NCBI RefSeq assembly: GCF_019059575.1
Contig: NW_024881570.1
Location: 310,001 to 374,000, forward strand
Direction: 5' to 3'
Length of the DNA stretch: 64,000 nt
From: Amphibalanus amphitrite
Taxonomy: Eukaryota > Arthropoda > Thecostraca > Balanomorpha > Balanidae
The number at the start of each line of letters is the position of its first letter. Within the stretch, counting starts at the first letter, position 1. This document shows, one piece after another, positions 1-64,000 of this stretch. The translations under genes were made by a program, and so were the position numbers. Under the pieces are notes generated by a model. That model was not told where the DNA came from. It saw only the letters and a program-made list of their open reading frames with translations, and searched no databases.

Positions 1-129
1 CCCAGTGACCTTGGGCGAATCGTAAGCTGCATTGAGTTAATTGTCTTTTGTATGTGTTTTCACAGTTTTCTACGGTCATCACGGTCCACACTGATCGCTG
101 CAAGGTGTCACTACTGAATGATCCCAATA

Positions 130-254
130 CATACTGACCGACTAACACTTTGTAGTAAAAACCGGTGGCCAGATCACCCACTTTACGGTATCCGCGAAAA
201 ACCTCAGGGGGGGGGGGGCGGATATCCGCCCCCCCCCGTCGGTGCGCGGGTTAA
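130..254. mobile_element. Terminal fragment of a TTAA-flanked hairpin element (T1)
   Basis: This is the right-hand end of a T-family element. A GCGAAAAAC subterminal motif is followed by a G-run, the palindrome CGGATATCCG, a C-run, then GTCGGTGCGCGGG and TTAA at 251-254. The same terminus in inverse orientation starts the complete copies at 13287 and 29270. Similarity to those copies stops about 40 bp inside the hairpin, and the other end is not in the window. It is therefore a fragment, or a copy with a different interior. Confidence 0.7.
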
Positions 255-400
255 ACTACTAGACGGATTCACAAAATTTAAAACTGCGTTCGATAATCCC
301 TATCGAATTTGTTGAGGAAAATTTAATTTCATTTACCTCGGCGTCACCAATGACGTCACAGGTCATGTCAAAGATAAAATGTTTTACGGTTAACGGGTCT
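255..400 (-). repeat. Interior fragment of another T-family element
   Basis: Read on the minus strand, this segment resembles 25700-25830 and, in the opposite sense, 56285-56400. It contains a GTGACGTCAT site, an AATGAAATT stretch and a tract ending CGTCTAGTAGTTT. T1 appears to have landed in the TTAA at the edge of this older copy. No coding potential is seen. Confidence 0.5.
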
Positions 401-745
401 TCTAATGTCCTTTTTAGTGCAGCATACGCAAGCACCTGCACGCCCTTGACCAGTAGCGGTCGGTGGTAGACTATTCGTTTCTAATTTTTCGTGTAAAGGA
501 CGACCTGAAGACTGCAGTTAAGCATCGGGTTTGGACTGAGGCCGGGTACTCATTATGCTCGCATACAGTATGAAGAAGCCTGCAGCGGCCCGGAGCAAAT
601 AAAACGGTCTTCTCGGAAGGCCTTTGCATTCCGACCCCACATAGCAATGTCCCCATGCTTTCAGTCGAAATGGAAAGCCTTTAAGAATGGATCCAGCTCC
701 GGACGTTGCGAAGCATGGCTCGTCGGATGAAAAGATACTGGTGTC
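401..745. other. Unique sequence upstream of the homeobox gene
   Basis: No open frame of convincing composition, RNA gene or repeat is recognised. It lies directly upstream of the candidate promoter and may contain proximal regulatory sequence. Confidence 0.4.
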
Positions 746-750
746 CACGG

Positions 751-768
751 TATATAGCACGGTATATA
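751..768 (+). promoter_or_regulatory. Paired TATATA boxes, candidate core promoter of the Not gene
   Basis: TATATA occurs at 751-756 and again at 763-768, about 285-300 bp upstream of the homeobox start codon. The sequence downstream is GC-rich and could be a 5' UTR. No convincing arthropod initiator was found at the expected distance, so the assignment rests on position and motif only. Confidence 0.3.
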
Positions 769-1051
769 GAGAACTCTGGTGTCTGCGGTCCACCAGTCTG
801 GGTCCTCTCTCCTCCAGCCTCCATAAGCCGAATGTTACCCTGATTGCCGCTCTCACTACGCTGAGACCCTATTGGTCGGCGACTCCGTCCGGTTCCGCCC
901 TCGTCCGGGCGTCGCACCAATCAGCGACTCCGTTCACCCGGCCCGCGGTAAAAGCGTGGGAGGGAGCCACCGGGCTCTCCCAGTTTCTCACTCTCCGCTG
1001 AGATCCCAGTGTGTGCGTCCGTGCTAGTGCCTCCCACACGACGCCAGAGCC

Positions 1052-3142
1052 ATGGACGACGCCGCGGCGAAGCTGCACTTTGCCTCTCTGCTGGGGATGC
1101 CGCCGCAGCTCATGTACCCGTTCATGTTTCCGCCGGCGGCGTGCACGCTCTACCGCACGCCGACCAGCTCGCCGTCGTCGAGCCCGCCCGGCTCGCCGGC
1201 GCTCGCCGGTTGCGAGGGCTCCCCGCCGTCCAGCAAGTCGTTCACCATTGACGCCATCCTGGGCCTGCGACCGTCGCAGGAGCGCGCCATGGAGCCGCAG
1301 CACTGCGCCCGCCTCACAGTCGATGGAGCGACGGACGCGCACAAGGAGAAACTGGGTGAGTGTCGTCGGGGCCATGTGTGCCGGGAGTGGGGTGTCTAGG
1401 AAAGGTCTCAGGTCAGGTCGCCGGAGAGAGTACTTAATTGTGCCTGGAAGTGCAGGCGCTGCTTAGTTGGATATTGAAGAAAAGCACTACATAAATCGCC
1501 TACTGTCAAGTGAAAATGTTAATCCCAATGCTCTGCCTTGTTACATTAAGGTGCGTTGTTACTGGATATCATTCTGTGAAGAAAAAAGAGGTAGCTGCAA
1601 ATATACAAGACTTGTCCAACATTTTGCTATAACCCTTGAATATCAGGTGTTGACTTGGTGTTCTTTATTCACGATTAAATACGCCTAAACGAGGTCCATG
1701 CTATCAGTGCCTCAGTCCTCTTTCTAATTGTTGATTGTAAAATCGGCATCTTTTTATCATATTTTAAATGCATATTTCGCTGGTTACTTGTCAAGGACTG
1801 AGATGGCTCCCTATCAGCAGGGCAGGACCACTAAAGGACCGCCGTTTGGCTATGCTTCCTGGTCAGTGAGTGGGATGGCTCCCTATCAGGTCAGGACCAC
1901 TAAAGTCCGCCGTGTTTGCTGTCGTAATGTAACTTTGCCATTACTCTACCGGTGCCTTTAATGTACACGTGCCGTTTTCGATTGAACAGCTGCGCCTGTG
2001 CTCTGAATCTTCCGAGATAGCGGCTTGTCTATCGCACACATCCATTTCACAACGACCGGCACTGTGTGGCACAGATCGGCCGACCGAAATAAGATTCGTT
2101 ATATTTGGGCACCCATGCATGTAAAGCTACACATCCAAATACTCATTTACACTTTTGAAACAAAACGGGCAAGATTTATCATTTAGATAACATAGAACAG
2201 GTACAGGAGATAAGGTAATGAATTGTAACCAAAAGTAATAAAATAGGGAAGGTTTGTTCTAAACAAGAATAAGGAGCATTAAAATGAAAGTAAAGTTGGT
2301 GATTCTAATCTGAACAGCTTATCTTACGGTATGTTATTGAAACACCTTCTTATGACGGAATGTTGCCATTGATTGCTGTTTTTTTCGATCAGAAATTCCA
2401 AACGTTAGACTGTATTTTGTGGTGGCTGCTGGAGAAATGCCAATGGTTTTCACCCAAATTGATCTTGTCTTACGGCTACAGGCTAGTGGAGCCCTTTGAC
2501 CAGCATCTCTCTACTTTGATGGCGTGTGATGGCCCGTGTTCTGACCGCGCCTCCCCCCGACAGGCGCGTCCGGTCGGCGCGTGGGGCGGCCGAAGCGCGT
2601 GCGCACCATCTTCACCACGGAGCAGCTGGACAGCATGGAGAAGGCCTTCACCATGCAGCAGTACATGGTCGGCAAGCAGCGCTGCCACCTGGCCAAGACC
2701 CTCAACCTGCACGAGAACCAGGTGTGTTTCACAGGTGGTCCTGGTTTGAGCCCCGTGTGGTCTGCTCATCCAGTAGTTATCCCAGACCTTATTTTTTATG
2801 CTAACCGGCAATATTTACAATTATCAATGGTTCAACCTGTAATTTTTAATAACTTTTGCCCAATTCGTTTCGCAGGTGAAGGTGTGGTTCCAGAACCGCC
2901 GGATCAAGTGGCGCCGTCAGAACCTGGAGCGGGAGCAGGCCCGGCTGGGCCAGCTCTCTCGGCGCTCCGACTCGCCGCCGGCCGGCGCCGGCCGCGAGCT
3001 GTCGCAGCTCGAGTGTCCCGCCAGCCCGGCCAGCGCCGGCGACCGCCGCTCGCCGGCCCTGGAGAGCTCGCAGCTCGACCAGCGCCGGGAGCACACAGAG
3101 CTGCCGAAGCTCTGTGACCCGCCGGTCGTCACTGAGACGTAA
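1052..3142 (+). CDS. Not: Not-class (notochord homeobox-like) homeodomain transcription factor, three exons
   Basis: Exons are 1052-1355, 2564-2721 and 2876-3142; they join in frame to 242 aa with GT/AG introns (phases 1 and 0). The ATG has G at -3 and +4 and an in-frame TAG upstream at 1025-1027. Residues 63-72 read SFTIDAILGL, an engrailed-homology-1-type Groucho-binding motif. Residues 111-170 form a homeodomain with RTIF near its start, KVWFQNRR in helix 3 and Gln50/Asn51 at 160/161; the body QQYMVGKQR and the following IKWRRQNLE fit the Not/NOTO class rather than Emx or Vax. Intron 2 splits the homeodomain between positions 44 and 45, a common ancestral site. The Ser/Pro/Arg-rich tail is low complexity. 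Expected role: nuclear DNA-binding, probably repressive, developmental regulator. No break is seen. The sequence separating Not from neighbouring ANTP-like classes is short, so the class call is good but not certain. Confidence 0.88.
1356..2563 (+). other. Intron 1 of the Not gene
   Basis: The donor is GTGAG at 1356; the acceptor is a C-rich tract ending CAG at 2561-2563. Phase 1: the split codon is restored as Gly102. It contains a roughly 70-bp direct duplication at 1798-1922 and otherwise A+T-rich unique sequence. Confidence 0.85.
1798..1922. repeat. Two-copy direct repeat in intron 1
   Basis: The block ATGGCTCCCTATCAG...AGGACCACTAAAG...CCGCCGT occurs at about 1802 and again at about 1875, roughly 73 bp apart, with small differences. 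It looks like a local tandem duplication. Confidence 0.7.
2722..2875 (+). other. Intron 2 of the Not gene (within the homeodomain)
   Basis: The donor is GTGTGT at 2722 directly after the Gln154 codon. The acceptor is TTCGTTTCGCAG, ending at 2875. It is phase 0 and 154 bp long. Confidence 0.85.
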
Positions 3143-4185
3143 CAGCCCATTGAGGCGGCCCGAGAACCCAGGTGGTGTTTGACCGGGACTATGTCTTCCA
3201 TGTTCTGGTAATCGAGCTAAACTTCGGTCGCCAATATTTCGTCATCAGACATTCGTGTTAAATAAGGCACAGGTTCACAACGTTAATCTTTCCGCTTATC
3301 CGATCTTCATACATCTATTGGTCATTTTTTTTCGAGCCTGATGAATTTTTGTCTCTGCACAACACCTTCGACGTAGTTTCGTTGTCTGATGTGTTATTTA
3401 TTGAGCGTGTTCCTACGAGTGATTGGGCAGCAGCTGTGCCCGCAATGTTCGTGCGTTAGATGCTGATGTCACTTGGTAGAGGTGGGAGCTTTTGGTGTTC
3501 GTTTGATCTGTGATAAAGAAGAATGCATATATTCTCGGCATGCAATCTTAGAAATAGATATGGAAAAAGTAAGCCTGAGTCGGTCGTCCGATGATTCAAC
3601 TTTGCAGAAATGATAGCGTCATAACCGTTTTGAAAACTATTTATTTCTAATATGACACGGACTATGTGCGTACCTTTACCTACAAGATGAAACTTAACAT
3701 TTTACGTTTGATAGCTTGCAGCAGAAAAGCAAGACCCTATATGTCTGTTACCAGACGGTGCGATATTTTTATTTGAGTCCTCCCTAACGTATAATCTAAA
3801 CGTGTCGTCAAGTTAAGTCCGTATACATACATTTACGATACGGATATTTCACTTGTGCATGCTCGGTATGTCAGTGGTATCCATTAGCCTGTAAATATTG
3901 ATCAACATATGTAATATGTATGTGTTATTGTAAGAATACAAGCCCCGATGCATCATCGCTGTGTTTACATCCGATGCCTTGAAAAAAGGACATAATAGCA
4001 ATTAGGAATCAGTAGACTAGCAGTTCCGAAGTGACCACCGTTGTTACAGCATTGATTTGGCAACATAGTTCCGACGAATGATGGGCTCTTTTTCTAATTG
4101 CCTCATGGCTTATGTCCTTTCATTAGATAATTATCTCAATGTTCATCACCTAGAAATGGTGTACAGGAAAATCGGGTCGCGTTTT
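3143..4185. other. 3' flank of the Not gene, no further gene seen
   Basis: A+T-rich sequence following the stop codon and presumably including the 3' UTR. No canonical AATAAA was found close to the stop; TAAATAAGG near 3259 is only an approximate match. No repeat or RNA gene is recognised. Confidence 0.4.
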
Positions 4186-4189
4186 GCTT

Positions 4190-5776
4190 GCTTTTTTTGT
4201 AAAAGCCTTTTCAACCAAAGGCAGTAGTATTTCTGCCTGCTGCCTGCTGGGGCACCCATCTGCTGCTGGGGCGACCGTCTTTCCTGCCGGAAATTGTCAA
4301 TGGAGCGCCCCTCTCCTGCTTGGTGAGCCCAGCCTCTGCTTGAGGCGCCCTATTTCTGCTCAACTTTTGCCATGACGCCTCTCTTCCGCTGGGCGTCCCT
4401 CTCCTGCTGGAGGAACCTCTCTTCTGCTGGGGCCCCTTTCCGCTGCCGGGGGAAGCTCTTCCGCTCTTCTACCAGTGGCACCATTTTCTTCTTCTACCTC
4501 TTTTTTGATGGGGGAGCCCATCTGCTGCCAGGGCGGCCGTCTTCTGCTGGGAAAGGGCACCTCTCTGATCTCTCCTTTTACTGGGACGTCGCTCCTTTTC
4601 AGGAGGACACCTCTCCTGCTCAGGGGGATGCCATTCCGCTGCCATGGGCGACCCTCTTGTGCAGAAGGTATCTTTTTCTTCTTGTAATGAGACGCCCCTC
4701 TCCTGCTGGGGGGGGGGGGGGAGGGCTGCTGCTAGGGCTAGGGCGATCTGCTGCTAGGGCGATCTGATCTGCTGGAATGGGCAATGGGGCGCCGATCTCC
4801 TGCTTGGTGACTGGTGAGCCCAACTTCTGCTGGAGGCAGTGGCGCGGAAACCGGGGGGGGGCCTCAGCTAGTGGGGGCTGAACCCCTCCAACTTTTCGGC
4901 TGGGGGGGCTCGTAATGTATTTGAGCCCCTCCAACTGGAGGAATCGAAATAAAAATATACCAACATAATTTCCGGTGTCCAAGTGTCCGGCTTTGAAGGG
5001 CACGTTAAACTTTGGCATCTAAATTCTCCCGTTACCCGGAATTGCGCGATCGGACGGTAGGGGTCGGGGTCTACGCAACAAGCTCTGCTTAGCGTGGACT
5101 CCGGCTCTGTCAATCCGTCCATTCAAACATTCGAGCTAAATTTATTAAAAAAAAAAATTCATAGCTTCATACATAGGCGCGGGATCCGGGGGGTAGTGGG
5201 CGCAGCTTGCGCGTACAACTCTGGGGCCGTGGGGGCGGTGCCTCACAACTTTTCATAAGGCCAGGAACCGTTGGGACAACTTGTCCTCCCCAAATTAGGG
5301 GTTGTGGGTCACAAAGGAAGAAGGCATGTAGGAGTGAAGAATCCACCTCTTTCACTGGCTCGGCAACTCATTTGGCAGATTAAAACCTTTATTCCAGGTT
5401 GCCAAAACGGTAGTTTCTTCACTCAACTGAGACGGAATTTCTCACTTTTTTGCAAATGTTTTGGTTTATTTTTTTTTTCGTTGAAGAGGCCAAGGTGTGA
5501 AAAATAAGTGGCCTAAAACCGGTGAGACAACTAGATTTGGCGGTACCCTAGGTTGATCTCTATTATGTTGTAGCCACCCCCCCCCCCCCACCCCCACCCT
5601 CCCCCCGGCAGTCTGAAAGAAGTTCCCGCGCCACTGGCTGGAGGCGCCCTATTTCTGCTAAACTTTTGCTGTAGCGCCGCTCTTCTGCTCGAGGCGCCCT
5701 CTCTTGCCGTGGGCTAGGGGCGCCTTTTTCGGATGGGGGGGGGGGGGGGGCGCAGCCCCTGCGGCCCTCCACTGAT
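4190..5776. repeat. Degenerate CTGCTGGGG minisatellite, interrupted by a hAT-like element
   Basis: Variants of CTCCTGCTGGGGCGCCC recur over 4240-4836 and resume at 5645-5776. A longer unit is also visible: the stretch at about 4297-4390 recurs at 4783-4836 plus 5645-5700. The right edge, ATTCCGCGCCTG at 5765-5776, resembles the hAT-type termini elsewhere in the window, so the array may itself sit inside an older hAT element whose left end I could not find. Confidence 0.6.
4837..5636. mobile_element. Non-autonomous hAT-like element with 8-bp target duplication
   Basis: The termini CAGTGGCGCGG (left) and CCGCGCCACTG (right) are inverted, and GCTGGAGG is duplicated at 4829-4836 and 5637-5644. 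The paralogous repeat at about 4332-4350 reads GCTTGAGGCGCCCTATT across the same point without the insert, which serves as an internal empty site. The interior has G- and C-runs and no transposase. Confidence 0.8.
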
Positions 5777-8198
5777 TCCGCGCCTGGTATTTCAGTGTCA
5801 TATGAAACGAAAATAAGGGATAAGATAACATAAAATAACACATCTCGCACCGTTGGCGCACCGCAGCGATTCACTTCATCCCGGGATCCTGGGAGGGCCA
5901 TTGAGCCTCACTAAAGATCACCCTCCCCCCAGGCAGTTATTCCCCCCTTCGGAGATACTTTTACCTTGGGAATATACTCGCGAATATGTAAAATGAGCAG
6001 GATAAAACAGATGGTTGGTGACCAAGAAAAAAAGACGTGCTAAAAAAATAAAGAATAAAGATGGCCAGAACATTAGGTGAGTCCAGTAGCTTAAGCTAAG
6101 CCTTTTCATGGCTACAGATACAAATTTGCAATGTCAGTATCAAATATCCCGCCACTCCGGGTTCCCATATGCACAGTAGTTAACCGGAAAAAAGCTCTCG
6201 ACTACTATCGGGAGCTGGATGGTGCATGTCTAGTTATTACACCCACCCGGTATTGGGTTGTAGAGACGGTTCACTTCCAGTCCAGAACAAAGCAAAAACG
6301 CTCACCTAATCACCCAGCTAACGCTCCTGCGTGGACCAGTGCATAGAAGGACAGCAGTGCAGCTGCAATGCAGTTAGACTGAGAGGTCTAATTGTGAGCG
6401 ACGGCCTGGCAAATTCCAGCCGTGAAGTTTGGCGCTCGAGCTGCGCGGAGGCTGACTTGGCAGGCGGAGCGGGTCGGTGCGGAGAAATCGCCGACTAATT
6501 GGACCTGGCCGGGGCGCGAGGCGGCGCGAGACGGTCACAAAGGTGTCGCCGTCCACCGGCGGCCTGTCCGTAATGGGGGACGCTCGACTGCACCCTCGGT
6601 ATGACCGGAGCGGGCGGACCGCCGCCGCCCGCCGACCCCCCAGGTGACCGCGGCGGTGGCCCGAGTCAGGACTAGGAGTCAGAGTCAGAGCGGTCTGACT
6701 CGGCGGAGTGCGGGTGGGCGCCGGGGGACGGCGGACCGTACTGTGTGCAGACGGAGTCGCGCCGCGCCGTCTGCGGGCACCGGGTCTCTCGACGGGATAC
6801 GGGGACACGGTCGGGCCCAGCGGGACACGGGTGGGGTCTCAATGGGCCCTGTCCACCGGCGGACGGCCAACGGGCCGCTAACGGCTTCCGGGCCCGCCCC
6901 GCTGCTTTGTGACCACCTCATGAAGACGGGCGCCTCTCGCCCGGGCGGCGTTCCAGGCAGACTCTTTCAAAGAGCCCTGCGAAGTAAGTGAAAATGACAT
7001 GTCAGCCCCTCCCTTTCCGCAGAACGGGCCGGCGCCGCCCTGTCTCGCGGCCGTCCCCGCACACCTGTGTGACTGGTGACCGGAGGGGAGCATTGCGGTG
7101 CCGGCACTGACCCCCCGTCACTGTTCCGCGGGGGGAGGGGCAGTCTGGGCGGAGAGGGTGCGTCATTCCTTTCCGATCGATCACTAGAAAACTCCGGACC
7201 CGGCGTGATAGCGAAATTCCACCACCATTCATGACTTAATGAAGTAGAGGTGAAACCAGCATTACACGGGAGGCAATTTTGCTCTGGCCTTCAATTACTC
7301 GACTGAATTCGCCCCTTACGTTTCTAAATTCTTTTGATAGTGCACCTCTGAACTCACGACGCATTATAACGGTGCAGTCTATGAAAATGAATGCAGACTA
7401 ACGTTAAGCAGAACCCCACACACCCTTTACGTTACATGGACAGTTGCCGCCAGTCTCAGCAACGGAAATCGTTTGAGCATCGTCGAGTAATGTCTGCCGT
7501 TTGTCACGACGTAACTGCAGGAGAACATCCCTGCTTCTTGAAAACGTATCTTTCCTCTCTCACCTATACACAATTAAAAGCTGCACCATTCAGCAATAAG
7601 TGATATGAATATGCAGCAAATGCGAACAGGAAACGCTCTGCTTGAAAATAACAAGCACAGAGGCATGTGTTGTGCTCTGTGCTGTAATCTTGTTAGATGA
7701 TACGCTACCATCTGAAATAGGCACCTAGGGTTTGGCAAACAGAGACATATCACATAGCTCGATCCAATTTAAATAAGCTTTCTGGTGGCTTTGAACTTTT
7801 GTTCTGAGTGCTCACATGTTTATGTTAATTTATGAATGACATAGCTAAATTAGACACATGTAAATAAGACGTGTCATTGAGCCACTTACATGAATTTACA
7901 CAATGGAATGCACCCAGCTGACAGCCGGGCTCTGTGCGAGTGGTTAATCGTAACTGCGACCGGGCTCCCGCCGGGCCATTTGATGTGATTTAATCTCCTC
8001 ACTCTACATTCAGTGCACGCCCGCCACCACGTCAGAGAGTCGACGTCTTCCCACATCGGACTGAGGTTGATTGCTCCGGTGGCTGACAGGCCGTGACAAA
8101 CATTGAGAGAAATATAACTGGTAGAAATGATAACATAAATAGCTCCGTCATGTGGACAATGGTATTTCAGACAAGGGGCCTCGAATCGAAAGGCAAGC
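5777..8198. other. Unique intergenic DNA, GC-rich in 6370-7210
   Basis: No convincing gene. The open frames in the GC-rich part are overlapping and lack family signatures. 7210-8080 is A+T-richer unique sequence. Nothing further is recognised. Confidence 0.4.
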
Positions 8199-8401
<203 letters not shown>

Positions 8402-9567
8402 TGGATAACAAAACTGGGAAAGAGGACTTGTACTACTGCACACCACCATACCATATCATATGGAACACTGCGTGCCGATTGTTTGAACTGTATAATTACG
8501 AGCGAGCGAGCGTAGCGAGCGAAGCGAAGTCTTTGCAATATAACGGAAAAATCTCAGTATGAGCGGCCCGGCCCGGCCCGGCCCGGCCTGTAACGCTTTT
8601 GAGAGGCTTATATCTCAGCAACCGCTGAGCCGAATGACCTGTGGTCTTTTTTGCTGGGTAGCCCCATCCCTTCTACCCCGTAATTGACTACTTTTGATAC
8701 ATCTCAGTGACCGCCGTGGCACGTGCCACGTGAAAAGTCAAGGGTGTTCAAGCAGTTTTGCAAAATTAATGATTTTGAGAGGCCCATATCTCAGCAGCGG
8801 CTTGAGCGATTGTCTTGCGGTCATTTTTATAGGGTAGCTGCATCCCTTCTACCAAAGCACAGTGGGGATTTTTCCGATCTAGCGCCTATTAATTCAAAAA
8901 ATATTTTTTGGATTTTTGTTTATTTTTTGTGTCAGTAGGGCTAAGAAATGTCTGAATTTTTCATATATGGCATTGTTTTATCTGTATGTCTACAGCAAAA
9001 CTAGGAAAAATGTGCCCAAAGTTCACACTCATGCGTGATTACTCAATGGGCTCAGCAAGGCCCGAAAGTATAGCTCAATTTCATTGTCCTGTCCTGTTGG
9101 TTTTAATCTTGCGAGGTCTTAAAGTTGCATATCGTCTGAAAGGCACCTTTATTAGGAATGGAATGGCAAACAGAAAGTATGCCACAACCTTACTAAGGTC
9201 ACAAAAATGCCCTTTACAAAAAAACCCTTACAGACACCATATTGAAGGAATGGTATTCTAAATAAATGTAGGAAATCAACAATGTTCTCCACACTTTTCC
9301 ACTCCGAAATATATCCTATCGAATTCGCCACTTTCTTCTGCACAAGACAACGCCTGGTTTGGCTGCCGAAACTTGCCTGAACACGGAATATTCACATTAG
9401 AGTATCTTAACACCCCACTCGAGGAGCGCTAGGGCAAACAGCACGATATAGGTATGTTCCGGACATAGGCGAATAATTTTACTTCGTGATTTATATGATG
9501 CATATTTTCTGAGACACATTCATTAGGAATAGGATGACAAGCGTAAATTATACATACCGTAACCTTA

Positions 9568-10425
9568 TTAACCATCGCACTTGTGGGGAGGGGGAGGGGA
9601 AGGGGTCGGATAAAACCCCATGGTTTTCCGCAAATTACTCGCGCAAAAAGCGGCCGATCGCGCCGAAACTTTCGGTACCCTCGAGATCATCAATTTTACA
9701 TCTAACCTAAAAATTTCATGACTCTGACCCAACTGACCTTTGACCTGTGGCATATTTCTCGAGACCATGTTTGGTCGGAATCGCGATTCGGCGTATGCCA
9801 GCTCACATTATCCGCGGTTTCCAGTCTTTTTGTGGTTTTAAACGTTCAAATATGTGAAATGATGTTGGTGCCATGCATAATGGTGGGAGTCAAGGTCACG
9901 TGAAGGTCAAGTCAAGGTCATTGACCTTTTGATGACCTTGGTTCACTTTTTCGAGTTTTACTTGTTTCTAGGGTAGTTTTTGGTGCTGATTTCGATTTTA
10001 GCAGCCATTTGAATATTTACGAAATAGTTCTAGTGCCTTCGTTCCATGTTACGAAGCTATCAGTAGTAGGTGACACTTGTATGGATGGCCGGCAGGACGC
10101 CTACTAATTGATCTAACCTGACCTGACCCGACCTGGCCTAAATGCATAAAGACATCGTCTGTGATCAAAACTAACATGAAATTCGTGATCAGCACCCCAA
10201 AATACCCCGTAACACCCTAACTTTGCGAAGTTTCAAGAGGTCTCGATTTCCCAACTTTAGTTGGGTCATTAAACTGACTTGGAAAGTCAGCTTATGACCT
10301 TGGACTTTGAAATTGGATATATTCGGCCTAATTTCGTCATAGGCAGCACGCTTGACTTTTCCGCGAAGCTCTAGCTTGATCAGGGGCCAAACGGCTGAGC
10401 GGGGGGTCCAATTGAACCCCCTATA
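9568..10425 (-). mobile_element. T-family element (T2) inside the Transib-like element
   Basis: It starts TTAACCATCGCACTTGTGG with G-runs and AAAACCCC at 9568-9625. The interior to about 10160 matches the reverse complement of 48962-49519. The other side has a hairpin-like G-run, TCCAATTGA and C-run at 10400-10422, but no clear TTAA, so that end is approximate. It contains AGGTCA half-sites, including the perfect palindrome at 9915-9927. Confidence 0.55.
9915..9927. promoter_or_regulatory. Perfect AGGTCA-T-TGACCT palindrome (ecdysone-response-type site)
   Basis: The inverted repeat of AGGTCA with one-base spacing is the classic high-affinity EcR/USP (PAL1) geometry. It sits inside a transposon interior among other half-sites. 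Occupancy or function cannot be judged from sequence. Confidence 0.45.
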
Positions 10426-11099
10426 CTATGTTGATTATGCACATTTACAGGTAAAATTCTCACCAGGACACACCAGCCAACATCTGTGCACAATCTGGCT
10501 ACAATTCTACCTATGGTTTGCCCTCTACGAATAAATAGGTGCTAGATCGGAAAAATCCCCACTGTGCAAAGGTCGGATACTCTTCATCTATGTGAGTGAC
10601 CCCCACTGCACGTGCAAAATACAACAATAAGAGGTGGCAAATTTGTTCCCATTTCAGTAACTCGGTAATTACTGGGGCGATTCCGCTGAAACTTGGCATA
10701 CAGGTAGGCACCCACCAGGCAATGCATTCTCATGTGTTGCGGTTAGGGTGCTACTGCACGTGCGCACGTGCAGGGGGCGTTTCCAGATCTCGAGAACGGC
10801 TGGGCCGATTGCGCTCAAATTTGGTACACGGTTGGGAACCTGTTAGTAGGGTGCCGTGCAAGTCATTTTGGACCCCGTTTGCACGTGCGCACGTGCAGAA
10901 TGCCGCTTCCAGATCTCAGGAACGGCTGGGCCGATTGCGTTCAAATTTGGCACACCGCTAGCGACCGGTTAGAAGGGTGCTTTGCACAAGCCCGTTGGAA
11001 GTACCCTCTCGCCCTTCTGCACGTGCAGGGCTCACTATCTCGCTCGCTCGTTCTTCGCCCAAAAGGCGTTTTACTGGTAAGTAGTTGCCGTTGATTGAC

Positions 11100-12170
11100 A
11101 AATGATTGACAATAAAGGCAGTGGTGCTACAAGCTGCGAACCGGCAAGGCAAGGTGTGGGACCTAAGGTAGACCTTGAATCGAGAACAATCATGAATAAT
11201 GCTCCACCGCTGCTCCACCAGCTGGATAGCATCATCACCGCTGCGTGCCGCGCGGCTGCCGGTCGTGTCGGATGCGCCGCCGCGGTATGCGGGTGGAGGG
11301 CCGCTCGTGCCGGCCGCTCGGCTCGTGCGGAGGGTCACTATGGGCGGCGCAGCGTCCGGCAGGGGATTGTGTCGGCGGCTCCTTCCGGCGCGGTGGTGCG
11401 CGGCAGCGGTCAGCAGTCGGCCGCGCCTCCGCGGGACCACCCAGGCAGCTCGGTAGCCGGCCGGCGCGGCGGACCGGGTGGGGGCGGCGGACCTGCCCGG
11501 TCACGATACACCGCGCCTCCCGGCCGCCCCCGCCCGACGCCCCTCTCAGGATAACCGGGAGCCCCGACGGCGCTGCGGGAGCCGACAGCAGCAGGAGTCA
11601 GCGGGGCCCGCGTCCGCTCCGGACGGATCAGAGGTCTGCGCCCGGCGGCCCAGTAAACTGGCGGTATTTCAGCTCATCATGTGGACTGGCTGCCCGCCGG
11701 AACGCCAGGAATTCCAATTAATCCGCGGATCAGAGACTTTTTCCCCGGCCGGCTTGTTACCGGCTTTAATTTGATCCAATAAATTCACTCGGCAAGTGTG
11801 TTCACTCCGTCGGCGGCGGCGCACGATGAGACGGTCGCCGAGCAAATGAATTCATTATGCGATGAAGTTGGGGCCGGGGGCGCGCGCTAAAAAGGCAGCC
11901 GCGTGCCGCCGGCGCCGGCCGATATATCGCCAGAACAATTAGAGCCGAGACAATTGAACGGCGGGCTGGCTCTAAAACTTTTCAATAAACCTTAACTGAT
12001 CTGTAACGGGCCTGGAGGGGAGCGTCCCGGGCCCGGCGGCGCCGCTGGGAGCGCCGCGAGGTGAACACGGCTGTTTGAGGCGCTGCTGTCCTGGCGGCGG
12101 CGGCCCGGAAATTTTTGTTATCAATGTCGTGTTTACGAGCAACTTTAGCGGCAATCAAGATCAGCGAGCG
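11100..12170. promoter_or_regulatory. GC-rich unique island with TAAT cores, candidate cis-regulatory DNA
   Basis: 11190-12070 is GC-rich, free of recognised repeats, and has only overlapping open frames without family signatures. The A+T punctuation is typical of homeodomain sites: ATTCATTATGC near 11850, CAATTAGAGC near 11937 and CAATTGAACG near 11952. It could be an enhancer of a nearby developmental gene, or a CpG-rich exonless region. Only composition and motifs support this. Confidence 0.3.
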
Positions 12171-12960
12171 AAAAAGAATGTTCAATAAGGGCGAGAGACA
12201 GCTGCGCCTGACCTGTTTCACTACACACAGAGAATGGCGCTGCTGCATTATTACTTTGTAAAAAGACAATGCTGATGCTTGTTTCGTCGGCTTTATGACA
12301 TCACCTTTGTTCAGACGCCAGACGAGTGCTTTGGTTTATTATAAGTACACATGTAATGACAAACTGTGCATTTAAACGGAGGCAATAGGCGGAAGCCACT
12401 TATTGGATTTCATTCTATTGACTCATACCTATCATTAGCGGAAACAGAGAACATGGTGTGCATTTGTCAGCATTTAGTTGCAGAAGGCAGGCGTCATTTA
12501 TATTTCCAGTTGACTTCCATTTGTCACTGGGTCTGAAGAAATATGCAAATATCGTTCTCCTGTAAAATCCGAAAAAAGGAATAGGTACGATTGTGCAATG
12601 TGCATCCTTCTGAGGAGCCAATAATTAGTTTAGTGAATTCTGACCAAAGAACAAGCGTTTGTGTCGAACTAGATTATAGACTAAACAAATTTTTAGCTTT
12701 ATAACATTGGTTGTCTATAGATCTTGTTATGCATGAAACCTCTGCACTGCAAGGTATACCGGTACAAAATGAATGTGAGCTTGCTATGTGACATTTGAAG
12801 ATTGTTTTGCTAATGGAGTTGGTTTCACGAATCACTAGTCCGTAAAAGTGTATGGAATTCTCTGAAGCTGAAATTCTATCTAAATTAGTACACAGTCTTA
12901 GAATGTTTGTCTAGTCTCTAAAGTTTGTAGGTATTTTCCATGCTCTCGATTGGAGCTTTT
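12171..12960. other. A+T-rich unique sequence
   Basis: No gene, repeat or RNA is recognised. Confidence 0.4.
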
Positions 12961-12965
12961 TTTTT

Positions 12966-13286
12966 ACCCGGCGGCCGCTGGGCTTCCGCCCCACCCACCG
13001 GCCGCGCTGGGGGGGGGGGGGGGGCAGGGGGCAACTATTTACTTCCTCTACTTCTAGCCCCCTTACTTCTGCGACGATATCGTCGCACTTGCGAAGAGAT
13101 AGAGAAACACAAATTTCTATATAGCTAGCCGAATTTGTGCCCAGTTTTGGTGTCGAAAGTCGATCCCATTTTGGTTTGAAATGACGTCACAGTAACGTCA
13201 GAAGTCTAATTATAGATTGGCGTTTTCTAGTTTCCTCACGATATATCCGATATACATATGTAAGTGCTACAACCACCAAATTTTCA
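12966..13286. mobile_element. One end of a further T-family element (T3)
   Basis: A TTACCCGGCGGCCGCTGGG start is followed by a second block ending in a 16-G run. The downstream sequence has a T-family style interior, with TGACGTCA at 13182-13189. It is interrupted by T4 at 13287. The opposite end was not found. Confidence 0.45.
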
Positions 13287-15605
13287 TTAACCCGCGCACC
13301 GACGGGGGGGGGGGGGGCGGATATCCGTCCCCCGCGCCGCCAAATTTGGTATGAATAGGGTAGTGTGGGGTAATTTGAACATATTTTTACGTCTTCTCCG
13401 TTGTACCAAATTCCAGTTCAACCCTGGATGAAGAAAAACTGCTTCAGTAGTGCAAGTGTCACTTGCTTTCACCATGCAAGCCTCATTTTTGGACGAGCCG
13501 AGCATACCTTGAATAGCATAGCCTCACTTCTCCACCAAGTCACGGTGTGTTCAAATTGCCCCACCGTGGGGTAATTTGAACATACTGCCTTTACCTGTCA
13601 TAAAAACGATAGTCTCGCCAGCACCGATGTTGTTTGACCCATAAACAAATAGGCAGAACAATTCTAAACATACCTTCAATTGAAAAATCAACACAACAGC
13701 AAAAATAACAGTTGCAGAGTATCAATATCTGCACGCTGCACACCGGTCAGTTGACAGAATTCGCCCCTCTTCAATTAACAGAACGTCTATCATTTTTGTT
13801 CGATAAAACTCTCCCAACCGTACTACATCTGTTAAAGTGGTGCCAATCGAAACCTGGACATTTGGAGTTCTGATTTTGTCCAATGTTCAATTCGGAATTG
13901 GTTGGACAAAGGTAGCAGACTGGACAACATTGGACGATGGCTTGCTACACTTCAGCGCTTTTTATAAAGTAATCGTGCATAGCATTGATTGGCGAATGGA
14001 AAGCTTGTTAAGCTCTCAATATAATGAACACTTTTCGGCTGGTAAAATTACATGATAAGCAATATAAATGGCGGTTTTGAGTGTTGATAGCTGCATAATT
14101 TTCGGACATATTTGGACAAATAGTTGACTTTAACATTTTTGGACGGAAAATCAACAAAAATGCCGGACATTAGACGGATATTAGACGTAAATTTTCTAAA
14201 ACTGGCATCACTTATCTGCTACTGCCTTGGGTCGAAAATATTGGCAAAAAAAAACTGGGAGCGTTGTTTTTTTTCGGAGCTATCCCTGTCTTCATTGAAA
14301 TTCTCACACTATGTTCAAATTACCCCACGCTAAAAGTTATTTTGCCATTTTAAAAAACATGGTTCAAAAGCAAATTTCTTGGATTGAAGGCACTGATTAG
14401 GTCATTATACAACAAAAGCCGTTGCGTATTAGGCGCTAGCAATGCAAGATTTTGCGCTGCAATGAAGTTGCAATGACGTGTTGATAGGCGTTTTTTCTTA
14501 CGAAATTGATTTTTACACTGTGCGTCAACATCTTCATTCCCTGAAAGTTTAAACCCCGTTCATGTGATAGCCCTTTTAGTTACGATAATTTCTCTCATTG
14601 GTCTTATTGTCATGCCACTTATGGATTTTCCGTAATTTTCTGTTATTCACACTATGTTCAAATTGCCCCACATGTTCAAATTACCCCACCCTACCCTATT
14701 CCCTCATCAATTTTACACATGGTGTGCAAGTTTGAACCTCCTACCTTTCAAGGTCAGGTCACCAGGTCACTTTGAATGACCCAACCTCAAGTCACTTTTT
14801 TGCAACTTTGTCACCGTGCCAGAGCTACAGTAGATGTCGGAGGCATTTGAAAGTAGCAGGATGTTATTAGGTCATTAATAGCTACAATTTGTATATCTTG
14901 GAATTTTGATGTGGGTGACCTAAGGTCAGGTCAATTTCGCGACCTCCCCATTATAAGTCAATGGGGGGAAAAATCAACTCCCTGTTTTTACCACTAAAAC
15001 GGGTCGGAATGGCCCCATATACCATACATGACTTCATATACGATCAACCTTCACTACCTTGAGGTCAGTTTTGCTCTTGGGCAGCTGTATTTGGTCATGT
15101 GACGTCATCAAAGGTCACCAAAGTTTTTTTGCCAATAACTCCGTACAGGAACAAGATACAGCCGCGCGGATGGTCTCATTGTGTTCAGCTTGTCAAGACG
15201 CATCGAATGATATACATGATGACCTCGAGGTCACGTGACCTGAGGTCAACCTTTGACCTTGACCTTTCGAGGTCAACATATATATCATTCGATGCGGATT
15301 GACGAGAGGATTACGATGATGCCCTTAGCTTGTTCCTATCTTGACAAATTCGAAAGTTATTCGAGAAAAACTCTCTCCATATCTAGCGCCGCCATTTTGA
15401 CTTTTTCGACCCCTGTGACGTCATCTTTGACCTGACCTGAAAATGACCTTAGTAAAGATTGTAGATCTTGACCGTGCGTATCCGATGCCGTTTACCGCTT
15501 GTCGCTATCTTGCTTCGTTCTCGAGATCTCAGAGGGGGGGCGGTCATCCGCCCCCCCCCCCGTCGGTGCGAAGTTGGCGCAGACCCCCGTCGGTGCGCGG
15601 GTTAA
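13287..15605. mobile_element. T-family element (T4), TTAA flanked, with a nested TA-flanked element
   Basis: The left end is TTAACCCGCGCACCGACG, G-run, CGGATATCCG, C-run. The right end is G-run, CGGTCATCCG, C-run, GTCGGTGCGCGGG and TTAA at 15602-15605. Without the nested insert it is about 980 bp and closely matches the copy at 29270-30277. The interior has dense AGGTCA/TGACCT sites (a cluster at 15221-15275 with everted, inverted and direct arrangements) and TGACGTCA at 15100-15107. No protein-coding frame is seen. Confidence 0.8.
13358..14696. mobile_element. TA-flanked (Tc1/mariner-like) non-autonomous element M1
   Basis: The ends GGGTAGTGTGGGGTAATTTG and the inverted GGGTAGGGTGGGG form differ by one base over about 25 bp, with TA on both sides (13356-13357, 14697-14698). 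The homologous point in the T10 copy (about 29370) reads GGTATGACTATACCCTC with no insert. The motif GGGGTAATTTGAACAT from the TIR recurs internally near 13567 and 14313. No transposase. Confidence 0.75.
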
Positions 15606-16625
15606 ATATGACCTAAGTATTCACTTGAAAGTTGAAGCTCACAAGTTCCAAGTTCATGTATCTTACCATGTTTTTCAAAGATATATCAGACGAAACGTCT
15701 CCACCGTATATATCCGCTGTGTCGTCAGTCCCGCTGTCCCGTTTCTACCGTATCTACCGCTGATTTCTCGCGACTCTCCCTTCCGGCTGTTCCTCTGGCT
15801 GCTCCGACTCTGCCGCTGCTATCGGCAGACGCGGCCGCTGCCACCGGCCCGAGCCGTCTCATAACCCGGCCGTCCATCTCGGCTGTAGCTGCGACCGCTC
15901 GTAACAGGTGCATGAACAGCAAACAATCCGCCGGCGGCGGCCGACGGCCGGAGCCTTTGTCGCCGTCGACGGACGAGCCCAATAAACGGCCGGCGGCCGC
16001 ATCGTCGGCCGATTATGAACCGTCACGCTACCGCCGAATGCAGCGATATTGGCCGCAGGGCCTTTGTCATCATGTCAACTAGATTAGATTTGTGGACAAA
16101 TGTCCGCCGAATTATGGCCGCGCGCCGGCGCCCGGCGCTCAGCGGCGCCGGACAAAGCGGCCCTCAGCCCCCTGGCGGGGCGACCACCGGCAAAAAACAC
16201 GCCGCTAATCCGGCGACAAAATGCGGATCGCCACCGCCCGGAATGTGACTTCGTGAAAGGCGAGCCGAGCCGCGGCGGGCGCGCACAATTAGAAATGGTC
16301 GTGTTCATTACACGCGCGCGCACAGCGGAAAATGTGCGGTCACAACATTGACGTGTTGCCGTTCGGAGCCGGCTGTTTGTCGCCGGATCGGGCATTCCGC
16401 ACTCAGCCGGCCTGTGGGCCGCTCTTGTGGCCGCTAATTGGCTGGAGCACCGGCCCAGCAGCCGTGTGCGGACGACTGGAAACACTGATCGGATCCGTCG
16501 GCCCGGTGTCAGCCGCACAGCGAATCGCTGGCCGAGGGTCGCTTTGTCGAGTCTGTCAAATATTTGGGGGCAAATTCCTGGCATGCGCTCCAGGTGAAAC
16601 GGCCAAACTCACAGCCACTTGAGTG
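15606..16625. promoter_or_regulatory. GC-rich unique island, candidate cis-regulatory DNA
   Basis: 15700-16620 is free of the flanking repeat families and carries many short GC palindromes (for example GGCGCCGG near 16140). It also has CTTTGTCATCATG near 16058 (Sox/TCF-like core) and CTAATTGG near 16433. The overlapping frames on both strands have no family signature. A regulatory role is only suggested. Confidence 0.25.
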
Positions 16626-17291
16626 CATTATTCGCCGTTCGAGCTGGTGTGGTGTCCAGAAAGGATCAGACTTGACGCCGAGAGGATGAGACGGCTCAAA
16701 GAACCGGCCTGCCGACGGGTGGTCAGCACACGCCCACTCAAAATAAACGCAGAGCATGCGTCGTAGGAATGTGGAGGAGGTCACGTGGGCATTGTTCAAG
16801 GAAGAATGTGCGTTTTTTTTGGTATTTTGCTGGTAAGCTGTAAAAATTAAAGGCCAACTAAGTTTAGGCTGTGCATATCGCTATATATTTCCGAAACTCA
16901 CTCTTATGACACAGAGAACGGCAAGTGGCAACAAAAACAGAACATTCTGGATAGAATGAGCCCAACGCCTTATGTGCTGAAGCAACTATTGCGATACTTT
17001 GCGATTGTAGGCTATTCCACGATTGATAGGCATTTGCAAGGGCTAAAATGATAGACGATGACGAGTCTTAATTCATTTGGATAGATCTTCGTTATGCTTG
17101 TGAGGCAAAAGTATATTACAAATTTCCTCATTACTGCAGAACCGTACGTCCAAAGATCAAAACAATTTTCATATATCACTTTGCTGAAAGTATCATGATT
17201 TAGACAAGCAAGCATTAGCTATGTGGACGTCCAATATCACGATATTCACCACTTTTATTGCCAGTGTCAGTCAATTGTTAGCAGTCATCTC
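16626..17291. other. Unique sequence, nothing recognised
   Basis: A+T-rich DNA without recognisable gene, RNA or repeat. Confidence 0.4.
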
Positions 17292-17766
17292 CAGGGGCGG
17301 ATCCAGAAAATCTCCAAGGGAGGGGCCATTAGAAACCAGGAGGCCCCCCCATAATCCCACCTGTTGGAGGCCCCATCTTCCCACTTGTTGGGCCCCCCCA
17401 AAAAAAAAACCGTCTATTGAGCTTATCTAGCTGTTCAGGCAACATCTCAACATCTGTGCAGGCTTGGAGGCCCTCTGTGCAGGTTAGGAGGCCCTGTAAA
17501 AGTGGTCATCTCTGTGAGTATAAGAGACCTCCAAGTTATGAAAAGCTTTACCAATCTTCTAACAAAGAAGTCTTCTCAGCTAGTCTTCTAAGAAATAACT
17601 AAGTGGGTAGGTTAAAAAAAAACTCATCGGATTTCGGCCACTTTATTTTCAGGAGGCCCCCTTTTCAGCTTTTTAAGTTTTTTACTTTTTATTTTATTTT
17701 TGAAAAAAATCGGCCAAGGGGGGGGGGGGCCATGGCCCCCATGGCCCCCCCTTGTATCCGCGCCTG
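17292..17766. mobile_element. Short hAT-like element with 8-bp target duplication
   Basis: It begins CAGGGGCGGATCCAG and ends GTATCCGCGCCTG. GTCATCTC is duplicated at 17284-17291 and 17767-17774. CAGNGGCGGATCC ends are typical of a widespread animal hAT lineage. The 475-bp interior has C- and G-runs and no transposase. Confidence 0.85.
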
Positions 17767-17774
17767 GTCATCTC

Positions 17775-18571
17775 CACGCCCCACACCTATCTTCTTCACT
17801 TGACCGTGACGTCAGTCAAGTGACAGCCACTTTGACTTGACCATCACTTGACCAGCGAGTAATAACGTCAGTATGTGTCTCTCACCCAACGAATGAGCGG
17901 AATCTCCGGAATTCTCTGAAATTCAAATCTCGCGAGAATTTTACAGTCTGCTGGTAATGCTAATTTGTACCCGGTGTGCGGGAGCCGGTCCCCCGCTGCG
18001 ACCTCCAATCAGACGCCCGGAGCCCTCCTCCGTTCGAACGGAGCTGAACTAACGCACTGAGTCACACACTGACCAAAGGGAGGGCTCGGACTAAAATGGA
18101 AGTGGCGATAAGAAATTTGTCATTGCTGGTTAGGAAGGCGAATGAAACTAGATGAATATGCTTGTGAAATCCTATTTTTATATTTATGCATAAAAGCATC
18201 ATTCATCAGGTTCTACAACAGATACCGCCATGCGAATCGATTTATATAGTCGGCTATGTCTCCATCCGATTGCACAAGATATGTTGCAATGGAATTGAAA
18301 TAGGTTGAATATAATTAACAGACCCTTTTCTTCCAGAACTTTTGAAGCATATCGAAAAATAAAAGGCCTCCGTGAGTCGTTCATTTACCTCATTGTTTGT
18401 CTTACCAATTTGGCTTAGTGAATGAAGCATCTTTCTCTTCACTCGGTGGCAAAAGGCTCGAGACTGGAAAGCAGCAGCCTGTTTGGGCAGTGTGGTTATA
18501 CTAGGGTATAGGTCAAGGTGTGGATCAGAAGGATATCACATTGCCGTCATTGAGGTGTGTAGCTTGGGGTC
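17775..18571. other. Unique sequence, nothing recognised
   Basis: It includes a GTTCGAAC palindrome near 18030. I found no convincing tRNA fold or SINE body around it. No gene seen. Confidence 0.35.
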
Positions 18572-20963
18572 TTAACCCGGCCGGGCCCGGGGGGTAATCC
18601 CAACCACCGCAGCCCGGGGGGGCGTTTTTCGCCCCCTTGTCTAACTCCGTAAATAAGGGAGCTACGGAAACAAAAGCGATACCAAACGAAAGGTCCTTAC
18701 GATACCATTCTAAAGCATCTAAAATTTTTGACCTCAGGTCAATTTTCAAGGTCAGAAGTCAAGGTCAAGGGCAAAAACCGGCACATATGTAGTGATCTCA
18801 AAGTAAGCCTTCTAGAGGACGGCAGGCCGCATCAAACTGGCAAAATTGGGTGTCAAACGAAAGAAGAGAATCGGAGGATTCCGAAAATGTGCTCAAAATC
18901 AAAGGTCAAGGTCAAGGTCACGCTCAAAATTGACCTCAAACATGGCACTTTTTTCGCATATCTTGCGTGCTAACTTCCAAGATGTTTTGAAATGTTTTGA
19001 GGCTTATCAGTTCCCTATTTGTGGTTCATCTTACGTTACAAGCCTGGTACCGCCGACTTCAGGCTCACATTGCCTTTGACGGTGCCATATCCGACTCATT
19101 CAGGATCCGCCGGGGCACCAGGCAAGGTGCTATTCTCTCGCCTATCCTAGCCAACGCCTACCTACACCCGCTCGTAGCCGCCTTGGACGTAAGCGATCTC
19201 GGTGCTGACCTATATGGTCACCACGTGCCAGCTGTCTGCTATGCCGATGATCTGCTACTCCTGTCCACCAATGCCAGAAACCTCAGCACTCTACTAGATG
19301 TGGTTGATGACTTTGCGAAGACCTGGAGGCTGGAGTTCGTCCACCCGGAGCCCGTCCGCACCAAAAGCCACTGCATGGTCTTCGGCGCCGAGCTTCTATC
19401 CGAAGTGCCAAGATGGAGCCTGTCGGGCCAGCAGCTCTCCACCCGCCAGCAGTCCGAGCACCTCGGTGTCGTACTGGATGGGAGTTTATCTGCGGCGCCA
19501 CACGTCCAGCACCGCGCGTCTCGAGCTCGTGCCAGCCTGTACGGTCTCGCGCCTGCTGGTATGCTGACGTCCGGCCTCTGCCCAGCCGACAAGTGCTTCT
19601 TGTGGAAGACTATCATTCAACCGGCGCTCACATATGGCTGCGTGGCCGCCCCGCTCATTGCAAGGGACATGACGATCCTCTGTTCCGCTCAAGCGACTTC
19701 CATCAAGGTGGTTCTTGGCCTGCCTCGCTCCGCCCACCATTCGGCGCTTCTCGCTGCTGCCGACATCCAACCAGCACATGAACTGCTGCGGGCAGCGTGT
19801 TTCCGCGCTTTGAAAGATGCGATGCGCTCAGAGCACCGGCTGCAGCAGGCGCTGCTGTCAGGAATCACTAAGCTGGCTACGTGCCCGACTGAGCTAGTGG
19901 GCTCATTACTGATACAGCTTCATGAGATGTGTGACTGCAACCTTTCTGCACTCCTCGGGGTGGCAGCAGGGCGGCCGTGCAGCGACCGTATCTACCCCCA
20001 ACGGGCTCCCGATGGCCTAGCTGACTCGCTTGCCTTCCTGATGAGTCGCCGGGACCAAGTATCTCGCCGCCTGCTCCGGCTATTGACATGCCCGGAGCGG
20101 GAGTGAGTGTCGCCTGCGACATCAATGTGTGGCCCCTGCTCACCCACTGTCATGCTTTGTGTGATGTTTTGTGTGTGCCTTTTTTTTCTTACTTTCTTGC
20201 CAACTTTGGTGCCTAATAAACTATGATGATGATGATGACAAGGCTGCTTAAAGGTCAAGGTCACAGAAGAGTATCCCTGCTAGAGGCTATTTCACTAATT
20301 CAAGTTAGTAATAATAAATAGGACAATTTTGCCATCCGGAAGCTCTAAATGAAGGCTTAGAGGAAATCAGAGATTCGTGATCAGCGGGTACAAATCCATC
20401 ATAAACGACCTTCCATGTGTCAAGGTCAACCAGAGGTCATTCGAGGTCACATGAGGTCAACTTAAAACTTGACCTTCTTCGAGCAAAATGTATATCATTC
20501 GACGTGGCTTGACAAGGCGAATGCGATGGTACCACTGCCGTAGCTCTAGGACCAGTTTTGTCGAAGTTATTTGCGAAAAACTAAAACCACATTTCGGGGT
20601 AGTTGACCTGACCTCTGACCTCAGATCACCAAAACTATTTTTGTATTTTTCTCTAGGTCAAACGCTACACAACCGTGCTCGTAATTTGTCTTTAGTATCT
20701 CTAAAACTCTATTTTTAGCAGCTCTTTGAAGTTTGCGTCTGTGACGCCGAAGTTTGCCGTGCAGGGGTCTAGAAAAATGGACCTTGTGACGTCATCAAGG
20801 GGGCTAGGTCCATTTTTTTTTACTTCAGAAGATGTCAAATTGATGGGAGAAAAGGTTCTGAAAGTTTCGCTTTCCTATCCCTAAGCGTTCGGGAGCTATC
20901 GCAAATATTCGCCAGGGGCCGGGGGGGGGGGCGAAAAACGCCCCCCGGGCCCGCGAGGGTTAA
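18572..20963. mobile_element. T-family element (T5) containing a non-LTR retrotransposon fragment
   Basis: The left end is TTAACCCGGCCGGGCCCGG, a second block, G-run, GTTTTTC tip, C-run (to about 18635). The right end is G-run, GAAAAAC tip, C-run, GGGCCCGCGAGGG, TTAA (20960-20963). The two ends are inverted copies. AGGTCA arrays lie near 18740-18770, 18902-18925 and 20420-20475, and TGACGTCA near 20787. The TTAA at 20960 is shared with the neighbouring element T6. Confidence 0.8.
19035..20245 (+). mobile_element. 5'-truncated non-LTR retrotransposon: RT C-terminal half and 3' tail
   Basis: An open frame runs to the TGA at 20104-20106. It carries GTRQGAILSPILANAYLHP (RT motif 4), CYADDLLLLS (catalytic YADD) and EHLGVVLDG (motif 7), then the thumb/connection region. 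Motifs 1-3 and any endonuclease are missing, as expected of 5' truncation during target-primed insertion. The 3' end has AATAAA and a short ATGATGATG tail near 20220-20238, as in several CR1/L2/RTE-like lineages. ACAAGCCTG at about 19039 and ACAAGGCTG at about 20237 may be an imperfect target duplication. The frame seems open from the insertion boundary, so the insertion is probably fairly young. Confidence 0.75.
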
Positions 20964-22212
20964 CCCGGCACCACCTGGGCTATTTCCGTACCCACGACAG
21001 CCTGGGGGGGGGGGTCGGATCCGACTTCCCCCCCCTGTTATCTCGAGAACCAATAGTCGTATCGAGCCCCGCGAGGCGGCGTTCGAAAGGTCTCTACGAG
21101 ACCTTCCCAAAGCACTCTTAAGATTTTAAGATTGAGGTCAACTTTCGGGTCAAGGTCAGGTCAAAGGTCAAATTCAGGGGTTTTGCATGAATCGGCTTAC
21201 GGACAGCGGAATCGATAGCTGCTGCTCGAAACTCACCAAAAATGACCTCAAAGGCCTAGTGAAGGTACCATGTGCGTATAGGGGTCATACTAAGTACAGG
21301 TCAAGGTCAGGTCAGGTCACGAAAGTCACGGTTTTCACTTTCTGCTACATGGGCGTGCGACACATGTTTTATGGCTTATTTTTCACGCCGAATCCGATGG
21401 TAATAGGTATATGTGACCCCAAGTCACTGTGCTGGTGATAAGTGTGCATTGAAAGCATAAAAAATCGTTTATACTATACATAAGTAAACGAGGGCTAAGA
21501 AAAAAAGTCAATTTTTTAACTTTTTATTTTTGACATAAAAATGCACTTTTCTAGACGAGCTTTGTCCCAGGAATCTAGTGGTGCCATTTGTTTTCACATG
21601 CGATGTTCAGAAGTGCCTATAATTCACGAAAATGCTTATGACGTCACCATGCCCTATGCATGTTGGAGCTATTTTTTACAATTTGGGGGTCAAAAATCAA
21701 GATAGAAAGTTGAAATTTGGGGCATCTAATGTTCTAATAGAGCTTTACAACATATATTCCGATTTTTTGGAAATTCCCAAAATTTTGGATTTTATAAGCT
21801 GTTTTCCAAAAATATAGTTTTTTGAATTTTTTGGGGTGAAAAACGCATTTTATGGAAAATCCGAGATAGCCATTTTAAAGAACTCGTTGAGCTGCGTCTT
21901 CTCATGTCCTTAATTTGCAATTTGCTTCAAACCCTGATTTTTGGCGATTTTTTAAACATTTACCACTTTTTGACAAAAACGCTAAATTTTTTGACTAAAT
22001 TTTAGTGTAGTTATATCACTAAAATCGATATATCTAAAAAAAAATTGGATTTTTTTTTTTCTTAAAAATTGCACAAAAGACGTCAAATTGATGGGGGAGA
22101 AGGTATGCCAAGTTTCAAGTAGATAGCGAAAGTGGTTCATGAGTTATTCAAGAAAAACGGAGGGGGGGGGGGGGTCGGATCCGACCCCCCCTCCCAGGCG
22201 GTCGCGGGTTAA
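20960..22212. mobile_element. T-family element (T6) sharing a TTAA with T5
   Basis: It starts TTAACCCGGCACCACCTGGG, followed by G-run, TCGGATCCGA tip, C-run. It ends CAAGAAAAACGG, G-run, TCGGATCCGA, C-run, CAGGCGGTCGCGGG, TTAA at 22209-22212. The interior includes AGGTCAAGGTCAGGTCAGG near 21297 and long T/A-rich stretches. No ORF of note. Confidence 0.8.
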
Positions 22213-22712
22213 TTTAAAACCGGTAAAATGAAATGGTGGTATGTCTGCAGTGAAGCACCCGAACCGCATCTTTCAGTATATTCTGAGAACGGGGCAACAT
22301 AATAGATCTTTCTTGTATTGGGTTCGCAAATTAAATTCCCATGAAACTTTGCCTACATATCAGGCTACAGTAGTCTGCAGAAAATGCATGCTCATGCATC
22401 AATTTCCACATCCTTTGTATTTCTTTTTTACATTTAGGAAAGCCCACCCAGTCATTCCATTTTCGAAGTGGGCCGTTATCTGCCTATTCACTTACCAGAA
22501 GATGTCCACAAGTTGTTCGCCTACCTGTCAGTGTAATAACCCGAGACATCGATAACTACTTGTTTCCCAACCGGCCGACGACAGGCGACCTCTCAGTGAC
22601 CTCCGTAACTCCTCAGATCAGCGCTAATTACGGGTCGCCGGGTCACTACACGTCCTAATCGGAGGCTGCTGGCGGCCGATACTCGGCCGTTGCCGCCCCC
22701 GCCCCCCCCCCC

Positions 22713-22747
<35 letters not shown>

Positions 22748-23661
22748 CGGCGCCGGGCGATTGGGATCGGCGGGCGGCAGCGGTGGCCTGTCGGGTGCAC
22801 CCTACCTGCCGACGTGTTACCGTGTACCCCCTGACAAGCCCCAATCGCGCACAACTCTCTCGGACGGTAGTCGCCAGTCCATTAGGGGCACGACATGGTC
22901 GCCTGTCGCCACCACTCCGCTGATGAGCTGATGTCTCCGCTGCGAGACCGTACCGTCGTCCGTCCGACCGTCACGGGGCAGACGGGCTAATGAGGGTGGC
23001 GGCAGGGCAGTCTCGGCGACACGAGGCCGCAAACGAACAACAACATGCGCAAAACGTACGATGTAATAGACCGTGAAACCACGGACTGCACGACGTGGAC
23101 GCCACACATGGATGGATAAAAAGAACGCTTGAGCCGTGGCTTCAACATTTACCTTCTACGTTCCGCAAAATTTTTTCTCTCATTAGTTCCTAGCTTGCAG
23201 ACAAAATAATTCGCCTCAAAAGCCAAATATATTAATGTTCAGAAGAAAACATAGACATTTTGACACTTCAGTGGGATAAAAACTGCAAATGTCACTGACA
23301 GTGAAATATTATCATGCAACGGAAAATAGAGAGGCGGACATACGAGTATGAAGCAAACCACAGAGGCACTGGAACTTCCGACGGCTCTGTTGGCGACACG
23401 GCATTAAAGGGAGATTATGACCTTTTTCCACAAAATCTGAGTTAGGACCATTTTCTGACAAAACACAACAAGTTATAATGTAAATTAAAACCATTTTGCT
23501 CAATTCGGTACCTTGCCGCAAATATCTTAACTTGAAGTCACGTTAGCGGGGAGCGCTGAAAATGACCGTTGAATAAGTACTTACATCACTTTTTGATACT
23601 TGCATGTAATTTTGTAAAATGAGCGTATTCATTACATTTGATCTTCATCACATCTAGTTAG
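22213..23661. other. Unique DNA with GC-rich island and CCG tract
   Basis: 22560-23060 is GC-rich and repeat-poor, with GCTAATTACGG near 22622 and CTAATCGG near 22655. A (CCG)n tract occupies about 22712-22748. Frames on both strands give Arg/Gly/Ala-rich peptides driven by composition. 23110-23660 is A+T-rich with nothing recognised. Confidence 0.4.
22690..22750. repeat. (CCG)n trinucleotide repeat
   Basis: A C-run followed by about twelve CCG units. Simple-sequence tract in the GC-rich island. Confidence 0.9.
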
Positions 23662-24493
23662 TTAACCTTCCAGGCGGTGGGGGGGGGCAATTTTTTGCCC
23701 CCCCCCCCTTTAGTTTTTTCGATATATCTCGAGAACCGCTGCGCCGATCGTCACCAAACTTTCAGTACCCTCCCGGGAGCAGCTAGCGCACACGGTGACC
23801 AAAAATTTTTCCAAAGGCTATGATAGGTTGGCCGCTAATGACGTCAGAGTGACGTCATTTTTGCCATTTTCGACCCAAAAAAAGGTTTCGCGGGAAGAGC
23901 TGTCAGGCCTACAGCTTTAGAGATACAGAAAAATGTTTCAGACATAAAAGGTGTAGAATTAAAAGGGCTACAAAACTGCAATTTCAGTTTTTCAATTTTT
24001 TGGATTTTGACCCCCAAAAATCAAAAAATAGATTTTTTGAATATAATAGCCAAAAAATCCAAAAAGTTTTTTGAATTTCGAAAAAACCGGAATATATGTG
24101 ATAGCCCCTTCCACCTTCTATCTACATACCAAATTTGAGATCGATACCTCTTTTTTTGGCCAAGTTATAGCGAAAAAACTGTTCAAAATTGATGACGTCA
24201 AATTTTCAAACTCAATTGTTAGCAATTCTAGACCTCGTAGCGCAAAACAAAGACCACCATTAGACTCCCCGTGACGAGCTGCATCGAATCGATACCCATT
24301 TTATGCAAAAATAACAACTTTGAAATTTGACCTTTTTTTACCTGACCTTGACCTGACCTCCACCAGAAAGTGACCTAAACCGTACCTGATGGTCTTATAA
24401 CCAACACCATTGAGTTGGAAATGAAAAACTGGCCATAAAACATGCATCGCATAACCTTAGTAAAGTTGGGTTCATGTGGTGACCCTTGGTGAC

Positions 24494-25529
24494 CAGGGAT
24501 GCGGAGCCGTGGAAATTTCAAACGGCTCCGGCTCCCGCTCCGGCTCCGGAGAAAAAAATCGGCTCCGGCTCCGGCTCCGGCTCCGGGTGAAATGTTATGG
24601 CGGCTCCGGCTCCGGCTCCGGCTCCGAGTAAAATGGTCCGGCTCCGGCGGCTCCGGCTCCGACTCAGTACATCCCCTATGCAATCAATTAAATACGGGTG
24701 GAAGAAAAATTGAATTGGTTATACGCGTTACCTACTCTTGCCATGACCGGCTCATCGCGTCCCCGCGCAAACGCACCTCGGAGAGAACTGGCAGAACAAA
24801 GGACTAGGAAGCGATGCCATTGGAAACGCAGTCGCCGCGAATCGGAGTTCACTGACCCATCGTAAGCTGACACCCATCTCGGCTGCATTGGGGGGTGGTG
24901 GGTGGGTGGGAAGAGACGGTGCTGGGAGTCGCAGTCCACTGCACTGGCTTCAAAACAATGGCCGTCACCTGATGACTGGTCCTCATGTTCTGGGGATGCA
25001 GTAGACGTGAGGGGGGGGGGGGGGAGGAGCAGACAGGAAGTTGATTGCGTACTGTGGGGTGCTGGGGATATTCGGCTTTTTCATTCACTTGATGGCCCAT
25101 GACGTACTATTGGTCTCAAGATAAGGGCCAAGGCGACCTGTAGTTTTGATGCGGTGAATACCCTTACCCTCGCGCACAACTCGGGCCGAGTGCACCCCTC
25201 CTCCCAGCCAGCGCCACCCCCACTCGCATTGTGGCGAGGGTGAGGGTATTCACCGCATCAAAACTACAGGTCGCCTGGGCACTTATATTGAGACCAATAG
25301 TACCTACGATATGTTTTACTGCCTTGTACTGTCAAACCTAGGTCAATTATTTTTTTCCTCTTCAAAAAATAAAAAGGAGCCGGAGTCGCCCCCTTTTTTG
25401 GCGGCTCCGGCTCCGGCTCCGGCTCCGGGCTATATTGTTTCACGGCTCCGGCTCCGGCTCCGGCTCCGGGCAAAATATGCCGGCTCCGGCGACTCCGGCT
25501 CCGACTCCGGCTCCGGCTCCGCATCCCTG
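24494..25529. mobile_element. hAT-like element with GGCTCC-repeat ends and 8-bp duplication
   Basis: It begins CAGGGATGCGGAGCCG and ends with the exact inverse. TTGGTGAC is duplicated at 24486-24493 and 25530-25537. Both subterminal regions (24520-24665, 25375-25520) are tandem GGCTCC repeats in inverse orientation. The centre holds a 194-bp fold-back element. No transposase frame. Confidence 0.9.
25107..25300. mobile_element. Fold-back MITE with TA flanks
   Basis: Arms of about 67 bp (25107-25173 and 25234-25300) are nearly perfect inverse copies starting CTATTGGTCTCAA. TA flanks both ends (25105-25106, 25301-25302). The loop is about 60 bp. This suits a Tc1/mariner-mobilised MITE. It is nested within the hAT-like element, which is nested within T7. 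Confidence 0.75.
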
Positions 25530-25904
25530 TTGGTGACCTTTGGTGACCTGACCTGTGACCTGACCTGGTATGACCAGTGACCTCTAATAGCAACATATGT
25601 ACTATACAACTGACGCCTTATCGCTGATTTTCGACAAAATGCGCTTTACTCGGTGTTATAGCGCTTTCCCTAGAAGCCCCGTGAACGGTGAAACATTTTA
25701 TCTTTGACCTGACCTGTGACGTCATCGGTGACCCCGAGGTCAATGAAATTTGGTTTCCCTCGACAAATTTGACAGGGCTATCGAACGCCGTTTGAATTTT
25801 CGGGATCCGTCCAGTAGTTTCGGAGATACGGGGGGGGGGGCAAAAAAGTGCCCCCCCCCCACCGCGTGGAAGGTGGCTGGTAGGCCCACCGCCTGCCGGG
25901 TTAA

Positions 25905-26645
25905 TGGTCGTCTATAGTGCCTTCAAAAGATATTCATGGTTTGGGGGTGGTTTATGTCTAAATTTACGCAACTATTTTTCCTGTTCATCATCTGTGGCCA
26001 TATGCTGCTATTTTAGTAGCAACGACTCAATTTTGAATCGGTCCCGCCGACTGCACAATAAAAGAAGATAGATACAACACTTTTGCGGCATCACTGAAAA
26101 ACTTATGCAGTACTGTTATCAAAATTCTCATAACACCGTTCGACAAACCTGAAGTCTTTTTGAAATAAATATGCTTGTATTTTTCGCTTCAGGCTCTGAG
26201 GCCAAAATAATGAATTTCGTAGTCGCAATCGCAAGATTTGGCTGCGTTTCTGGCGCATGCCGTTCATTTGTGGCGCTTGGAAACAAAGAAGAGTAGGCAC
26301 TATGTACCCCGAATTAGAATCTAATTAATTCTAAACCGAATTAACTCTAATTCAAATTAGAATCCTTACAACCAAGCAACGACAAGGCGATAACATAAAC
26401 AAAAACCCAAGCGTCGCTGTTTGAAACAAAAGCGCCATATACTGCGACTTTTTATAGAGAAGGACAACGCATTTCGGTGGGTGTTACAAGTACTGCAAGT
26501 ACTGCTTCTTTTTTGCAAAAATAAAAACCTTTTTCACATACGAAAATGTGCTAGGAAATTTTCATATTTTATAGAAACTACAGTAGAAATAGTATAGATG
26601 TCGAGTAATTTTTATTTAAGAAAAAAGAAAGCTCATTATCTCCCT
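25905..26645. other. A+T-rich unique sequence
   Basis: Nothing recognised beyond short TTCTAATT/AATTAGAAT repeats near 26310-26360. Confidence 0.4.
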
Positions 26646-27832
26646 TTAACCCGCGCCCCGCTGGGCTATTCAGCCATACGCGCCCTGCTGGGGGGGGGGG
26701 GCAGATTCTGCCCCCCCTGTCTAACTTCCGAACGGATGGTCGTAGAAAGACGGGGAAAACGGCAATCGAAAGCTCTCAACAAGGCGGATCTTAAGAGCCC
26801 AAATTTTTTTGCTTAAGTAGGTCAGAGGTCAGGTCAAGGTCAGGTCAAGGGTACAAGATGCAAGTTTCTACAGTATCGGCCTTGCACCGTAGTTGCCGAA
26901 GAATGGAGTGAGACTGATTGCCCAAAACGTGTTCTTAGACTACCAAGACAATATTCGTTGCATACAATGTCATTCAAAGGTCAAGGTCAAGGTCAGGTCA
27001 GGTCATGTCAGGTCACCAAAAACAAAATATAGAAAAGGGCATGTGCGACACATGTTTTATGGGTCATTTTGCTCATAGAATTCAATAGGCGCACTCAATA
27101 AGTGATATGGACCACCTCTAGATGAATTTCAGGTCGAGGTCAGGTCAAGGTCAGGTCAAGTGAGGTCAAATTTTGAAGTTGGTTGTTAAGGCCTCAAAAG
27201 GTGTCTATCTGATGCAGTTTTTCACGGCGAATCGAATGGTGCTATTTTTGTTTCCGTACGAGGTCCAGAACTTCCAAAAAAATCATTTTTCGAAATTTTT
27301 GTCGGTCGTGACGTCATAAAATTTTGAATAACTCCCACATTTTTCAACCGATTCTTCTAAAAATTGGTATGTAGGTGCACATAGACCACTTCTTTGACAT
27401 ATATTCCGGTTTTTTCGATACACTCAAAATTTTGGATTTTATAAATATTTTCTCAAAAAAGTCAGTTTTTTGAAAAAATTTGGGCCAAAATCCAAAATTT
27501 TCAAAAAACCGAGATAGCCATTTGATAGACAAAAAAGAATCACGTATAACCTTTTTTGTTACGTCTTGATTCCTTTAAAAATGAAGATGTTAGCAGCGTT
27601 TGAAATTTTGCCATTTTTGAGGCGAAAATGGCGAACATGACGTCACTAAAACGTCAATTTCTCAAAAATTTTCCGACGGATTTCGCTCAAATTTTCAGGG
27701 AACGTGTCAAATTGATGTATGATAAGGTACTGAAAGTTTGACGTCGCTGGCGTAACGCGTTTAGAAGTTATTGGCGAAAAACGGGAGGGGGGGCAGATTC
27801 TGCCCCCCCCCCCCCAGCGGGGCGCGGGTTAA
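26646..27832. mobile_element. T-family element (T8)
   Basis: The left end is TTAACCCGCGCCCCGCTGGG, a second CGCCCTGCTGGG block, G-run, CAGATTCTG tip, C-run. The right end is GCGAAAAACGGG, G-run, CAGATTCTG, C-run, CAGCGGGGCGCGGG, TTAA at 27829-27832. It has very dense half-site arrays: 26819-26850 and 26976-27016 combine overlapping AGGTCA direct repeats and TCAAGGTCA extended sites. No coding frame. Confidence 0.85.
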
Positions 27833-28332
27833 TTCCCCTCTGCGTCACGCATGTGAACCACCCTGACATCCACCAGAGCGCTGATCTGTTCCAGCCAGGC
27901 TAGGTTCCTGCCAATGGTCTCTCTGCCGAAATCGGAGGCTTTCCCACAGGGCCGAGCTCCGATGGTAAAAACCGTCCCGGAAGGGCCGGATGGAGTCGAC
28001 TGTCGGCCGCTCCGCTCCGGCGGCAAACGCGGCGCCCTGTGGCGAACGGCGCATTGTTGGTGGCGCGCATCGGGTTTCCAGCACGGAAGTGGGCTCGCCG
28101 CACCTGACTGTGTCCCGTCCTGTCCCATGTCGTCCCCCACCCGACCCGTAGTGCCCGGTCTCCCGACAAGTGCAAGTGCACTGCTGCCGCGGTCCGCAAC
28201 GGCTGTCTTTGCTCACCGACGTTGGGCTGGCACGATTCATTCATCGGCCTCAGAATTTTATCTCGTTTTCTTTATCGATAAATGCACATTATTCACGATG
28301 ATCAAGTAATGCCTCGTTTAGTTCACGCAATG
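27833..28332. other. Unique GC-rich sequence between T elements
   Basis: 27840-28245 is GC-rich single-copy-looking DNA with overlapping frames in three minus-strand phases and none with family signatures. No gene is called. Confidence 0.35.
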
Positions 28333-28793
28333 TTATCCCAATTTTTAGTACCTTCCCGGGCATCAATTTGACACCTTCACACAAAATTTCAAGTCTTAGG
28401 TCACCTTAGGTCAGGAGTTATTGAGGTCAAACTGAGGTCATGTTCGAGCAAAAATGAGCAAAAAACATGCAATCTTGAAACGCTCACCAAATCTACAGTT
28501 ATCAAGCAATTTCAAAGTTCTTTATATGGTCTAGTAGACAAAAAGCGGCGAAGTCCTGAAGTCCATGCTACTGAAAGCCCGATTTTGGGTGTTTGACCTG
28601 ACCTTGACCCGACCTGTGACCTCAAAATTCAACTTTAAAGTACTCATCTGAAACGTCTCGTCGCGTTCTTTCGTTTGCCGCCTCGTGCGTTTCGCTGTGC
28701 CTATTGGTTCTCGAGTTATCGGCTGGGGGCGTTTAACGCCCCCCCCCCCAGCAAACGGTGGGTGGGGAAATACCCCAGCAACTGCCGGGATAA
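28333..28793. mobile_element. Truncated T-family element (T9)
   Basis: The right end has GTTATCGGC, G-run, GTTTAAC palindromic tip, C-run, and GCAACTGCCGGG followed by ATAA (28790-28793). The left side begins abruptly at TTATCCCAATTTTTAG without a hairpin, suggesting loss of that end. AGGTCA-type sites lie at 28398-28445 and 28595-28625. Confidence 0.55.
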
Positions 28794-28817
28794 ATGACAT
28801 GTGCGCTGAACTAAGTA

Positions 28818-30937
28818 GGGGAAGCCGGGGGAAGCCCGGCATAGTAAGCTCTTTTTAATTTTTATTACATACCATACGTGCTGTATAAAATGTTGATATC
28901 CTGCTAGCTAGCTAAGTTCATTGGCCGTGTTTTCCCAAAAATTCGGTTTCGTGGAATAAGTATAAGGTTGAGAAAATCGAGTTTTAAAAAAGTGTTGATT
29001 TTTCTGGGGTAAGCCCGGCATAGGGGTAACGCCGGCCACCTCCCCAGCGCTTTACAACGAGTTGGTGAAACCATTATGTGTTTTCCAAATATTAACGGAA
29101 AGTGAAATATTAAGGGACTTATTAGCTCTGGACATCTTGAGTTAATGTCATTACTGGTATTTTAGCTAGCGTCTACTACATATACAGTACAGGTCGATGA
29201 AAATCGTGATGCAAAATTGACAAAAAATGTGTATTTCAAAATTCCTTAAAATTTATTTTTCTTTTTACCTTAACCCGCGCACCGACGGGGGGGGGCGGAT
29301 ATCCGCCCCCCCCTGAGGTTTTTCGCGGATAGCGGGAAAACCGCGGCGCGTAGCGCCGCGAAATTTGGTATGACTATACCCTCATCAATTTTACACATGG
29401 TGTGCAAGTTTGAACCTCCTAACTTTTAAGGTCAGGTCACCAGGTCACTTTGAATGACCCAACCTCAAGTCACTTTTTTGCAACTTTGTCACCGTGCCAG
29501 AGCTACAGTAGATGTCGGAGGCCTTTGAAAGTCGCAGGATGTTATTAGGTCATTAGTAGCTACAATTTGTATATCTCGGAATTTTGATGTCGGTGACCTA
29601 AGGTCAGGTCAATTTCGCGACCTCCCCATTATAAGTCAATGGGGGAAAAATCAACTCCCTGTTTTTACCACTAAAACGGGTCGGAATGGCCCCATATACC
29701 ATACATGACTTCACATACGATCAACCTTCACTACCTTGAGGTCTGTTTTGCTGTTGGGCAGCTGTAAGGTCATGTGACGTCATCAAAGGTCACCAAAGGT
29801 TTTTTGCCAATAACTCCTTACAGGAACAAGATACAGCCGCGCGGATGGTCTCATTGTGTTCAGCTCGTCAAGACGCATCGAATGATATACATGATGACCT
29901 CGAGGTCACGTGACCTGAGGTCAACCTTTGACCTTGACCTTTCGAGGTCAACATATATATCATTCGATGCGGATTGACGAGAGGATCACGATGATGCCCT
30001 TAGTTTGTTCCTATCTTGACTACTTCGAAAGTTATTCGAGAAAAACCCTCTCCATATCTAGCGCCGCCATTTTGACTTTTTCGACCCCTGTGACGTCATC
30101 TTTGACCTGACCTGAAAATGACCTTGGTAAAAATTGTAGACCTTGTCCGTGCGTATCCGATGCCGTTTACCGCTTGTCGCTATCTTGCTTCGTTCTCGAG
30201 ATCTCAGGGGGGGGCGGTCATCCGCCCCCCCCCGTCGGTACTAAGTTGGCGCAGACCCCCGTCGGTGCGCGGGTTAATGCATCATATTGCATATCATTCG
30301 ACTCGGCTGATGAAGAAGAACACAACGACACCATTTTTGAAGCTCTAGCTTCATTGTCTGTCGCGTTATCTGCAAAAACGTAGTTTGACCCTAGTTGACC
30401 TTAAGTGACATGACTGGCTTTGTCTATGATAACATGTTTATTTTCGAAATTTATCTTTGATCTAGGTGTAAACCAAACCTGCTCAGTACCTATTATCTCA
30501 TGGAAAACAGTGGTTTAGTGGCCTTGCTATCGGTTGGGGGTAAGCTTGGCCACTCGCCCGGGGTTACCCCAATGTGCTAATTTTTATTTTAGAACAGCGA
30601 TATTCGAAAAAAATGCCATACTTAAGCCAGCCTGCCTCGTCACCCCTCACTACAAACACTTAAACGGTCCTTACATAACATTCGTATAAGTATTAGTACT
30701 GTATGGTGTAACATTAACAGTGCAACATATCTCACTTTTTAGCTAAAAATCCTTAAAATATCATTTTTGCGCTATAACTTTAATAATATGCAATTTTTGT
30801 CAGTCTTAACTTTTTTGCTGGCGTTACCTTAGCTGCCACGCTGAAAGGACAAACAGTTGAGCATTTTATTGTGAATAATTTAGCCGGAAACGGGGTGGCC
30901 GGGCTTCCCCCGCGCCCGGGCTTCCCCCGGCTTCCCC
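28818..30937. mobile_element. TA-flanked (mariner-like) element M2, containing T10
   Basis: The ends GGGGAAGCCGGGGGAAGCCC and their inverse are flanked by TA (28816-28817, 30938-30939). Without T10 it is about 1.1 kb. TIR-like motifs such as GGGGTAAGCCCGGC recur inside (near 29005 and 30537). No transposase. Confidence 0.75.
29270..30277. mobile_element. Complete T-family element (T10), near twin of T4
   Basis: 1008 bp with TTAA at 29270-29273 and 30274-30277, CGGATATCCG left hairpin and CGGTCATCCG right hairpin. It is collinear and nearly identical to T4 apart from M1. It includes a CGCGGCGCGTAGCGCCGCG hairpin near 29340 that T4 has partly lost, half-site clusters at 29898-29952, and TGACGTCA at 29775-29782. 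This is the best reference copy of the subfamily in the window. Confidence 0.88.
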
Positions 30938-30939
30938 TA

Positions 30940-31255
30940 AGTTTCTATCGATGATCAGTTAAATGATGAAATCGCATGTCTTCTCACCATTGCGTTACAG
31001 GAATCCTACCGACCACCGACCACATACCATCCATCTCAGGTCAGTTTACCGGACCGTTTACAATGGCTGTCCGTCAGACCCAGCACCGATCTCTAACTGA
31101 CCTGGTCAGCACGCTGATACATTCATTGGCGCCGCCGTCGCCTCGTCCAGATTCAATTGCCGCGCGGCGGGAGGTGACTGGCTTCCTGTCAGCCGCGCGC
31201 TGGTCGGCGGTCGGTAAGTGCGAGCTCCCTCTGTCCCTCTTCCTCTCTCCATCCC
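30940..31255. other. Unique spacer
   Basis: No gene or repeat recognised before the CT tract. Confidence 0.4.
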
Positions 31256-31260
31256 TTTCC

Positions 31261-31453
<193 letters not shown>

Positions 31454-31499
31454 TGCACGGAATCTGCGCGATCCAGCCACTGATCGGCAGCAATTCAAA

Positions 31500-33027
31500 C
31501 AATGTATTAAGTTGAATTCCTGCCCTGTTTATTCATTAATATCTATTACGCGTGGCATCCGTCGGCCGGTCGTGTATCATGTAATTAGACAGCTGCCGAG
31601 GAAACAATCGGCTGCTGACGGCGGGGAGCGGCTCGATGACTGCCGACGCCGCCACCCCGCGGGACGCCATCGAGCGCCGCGGGGAGCCGGGCGTCATCGT
31701 TCACCGACACGTGTTCAGGTGGCTGCTGGGCGAGCCGCACGTGCCGCACCAGTCGGCCACATCCCCTCACTTGTGAGGGTGTCTCACAGCGAGGTATACC
31801 TATGTAATGTGTGTTTGCTACTGTTAGTTTACCTGTTAGGGAACAAGCTTTCTCAGAAAGGGACCGGTACGGTTTGTGGCCCGTGCTCCGATGCGCGGCC
31901 CTGTTCGCCACATTCCAGGGTGCTGTTGAACGACTCGCTACCGGCGGCGGCCGCCACCAATCAGCCGCCACAATCACGGAGGTGTGTTCGGGGTGTCCGC
32001 GGCGCGCCATTGGAGGCGCGCGCGCCGCGTCAGCTGCCGCTCGGCCAGCGATGCGGTATCACACCTCACCAGACCACTGCGCCGCCTCTGATCCCCGAGA
32101 GGCGACAGAGCCGCGCGGCTGTAAAACTAAAAGCCCGTATAACTTGCACTCCATTAGAGGCAGGCCATGAGGGCCGGTCAAACGGGCCCGTTTGTGGCGC
32201 GTCGGCGGCGAGTGCGGCGCGCCGAGGCGCTGTAAATGGCGCGCGAGTCGGCCGCGCTGCTTTGATCGCGGCCAGGCTGCGTGCCCACGTGATTCGCGGC
32301 TAAATGAATCGGCTGGCATCTCATTAGAGGCGGCGGCGCCGCTTCACACTTGGGTCACGACTGACGGTCGGACCGGGTGAGATCGGAGCGGGACGAGACG
32401 AGCCAGGACGGGACTGACTGGGGCGGACGACTGGAGATAGGATTGTTTGTGGAGGGAATGGGATAGGAAGTGACGGGGCGGGAATGGGTGGGACGATATC
32501 GCGCCTGACGGAGGCCTTGAGGGGATGGAGCCTTGCAAGAACGAAACGCGGTTGAGCTTTCATAAATGTAAATTGCCGGTCAATGGCGCTCATTTTCTTG
32601 TGTGCGTTACATGGAGAGCATTCTTTCACTATTGACCTGCAAGCAAGATTCAGCATCACATGTATGTAGGTATGTACTTGAGAGGTCAGTCAACCTAATC
32701 ACATTGTCTCGTTACATGAACTTGTCGAAAAAGTGCCGTTCTGCCTCTCCTGTTTCACGCACGGAGTGAAGCTAGATTAGCAATGGATGATATAGGAACT
32801 GATTTCGCGAGACGCCTGTTATGGTTCTGTGCATGGCTATAAACTCAGACCCTTCGTTATAACTAACTAGCGACCGCAAGATCACTGAGCCATTCTTTGG
32901 CATGATTTCCATGCCACCAGCAGCTGTGCAGGAGCTGTCCATTCGCAGTGAATCACCACTGGTCCGCAGACTGCACCTGGTTTCCGTGGCGAATCGCTTT
33001 CGGTCGATGTTTATCATCAGATCCGCG
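31500..33027. promoter_or_regulatory. Unique region with GC-rich island, candidate cis-regulatory DNA
   Basis: 31560-32400 is GC-rich and repeat-free with ATTCATTAATATCTATTA near 31530, GTAATTAGACAG near 31580, and CATTAGAGGC both near 32150 and near 32320. Several overlapping frames exist without a recognised family. 32400-33027 is ordinary unique sequence. A regulatory role is speculative. Confidence 0.25.
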
Positions 33028-34741
33028 CAGGGGCGGATCCAGGAAAACTCCAAGGGGAGGGTCATGAATCGAAGTGGTGCCCCTACCTATACCCAAAATT
33101 AAAAACTCAACGGATTTCGTCCACTTCATTTTGGTGGTGCCCCCATTTTCAGGTTTTTTTCTTTTTATTTTTTATTTTTAGTCAGTATCTTAACTCTTAG
33201 CCACAACCACATTTACCAATTGTAAGCAAGTATATATGAATGTGCTATGTGTATATATGTTATGGACGCTGAGTAGTGAGTAATTACCAGGAACGTTATC
33301 AGGTAAGCGAATCGTTGTCAGTCCGACGAACTTGACCCTGGCGTCTAAAGGGTCTGTCCTTGACACTTCAGGCTTGTCAGGGGCACCAAAGTCCTTCCAG
33401 GGACACCACAAACCTGTCAGGGGCACCTACGGCCTTGTAGGGGCGCCACAGGCCCGCCAGGGGCACCACAGGCCTGCCAGGAAGCAGGGGCACCACAGGT
33501 CTAGCAAGCATACACGACAGGCCTGTCAGGGGCACAACGGGCCTGTTGGGCCCATGAGCACCCCTAGGGGCAGGGGCACCACAGTCCTTCCAGGGGCACC
33601 GCAGGCCTGTGAGGGGCACCAGCGGCCTAGCAGGGGCACCAGTCAACACAGGCCTGCCAGGGGCACCACAGACCTGCCAGGGGCACCAGAGGCCTGCCAG
33701 GAGCACCACCGACCTCGCAGGGGTAACTTGGGCCTGTCAGGGGCACCACGGGCCTGTCGAGAGGCATTTCAGGCTTTTCAGGGGCACCATAGTCCTCTCC
33801 GGGCGCAGGGGTAGCAGGGGCCTAGCAAGGGCACCAGAGGGCTGCCAGGGGCACCACAGGCCTAGCAAGGGCACCTCAGGCCTGTCAGGGCCCAGGGACA
33901 CCACAGTCCTTCCAGGGGCACCACAAGCCTGTCAGGGGCACCAGAGGCTTAGCAAGGGCACCACAGGCCTGCCAGGGGCACTACAGGCCTAGCAAGGGCA
34001 CCACTGGTCTATCAGGGGCACCACGAGCCTGTCATAGCCAGGCATCTCAGGCTTGTCAAGGCCCAGGGGCACCACAGGTCTGTGAGGGGCACCAGCGACC
34101 TAGCAGGGGCACCAGTCAACACAGGTCTGCCAGGGGCGCCACAGACCTTCCAGGGGCACCAGTCACCACAGACCTGCCAGGGGCACCAGAGGTCTGCCAG
34201 GGGCACCACCGGCCTCGCAGGGGCACCTTGGGCCTGTCAGGGGCACCACAGGCCTGCCAGGGGCACCACAGGCCTAGCAAGGCACCACTGGCCTGTCAGG
34301 GGCACCACGACCCTGTCATGACCGGGCACCTCAGGCTTGTCAGGGCCCAGGGGCACCACAGTCCTTCCAGGGGCATTACAAGCCTGTCAGGGGCACCAGA
34401 GGCCTAGCAAGGGCACCACAGACCTGCCATGGACACCACAGGCCTGCCAGGGGCACCACCGGCCTTGCAGGGGCGCCTCAGGCCTGTCAGGGGCACCACG
34501 TGCCTGCCGGGGACACTTCAGGCTTGTCAGGGGCGTTACAGTCCTGTCAGGGCCCAGGGGCACCAGGCCCGTGGTGTCCCTGCTAGGCCTGTGGTGCCCC
34601 TGGCGGTCCTGTGGTGCCCCTGTCAGGACTGTGATACCCCTGATAGGCCGGTGGTGCCCCTGGCAGGTCTTTGGGCCCCCGGGCCTCAAGGGGGGGGGGG
34701 CCATGACCCATGTGACCCCCCCCCCCTTGGATCCGCCCCTG
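33028..34741. mobile_element. hAT-ended element carrying a 20-bp minisatellite
   Basis: Both ends are CAGGGGCGGATCCA in inverse orientation. GATCCGCG is duplicated exactly at 33020-33027 and 34742-34749. Most of the interior is a 20-bp tandem repeat. No transposase. Confidence 0.9.
33360..34680 (+). repeat. 20-bp minisatellite (GGGGCACCACAGGCCTGCCA)
   Basis: Dozens of imperfect 20-bp units. Because 20 is not a multiple of 3, open frames appear as 20-residue periodic peptides in every phase; these are not genes. From about 34562 to 34680 the units switch to the opposite orientation. Confidence 0.92.
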
Positions 34742-34749
34742 GATCCGCG

Positions 34750-36870
34750 GTCTCCCACCAATGTGCCATTGTATCTGAATGAGGAGCGACAGCGGCCATT
34801 TTGTCACGGTGTCTGGCATGCTGCCAAACAGAGCCAATATCGGCCATACTGGCAGCCGGTGGCGCTGGAGGGGGATCTGCTCCACTGGTGTCACTGATAT
34901 AGGGACACTCCCGTCCGCCCCACTCCGTGACTGGTGACATTGAATGGGCTCCTGGACACTCGCTTTCGGCCATCCCCGCTGCAGACACTGAATGTGCTCC
35001 AGGATGCTCCTCTTTATCCAACACTCCGGGTCAGTTCCAGTGTCACCACCGCTCATAAAGAGCCTCATACGAGCCTGCTAGATTTATATTTTATGCTGGT
35101 GCGTAACTTCATGACCATCTGTCATTATACCAGTCGATATAACAGGCCCTGTTAAAATATACAAGCTTTTGCAAATAGTTTTACATCCAAACCAATCATA
35201 TGATCACTTATTATTAGACTTTGTTTTCATTCATTTTGGAAGAACATCTTCCGACAGGGTCGCTGTTTTCCATACAACGTTCTCGGCGCGAGTCCACATT
35301 AGCGTTAATTTGCGTGCTATTCGGTCAATGGGTGATTTAATTTACCTCTATCACGCTGTGAAACCTCATAGCTTGTCAATCAAGCACTTCCATCAAACGT
35401 GCTCTGAAATGCCTGAGATAATGTGAGGCAAAAACCGGCGGACGGACGGTGTGTCGGTTAATTAGACGTGCTCCGGCACACGCGCCCCCATACGGCGGCC
35501 ACCCGAGCGTCTCAGCCTGCCTCAATAGCTCGCTCCCTTATCTGGCGGCCACCGTAATGACGAGCGTCAGGCCGAGCAAACTTTCTAGCAGGTGAATGTG
35601 CGTGTCCAGGCAAGCCTCTTATCATCAATTATCACCATTTGGTTATGCTCAGTGGTCGGCATACAATTGATTTGGAAAGTATGCACTGTCGTCATTGTAT
35701 CCATCTTCTTCTATCCCCGAATCACCATTCCCTGCATCAGCCAGCGACCCCTGCTCCAGGCTGGTGGCTATCCCCATCAGACAGCCGGTGTGGAGGGCAG
35801 CTTCAATAGGAGCGCAAATATCCGGAATGACCGCTTGGGCGGTACATTCCATGGATCACGGATGACCTGTTCCACCACGGAACATGTCTGTCCCAACGGG
35901 ATGAGCTCAGCCGCTGCGGCGGACCAGTCGGCAATCGACCAGCTCAATGGCTTCATCTAGTTCTCGCAATTCATGGAACTGTAATAGTCTGAATATACCG
36001 ACAACAGATTTATCCAACAGAGCATAAATCAATAAGTGAAAAAAGAAAAAGAAAAACTTCGCCTAGATTTAAACTTAGGTCATTGATGAGATAGACAGTA
36101 TTGTCTCATCCATGCATAGATAGGTAATTGACATCGGTGACTGCAGGAAAATTTCCAACCATTTCAGATGAGTGGCAACGCTACAACTTATTTGCTTACA
36201 TACCTGATGGCTCAGCAATATAACCATTAACTTATTTTGTCTTTGCCATCCCAACAAATCTCGATAAACAAAGTCAAATCCCGCAGGACTCACATATGTA
36301 CAGAAAGTCTCCCTCTCCCCTCCTTCTATAGAGCCTACAGAACTTGGGCAATCCCCGGCTACTGCTGTCAAATGGACCCGGTAATTGAATACATTGCGGC
36401 TCGGGCCGCTATCGGCTGCGATCGGGCCATCTCGGAGGGCGGCCACGGGCCCGGCGCACGCCGCCGGCCCCGCCCCGGCCGCCGCCGTGCCGGCCGGCCC
36501 CTGATACCCATCGGCGCGCGCGGCGCCGAGACAAAAACGGCGCGCCGCCACCGCCATTGTTTGTGCGCCTATTGTCCAGCCATTAGCCGGCAGATACTGT
36601 GGCCGCCCCCGCCTCCCCGCGGCGGGCCCCACGGACGCCTCTGAGGCCGCCTCCACCCCCGCTGCCACTGCCGCTCTGTGACCATATCCGGGGTCCTTTT
36701 TTGACCACCGTATATACATACGTATATTTCTACTTTGGCGGCCCATAAACCTTGTAAGCACAGTCTACATTACATTACTGAAGGTTGATAAATTAGTTGG
36801 TCAGACACCCTACTGTTCTGGGTCAGGCACAGACAAAAGCGCAGTTCTCTCCCAGCGGACACATGATGCT
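34750..36870. promoter_or_regulatory. Unique region with GC-rich islands at 35430-35590 and 36370-36660
   Basis: No gene is recognised. 35430-35590 is GC-rich with GGTTAATTAGACG near 35457 and CGTAATGACGAG near 35551. 36370-36660 is strongly GC-rich with GGTAATTGAATACATTG near 36380 and CCATTAGCCGG near 36579. Both may be regulatory islands; the rest is unremarkable. Confidence 0.25.
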
Positions 36871-36872
36871 TC

Positions 36873-38234
36873 CTAGCTGTGGCGTCGGGTCGGTGCCGCT
36901 CTGCGGAAGATGATGCTCAGCTCAGGCACGAGATCCTGCTGGAAGTAGTGCACTGTTCGGCGCAGCGCCGCCAGCCGCTGTGACGTCGGCTCGCGGATCA
37001 CGTTCATCTCGCTCCAGAAGAAACAGGGCAGGAAGCCCTCATCGATGGCCTCCTCCAGCATGGCCAGGACGGCGCGGATGGCCGCCAGCGGCTCCTGCCA
37101 GTCGGCCTCGGGTCGCCGCTGACACAGCCAGAACACGCAAGTCTTCAGGTAGTAGGAGGAGACGGTGGCCAGCCGGAGCCGGTTCCTTGCACGCACCAGT
37201 CGCAGCAGCATCAGGCAGTAGCGCGCCGGCGCCGGCAGAGCGTCCATCAGCAGCGCCTCCGGTCCGGAGAACGACAGACGCCAGAGCCGGCGGTCGGCTG
37301 TGCTCGGGCCGACCGGCACCAGGTGCAGCGGCCCGGCCAGCCGCGCCAGCACCTCGTCCTCCGGCCAGCCGGCCGGCCGCGGCCGTGCACGCAGCTCCGC
37401 TAGCCACGGCACGGCGGCGTCGCAGCGCACCGGCACGCAGGGCACGCAGTCGATGTCTCCCCCGTCGTCGAAGGTGACGGCCGGACCGCTGACGCGCGGC
37501 TCGGCGCCCGGACGGTGACGACGCACCGCCTCGGTCATGGCGTCGCGCACGGCCGCGGCCGGCAGCTCGCGCCGCTGCGGGTGGCGACACTCGGCCGACC
37601 AGCCGAGCAGCAGCCGGTAGAAGCCGGGGACGGTGGACAGCGCCAGACACGGCTCGGCCGCGCCACTCTCTGCCGCGGCCGCCAGCGGCGCCGCAGAGAC
37701 GTTCAGTTCCAGCATGAAGTCGTAGTCAGAATGCAGAGGAAGGCGCAGTGTGTGGATCGTTAGCCAGCCGAGCCTGTCCGCCAAACTGCCAGAGATTTTA
37801 GTTTTATGGATTTGAAGGCCTTCCGAGGGTAGCCCAACGCAGTGGCTACACACAGCTGTTGGCAACGTTGCGTCCCGGTCCAGCCTGCTCAGCTGCGCGT
37901 TCAACTGAAGTTGCAGCCTGGGACCTAAAATGTTGTTGATGAAAGAAAGATGCGGCGGTGTTCTGCCGTTGTCGTCCACCGGATGGAAGCACCCGCGTAG
38001 CATGCCACTAAGCTCGTCCTCTGCATCCACAGAAGAGGAAGTGGCGGTCGGCAGCGACTCAGCCCGATCCACGTCCGCGGTGTTTGAGCTCGGGTTAGTG
38101 CCTCCCGCAGTTCTACAGTGACCTGAACCGGTCATTAGCGACAGCTCGGCTAGTTGACGGCTGACATTCGATTGATCATCAGCCGCTGTCGTGTAGGCCA
38201 TGTCAATTATTGTATTTTCCAGAATCCGATTCAC
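36873..38234 (-). CDS. Mab-21 / cGAS-like nucleotidyltransferase-fold protein, single exon
   Basis: A 453-aa open frame whose second half matches the Mab-21/cGAS-like fold. In order: a variable N-terminus (1-95), GSLADRL at 149-155 (position of the GS motif), SDYDFMLEL at 169-177 supplying two acidic metal ligands (D170, D172), and GGDIDCVP at 258-265 supplying the third (D262). The spacing of about 90 residues is close to cGAS. Then come HLVPVG, LWRLSFSGPEALLM at 317-330, and SSYYLKTCVFWLC at 359-371 with a helical C-terminal domain. All three acids are present, unlike many pseudo-enzymatic Mab-21 relatives, so nucleotidyl transfer and a sensor role as a cGAS-like receptor are plausible. No Zn-thumb insertion is evident. 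A second Met at residue 12 is an alternative start. It is intronless and lies alone between repeat-rich regions. Developmental Mab-21-like function is the alternative. Confidence 0.8.
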   Translation of the reverse strand: MNRILENTIIDMAYTTAADDQSNVSRQLAELSLMTGSGHCRTAGGTNPSSNTADVDRAESLPTATSSSVDAEDELSGMLRGCFHPVDDNGRTPPHLSFINNILGPRLQLQLNAQLSRLDRDATLPTAVCSHCVGLPSEGLQIHKTKISGSLADRLGWLTIHTLRLPLHSDYDFMLELNVSAAPLAAAAESGAAEPCLALSTVPGFYRLLLGWSAECRHPQRRELPAAAVRDAMTEAVRRHRPGAEPRVSGPAVTFDDGGDIDCVPCVPVRCDAAVPWLAELRARPRPAGWPEDEVLARLAGPLHLVPVGPSTADRRLWRLSFSGPEALLMDALPAPARYCLMLLRLVRARNRLRLATVSSYYLKTCVFWLCQRRPEADWQEPLAAIRAVLAMLEEAIDEGFLPCFFWSEMNVIREPTSQRLAALRRTVHYFQQDLVPELSIIFRRAAPTRRHS

Positions 38235-38856
38235 CGTCCATACTCACAAGAGCATGATGGGCTCTTTCGACGAATGTCGGTTGGTATCTGTGCAAATTCG
38301 CATCGTCAAGCGAATCGAATCAACATATTCGACCATGACAATCACGTCGAGTAGTATCACCCATCCCGATGACTCCACTCGATGCTATGCTTTAGTCACA
38401 CAAAGGACAAAGGCACATGTGGGTGTGCACCGCCACCATGCAAAGTCAAGGCAATGTTATATACCACAGACCGGTCGCACTGGTCGTCAGACCACAACTG
38501 AGGCGAATCCAGAGAGAGCTGCGCCAATTCGGCAGCTGCAGCCTGGTGACGTTATCGAAACGACCGACCGAGCAGGAACTGCGGAAGTGCTGTAGACGTC
38601 AGGATGGTCGGACGGAAGGAAATCAGACGACGTGACGCAACGAGCCGTAGCCACTGGATGCCTACTTTGACACCGTTCTCTCAGAGTACGGAAGCAGATC
38701 ACGTCGTTTTTGTCAGTCACATAGGTTCGCAAAGTCGTGATGACATCGCCTAGCTATACGATGGGCAGCTGGTGGTTGGCCTCAAACAATGAGGGATCCT
38801 GACGAACACTATCTAGAATTATATCATTATATGTGACATGTATTGATATTCATAGG
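38235..38856. other. Upstream flank of the Mab-21/cGAS-like gene
   Basis: Unique sequence. No TATA box in the minus orientation was convincing. It presumably contains the promoter and 5' UTR. Confidence 0.35.
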
Positions 38857-38858
38857 TA

Positions 38859-40091
38859 GGGGAGAGTGGGGTAATTTGGCCGCTTTTTTTAGAAAACGAT
38901 ATAACTTAAAATTGACGACACATTTCTGCATTTTCTCAACGCTGGCAGGTGTCGCATTCATTTTACTTTACTGGACAGTGAACTTGAAATGATAGAGTAA
39001 TTACTTATATTGAAATTGTGACGTATTACAAAGGTCTGCAAGGCGGCCAAATTGCCCCAGTAGCAGGGTTATTTGGCCGGGGGTGTGGGGCAATTTGGCC
39101 GGTGTTAGTTTGCGGTTGGGATTTTCTGTTATATTGCGATTCAGCTTCAGATTCAGCAATGACGTGTGTCCTATGACGCATTTGCCGCATTTTGGAGGTT
39201 GGCTCAGGGGTCACAGGGGTCAAAATAGCCAAATTAGCGGCTCTAGATGCGATCACAGTTTTTTACGAATAACTTTTGAAGTAATCAAGCTATGCCAAAA
39301 CTTCGAGTACCATCGTAATTCTCTCGTCAGTCCGCATCGAAAGATATATGTGTTGACCTTGAGAAGTCAAGGTCAAAGGTTGACCTCAGGTCACGTTGCA
39401 TCAGGTCGCTTGACCTCAAGGTCACGTGATTTCAAGGTCATCATGCATATCATTCGATGCGCCTTGGCGAGCTGAACCGAATGAGACCATTTGTGCGGCT
39501 GTACCATTTTTATGTAAGGATTTATTAGCAAAAAACGTTTGGTAACCTTTGATGATGTCACATGCTCTTACAGTTGACCAATCGGAAGTAAGAATCAAAG
39601 AAGTCAAAGTTGGTCATGAATCATGTCATTTATGGTACAATTGACCATGAAAACTCGGCCGTCCCAGCATAGTGACCATGAGCGCACCGGCCAAGTTGCC
39701 CCGCTAGTCCCGGCCAAATTACCCCATATTGCCATTCTGAAAACTTTTGTCTATAAAGTCATCGCGGCTTTACGGAATTAGATAAAATTGCTCTTGGAAC
39801 CGCTGAACACCCCCAAGAACGGCGCTATAATGTCTGAATTCGTTTTTAGCCCAAATACTACATGTTATACAACTTTATAAACAGAAGTAAAAGTTACCAT
39901 TTTCTAATGAAATTAACGTTTTATTAATTTTGAATAAAACTACGAGGGGCAAAGTTTTGACATTTGTCCTCCAGTTACTTCTACCCATGACAAATGAATT
40001 GAGACTAGAGTTATTTCACTCACTTTTATTAGACATCGTACAGGTGGGGGCGGCCAATTTACACCACCGGCCAAATTACCCCACTCTCCCC
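38859..40091. mobile_element. TA-flanked (mariner-like) element M3 with a T-like interior piece
   Basis: The ends GGGGAGAGTGGGGTAATTTG and their inverse are flanked by TA (38857-38858, 40092-40093). The TIR core recurs internally as GGGGCAATTTGGCC (about 39089) and GGCCAAATTACCCC (about 39712). 39220-39600 contains AGGTCA/TGACCT clusters and, in reverse, resembles T4/T10 around 15060-15300; no hairpin ends are seen there. No transposase. Confidence 0.75.
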
Positions 40092-40093
40092 TA

Positions 40094-41280
40094 CCTAATT
40101 CATGTCAGGCATCAGCACATGCCATTGTGCAACAGTGACTGTTGACCTACCTTTTCGGAGCCACGGCAAGGTCGTGTAACACAACATTCCCGTTTTAACT
40201 TATTCTCTGATTTGCGGCGATCGCCAGCTCGTTCACTGAGAAAACAGTGTCCCGATTTTCGGGCTCAGAGACCAGTTTTCGGGCTAATGTACCATATTCA
40301 AAACAGACAGCACATTTCGAGAATACTTTCTGAGCTAGCGCCACATGGGCTCATACGATCCCTTAAATCGGTATCATTGATCGCAGAAACAGAGCTCAGT
40401 CAGTACCCATTATCGGTGTCAAGCTCTAAAACTAGTCTCACTATGATACCAGTTTTCAGCCTGATCCCCATTTTCGAGCTCACCTGATTCCAGTTTGAGG
40501 GCTCAAATTGTGTGGTGAAGCCAATATTAGGGCTCACGTCATCGCTTTTCGGGGCTTTGGTAAAAGCTGGATTGCGTCAGCTGGCTGGCCAGCTGGCGAC
40601 GCACGAAAGGTATTTAATTTTAGATATACCTAAGCGCGGTAGAAGGATGGACATAAATATTTCAAATGGCTTTAAATGAAAAATTGATTGGTAAATATTC
40701 ATTCTTTTATATCTAGCATTGATATGTAAGAAGCTCTGCTAGCGCCACCATACGGCGCCAGCTGGCAAAAAATCTAGTTAATACCAGAGCCCGCTTTTCG
40801 TCCGATGCAGCCCCTCCTCCCCCGGCCCCCTCCCCCGTGTCCAGCAGCTGCGAATAAGACGAAGCCGCGGACAAACTTTTTTTTTTGCTCGGCCAGCCTA
40901 GCGCCAGTCTCGAGCGGTGGGACAGTTAACCGGCAATTTTGGCCGGGATGCAAAAGTTACGTTAAACCGGTTTATGTTAACCCGGGAGCAAATAACAACG
41001 TGGGAGCCTATCTTAGGTGTGGCAAAGCTAACGGATTACTTACTTGTTGCCGAGGTGCCCAAAGAAGGTACTGGAACCGAAAACACAACATTGGTTCATG
41101 TATTTATTAACATTCATACACACAGTCATACTTGTGCAAGGTGTCAGTGTTCGGTTGTGGGGTGTAATAGCCAGGGAAAAAGTTCTATGAACTGAAAAAC
41201 CCGGCGCCTATTACTTCGCAACATGGTTGTGTATTCAACATGAACTGCAAGGAGTGCAGACGACATTGCCTGTGCTAACT
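40094..41280. repeat. Degenerate GGGCTCA/CAGTTTTCGGGCT repeats, then unique DNA
   Basis: Over 40240-40560 phrases such as CCAGTTTTCGGGCTCA recur in decayed form; related GAGCCCGAAAAGG phrases appear at 45575-45720. 40560-41280 holds nothing recognised. Confidence 0.4.
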
Positions 41281-41284
41281 TAAC

Positions 41285-42310
41285 GTCTCACGGGCAGCGC
41301 CGCGCTCTGACACCTTGGTCCCAGAAGCGGCGGCGTTTCTGACCGCAAATCGCCGGAGAGCCGGTCGACGCCGTTGAGGGGACTGAGCAGGCCGCTGCCA
41401 GCTCCACCTTCACGTCCGCGCGGCGCAGCTCGGTGTGCGGCGGCGGCTCATCGCGCGGGCCGCACCCGTCCGTCCGCTGCACGAGCCGCTTTTCGATCCG
41501 ACAGCGCAACACCGGCACGCCATTGTGCTGGCTGAGCGGCGGCAGCGGCACGTAGGCAACAAAACAGTAGAAATCGATGGGCCTGGATCGGCGTTGCCAG
41601 CAACGCCGGCAGCGGCGCGGCGGGAGGCGCCAGTGCCGCCGTCGGGGACGTGTGCCCTTCGCTGCGCTCATTCGAGTTGGCCGGCCGGCCGCGCGGCGTA
41701 GTCCTTTTGACACGGTGCGAGAAGAGCCGGATGAAGGTGGACTTTTTATTGGCGTTGCTGGTGCTCACGCCGCCGGCGTCCAGTTTGGGCGGCAAGTCCG
41801 AGTACCAGGAGTCGGACAAGTCCCGCGCGAACGCCGCCAGCCGGTCGCGACGGCGCTGCCTCAGAATCGGACGAGTCGGTGGTACTGAGCACCTCGCGGG
41901 ACGGGTAGCTGGGAGTGGGCCGGCCGCGGCCCCTGCCAGGCCGCGCCACCTTCACCGGCGCAGCCGCCTTCAAACTGCCCTTGCTGGGCGGCGGGTTGGT
42001 CGGCGGAGGCGGCAGCGGTGCCTCGACGTCAGTCCGAGTCGCTGTCACTGGGCGGCCGCCGCGGAGACGGCTTCTGTTTGACCCGCAGCCGGCCTGGGCC
42101 GGCTCGGCGCCCTCGGCCGGCGGCGCGCGCCGTTTCGAGCGTTTCACCTTTTCACTGTTACTCTCGCCTGGTCCTCAGCGTCGAGCGGCTCGGCGCTGTT
42201 CGGTTTCATGTGGCCCATGCTGCTGGGAAACTCGGGTGGGGACAGCTTTCTGACTGGAGTGCCGTCGAAGATGGAGGAGACGGGGGTGCTCGCAGAGTCC
42301 TTGCCCAATG
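41285..42310 (-). pseudogene. Frame-broken coding-like segment, possibly an AFF/Lilliputian-related gene relic
   Basis: On the minus strand, protein-like pieces lie in changing frames: DSASTPVSSIFDGTPVRKL, SEKVKRSKRRAPPAEG, a PSPRRPPSDSDSD piece, GRGRGRPTPSYPSREV (AT-hook-like core), a STTDSSDSE tract, LSDSWYSDLPPKL, then PPLSQHNGVPVLRCRIEKRL ending at a stop near 41288. Ser/Asp tracts, basic patches and a PL...V-RI-LxxR phrase are reminiscent of AFF4/Lilliputian elongation factors, but the match is weak. At least three frame changes without splice signals suggest a pseudogene; an unspliced or misassembled real gene is possible. No poly(A) tail is seen. Confidence 0.3.
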
Positions 42311-42329
42311 CCCATGATAGAGCCGAGGC

Positions 42330-42945
42330 TCCACTGGACGCCCAGCTTAATCGGGCTATCGCCGCCCTCCTTCTATGGTGGATTCTTCGGCCCCCTACAG
42401 CCACTAGGGCCATCATATACTCCCAGATGGCGGCACCTAGGGGATGAGGGGGGGGGGGTGTCTGGGCCACTTGTCCACCTCGTGGCGTCGCCAGCGACGC
42501 CTGCGAGTCGGAGCAAATGATTATGGGGTCTTCCTCGAAGGACGGGTGCTTCAGGAGATGTTGCTTTGCCGTTTTGGGCGCCACCATCTCAGATCGGTAA
42601 ATGGAGCAAATCCTCCCCGCCGCCTCCCGCAGTACCAATGTTGTACTGTCTGGGTGCTCGGTGAGGACCCCAGCGCCGCCTTCCTATTACTCCCCCGGTC
42701 GCAGACCCGTCGACCCAGGCCCACGTCGCACGCTGGGGGAGCGCTCCCAGTCACGCCTCCGCAGCACTCCTCCTCGCTGTCGCGGACGCCCCGATCGGCA
42801 GCAGGTCCAGGTGGACCGTGACGCCGTCTGTTGGCGTCTACGGGGGCAGTCTCGTGGATAAGCGCGCCTCGGCGGGCAGCGCCACTCCAGTGGTCCCACA
42901 CCGCTCCCCCGCGCTCTCTCCAGCCGGTCAATGACTTCAGTCACG
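42330..42945 (-). pseudogene. Relic of a non-LTR retrotransposon RNase H domain
   Basis: The minus strand encodes GALPQRATWAWVDGSA near 42705-42755, and PIIICSDSQASLATPRGG near 42470-42525. These correspond to LAALPQRATWLWTDGSV and PIVICTDSMASLATLRAG in the intact element at 45.9-53.5 kb. Frameshifts and stops lie between the pieces. It is an old copy of a related element. Confidence 0.75.
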
Positions 42946-43688
42946 GTTGGGGGGGGGGGCTTCCGCCACGACGCGGCGGGTCCTCCGACGGGAGGGAGAG
43001 CGCCTTCGCCAGTAGGCGCGATGCCAGCGCATCCCTCCTCATCTCTCCATCGGCACGACGCCCGCCTCGGCCCTCACGGCGAGTCTTGGAGCATGGAAAT
43101 CGGGCAGCCAGTGATGACTCATGCCACCATCAGCATCTCCGCCTCCAGGACGCCAAGATGTGTGGCCGCAGCCGCAGGCAGCCACGCCGACCCCGCTGCC
43201 CGCATGCCCAAGTAGTCTCGAATCGCTGACACCTCTCCTGAAACAAGAGTGGTGTCGTTAACTTAAACCCCTTGCTGGAGCCCGCCAGCCGCGACAACAC
43301 AGCCACACCAATTTTTGTGACCCCGGAACTTCCGTCCCGAGCCTTATTTCACGGCACGATGCTACAGTGCGCTACACGTATTGTGGTATTCAGCTTCCAT
43401 GGAAACATCAACTAATTTGGACGCTCAAACATGGGAGTCAGGAGTGGTTAAGGCCCAGAGCGTTCTGTCTGGTTTATAAAACCTTGGCCAGCAGATGTAA
43501 ACGTGCTTTTTGTATAAGTGGCTTAATTTTGACGCAAAAGGGCACTAACCTTCGGCGCAAATATTGCAGAAATTGCAAAATAGCTTGCGCCGAACTTCGG
43601 CGCATGACGGCTTCACGGGCGTCCGGCGTACCATATGGATGTTTTCCAGTTTGGGCTGCAGGTTTTAGCTCTAGGTTTTAGACTGTAG
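42946..43688. other. No gene seen
   Basis: GC-rich to about 43230 (probably further degraded retroelement sequence), then ordinary unique DNA with small CTTCGGCGCA palindromes near 43550-43605. Confidence 0.35.
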
Positions 43689-43689
43689 G

Positions 43690-43820
43690 TTTTGGGTTGG
43701 GTTGGGCTGGGCTGGGCTGGGCTGGGCTGGGCTGGGCTGGGTTGGGCTGGGCTGGGCTGGTTGGGGTGGTTGGGTTGGGTTGGATTAGGTTAGGTAAGTT
43801 TAGGTTAGTTTAGTTTAGGA
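43690..43820 (+). repeat. Pentanucleotide tract GGGCT/GGGTT grading into TTAGG-like units
   Basis: A GGGTT start passes into many GGGCT units, then GGTTGGGTTGG, ATTAGGTTAGG and TTAGTTTAG. The last part resembles the arthropod telomere repeat TTAGG, in degenerate form. Confidence 0.85.
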
Positions 43821-45734
43821 TAGATATGAATACCTATTTTTTGTAAGTTGAATTATTTTTTCATTTTGTAGCATCATATGCCTTCCATCTTTGAACTGCC
43901 ATATTCAAGCACCAGAATAAGTATGGACTTGAACCTTTTCCAGTCTGGATGCCTGTATGGAAGTTGTGCAAAATCATGCAGTTGAAGGTATTGTAACCAC
44001 AAATAAGAGCTCATGACTCAAGTCTCAACTTGTTCATAATTGGTTATCTTGATGTATACTTGTAGACCCTTCCTCTTACTTGACACACAGGCATGGTGTC
44101 ACAGTGTTCTAAAATTGGATTTCAATTGGGTGTCCCAATAAAAAAATCTGAAGACAAAATGAGATAGATTTAGTCTTTCCACAAAACTGCATAATGCCAT
44201 TTTTACCTCAGATTTTGTCAGAACCTTCACAGGATCTGAAATGAAATGATGTAGAGTAGATGCATCAACTGTCAAGTCATGCGTAACCTGGCAGCTGGCT
44301 GTTGAATCAAACTTTTGACATATTTTTTTAGCAAAGATGAAATAAAGCCACTTGTCATATTTTTAGGATGAAAACATTTCCCCATCATGTGTGGTTATTC
44401 ACCTAAAATCCTGAAACATGGAACACTGTCATACCAGCATTCCATCATGTCAACCAGCATTCCGCAGCATGTTAGCAGAAGCAGCAGCATGTTATAAGTA
44501 TATGAAAGATCCAAATAGGTTGTAGGTTGGTAGGTATTGGTACTAAGTTTAACTTAATAGGTAAGTAGGCAAGGTTAGGATTAATTTTAGTTGAGCATCA
44601 AGATAACCATTACGAACAAGTAACAAAATCCTTACCTACCTTTGAAAGCATTGCTTCAATCACATCATCACGAAGAACCAGACAAAATTTTTGCACATTC
44701 TTACACTATTTGACATCCTGAATCCAGATATGATGCTTTCATGTGGCGCAAATACAAGAAAAACGAATAATCAAAACCGTGCGTATTCGTATCAACGGCG
44801 CCACAATTGTAGATCAGACCTTTTCTGAACAAATGCCAGCACAATTTTAATTGATAAGGGATTAAAATGGCATGAGCATCAACATCTTGATTTTTTCTAA
44901 AAGATAGCGATAACTGATAACTAATAACTTACCATTCATTTTGAAATCACGGCGGTAGGTACACCAACACATGGCACTGAAAACAGCAAAAGACGGAATG
45001 GCGGAATGTCGCAAGGCCATCTATAGAAGGTACAGTCACTCCCCCGCCGACCAATCAGAGACAGACCCTGAGTGACGTCATCCCTGATGCTCGAAAGGGG
45101 TACTCCATTCCTTTACAACGTAAAAATGACTAATTTCATTTGAAGATTGTTGGTGACACTCTACACATATCGCTCAACCATTGATGTCATTGGAAAGTCA
45201 AACTTATTTTCTAGCGATAAAAAAGAGCAGCAATATGCTAAGAAATGCCCAGTTTTGAAGATATAGACGATTTAAAAACCCTCTGCAGTTGCAGGAAAGC
45301 AACGTAAAAACGCATCGAGCTTACATTTTTACTATGAATAAATCATTTTTCAGTAAGTTTTTAGATATGGTATCGATTTATTCAACAACTTTATTACAAT
45401 ATTTTTATTACTTGGAACTTTATTTCAAAATAATATTTTCAAAAATGGCAACTGTTGGCAAGTAGCTTTGAAGCGATTATGGCGCGCCGCGCCATTATTG
45501 TCCTGAGGCCCCCATATGATGTCATCAAAAGTGGAGTGACATGGGCCTGGAATGTCGTATGGAGCCCTAAAACGCAGCTCGAATTGAGCCCGAAAAGGAA
45601 GACGAACTGATGCCGCTTTCGGGGCTAATGTACTTTGAGCCCGAAAAGGGCGCCTAACTGATCCCGATTTTAAAATCATACAGATTTGAGCCCTGTTTTG
45701 GCACTCATATGAGCCCTTATTCAAAAATGTTCTC
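43821..45734. other. A+T-rich unique DNA
   Basis: No gene, RNA or transposon end recognised. 45575-45720 holds the GAGCCCGAAAA phrases shared with 40.2-40.6 kb. Confidence 0.4.
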
Positions 45735-45874
45735 AAAGTGTTTTCTGAGTGTTGTCGGACCATCACCTGGGTCAGAGGCCTGTAAACCATGGGATCTCCC
45801 GCGATCCGGCGTGCCATAGCCGAGCTCCGGGAGACGGGATACGGCTGTTGTTGTTGTTGTTCTTCCCTCCGCTT

Positions 45875-46332
45875 CTAATGAAGTGTAGCCTGTCGGCTCT
45901 GGGCGCCTCTGGCGGCCGCCGCCAGGGCCGCCACCACGGCGGTCTCCCGGACCTCCTCCGGTTCCGGGTGGATGGTGTAGCACGTCCTTGATCTCGTCCC
46001 CATCAGGGCGGGGCAGCGGAGGAGGACATGGTCCGGCCTGTCCGGCTCCTCCCGGCACAGGGGGCACCAGGACTCTCTGCAGTCATCTCTGTTGCACCCC
46101 TGGCATCCGCCTGGGATCGGAGACGGGGAGCGACCGATTCTGTGCAGGTAGGACCGGGCACCAGACCAGTGTCCGGCCCTCAGCTGGTGGACATCCACCG
46201 CGCTGGACCGCTCCAAGCCGGTAACTCGGGGCGGTAGGCGGTCGCCCATCACGGACCGGAACCACCCGGCTGGCCAGTTCTTGATAGTAGCCTCTCTGGC
46301 GGCTCTGGCTACTGCTCGGCAGATGGTCCTGG
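45875..46332 (-). CDS. C-terminal end of the retrotransposon polyprotein (separated by insertion)
   Basis: Following the insert, the frame continues with TICRAVARAAREATIKNW and then GDRLPPRVTGLERSS. A Cys/His cluster follows (CQGCNRDDCRESWCPLC, then PDRPDHVLLRCP), the typical tail after the RNase H in these elements. It ends at TAG, 45875-45877. There is no independent start of its own; MMGDRL is merely an internal Met. No frameshift is seen. Confidence 0.8.
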
Positions 46333-46655
46333 GCCCGTATTCACGTCGGAATTTTTCGTAAGATTTATCTTACGATCGCTCTTTGTCGTACGATGATTTG
46401 GTATTCACGTTGGCATCGCAAACAGTTAAGATTTATCTTACGATCAAAATTTTGGTCGTAGACATTTGTCGTACGATCGATCGTAAGTGCGATTCACGTC
46501 GGGACATCTTAAGTCGAATCTTAAGATGATCGTAAGACCTTAATGATGAAGGTATTGTGAAGATACGACTACTCACTGAGCTGTCGTAAGACGTCACCTA
46601 TGCTTATGAATTGTATATTTAGGTATTGAAATTGCTGTTTATGATTTTTTTTTCT

Positions 46656-47800
46656 TGCGAGCGAGCGCGGAAAAGAGTTTTCAATGTAACGGGAAAATAT
46701 CAGTATGAGCGGTACAGCTCGGACCGGCCCGCCCTATAACGCTTTTGAGAAGCTTTTATCTCGGCCACCGCTGGGCCGATTGAACCGCGGTCTTTTTTGT
46801 TTGGTAGCCCCATCCCTCCTACCTCGTAATTGACTACTCTTGATGCACCTGGGTGATCGCCGTGTCATGTGGCTCTTGCGAAGCCAAGGGTGTCAACTCA
46901 GAACCCAAAGTCGTTCTGCTGAATGTACGTTTTTGAGAGGATTATGTCTGTGTAAGCACAGGATCGATTTACTAGGAAATATGTTTGTAGGGTATTTTCA
47001 TCCATTTTGCCGAGGACACGACTTTTCTCGATGCATGTGGGTGACCAACCATGGCTGCACGTGCCACGTGCATAATAAAGAGATGTCATGTTTGTGTCAA
47101 TTACAATAACTATGCAATTATCGTGCTCATAGCGCTGAAACTTGGCATGTGGGTAGGCACTCATCGGGCAATGCATTTTCATGTGTCACGTTAGGGGTAC
47201 TACTGCACGTGCGCACGTGCAGTGGTCACTGGTCGCTCCTAGATCTCGGGAACGGCTGGACCAATTGCGCTCAAAATTGGCACACCGGTAGGGACCGCTT
47301 AGTAGCGTGCCGGGCAAAAGTCGTTTGGGACCCCGTTTGCACGTGCGCACGTGCAGGAGGCCGCTTCCATATATAGAAAACGGCGAGGCCGATTGCGCCC
47401 AAATTTGGTACACCTTTAGGAACCGCTTAAGAGGGTGCCGAGCAAATGTCATTTGTGACTCCGGTTGCACGTGCGCGCGTGCAGCAGGCCGCTTCCGGGT
47501 CTCGAGGACGGCTAGGCCGATTGCGCTTAAAGTTGGTACGCCTTTAGGAATCGCTCAGGAGGTTGTCGAGCAAAAGTCAATTGTGACCCTGTTCGCACTT
47601 CGCACTTGCGCACGCGCAAGAGGCCGCTTCCGGATCTCGAGAACGGCTGGGCCGATTGCGCTTAAATTTGGTACACCTTTAGGAATCGCTTAGGAGGGTG
47701 CCGAGCAAAAGTCAATTGTGACGCAATTGGCACGTGCGCACGCGCAAAATTGCACATGCGCTCAAATTTGGTGCACCATTAGGGACCGACTAGTAGGATG
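46656..47800 (+). repeat. Second copy of repeat B with CACGTGCGCACGTG array
   Basis: 46656-47050 parallels 8500-8857 plus 10572-10620. 47195-47770 has roughly 125-bp units, each with a CACGTGCGCACGTG-type palindrome (near 47205, 47340, 47467 as a variant, 47730 degenerate) and the module ATCTCGAGAACGGCTGGG followed by CCGATTGCG. The open frame through the units is a by-product. Confidence 0.8.
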
Positions 47801-47969
47801 GTTCGTGCTTAAAAGGACCCTCCCACCTTCAAAAAAGTTAATGAACTGGCATAGAAGTAGTGTTGCATGGTACCTGGAGATTGAGCAAAAATGAATATCT
47901 ACCACATTTCATTGAACAATATTAAAGGAAATAGCTCACTTTTAACATGGGGTTTTGAACTGGAATAGC

Positions 47970-48961
47970 AGTTTCGAATATCAGGTCAAAGTAAAAATTA
48001 TCGACATTTTTGCTAGTTCACAAGTTAGGCTCTGACCGCCGGACCGCCAGTCCGATCAGGCTCATTTTTGGTTTACGCACTCCTTGACGGATGCCTTAGA
48101 TACCCTGAGGGTACCGAACTTTTACTTCGAATTTTTAAGGTCAAGGCCAGGTCATCCTAGGTCACGAAAATTGTATATCATGTATCGGTCACGTGACGCA
48201 TGTTTTATGGTCCATTTTACTCGTAGATTTCGAAAATAGTGTCGTCTGTGTCATTTGAGGTCATTGGCAGCTGAATTTACCGGAGGTCAGGTCACTTTCA
48301 GGTCAGAAAAGGTCAAATTTTTAAGAATGAAATTTTTCAACAAAAAGGTGCCTATCAGATGCAGTTTGAGCTCAAGAACACGATGGTGCCATTTATATTG
48401 CTGTAAGACGTCAAAAACGTACTGAAAAATGGATTTGAAAAAAACATAACATTGTAAAATTTTGACAATAATGCGAATAATTTGGCTATTTTTGAAGACA
48501 TTGGGCTAAAACTTGCAAATGTAGTTCATCAGTGTGTGTTCTACCACATATATTCCGGTTTTTGCGAAAAGTCAAAAACTTTTTGAAAAATCTGTAATTG
48601 TAAATACATATTTTTCAAAATTTTCAAAATTTCGAAAATTCGAGATAGCAGTTCGATAGCTACGTGTATTTGTAGTTCACTCATGCAAAGAAAATGGATC
48701 TAGCTCTAAAACTGAGCTCTTGAGAGCGTTTGCCGTAATTCAGTATTTTGCATGAAAATCGGCCGACATGACGTCACTCTGACGTCATTTCCGGCCAAAC
48801 TGTAGTAGCTAGAAAGTTGAAATTTTACCACAAGGTGTCAAATTGATGCCTCTGAAGGTACCGCAAGTTTCGTGTTGATCCGTCAAACGGTTTAGAAAAT
48901 ATTGCTGAAAAACGGGAGGGGGGCTCTGTAGAGCCCCCCCCCCCAGTCATGCGCGGGTTAA
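47970..48961. mobile_element. Left-truncated T-family element (T12)
   Basis: From about 47970 it is collinear with 56400-57391 (T15). The right end has GCTGAAAAACGGG, G-run, CTCTGTAGAG tip, C-run, CAGTCATGCGCGGG and TTAA at 48958-48961. The left hairpin is absent. Two TGACGTCA sites lie at 48769-48776 and 48780-48787. Confidence 0.75.
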
Positions 48962-49519
48962 GCATTTAGACCAGGTCGGGTCAGGTCAGGTCAGGTCAAC
49001 CGGTAGGGGTCGTGACGGGTATTAGTAGTACCTGTCATCCGCCTCTGACAGCTTCGTAACATATTACGAAGGCACCAAAACTACTTCGTTAATGTTCAGA
49101 TGGTTGCTAAATTCGAATTCAGCTCCAAAAACTAGCCTAGGAACATGTAAAACTCGAACAAGTGAACCGAGGTCACCAACGGTCAATGACCTGACCTTCA
49201 GGTGATCTTGACACCCACCCTAATGCATGGGAGCAACATCAAATCACATGTTTGAACGTTTGAAACCACGAAAAGATTGCAAACGCGCGGCTAATGCGAG
49301 CCGACATACGCCGAATCGCGATTCCGGCCAAACATGGTCTCGGAAAAAAAGTCACAGGTCAAAGGTCATTTGGGTCAGGGTCATGAAATTTTCACGGTAG
49401 GTGTAAAATTGATCAATGCGAGGGCACTGAAAGTTTCGTCGCGATCGGCCGCTTTTTACGCGAGTTATTCCCGATAAACCTTATGGGGGTTGCATCAACC
49501 CTGTGCCGGCGAGGGTTAA
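48962..49519. mobile_element. T-family fragment (T13), inverse partner of T2
   Basis: It matches the reverse complement of 9568 to about 10160. The right end is G-run, TTGCATCAA tip, short C-run, GGCGAGGG, TTAA at 49516-49519. Its left part is cut by T12, which sits where the T2 copy reads GCATAAAG. It contains CGGTCAATGACCT at 49180-49192, one mismatch from the ecdysone-type palindrome of T2. Confidence 0.65.
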
Positions 49520-49971
49520 AATGCATGTTTTATCGATTTATTCTTCATATGATCATTTGTAATATAATAATATAGTTTCCATAATACCTAATGGTAAAAT
49601 AATTTCCATATTAACTTTAAAGCATACTAAATCTGTGGTACTTTTATAATGTTAAGAATAGCTCACTAATAAATGTTTGAATATATTTCGTTTGCTGTAT
49701 CATTTGACGGAGGATCCATTTTCTATGTCGTCCCGGAATATGCTGCTAAAATCAAATCTTCGGAACTGCTACGACATCTTAAGTTGGATCGTAGGATGAA
49801 TCCTAGGACTTTTGACATGAATACCAAATTATCTTAAGATTGTCAACGTGAATTAGAAGTATCCTAAACATCCAGACTGATCGTACGATAAAAAGTTAAG
49901 ATGGTCAACATGAATACCAAATCGATCGTACGATGAAAACTGATCGTAAGATGTCGACGTGAATACGGGCC

Positions 49972-52900
49972 CTGGAGTCGACGGGGATGTCCTCCTGTGG
50001 TAGCTCCGCCGCTTCCTTTGCTATGGCGTCTGCCCGCTCGTTGCCTTCGATCCCGCAGTGGGAAGGCACCCACTGAGCGTGAATCGGGCGGTGACCCTCC
50101 CGGGACAGCCGCGAGAACGCCCGCCAGATCCTGACGCCTAGCGGTGACGTCTGCGCGGTAGGCCCCGCCCGGAGGGTAGCCAGGGAGGCCATACTGTCCG
50201 TGCAGATCACGATGGGGATGTCGCGGTCTCGTGGATTGTCGAGCAGGTGCTCAAGCCCGGACGCCAGGGCGAGCATCTCTGCTCGGTAGCTGGAGCAGTG
50301 TCGTCCGGCCGGTGTCTTCAGGTCTTCCTCCTCTCCGTCCGACCAGATGACTACTGCTCCAGAGCCTCCGTCCTTGACGCCACCCTCCACGGAGCCGTCT
50401 GTCCACAACCAGGTTGCTCTCTGTGGTAGAGCGGCAAGATGACGGGTGGCAGCCCGTATCTTCTCTCCTTCTGTCGCACCGGTTCGTAGTGGCCCCACGT
50501 CCAGGCAGAAGGTGACGTTTCCTCCGCGCTCCCACGGCGGGATGCGAGGAGGCAGCACCGGCTCGATCGGTGCGGTGACCTCCACCTCAGCCAGCATCTG
50601 GCGGCCCAGCGTTCGCCACCCCCGCACAGAAGACAGCCGCGAGGGCGCCGAGGCCTCAGCTGTCCTGCGCAGGGGGTCGGTCGGCGGTAACGCCAGGGCA
50701 CGACCCAATAGCCGAGCGGCGAGGACTTTCTTCCGCTCCTCCATGGGGGCCAGCCTAGCCTCCGCCATCACCGCGTGTGTCGGCGTGGAGCGGGGGCATC
50801 CGGTGACGATCCGCGCGGCCGCCCTCATCTCGCGCTCAATGAGCTCGGCGTGAGATGGCGCGGTTGCGGGCAGCCATGCAGCGGCAGCGTGCTCCAGAGC
50901 CCCCCGAACATATCCGTTGGCGACTGTTCTTAGAGCCTGTTCGTCCAGCCCCCAGCTGCGGCCGGCTAGGCGTCTCAGGTGGGCGACGCGGGGGCGGACT
51001 CGTCTTCTCAGACGGCGGCAGTGTGCTCCGAACTGGAGTCGGCGGTCGAACTCGATGCCGAGGAGCACCAGTGAGTCGCCCGCCCGCACCGTCTTCCCTG
51101 ACACCTTGATGGTGCACCCGACGGCGTCCTTGGCGTTCTGCGACAATACTAGCAGCTGGGTTTTCTCTCCGGCCACCAACATCTTGTTTCGGTGTGCCCA
51201 GGCGGCTAGAGCATCAGCCGCTGTCTGGGCGCGTTGTATCGCCGTCTCCAGAGTGTTGCCGGAGCTGAGCACAGCAGTATCGTCAGCGTATATGTACGGT
51301 GAGATGCCAGGTGCGCGGAGGGCCTCGGCTAGTCCTGCCGCCCATAACAAAAACAACTGGGGGGACAGGACGCTTCCCTGAGGGAGGCCCGCGCGGAAGA
51401 TCCGCTCCTTGGAGAGCGCACCCTGTACCTCAACCCGCACTCGACGGTCTCGTAGCCAGCTCCACACCCAGCGAACCAGGCACAGAGGGAGGCCCAGCTC
51501 GAGGAGGCGCAGCTTCAGAAGTTTGTGGTCTACCACGTCGTACGCTCGGCTGAAGTCGTACGCGGTGAGGAGGTACTTCTGGGCTGTGCTGCCGTCCGGT
51601 CGCTCAGCACGCCTGTCATACTTGGGCCGCTGCCATCCGTCTTGGACGTTCTGGACGAGCCGGCCAATGCTATCTTCTGCAGACCGCTTGGCTCTGAAGC
51701 CCACCTGTTCGTCAGGGACAAGGCCGCGACTCTCCGCCACGAACGCAAGCCGAGCTAGTATCAGTCGCTCGGCGAGCTTGGAGACGCTGCTTGTGAGCGC
51801 GATCGGGCGGTAACTCGTCAGCAGACGCTTGTCCTTGGAGGCCTTGGGGATCGGAATCACGGTGGCCGCGCGCCACTCCCGGGGGACCTCCCCGACTCTC
51901 CACGAGAGGTTAATCACGCGGAGGAGGGCTCTGCGCGCCACCGGACCGAGATGCTTGATCATCTCGTTGGTGATCCCGTCTGGTCCTGGTGACTTCTTCA
52001 GTTGGAGAAGTTGGATTTCTCTGGTCAGCTCCTCCTCGGAGAATGGCGAGCAGCACCCGGTGTGGTCGCCGTCACAGTCGGCGCAGCGACGCGGTTTGAG
52101 ATCCGACAGTCGTCGTCGCGCAGCTCGGTCGTTCTTCGGCGCCCTCACCTGGCGGGAGACATGGGCGTACTGGGCGGCGAACGCATTGGCCTTCTCCTCG
52201 GCTGTTACGAGTAACCGGTCTCCGATCCGCATCGCCTCGCCCTCTCGGTGGTCGTCGTCCACGGCACCCTCCCACTTCTTCAGGAGCCGGGAGACTCGGC
52301 CCACGCTGGTAGGTCGGTTCAGCTCGGTGGTAACGAAGTCCCGGAATTGCTCCCTGGTAACTCGCTTCTCCACCTGGTTGGCCCGGCGCTTAGCCTCAAT
52401 CCAGCGGGTTCTCGATTGGGGGTCTCCCGACTTCACGTTGTCTCTGGCTGCCCGGCGTTCCTGAATCGCCAGCTGGAGATCCGGGTGGAGTGCCCACGGT
52501 TTGGCGTCTCTCCTAGCTCCCCGGGGGATGAATTCCTTCGCGGCGTCCTGGACTGCTGCGGTGAATCGGGTGGCCAGAAGTTGAACCGTGGCCTGTGGGG
52601 GGGCCGGAACGGAGAGGGCTGCCTCGCACGACTTCCCGAACTCGACCCAGTCGGCTTTGTGGTGGGCCCACCGCGTTTTCCTCTTCCTTCGCGGGGGATC
52701 CGCCCCACGGAGTTCGACCACCATAGGGAGGTGGTCACTCCCGAGGTCGGAGCCCCGCGTCCAGTGGGTCCTGGCAGCTAGTTCGAAACCGCAGGCGGCG
52801 AGGTCGGGGGCCGTCTGACTCCCGGTCCGGTAACTGATGAAGGTCGGGGCGCCGCTATTGAGGGGCCTCCACCCGATGTCCTCCATCCAGTCGGCCAGGC

Positions 52901-53543
52901 GTTCCCCAACGGAATCAGCCTCGTCGCAGCTGTCGTCCCAGGAAGGGTGGTGTCCGTTTACATCGCCGACCAGGAGCACTCGGGGGCCATCAGGGAGGCA
53001 GTGCGGGTCGAAGTGGTCCTGTCGATCGTCTCCCGTCGCCCGGATGGGCGGTCTGTATATGTTGATGACGTCGAGGGGGGTTTGGCCGAGGACTCGAACG
53101 CCACATATCTCGGTCGTGTCGTCCGTGTTCGCCAGGAACGGGCCCTCCAGGACGGTGAAGTGTAGGCCTGCCCGCACGTACATGCAGACGTCTCCGCCCT
53201 TCACCGCCGCGCCTGCTGTACGGCCTCGCGCACGGCGCACTACTACCGGGGGTTGGTAGCCGGCCAGCCTCGGAGCCACCTCGGGAAGCTGCGCCTCTTG
53301 TATCGCCACAATGTCCGCTCTGACAGTCGTGAGCCAGCGCTGGAGCTCCGCTTGCTTGGTGCGGAGCCCCTCCGCATTCCATGAGACGATTCTCACGTGG
53401 CTTCTCCGGTTCCTGTTGCGGTGGTAGCGACGGTTCTTGAGGCGACGGTTGTGGTGGTCCGGGCGCCGGGCCGATCCCCCCGGAGCGGCGCCCCTCCTCC
53501 CGCCGGCGCTAGCGGGAGGGGGCGCGGCCTGGGGTCTAATCAT
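49972..53543 (-). CDS. Retrotransposon ORF2: APE endonuclease, reverse transcriptase, RNase H
   Basis: About 1190 residues are open before the insert. The APE-type endonuclease has WNAEGL (55-60), E83 in IQEAQ, GDVNGHHPSW (193-202), APDLAAC and GSDHLP (268-273). RT motifs are SPGPDGITNEMI (518-529), YRPIAL, YDFSRAYDVVDH, GLPQGSVLSP (719-728), YADD (752-755) and LLGIEFD (827-833). The RNase H shows all four acids, D1049, E1089, D1116 and D1171, plus the PSHCGIEGNERAD signature. All catalytic motifs are intact, so this ORF was active recently; only the insert after S1190 breaks it. An extra Cys-rich patch (CADCDGDHTGCC, 487-498) precedes the RT. The start at MIRPQ is the first Met after a stop; an upstream frame 53983-53544 may be an ORF1 remnant. 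Clade: RNase H-bearing I/R1/LOA-like, not resolved further. Confidence 0.9.
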
Positions 53544-53990
53544 TTAGCGGGCCGGGGCCGCGGCGTGCGACGCCGCGGCTCCCAGGCCCGCTGCGGTAGC
53601 TGGAGAGTAGCTTCCGGTAGGAGGAGATCCGGGAGAGCAGCCGGCGACGGCGGGCAGCCACCCCCAGCTGCGCCCCGGAGAGGGCACGTGACTTCGTTTG
53701 GCTCCCCGGAACCGGAGTCGGCCGGCGCCGGGGCAGACCCGAGGCGAGCCCCAGGTCCACACCCCCCACCACTTGAAGGCGAAGTCTCCAGGGGGCACGG
53801 GATACGGCTCGCGCCGCCCGCCGCCGCGCGGCCGACCCGCGCCGTTACCGCACCAGTGCGCCGCGGCGGTCGCGGCGCAGCAGCGGCGGGCGGCGGCGCG
53901 TGCGCCCGATAATTACAGCTGGCGCACGGCAGGGAGCCAATCAGCGCTCGCCGCGGGAGTCGCGCGCCCAGCCAGCAGCGCATATTACAT

Positions 53991-54584
53991 TCTAATGATG
54001 TAAACTCCTGCCTTTCACTAATTGTTTCTCATGAATGCTATCCAGCTGATTGTTTGAATTCTGTAAAAGGCGCTGGTGTTATATTACGTCTTGGCAGGCG
54101 AGCCATCATTAGACTAATGCGTGTCGGAGATCTGACAGACGAGCAGGCGCGGAGATAGATGGACGTGAAATCTGGCCGGGCGCCGGCGGCCACTCCTGCC
54201 GGGCGCCGGCGGCCACTCCTGGAGATAGGACGGGCCCAGTGGAGGATCTGTGATTGTGGTGCGTTCAACGGAACCGCCGCGACGCCGCACTGACCGCGGA
54301 GCTGGGTGCCACTCGGATCCATTTTCTGGCAAAGCACGCCGCACGGTCACGTAAAGGTGCGTTTTCTCTGCGCTCTGTTCGGGTCGATCTGTTCAAAATG
54401 ATGTCCAATTTGATCATGCTTTCTTGTTGGTAAGTACGAGAAGGTATGTTGTAGGCATAGGCAAAATGAGTGTTCAATTCGTTTTCATTGCAGAATGTCG
54501 AAACGCCAAACATCGAGCCGCCAGTCTGGCAAAACTTACTGAAAGCAAACAACAAGTTAAACTGCAAAGTTTCAAAGAAGAAAC
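53991..54584. other. Unique spacer with a small tandem duplication
   Basis: A 24-bp unit containing GCCGGGCGCCGGCGGCCACT is tandemly duplicated at about 54174-54222. Nothing else is recognised. Confidence 0.5.
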
Positions 54585-55779
54585 ATATCCCGCGCCCGGC
54601 TGGGGGTCCTGGATTTCCACGCCCTGCTGGGGGGGGGGGGGGTGTTTGAACATCCCCCCTTGTAACTCGGCTCCTGGGTCACGTAGCGATACGCGGAAGG
54701 CGGCCTTCGAAAGAGCGTCAAAAATAATGACGAAATTACTTCGGTCAATTTTTTGGTCAGGTCAAAGGTCAGGTCACCAGAGGTCATTGAAGGCAAAATT
54801 TCGCCGATTTCCAGGTCGAATGTCGAAAATTTCCAAGAAGCAAACGCATAACTCGGGAACCAATAGAGCTACAGCGCCGCGGAAAAGTGCATTCGATAGC
54901 CCTATTAACGCCCTTTCTGAGTAATTCCCTCAGATTTGACCTAACGTCAACGGTTTTGCCTGCAGTGGGCAAAAACTGCAAAAATAGCCGATTTTTTTCG
55001 GAAACGTTTTTTCTGCAATAACTTTGACCCAAGCCTTGTACGAGCTTACTTTTACCGGCATCGTGTTCCTCTCGTCAAGACGCATCGAATGAACTGTAAC
55101 TTGACCTTGAAAGGTCAACTTGAAAATTTGACCTCAGGTCAAGGTCATGACCTGACCGGAAAGGGTCATGTTGCATATCAGTCGATCCGTATCGTCGAGC
55201 TGAACACATATAAGGCGTTTTCATCGTTCTAGCATGCTTCTATCAAAAGTTATTTGCGAAAAACTGTTAGATACCATTCGTGACCTAAGATGACCTCAGG
55301 GCACAAACAAGGGTCACGGACACCATTTTTATGTTCAGTGTGTCTAAACCACTTGTAATTCGGTGTTTGGGAGTGTTTATAATGTCTTTCGTCCAAAAGA
55401 GGCGCATTTCAATTTTCTCCCATTGACTTATAATGGGGAGGTCGCAAAATTGACCTGACCTTAGGTCATCGATATCAAAATTCTGAGATATAAATTTTGT
55501 ACATCCTATTGCTCTTAGCAATCGCTGAAAGTTTCAAAGCAATCGGTCACTCGGTGTAGCTATGACAGACATTGAAACTTTTTATGAGGTGAGGTCACTT
55601 CAAGTGACCTGGTGACCTGACCTTGAATGACCTTGGTCTGAAATTTCCACAACATGTGTAGAATTGATGTATGATAAGGTGTACCAAAAACGGCTGCGCT
55701 CCGCGCCGCCGTTTTTGAGATATTCGCGAAAAACCACAAGGGGGGGTGCTCAAACACCCCCCAGCAGGGCGCGGGATAT
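54585..55779. mobile_element. T-family element (T14) with ATAT flanks
   Basis: The left end is ATAT CCCGCGCCCGGCTGGG, a second CGCCCTGCTGGG block, G-run, TGTTTGAACA tip, C-run. The right end is GCGAAAAACCACAAG, G-run, TGCTCAAACA tip, C-run, CAGCAGGGCGCGGG and ATAT. The flanks differ from TTAA but the architecture is the same. AGGTCA clusters lie near 54755-54785 and 55100-55165. Confidence 0.75.
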
Positions 55780-56202
55780 AATAAGTGCGCATTCAGAATT
55801 GAAATGGTAAAATATTGAAATCGCAAAATATCAGAAGGCAAAATACCGAAAGGCAAATTTGCGAAAAACGTAATTTCATTTCGACTTTTGAGCTGAACCA
55901 TGAACCCATCCTTTGAATTCATAAGTCAGATTTCAGGAGTGTTTCAAATGTGTATCGGCTAGCGACCCACCTTTCACGTCTCGCTACCATGCTTAGTTTT
56001 GGAGATTTTCTGGAGAAAGGAGACGTCAAACACTAGGGCAAAGCCGTTCGGTCGAAGGCTCAATCAGTCCCGGGGTTAAACTATAGTGGTATTTATTACA
56101 ATAATCTTAAACGTCTAATCTAATACGCATTCGATGCCGTTTTGCCATTGATAATTTCTGTTCTACACATTAACAAAAATGTCAAATGAAACGCATTGTT
56201 AT
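55780..56202. other. Unique spacer
   Basis: A+T-rich. Nothing recognised apart from short repeated GAAAT/AAAATA phrases. Confidence 0.4.
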
Positions 56203-57391
56203 TTAACCTGCGCATGACGGGGGTATTTTCCATAACTCAAGTGACTGAGGGGGGGGGGGGCTCTCCAGAGCCCCCTCCTATCTCCGAAAATTCTGGGTCA
56301 ATCGTCAAAATTCAAACGGCGTCTGATAGCCCTGGAAAAAAATGTCGTGCGAAACCTATTTTCATTGACCTCGAGGTCACCGATGACGTCACAGGTCAGG
56401 CAGGTCAATGTAAAAATTATCCGCTTTTTTATTGTTTACAATTTAGGCTCTGGCCGACGGCTGACGAGTTCGATCAGGCTCATTTTTGGTTTACGCACTC
56501 CTTGATATATGCCTTAGATACCCTGAGGGCACCAAACTTTTGCTTCGAATTTTTCAGGTCAAGGTCAGGTCATCCTAGGTCACGAAAATTGTATTTCATG
56601 TATCGGTCATGTAGTGCATGTTTTATGGTCCATTTAAACGTAGATTTCGAAAATAATGTCTTTTGTGTCATTTGAGGTCATTTTCAGCTGAATTTACCGG
56701 AGGTCAGGTCAATTTCAGGTCAGTAAAAGTCATATTTTGAAAATGTCATTTTTTCAACAAATAAGGTGCCTATCACATGCAGTTTGAGCTCAGGAACACG
56801 ATGGTGCCATTTATATTGCTATGCGATGTCAAAAACGTACTGAAAAATGTTTTTTTTTTAAATATATTATTGTAAAATTTTGACAATAATGCAAATAACT
56901 TGACTATTTTGAAGACGTTGGGCTAAAACTTGCTTAAGTAGTTCATCAGTGCGTGTTTTATCATATATATATTCCGGTTTTTGCGAAAAATAAAAACAAA
57001 TTGAAAAAAAAATCAATTTTTTGTAATTATAAAAAAAATCTAAAAAAAATTCAGAATTTCGAAAATTCGAGATAGCAGTTTGATAGATACGTGTATTTTT
57101 AGTCCATTGATGCAAAGAAATTGGATCTAGGTTTAAAACTAAGCTCTTGAGACCGTTTGCCGTAATTCAATATTTTTCATCGAAATCGGCCGACATGAAG
57201 TCACTCTGACGTCATTTCCGGTCAAACTATGGTAGCTAGAAAGTTAAAATTGTTACATAAGGTGTAAAATCAATGCCGCGGAGGGTACTGCAAGTTTCGT
57301 GTTGATCTGTGAAATGATTTAGAAGATAATGCCGAAAAACCGGAGGGGAGGCTCTGTAGAGCCCCCCCCCCCCCAGTCATGCGCGGGTTAA
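56203..57391. mobile_element. Complete T-family element (T15)
   Basis: TTAACCTGCGCATGACGGGG starts the element at 56203, followed by G-run, CTCTCCAGAG tip, C-run. The right end is GCCGAAAAACCGG, G-run, CTCTGTAGAG tip, C-run, CAGTCATGCGCGGG and TTAA at 57388-57391. It is collinear with T12. TGACGTCA is at 56384-56391, and AGGTCAAGGTCAGGTCA lies near 56556. Confidence 0.88.
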
Positions 57392-57684
57392 TCGTGGTGT
57401 ACATCAAATCAAATATTTTGAATAAGTCACGCTATTTCATGACTTTCATATAACACCGAAAGCGTTTCGGACTTAACCAAGAACAAACGGCCAACGGGGC
57501 AGTGTTGTGAGAACGTTGAAGACACGCCGTCGAGTGCGATGCGTGCCTTCCATAAGTAAGTTCAGGCAATGACTACTTTTAGTGCCTGCTCCATCGGCGA
57601 TAGTAGAACTGACGTCAGCTGGATTGGATTGTCAGTCCGTCATTGTGCCTGTCGATGTGCAAATAGGGCTGTCGGCAGCCAACC

Positions 57685-57800
57685 ACTGGCGGATCCAGGG
57701 GGGGGGGGGGCACGGGGGCCATGGCCCCCCCCAAAGGCCTAAAGTGGCCTGTTTGGCCCCCCCCAAAACGCCAGAAAAATTGCTAAGAAAATATACCTTG
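57685..57800 (+). mobile_element. Single hAT-type terminus
   Basis: CACTGGCGGATCCAGGG followed by G-run, GGGGCCATGGCCCC and GGCCTAAAGTGGCC. The same end occurs at 59472. No partner end or target duplication was found, so it is a truncated copy or one whose other end has diverged. Confidence 0.5.
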
Positions 57801-57985
57801 ATGGAGGTTTTTAGCCACTTGGTGAAGTAAAGCTTTCCACAGCATAATATATAAGCAATATAGTAGCAGTGAGGGTCAGTCAAAAGTTGCGCGAGCGGAG
57901 TCGACCTTAAAAAAAAAAGACTGTTGTTGGCACGTGTTTATGGCGCGGCAGCTGTTAGTTGGCGGTGTTTCGCGTGGTGTGGCAT

Positions 57986-59203
57986 CACTGGCGGATCTGG
58001 GGGGAGGGGGGGGGGGGGGCACGGGAGCCTGAGGTGCCCCTGACAGGCCCGTGGTGCCCTTGCTAGGCCTGTGGTGCCCCTGGACCCTGACAGGCCTGTG
58101 GTACAGTCTGTCTTAAAAGTACCGCGCAAAGTGGCGGTGGATCCATCAAGCCTGACCGAGAAAGGGCCTGTTTTAATTTAAAAGTCACCGACCAATTGAC
58201 CTAGGGAATGGATAAGGATGTCAGTTGCTTCAGTGACCCAAATTTAGCAGGCCCTTGCTCAGTCAGGCTCGATGGATCCACTGTCACTTTGCGCGGTACT
58301 TTTAAGACAGACTGTACAGTCCACAGCAGAAGTAATGTGGGGTTTCAGTCATGGGTATGTTCTGCTTCTGAAGCTTAGGAACGATTAGCCAGACTACAAT
58401 GAAACTTTGAATGTAGCTTATATGTATCGTCACCCTTGCAGCTGCAACTTTAGCTATTGACATCTTCTTTCCAATCACTTCGCATTAAACAATCGCCAGT
58501 CAAAGCCAACCGTTGAGTTTGGTAAAACCCTACATTACTTTAGCGGTGGGCTGTACCTCTGGCGGGCCTAGGGTGCCCCTGCTAGGCTGCTGATGCCCCT
58601 GGGACCTGACAGGACTGTGGTGCCCCTGAAAGCCTAAAGTGCCCCCAACAGGCCCGTGATGCCCCCGACAGGCCCAAGGTGCCCCTGCGTGATGCCGTGA
58701 TGCCTGCGAGGCCGGTGGTGCCCCCTGCGAGGCCGGTGGGGCCCCTGACAGGCCCATGGTGCCCCTGCTAGACCGGTGGTGCCCCTGGCAGGCCTGTGGT
58801 GCCCCTGCTAGGCCGCTGGTGCCCCTGGGCCCTGACAGGCCCAAGGTGCCCCTGCAAGGCCGGTGGTGCCCCTGTAAGGCCTGTGGTACCCCTGCTAGGC
58901 CTCTGGTGTCCCTGACAGGCCCATGGTGCCCCTGCGAGGCCGGCGGCGCCCCTGGCAGGTCTGTGGTGTCCCTGACAGACCTGGGGTGCCCCTGACAAGC
59001 CTGTGGGGCCCCTCACAGGCCCGTGGTGCCCTTGCTAGGCCTGTGGTGCCCTTGCTAGGCCTGTGGTGCCCCTGGCGGGCTGGTGGTGCCCCTACTAGGC
59101 CGGTGGTGCCCCTACTAGGCCGGTGGTGCCCCTGACAGGCCTGTGGTGCCCCCGGGCACCAAGGGGGTCATGACCCATGTGGCCCCCCTTGGATCTGCCA
59201 CTG
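57986..59203. mobile_element. hAT-ended element with 20-bp minisatellite and nested MITE
   Basis: It starts CACTGGCGGATCTGGG and ends TTGGATCTGCCACTG. The interior is the 20-bp minisatellite seen at 33.4-34.7 kb, in inverse orientation (58025-58103, 58555-59155). The flanking octamers do not match, so one end may have been replaced by recombination. Confidence 0.65.
58104..58314. mobile_element. Tc1/mariner-type MITE, 211 bp
   Basis: The ends CAGTCTGTCTTAAAAGTACC and their exact inverse are flanked by TA (58102-58103, 58315-58316). The near-palindromic arms continue through GGATCCA and CAGGCCCTT-like parts. It is inserted in a minisatellite unit. Confidence 0.88.
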
Positions 59204-60867
59204 ATGCATAATATATTGATTTGTAAAGGCGTTATGGCTTATGCAATATGCAATTGCAGGCACTTGGTATCCCTCACTTATCCCTCATTGGGGCTTTGGC
59301 GGGCTCCTGAGGGTCCACGTCTATCTCCGGGAGCCCATATAGACAGGCTCCTTTGGGTCCTTTCAGTACACTATAGCATAAGAGGTCTCCATGCGAGTCC
59401 TATACATACATCTGAGGGCGTACCCTGATGTCTGAGGTACCCAACTGCAGCTCCAATGGTCTCTTCTTACACTGGCGGATCCAGGGAGGGGGCATTTAGG
59501 GCCATGCCCCCTTCCCAGAGGCCTAAAGTGGCCCGTTTTCCCCCTCCCCCAAACGATAATGAAACATAGTTCAATCAGGGCGTGGCCCAGGAGCCGAGTT
59601 AGACAGGGCTGTTTTACCACCTCCGGCCCGCAAAGGAACCCAAGCACTGACTCGAAGCGGGTTAAAGAGACCCTCCCACCTTCAAAAAAGTTAATGAATT
59701 GGCATGAAAGTGATGTCGCTAGGTTCAGAAAGCCGCAGGGCATATTTTAAGGATTTTTTACTGCGTCCCAAAGGTGGCATAGGGCACATGCTTCGATCGG
59801 AAAGGGCACATACCACATTGCAAGCGAAATAGTATATAATGCAGGTGAGATACACATGTCATTGTGTAAGGTACCGGTGGAGGGATAGCAAGCGGGATAT
59901 TGAGAGCGGGCTGTGATTGCTTTTGGCCAGTCGGCAGTCTCGAAATTTGCCCAGTCATAGCGCGTTCGTTTTCCGCATTCAAAGGACGGACCGGCGAGTA
60001 AATGATATTTCCATTGCTGTTAGTCACTCGTTTTCCTGAGCGTCTTTGGGCGTGTTTGACCTCCCTTGATGCACCTACCTAAATATATATACCTATGTTT
60101 AGAGAATAAAATGAATATGTACATGATTATTAAAATATGATACACACGTCTTTTCACGCGTTTTTCACCCTTATCAATCGAGTCAAAAGAGAGCTTGACG
60201 TGTGAAATATTGTCAATTCGCATTTAAGATATTATGTGTAAGGCCGGGCTCGTAGAAGCCGCCAAACGCAGACGTTTTCAGAAAAGCGTAAGTGGTATAG
60301 ATACAGTCGTGGATGGAGTTTTGCTGTGATTCGGCTCTCCAAGAGTGCGTCAGGGTACCAGGACCCGGATAAAGTATAGAGAACCGGCATCTGATAAAAT
60401 CCGCTCACCACTTAGCAGCCGACTTCGACCCTTCACCCTCGTAAAACACAAAAGCTTGCCGGTCATCAATCCACCTGCATCTCTGCATCTGCTTACTACC
60501 TATATCGACCAGTTGCTGCAGCCGTTTTGGAGCGGCTCACGACCGATAACACACCGGGCGTGCGCTAGCCGCCGGTGCTAAGCGCTAACCACTGAGTGCG
60601 CGCAGGGCCTCGGCTAACATGTTAACTGGTGGGCCAAATGGCCCACCAGTGACCCGAAATGGCCCACCAGCCTCAAAGATTTGGCCCACCAGTAATTTTC
60701 CGAAAAATCTAAGTTTTCACATTTTACATCACGACGTAGGTAACATTGTGATACAGACAGAGACAGAGGCCCTACTACATTGTTGCATTGATTAAAAGTA
60801 AGAAGTTGATCGTCGTTGCCCGCCTAATACCATCACCATTCCCGGTTTCTTGAGACAGCCGTAGGTT
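59204..60867. other. Mostly unique DNA with one hAT-type end
   Basis: 59471-59560 is another single CACTGGCGGATCCAGGG-type end. 59664-59720 shares about 50 bp with 47811-47870 (core ACCCTCCCACCTTCAAAAAA). GGCCCACCAG is locally repeated at 60633-60692. No gene seen. Confidence 0.45.
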
Positions 60868-61162
60868 AAGCCTCGGTCACACTTCACCGGATTGGACCAA
60901 TGGACGAGAAACGGATGGCGTCCGGTGATGTCCGGGGTACGGGGGATGTCCGTTCGTTTCCGTTGGACGTCCGTTTCTCATCCGTATCCGTTCCATGTCC
61001 GGTGGTGTCCGGTGTGCTCAACCGGACACCACCGGACATGGAACGGATATTAACGGATGACAAACGGACGTCCAACGGAAACAAACGGACATCACCGGTC
61101 GCTGACAGTTCTCGTCCGTTTCTCGTCCGTTGGTCCAATCCGGTGAAGTGTAACCGAGGCTT
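60868..61162. mobile_element. Fold-back MITE built of CGGAC/GTCCG repeats
   Basis: The two arms, starting AAGCCTCGGTCACACTTC and ending in the near-exact inverse, pair over almost their full 140-bp length around a GTGCTCA loop. Inner parts are made of GTCCGTTTC/GAAACGGAC-like units. The target duplication is unclear. Confidence 0.8.
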
Positions 61163-61335
61163 TGAATTTTATGCAATGATTGTGAAAGACGTCTGCCTCT
61201 GTCAATTACAGATAGTGTCGGCGGCTTCCAGCCGATCGAAGTCTGCGAGAGTTCTTGCAAGCTTTCCGATCGATCGAGTGGTTGCAGTCACATAAGCATC
61301 TGCCGCAGACCAGTCGGTTACAATAAAAATTACGA

Positions 61336-62246
61336 ATAACCCTCGCCCGCACATGGGGGGGGTGGTTGCCACCCCCCCAGGCAGTCTTTCTGCTCTGCAC
61401 TCAACATTTTTAGAGCTAGAAGGCTGATTTTTCGTATAGCTGCTCGTCTATCCTTTCTTGATGTCCACTGAAAATTTCAAGTTTCTGTGATTTTTGGTTT
61501 CGGAGATATGACCTTGTTTTTCAGGTCATGTCATGACCCAAATGGCCAATTCTCAACATCTTGCGTTTGCCATCGGCCTTGTGAGCTTTTGACACCCTGA
61601 TTTCGGCCTTTTTTGCCATTCTTACCTCCCACCTATCATGGAACATATTGTTCGACGATGTACAGGGGTCAAGGTCAGGGTCAAGGTCAACCTAGGTCAT
61701 CTAAGATAATTGCGTTTTAGGCAAGCTGAATTTACTTTTTGTGAAGTTTTTTGACTGCATTTTTGGTAAAAGCTTCTCAGATCATGATTTCATGTGATAT
61801 GGACCCAAAAACAATCGGTGCACACATCAGTATACACACAGACACACACAGACATACAAACACATATAATTGACCTTGACCTAACTTGACCTGAAATGAC
61901 CTCAGCAGCAAAATTCTGGTCGGATAGTGTGACAAAGAGGTTCTAGCTGGCTTAGCACCAGAAAACAGCATCGTCATCGGTATTTGATAAGCAGCGCACT
62001 TGATATCCACCGGTGACCCAAAACAGCAACATTTTTTAGTTTGACCTGACCTGGAAGGTCAATGACTGACCTGAGAAGGTAAAACTGGGTATCATTGGAT
62101 TCGTCTCTTTCCAAAGAATCTTTTTGGTCTTTACTGCTAAGCTCTATCTCCAACAGGAACGAAATGGCGCGGGGGGGGGGTGGCAACCACCCCCCCCCCC
62201 ATGTGCGTTCTAGGATGGGAAAATGGCATGTGCGGGCGAGGGATAA
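61336..62246. mobile_element. T-family element (T16) with ATAA flanks
   Basis: ATAA CCCTCGCCCGCACATGGG, G-run, TGGTTGCCA tip, C-run at the left; G-run, TGGCAACCA tip, C-run, CATGTGCGTT..., GCATGTGCGGGCGAGGG, ATAA at the right. The ends are inverse copies. It has AGGTCA-type sites near 61667-61710 and 62040-62080. A CACACAGACA tract lies at 61835-61865. Confidence 0.8.
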
Positions 62247-62932
62247 AGAACAGACCAGTTCAGACGGTCGGGGATAAGCCTGCGAGCGATCTCAGACGGT
62301 TCGCCGATAGACACGATATAAGCCAGAGTCAAACTAGAGGTAGGTAGTGTCGGCAACTTCCAGCCGATTGAAGTCTGCAAGCGATATTATGCGTCTTCAC
62401 GACCGGTATGATGCTTGCAGTCGCACATCTGACCAGTCGGACGAATGTCGAACCGTTCAAAATTTCTCATTCGGGCTGAAGATGACACTCAAGAATAAGA
62501 ATGGATAATTTTTCACTCTAACATTTTGGGTGGCTAGAATTTTCCACTCAAACACCCAAGAGAAATCTGAAGTTTGGGACACTGTTCACCAGAAGTGTAC
62601 ATCACTTAGTTTTTAGAAAATATTAGGGTTGCGCAGTGCGCTTGGGCTTTTGAGTCAATTCTTTTCCATGCGACACCAATAGGCTTAATGATCATTTTCA
62701 GAGATGTTCGGGTTGCTGCTACAACCCCCTTTTGGGGTTCCTGCCACAACCCACTTTATATATAAGGTTGCACTCGTGCTGTTCACAATTCCTCCCGATC
62801 CACCCGACAACGCCCGATCCCGTCCGACCGCTTTCGAATCTCCGACCAGTCGGCGAGCGATCCATTCAGGGCTCGCTGATTTTTAACATCCGACCGGCCG
62901 TAAGTTATCGTCCAAAGGTGTATAATCTGCGT
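62247..62932. other. Unique spacer
   Basis: The phrase CGGCNNCTTCCAGCCGATTGAAGTCTGC at about 62350 recurs from about 61220 (flanking T16), which points to an older shared sequence around the insertion. No gene seen. Confidence 0.4.
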
Positions 62933-63926
62933 CCGGGTGGCCCAGAAAAAACGTTCCCAACTTTAAATCAATATTTCTCAAAAAGTGATAAAGATACAAC
63001 ATTGAAACTTCGAATAGTCAATGCGGCACACATTCTGAGCAAATGGTGTGATTTTCATGATGTTCGGTAAATTACTTTTTAAACGGTTCGTGTTTCAAGC
63101 ATGCCATGTAAAAATCACTTTTTTGCTCCGATGTTTACTAAATAATGTGAGTGAACGGGTCACTTTCACCCCGCGGCACCGCAGCCTAGAGCCATGACTT
63201 CTACTGGCAGCTAGCCTCATTGATGGTTAGGGTCTCAGGATGACAAATTCCCTCTGGCAACGACGATGGCTCTGTGACAGCGGCATCGGAAGAAGTTTCC
63301 AGTTTTCTAACCATCTTGTGGCTCAAATGCTTTCCTGGCTGACATTTCTGAGAAAAGGTAGCTTTTAAACCAGTTTTTTTGTCATCTGCTGGCAATGTTG
63401 TTTTTCATAAGCTATTCTGTGGTCTTCTGGCATAAGAACCAGTCTGCTTTAGTTTGTTTTCCTTATCCGGTCGTTTTATTGTTTGATCTACTGAGAGGAG
63501 GGTAATCAGCAGTAATCCATGCACCGTGCCACTCCTGCTCGAAACATGATTTGGTGTTGAAACGAATGGCATCCATGAGCACCATTTTGGCTCAGTATTT
63601 GAATATTTGGCACATGAGACAGAAATATTGACAATAAGAACATACGTGTTGGTTTCATTCACGTGCTCTATTTTTATTCTTTTTTATAACATTGGACGTC
63701 TAACCCAATCATCACTATCGAATTTGACATCGGCAAAAAAAGCAAAAACGTCTTGCTTAATTCAACTCAAGATTGCCACCTTGAAAATGATGGTATAGTG
63801 TTATAATTTGGCATACCAATGCGCAAAGAAATGACGCAAACTTGATGAAAATTTTGGCTCGTTATTTGCACTCGGATTTGATATATAGGCCTCCAAAGTT
63901 CGGAACGTTTTTTCTGGGCCACCCGG
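62933..63926. mobile_element. TIR element with 25-bp perfect ends
   Basis: The ends begin CCGGGTGGCCCAGAAAAAAC and are identical for 25 bp in inverse orientation. TA follows the right end, but GT precedes the left, so a mariner-type TA duplication would need one mutated flank. The 994-bp interior has only short frames and no recognisable transposase. Confidence 0.65.
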
Positions 63927-64000
63927 TATACTTGTGCGATTTTATGTGCACTGCCGGAGTATCACCACTGAGAGGTTTGTGGGTCCCTACTCTCTCCTCT

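Follow-up and report, generated by a model that had tools for sequence, protein, structure and literature searches.

What are the TTAA-flanked repeats of this locus, and why are their interiors so dense in AGGTCA? The window (the whole 64,000-nucleotide stretch of Amphibalanus amphitrite DNA that was analysed) had been given a sequence-only reading in which these repeats, called T below, formed a TTAA-targeting family with piggyBac-like CCC ends, had features not recognised from a described family and carried nuclear-receptor half-sites as cargo. The first part of this interpretation stands; the unrecognised family does not, and the half-sites are hardly cargo. We consider it very probable that T belongs to the piggyBac superfamily as a non-autonomous group, and we propose that its copies are mobilised in trans by transposases like the one encoded by the C33 element described below. 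What was unexpected is the layout of the motifs in a lattice of slots.

Copies in the window

The sequence-only reading counted at least ten copies or part copies built on one plan. Nine of the 11 starts that it named belong to copies whose two sides carry the same 4-bp duplication (TTAA, ATAA or ATAT), with CCY...RGG tips and a G-run/C-run hairpin at most 130 bp from both ends in 9/9, which bears out the common end plan; the copy finder required equal WTAW-type duplications and is biased that way. The other two starts, 28333 and 47970, have a right end only. The copies and relics are as follows.

1..254, + strand: right end of a T copy that crosses the left window edge; hairpin at 207-237, GCGGG then TTAA
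9590..10430, unstranded: T relic without clear tips
13287..15605, + strand: T4, TTAA-flanked; nested TA-flanked 1.34-kb repeat at ~13355-14692
18572..20963, + strand: T5, TTAA-flanked; nested LINE fragment; loop CGTTTTTCG/CGAAAAACG
20960..22212, + strand: T6, TTAA-flanked, its left TTAA common to T5; loop TCGGATCCGA
23662..25904, + strand: T7, TTAA-flanked; nested GGCTCC repeat at ~24497-25530
26646..27832, + strand: T8, intact, TTAA-flanked, 1179 bp
26819..26847, unstranded: T8 motif slot 1, 5 AGGTCA
26978..27015, unstranded: T8 motif slot 2, 6 AGGTCA
27137..27168, unstranded: T8 motif slot 3, 5 AGGTCA
28333..28793, + strand: T9, part copy; right end CGGG then ATAA, with hairpin; left without T tip
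29270..30277, + strand: T10, intact, TTAA-flanked, 1000 bp
~39206..39581, unstranded: relic of a T-like interior, in the opposite orientation to T4/T10
47970..48961, + strand: T13, without left tip; right end CGCGGG then TTAA, with hairpin
49286..49519, + strand: T relic; right end GCGAGGG then TTAA
54585..55779, + strand: T14, ATAT-flanked, 1187 bp; six motif slots
56203..57391, + strand: T15, TTAA-flanked, 1181 bp
61336..62246, + strand: T16, ATAA-flanked, 903 bp; distances of 179 and 187 bp between ends and first slots

As had been stated from the sequence, no window copy encodes a transposase: the piggyBac-domain matches listed, 116 in number, all fall outside the window. Non-coding, with inverted ends and a high copy number, T has the features of a MITE; its length (0.9-1.2 kb) exceeds the usual size.

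A coding element with the same ends

The genome contains a coding counterpart. The 4.7-kb C33 element, whose left end is at C33:451733-451754, has T tips, the hairpin, an AGGTCA-rich right end and a piggyBac-family transposase gene. Its frame, also present at C257 and C431, is 666 codons long and stop-free in the three copies. The product matches PF13843 in Pfam (5e-60) and the piggyBac structure 6x67 (1e-52, three D aligned), so that a DDE_Tnp_1_7 transposase with a DDD triad lies between T-type ends. The piggyBac superfamily is marked by a cysteine-rich zinc finger at the C-terminus; a Cys/His-rich stretch is visible in P0002, and the cysteine-rich C-terminus has no match in Pfam or PDB. The right ends at C33 and C257 are 99.94% alike as far as TTAA, and the flanks differ beyond.

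The termini of piggyBac elements follow a CCY rule, and those of T read 5'-CCY...RGG-3', with CCC and CCT tips; the target duplication is TTAA as in piggyBac, with ATAA or ATAT in some copies. An excerpt of PMC2872659 gives piggyBac-type tips as CC[C/T]T, which the T tips CCCG, CCCT, CCTT and CCTG fit in part only. Since C33, whose ends are of the T kind, codes for a transposase of the piggyBac family, T is not a new superfamily; the piggyBac likeness first suggested by TTAA targeting and CCC ends is thus borne out, and the placement outside described families is not.

At 25 kb to the right of the window, the T copy L044:4832-6021 matches the last 681 bp of the C33 element at 99.1%; the remainder of this copy gives 40 rows at 99-100%, 7 of them at the top score, itself included. 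T14 and the C33 right end are 68.8% alike over 487 bp, and the window subfamilies, in the parts that can be aligned, share only 66-73% with C33 or with its derivative. A C33-type transposase could move the window's subfamilies, and these may have other transposase partners.

Transposases 38-42% alike to that of C33 include both hairpin-bearing ones (L057, L059) and AGGTCA-array ones (L036, L061), while the CCCATTAG, CCCAGATC and CCTCTTGG families, among the matches listed, are 26-30% alike to it. Two loci fit less well. L057 has the hairpin, yet 3 AGGTCA in 1.7 kb. At L065, a hairpin at a TTAA end lies beside a piggyBac transposase that is not among the listed C33 relatives; a separate end-bounded stretch also sits at this locus. 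Of the 30 loci first fetched, 18 have a matched end pair of the CCCATTAG, CCCTTTA or CCCAGATC type and 12 have no matched end pair in the 4 kb examined. One of the 18, L028, holds a T pair too, and there the other element sits inside the T copy. Other piggyBac families of this genome were considered as the source of T and rejected: six elements with both ends defined, belonging to the CCCATTAG, CCCTTTA and CCCAGATC types, contain just 0-4 AGGTCA each, and one of them (L010) has one hairpin match.

Mobility and spread

T has recently moved in this genome. The T8 family has at least 41 near-full-length genome rows at identity of at least 96%, window copy included, from 40 of 3,134 candidates scored; the rows begin at query base 3-8 and end at 1191-1199, compared to 1-1201 for the copy in the window, and T proper occupies 7-1193. 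Among 12 loci fetched for this family, 8, including the window copy, have unrelated flanks and equal duplications; the flanks are unequal at the other 4. For T10, the joined flanks run through at 40/40 scored paralogous places in the same genome. These places have the empty site of T10. The ends do mark insertion boundaries, and the refuting outcome named in the sequence-only reading did not arise, here at paralogous sites rather than between individuals; such sites speak for precise insertion only, seamless excision being a further piggyBac trait. Within the loci already fetched, 23 joined flanks gave 2 matches across the joint, neither of which was used: the first is the end of T5 itself, next to T6, and the second covers 50 bp at 84%.

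The hairpin is widespread: the pattern TTAACCCGCGCN{4,30}G8 has 6,812 forward matches genome-wide, against 6 for the backwards-read control, and 24,988 against 0 on the reverse strand, where single ends are counted several times.

Distribution and conservation of the motif

Across 12 T spans, which amount to 15.3 kb together with their nested inserts, no 6-mer ranks above AGGTCA; it occurs 162 times, against a mean of 7.2 and a maximum of 16 in 200 dinucleotide shuffles, so that the enrichment claimed for it holds; TGACGTCA occurs 16 times (shuffled mean 0.15, maximum 2). The density of AGGTCA is 10.6 per kb in T and 0.97 in the remaining window. GCGAAAAAC, with 9 occurrences in 15 T copies, is not universal.

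The C33 element has 16 AGGTCA in its last 766 bp, whereas its coding sequence (1,935 bp) holds 1 and the 450 bp upstream hold 2, counts that cover the DNA read and leave out the stretch between 450651 and the left end. Between subfamilies, the motif is kept in 252/323 cases, compared to 845/2,921 for control hexamers; these counts are not independent, since the subfamilies are related and 2/14 pairs share the same C33/L044 sequence. Could this be an artefact of the motif anchoring the alignments? When sites were masked before alignment, the motif was still kept above controls (36/42 vs 368/834 for 25 control words), with sites present in just 2/4 alignments, those of the closer pairs; some control words came near it (CCTTGA 0.79, GACGTC 0.74). 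The clustering of sites in the last 766 bp of C33 and their conservation between subfamilies suggest that the motif is hardly cargo, contrary to what had been proposed.

A lattice of slots

Counted from the T ends, AGGTCA and TGACGTCA fall into common slots that recur about every 167 bp. Slot spacings are 140-200 bp in 34/40 cases, and in 38/50 in DNA that was not used for pattern discovery; the best lattice period, 167-169 bp, is reached by 0/1000 random placements. TGACGTCA falls within AGGTCA slots in 20/22 cases (8 expected). Some spacer words are phase-locked too, at other phases, and AGGTCA clusters are confined to one half in T6, T8, T15 and L43a.

A shorter rhythm accompanies the lattice. 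In motif-masked T DNA, AT steps have a period of 10.0 with a power of 0.73 (null maximum 0.45), compared to a 10-bp power of 0.16 in 13 non-T control stretches, whose AT content differs from that of T; a single nested repeat gives 0.46 at 10.25 bp, within a noisy null. Without masking, periods 8, 9, 11 and 13 are also above most or all shuffles and below period 10. The rhythm persists after masking, and the motif arrays were rejected as its source. Slots of about 167 bp together with 10-bp AT steps suggest that T encodes nucleosome arrays and that proteins would bind in the linkers. A role of the lattice in transposition seems to us somewhat probable. More tentative, and somewhat less likely than not, is a reading in which each T end encodes several nucleosome-length segments that bear 10-bp rotational signals, while TGAC(C/G)T sites in the linkers would give the transposase or a host factor access to packaged DNA, movement then depending on chromatin fit.

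A less favoured but still sizeable possibility, in line with the hormone/CRE modules put forward in the sequence-only reading, is that host nuclear receptors and bZIP proteins bind the AGGTCA/TGACGTCA clusters, and that T would be open in germ cells or act as regulatory modules. The abundance of sites (229 AGGTCA, 36 TCAAGGTCA and 19 TGACGTCA in 15 T copies), the strong conservation of the motif and its position at nucleosome-like steps are consistent with it. Direct repeats with gaps of 1-5, spacings familiar from nuclear receptors, account for 36/154 AGGTCA pairs within 20 bp (gap 4 in 20 of these), but the commonest arrangement is a one-base overlap (41/154), which we do not know from receptor dimers. 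Moreover, the arrays go with one transposase clade, and the presence of AGGTCA and TGACGTCA in the same slots is more simply explained by one TGAC(C/G)T-binding protein.

It is rather unlikely that the lattice is a functionless relic of an ancestral array of ~167-bp units. Within elements, a single spacer pair of 21 shows clear likeness, that of L44b at z 16.9, and another reaches z 3.0, but 20/21 fail z 4; between elements, likeness is seen in 4/21 pairs for spacer 1, in 7/21 for spacer 3 and in 1/21 for spacer 2, yet spacing and hexamers persist. Tandem duplication as the source of the lattice thus finds little support in the spacers.

We also doubt that the G-run/palindrome/C-run works in extruded form, as a hairpin or a cruciform, rather than as duplex DNA. 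The loop arms do covary: 47/63 arm positions pair, compared to a mean of 23.2 and a maximum of 36 when partners were shuffled 2000 times; the 21 distinct loops include related ones and one that comes from the L065 stretch. However, according to excerpts of PMC7351741 and PMC11707139, the piggyBac transposases known so far recognise a palindromic internal repeat in duplex form by means of a C-terminal-domain dimer, which predicts the same palindrome symmetry without extrusion.

Sola3 also duplicates TTAA. Kolobok does so too (excerpts of PMC9587614 and PMC6004289), but movement of T by either superfamily is highly improbable: Kolobok termini are 5'-RR...YY-3', which the 5'-CCY...RGG-3' tips of T are not, and the T-ended C33 element encodes a piggyBac transposase.

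Proposed mechanism and its meaning

Target duplications, boundaries, empty sites, the motif lattice and a transposase-coding element that shares the T ends are direct observations around which we propose the following mechanism. A transposase of the C33 kind would insert T copies at TTAA, duplicating it. Each end would be a long cis-acting unit that starts with the CCY tip; the palindrome near the tip is probably a dimer site for the C-terminal domain of the transposase, and inward of it would follow nucleosome-length segments of ~167 bp between TGAC(C/G)T clusters (AGGTCA, TGACGTCA). The lattice may be needed for transposition, its segments wrapping nucleosomes, and one protein, transposase or host factor, may bind both AGGTCA and TGACGTCA.

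To our knowledge, how cut-and-paste transposases find and pair nucleosome-wrapped ends is poorly understood. A recently active family with a conserved nucleosome-spaced lattice, thousands of copies and an open transposase frame in the same genome would offer a direct test of such pairing. If the proposal is true, dense apparent hormone-receptor and CRE sites could spread genome-wide for the transposon's own reasons.

Comparison with known systems

Among the titles and abstract openings listed for work on TTAA MITEs, piggyBac ends, AGGTCA transposons, and transposons and nucleosomes, none describes such a family, and no literature was found that pairs AGGTCA with TTAA MITEs or barnacles with piggyBac. 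The comparisons that follow refer to excerpts of the cited papers.

Primate MER85/PGBD3 (PMC3459987), like T, are non-autonomous copies of a piggyBac transposon, and binding depends on an imperfect palindrome of 16 bp that lies close to one of the ends; these excerpts mention no AGGTCA lattice. The coral CMITEs (PMC2872659) are piggyBac-linked MITEs with TTAA, found in tandem arrays, whose interior is better kept than the tips, which is read there as a hint of a transposition role; unlike T, they are ~100 bp long, and neither a hairpin nor a lattice appears in the excerpts. Xenopus T2-MITE/Kolobok (PMC6004289) are also TTAA-targeting MITEs, and one Kolobok end has ATAA, but they have AGGRR tips and belong to another superfamily.

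The piggyBac of Trichoplusia ni (PDB 6x67, 6x68; PMC7351741) shares with T the TTAA target, the DDD transposase and a palindromic internal repeat near the tip, bound there by the C-terminal domain. In contrast to T, ends of 35 and 63 bp are its minimum in cells, and the excerpts describe neither a 167-bp lattice nor a G-run/C-run palindrome; TGACGCATG, which is among its sites, and the proposed cryptic TGACGTACG are close to the TGACGT/TGACCT of T. Last, piggyBat of Myotis (PMC11707139) has three sites of ~44 bp each in ~132 bp, the third of which restricts activity, unlike T; like T, it carries arrays of paired sites (a GCGGGA motif and an imperfect palindrome) that run inward from the tip.

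A piggyBac transposase between T ends

T, the TTAA-type-flanked, hairpin-ended and AGGTCA-rich transposon family of the window, belongs to piggyBac. The sequence-only reading had offered this as a lead, and it is borne out by an element on another contig (C33), which has T ends and encodes a PF13843 transposase. The genome searched (807.6 Mb, 2,644 contigs) has 116 places that match PF13843. Among 30 fetched loci, 18 carry matching ends of other kinds (CCCATTAG and similar), and at one locus (L028) an element of this kind is inserted within a T copy. The 3' flanks were read at 19 more PF13843 places. Those on C33 and C257 are 99.94% alike as far as GGGCGCGGG and the adjoining TTAA, beyond which the bases differ; this right end has 16 AGGTCA and a hairpin (G-run, palindrome, C-run) 40-67 bp inside the tip. 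The left end TTAACCTTCGCCCTGGTGGGGG, predicted from a non-coding copy, is present on the expected strand at C33:451733-451754, which gives an element of about 4,715 bp, the stretch from 450651 to this end lying outside the C33 sequence read. Left ends of this type number 287, versus 0 in the control, in a set of listed matches that ends before contigs C257 and C431.

The C33 protein has 644 residues, its reading frame is open in three copies, and it matches PF13843 at 5e-60 and piggyBac 6x67 at 1e-52. The D of TIDES, MDRYFTS and GGVDVID aligns with the catalytic D residues of piggyBac.

On another contig, the T copy C73:398832-400021 (L044:4832-6021) shares 99.1% identity with the final 681 bp of the C33 element and has both tips in common with it. 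The remainder of this copy gives 40 rows at 99-100% among the matches listed (40 of 859 candidates scored), seven of the listed rows having the top score over 542 bp, the L044 copy counted. A coding element with T ends, together with near-identical non-coding copies, identifies T as the non-autonomous part of a piggyBac group that was active recently. The subfamilies of the window lie further off, at 66-73% to C33 or its derivative over the parts that align, and may be served by other partners. The idea that T copies are hormone-response modules is not needed to read these elements, and such a role is putative.

The transposases of the carriers at L057, L059, L061 and L036 are 38-42% alike to that of C33, the others listed 26-30%; we lean to the view that the hairpin and AGGTCA traits concentrate in one transposase clade. 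Several points count against this link: at L057 the hairpin comes with no more than 3 AGGTCA, the 18 AGGTCA of L059 come in part from a neighbouring T, the sequences of L061 and L036 stop short of the element ends, and at L065 a hairpin adjoins a transposase absent from the listed relatives of C33. An 868-bp stretch there (L065:348-1223), bounded by CCCTATTAGTGGCAGG on both sides and with a hairpin at one tip, lies next to a 605-codon piggyBac transposase (C387), and is possibly a second hairpin-ended lineage.

There is also a canonical piggyBac family (L022-L032), with a 604-codon frame and CCCATTAGTGCCC ends. The 11 copies fetched share 99.4-100% identity over 2.6-2.7 kb, so that this family has been active very recently.

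Target duplications and empty sites

Among the T starts named from the sequence alone, nine belong to copies flanked left and right by the same duplicated 4 bp (seven with TTAA, one with ATAT and one with ATAA; the copy finder takes equal WTAW letters only, so that these counts are biased toward that type), while those at 28333 and 47970 keep the right end alone. The 4 bp are a target duplication, because the duplicated letters vary and the CCY/RGG tips are constant. The 60 kb surrounding the window contain 6 additional bounded copies, and 6,812 forward matches to the strict tip pattern, versus 6 with the control, put the number of T ends at many thousands.

Other repeats in the window are:
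10755-10980 and 47242-47746, tandem repeats of 126-128 bp with GCACGTGCGCACGTGC spacers
13355-14692, TA-flanked 1.34-kb repeat (TAGGGTAGTGTGGGGTAATTTGAACAT...) nested in copy T4
28816-30941, repeat with ends GGGGAAGCCGGGGGAAGCCCGGC, apparently containing copy T10
33369-34679 and 58033-59188, satellite-like arrays of the 20-bp unit CAGGCCTGCCAGGGGCACCA, largely opposite in orientation

The nested repeat of T4 (also L002-L008; 40 rows at 96-100% identity among the matches listed) is likely a recently active TA-targeting element.

Copy T8 gives 41 near-full-length rows at 96-100% identity, the window copy among them, in the matches listed (40 of 3,134 candidates scored); these rows begin at query base 3-8 and end at 1191-1199, T proper being 7-1193. 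Of 12 fetched loci, the window copy included, eight have equal duplications and unrelated flanks, and four lack equal duplications, two of the latter resembling a single insertion on two contigs. T10 sits within repeated sequence. When its flanks are joined at one TTAA, all 40 places scored (1,439 candidates) match across the joint at 98-99%; these are the empty site of T10, in paralogous copies, and they confirm that T ends are insertion boundaries.

One TTAA is common to two elements, the neighbour being T, at T5/T6 (window 20960), L043:4774, L046:1501 and the end of L059, as if the TTAA at a T or piggyBac end were a preferred target.

A regular spacing of AGGTCA clusters

The new and surprising part of T is its lattice, the regular spacing of AGGTCA clusters (slots). 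With nested inserts excluded, the period is 167-169 bp, and none of 1000 random placements attains the observed power; the result, from which T5, T13 and C33 are left out, holds for 15 elements and for one each of eight kinds. Of 40 spacings, 34 measure 140-200 bp and average 166 bp. In additional DNA, 38 of 50 spacings below 450 bp fall in this range (mean of those 168), which is a check and no independent sample, since much of this DNA is T-related. TGACGTCA occupies AGGTCA slots in 20 of 22 cases (expected 8), and some spacer words are likewise phase-locked, at other phases.

In 15 copies, nested inserts kept in, the 229 AGGTCA lie at the following distances from the end: 0 below 100 bp, 1 at 100-150, 71 at 150-200, 4 at 200-300, 86 at 300-400, 0 at 400-450, 51 at 450-600 and 16 beyond; 172 point inward and 57 outward. 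The C33 DNA read has 2 AGGTCA in 450 bp upstream and 1 in the 1,935 bp of coding sequence; the 465 bp that follow have 0, and the final 766 bp have 16.

AGGTCA is kept at 252 of 323 sites versus 845 of 2,921 for control hexamers in 14 between-subfamily alignments, two of which score one thing twice, the L044 derivative being near-identical to the C33 end. When sites are masked before alignment, AGGTCA is kept in 36 of 42 cases versus 368 of 834 for a set of 25 control words, some of them not far behind (CCTTGA 0.79, GACGTC 0.74); the sites come from two of the four masked alignments, both of close pairs. The spacers between slots were compared in seven elements (two others have no third slot). 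Within elements, 1 of 21 pairs passes z 4; between elements, 4 of 21 pass for spacer 1, 1 of 21 for spacer 2 and 7 of 21 for spacer 3. Thus the slot spacing persists, although the sequence between slots often does not.

With motifs masked, T DNA shows an AT-step rhythm of 10.0 bp at a power of 0.73, whereas the null from 100 shuffles peaks at 0.45. The 13 non-T stretches, which differ in AT content, give 0.16; a single nested repeat by itself gives 0.46 at 10.25 bp, inside a noisy null.

The palindrome and the slots as candidate binding sites

The loop of the palindrome varies among subfamilies, yet recurs inverted at the opposite end of the same copy. The arms pair at 47 of 63 positions over 21 distinct loops, a set that contains related loops and one from L065, and 2000 shuffles reach at most 36. 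A word of the 126-128-bp tandem repeats, ATCTCGAGAACGGCTGGGCCGATTGCGCTCAAATTTGG, reappears in weaker form adjoining T hairpins. In known piggyBac transposases, a dimer of C-terminal domains binds a palindrome near the tip, according to excerpts of PMC7351741 and PMC11707139; by analogy, the T palindrome would be the site of such a dimer.

Exact motifs at nucleosome-like steps, kept in non-coding DNA while much of the intervening sequence changes, point to selection acting on the spread of the element itself. We think that each T end could consist of nucleosome-length units in series, the linkers between them carrying protein sites, a model drawn from sequence. The protein that would bind the slots may be the transposase or a host factor, both being candidates. 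For the T. ni piggyBac enzyme, the sites in an excerpt of PMC7351741 include TGACGCATG.
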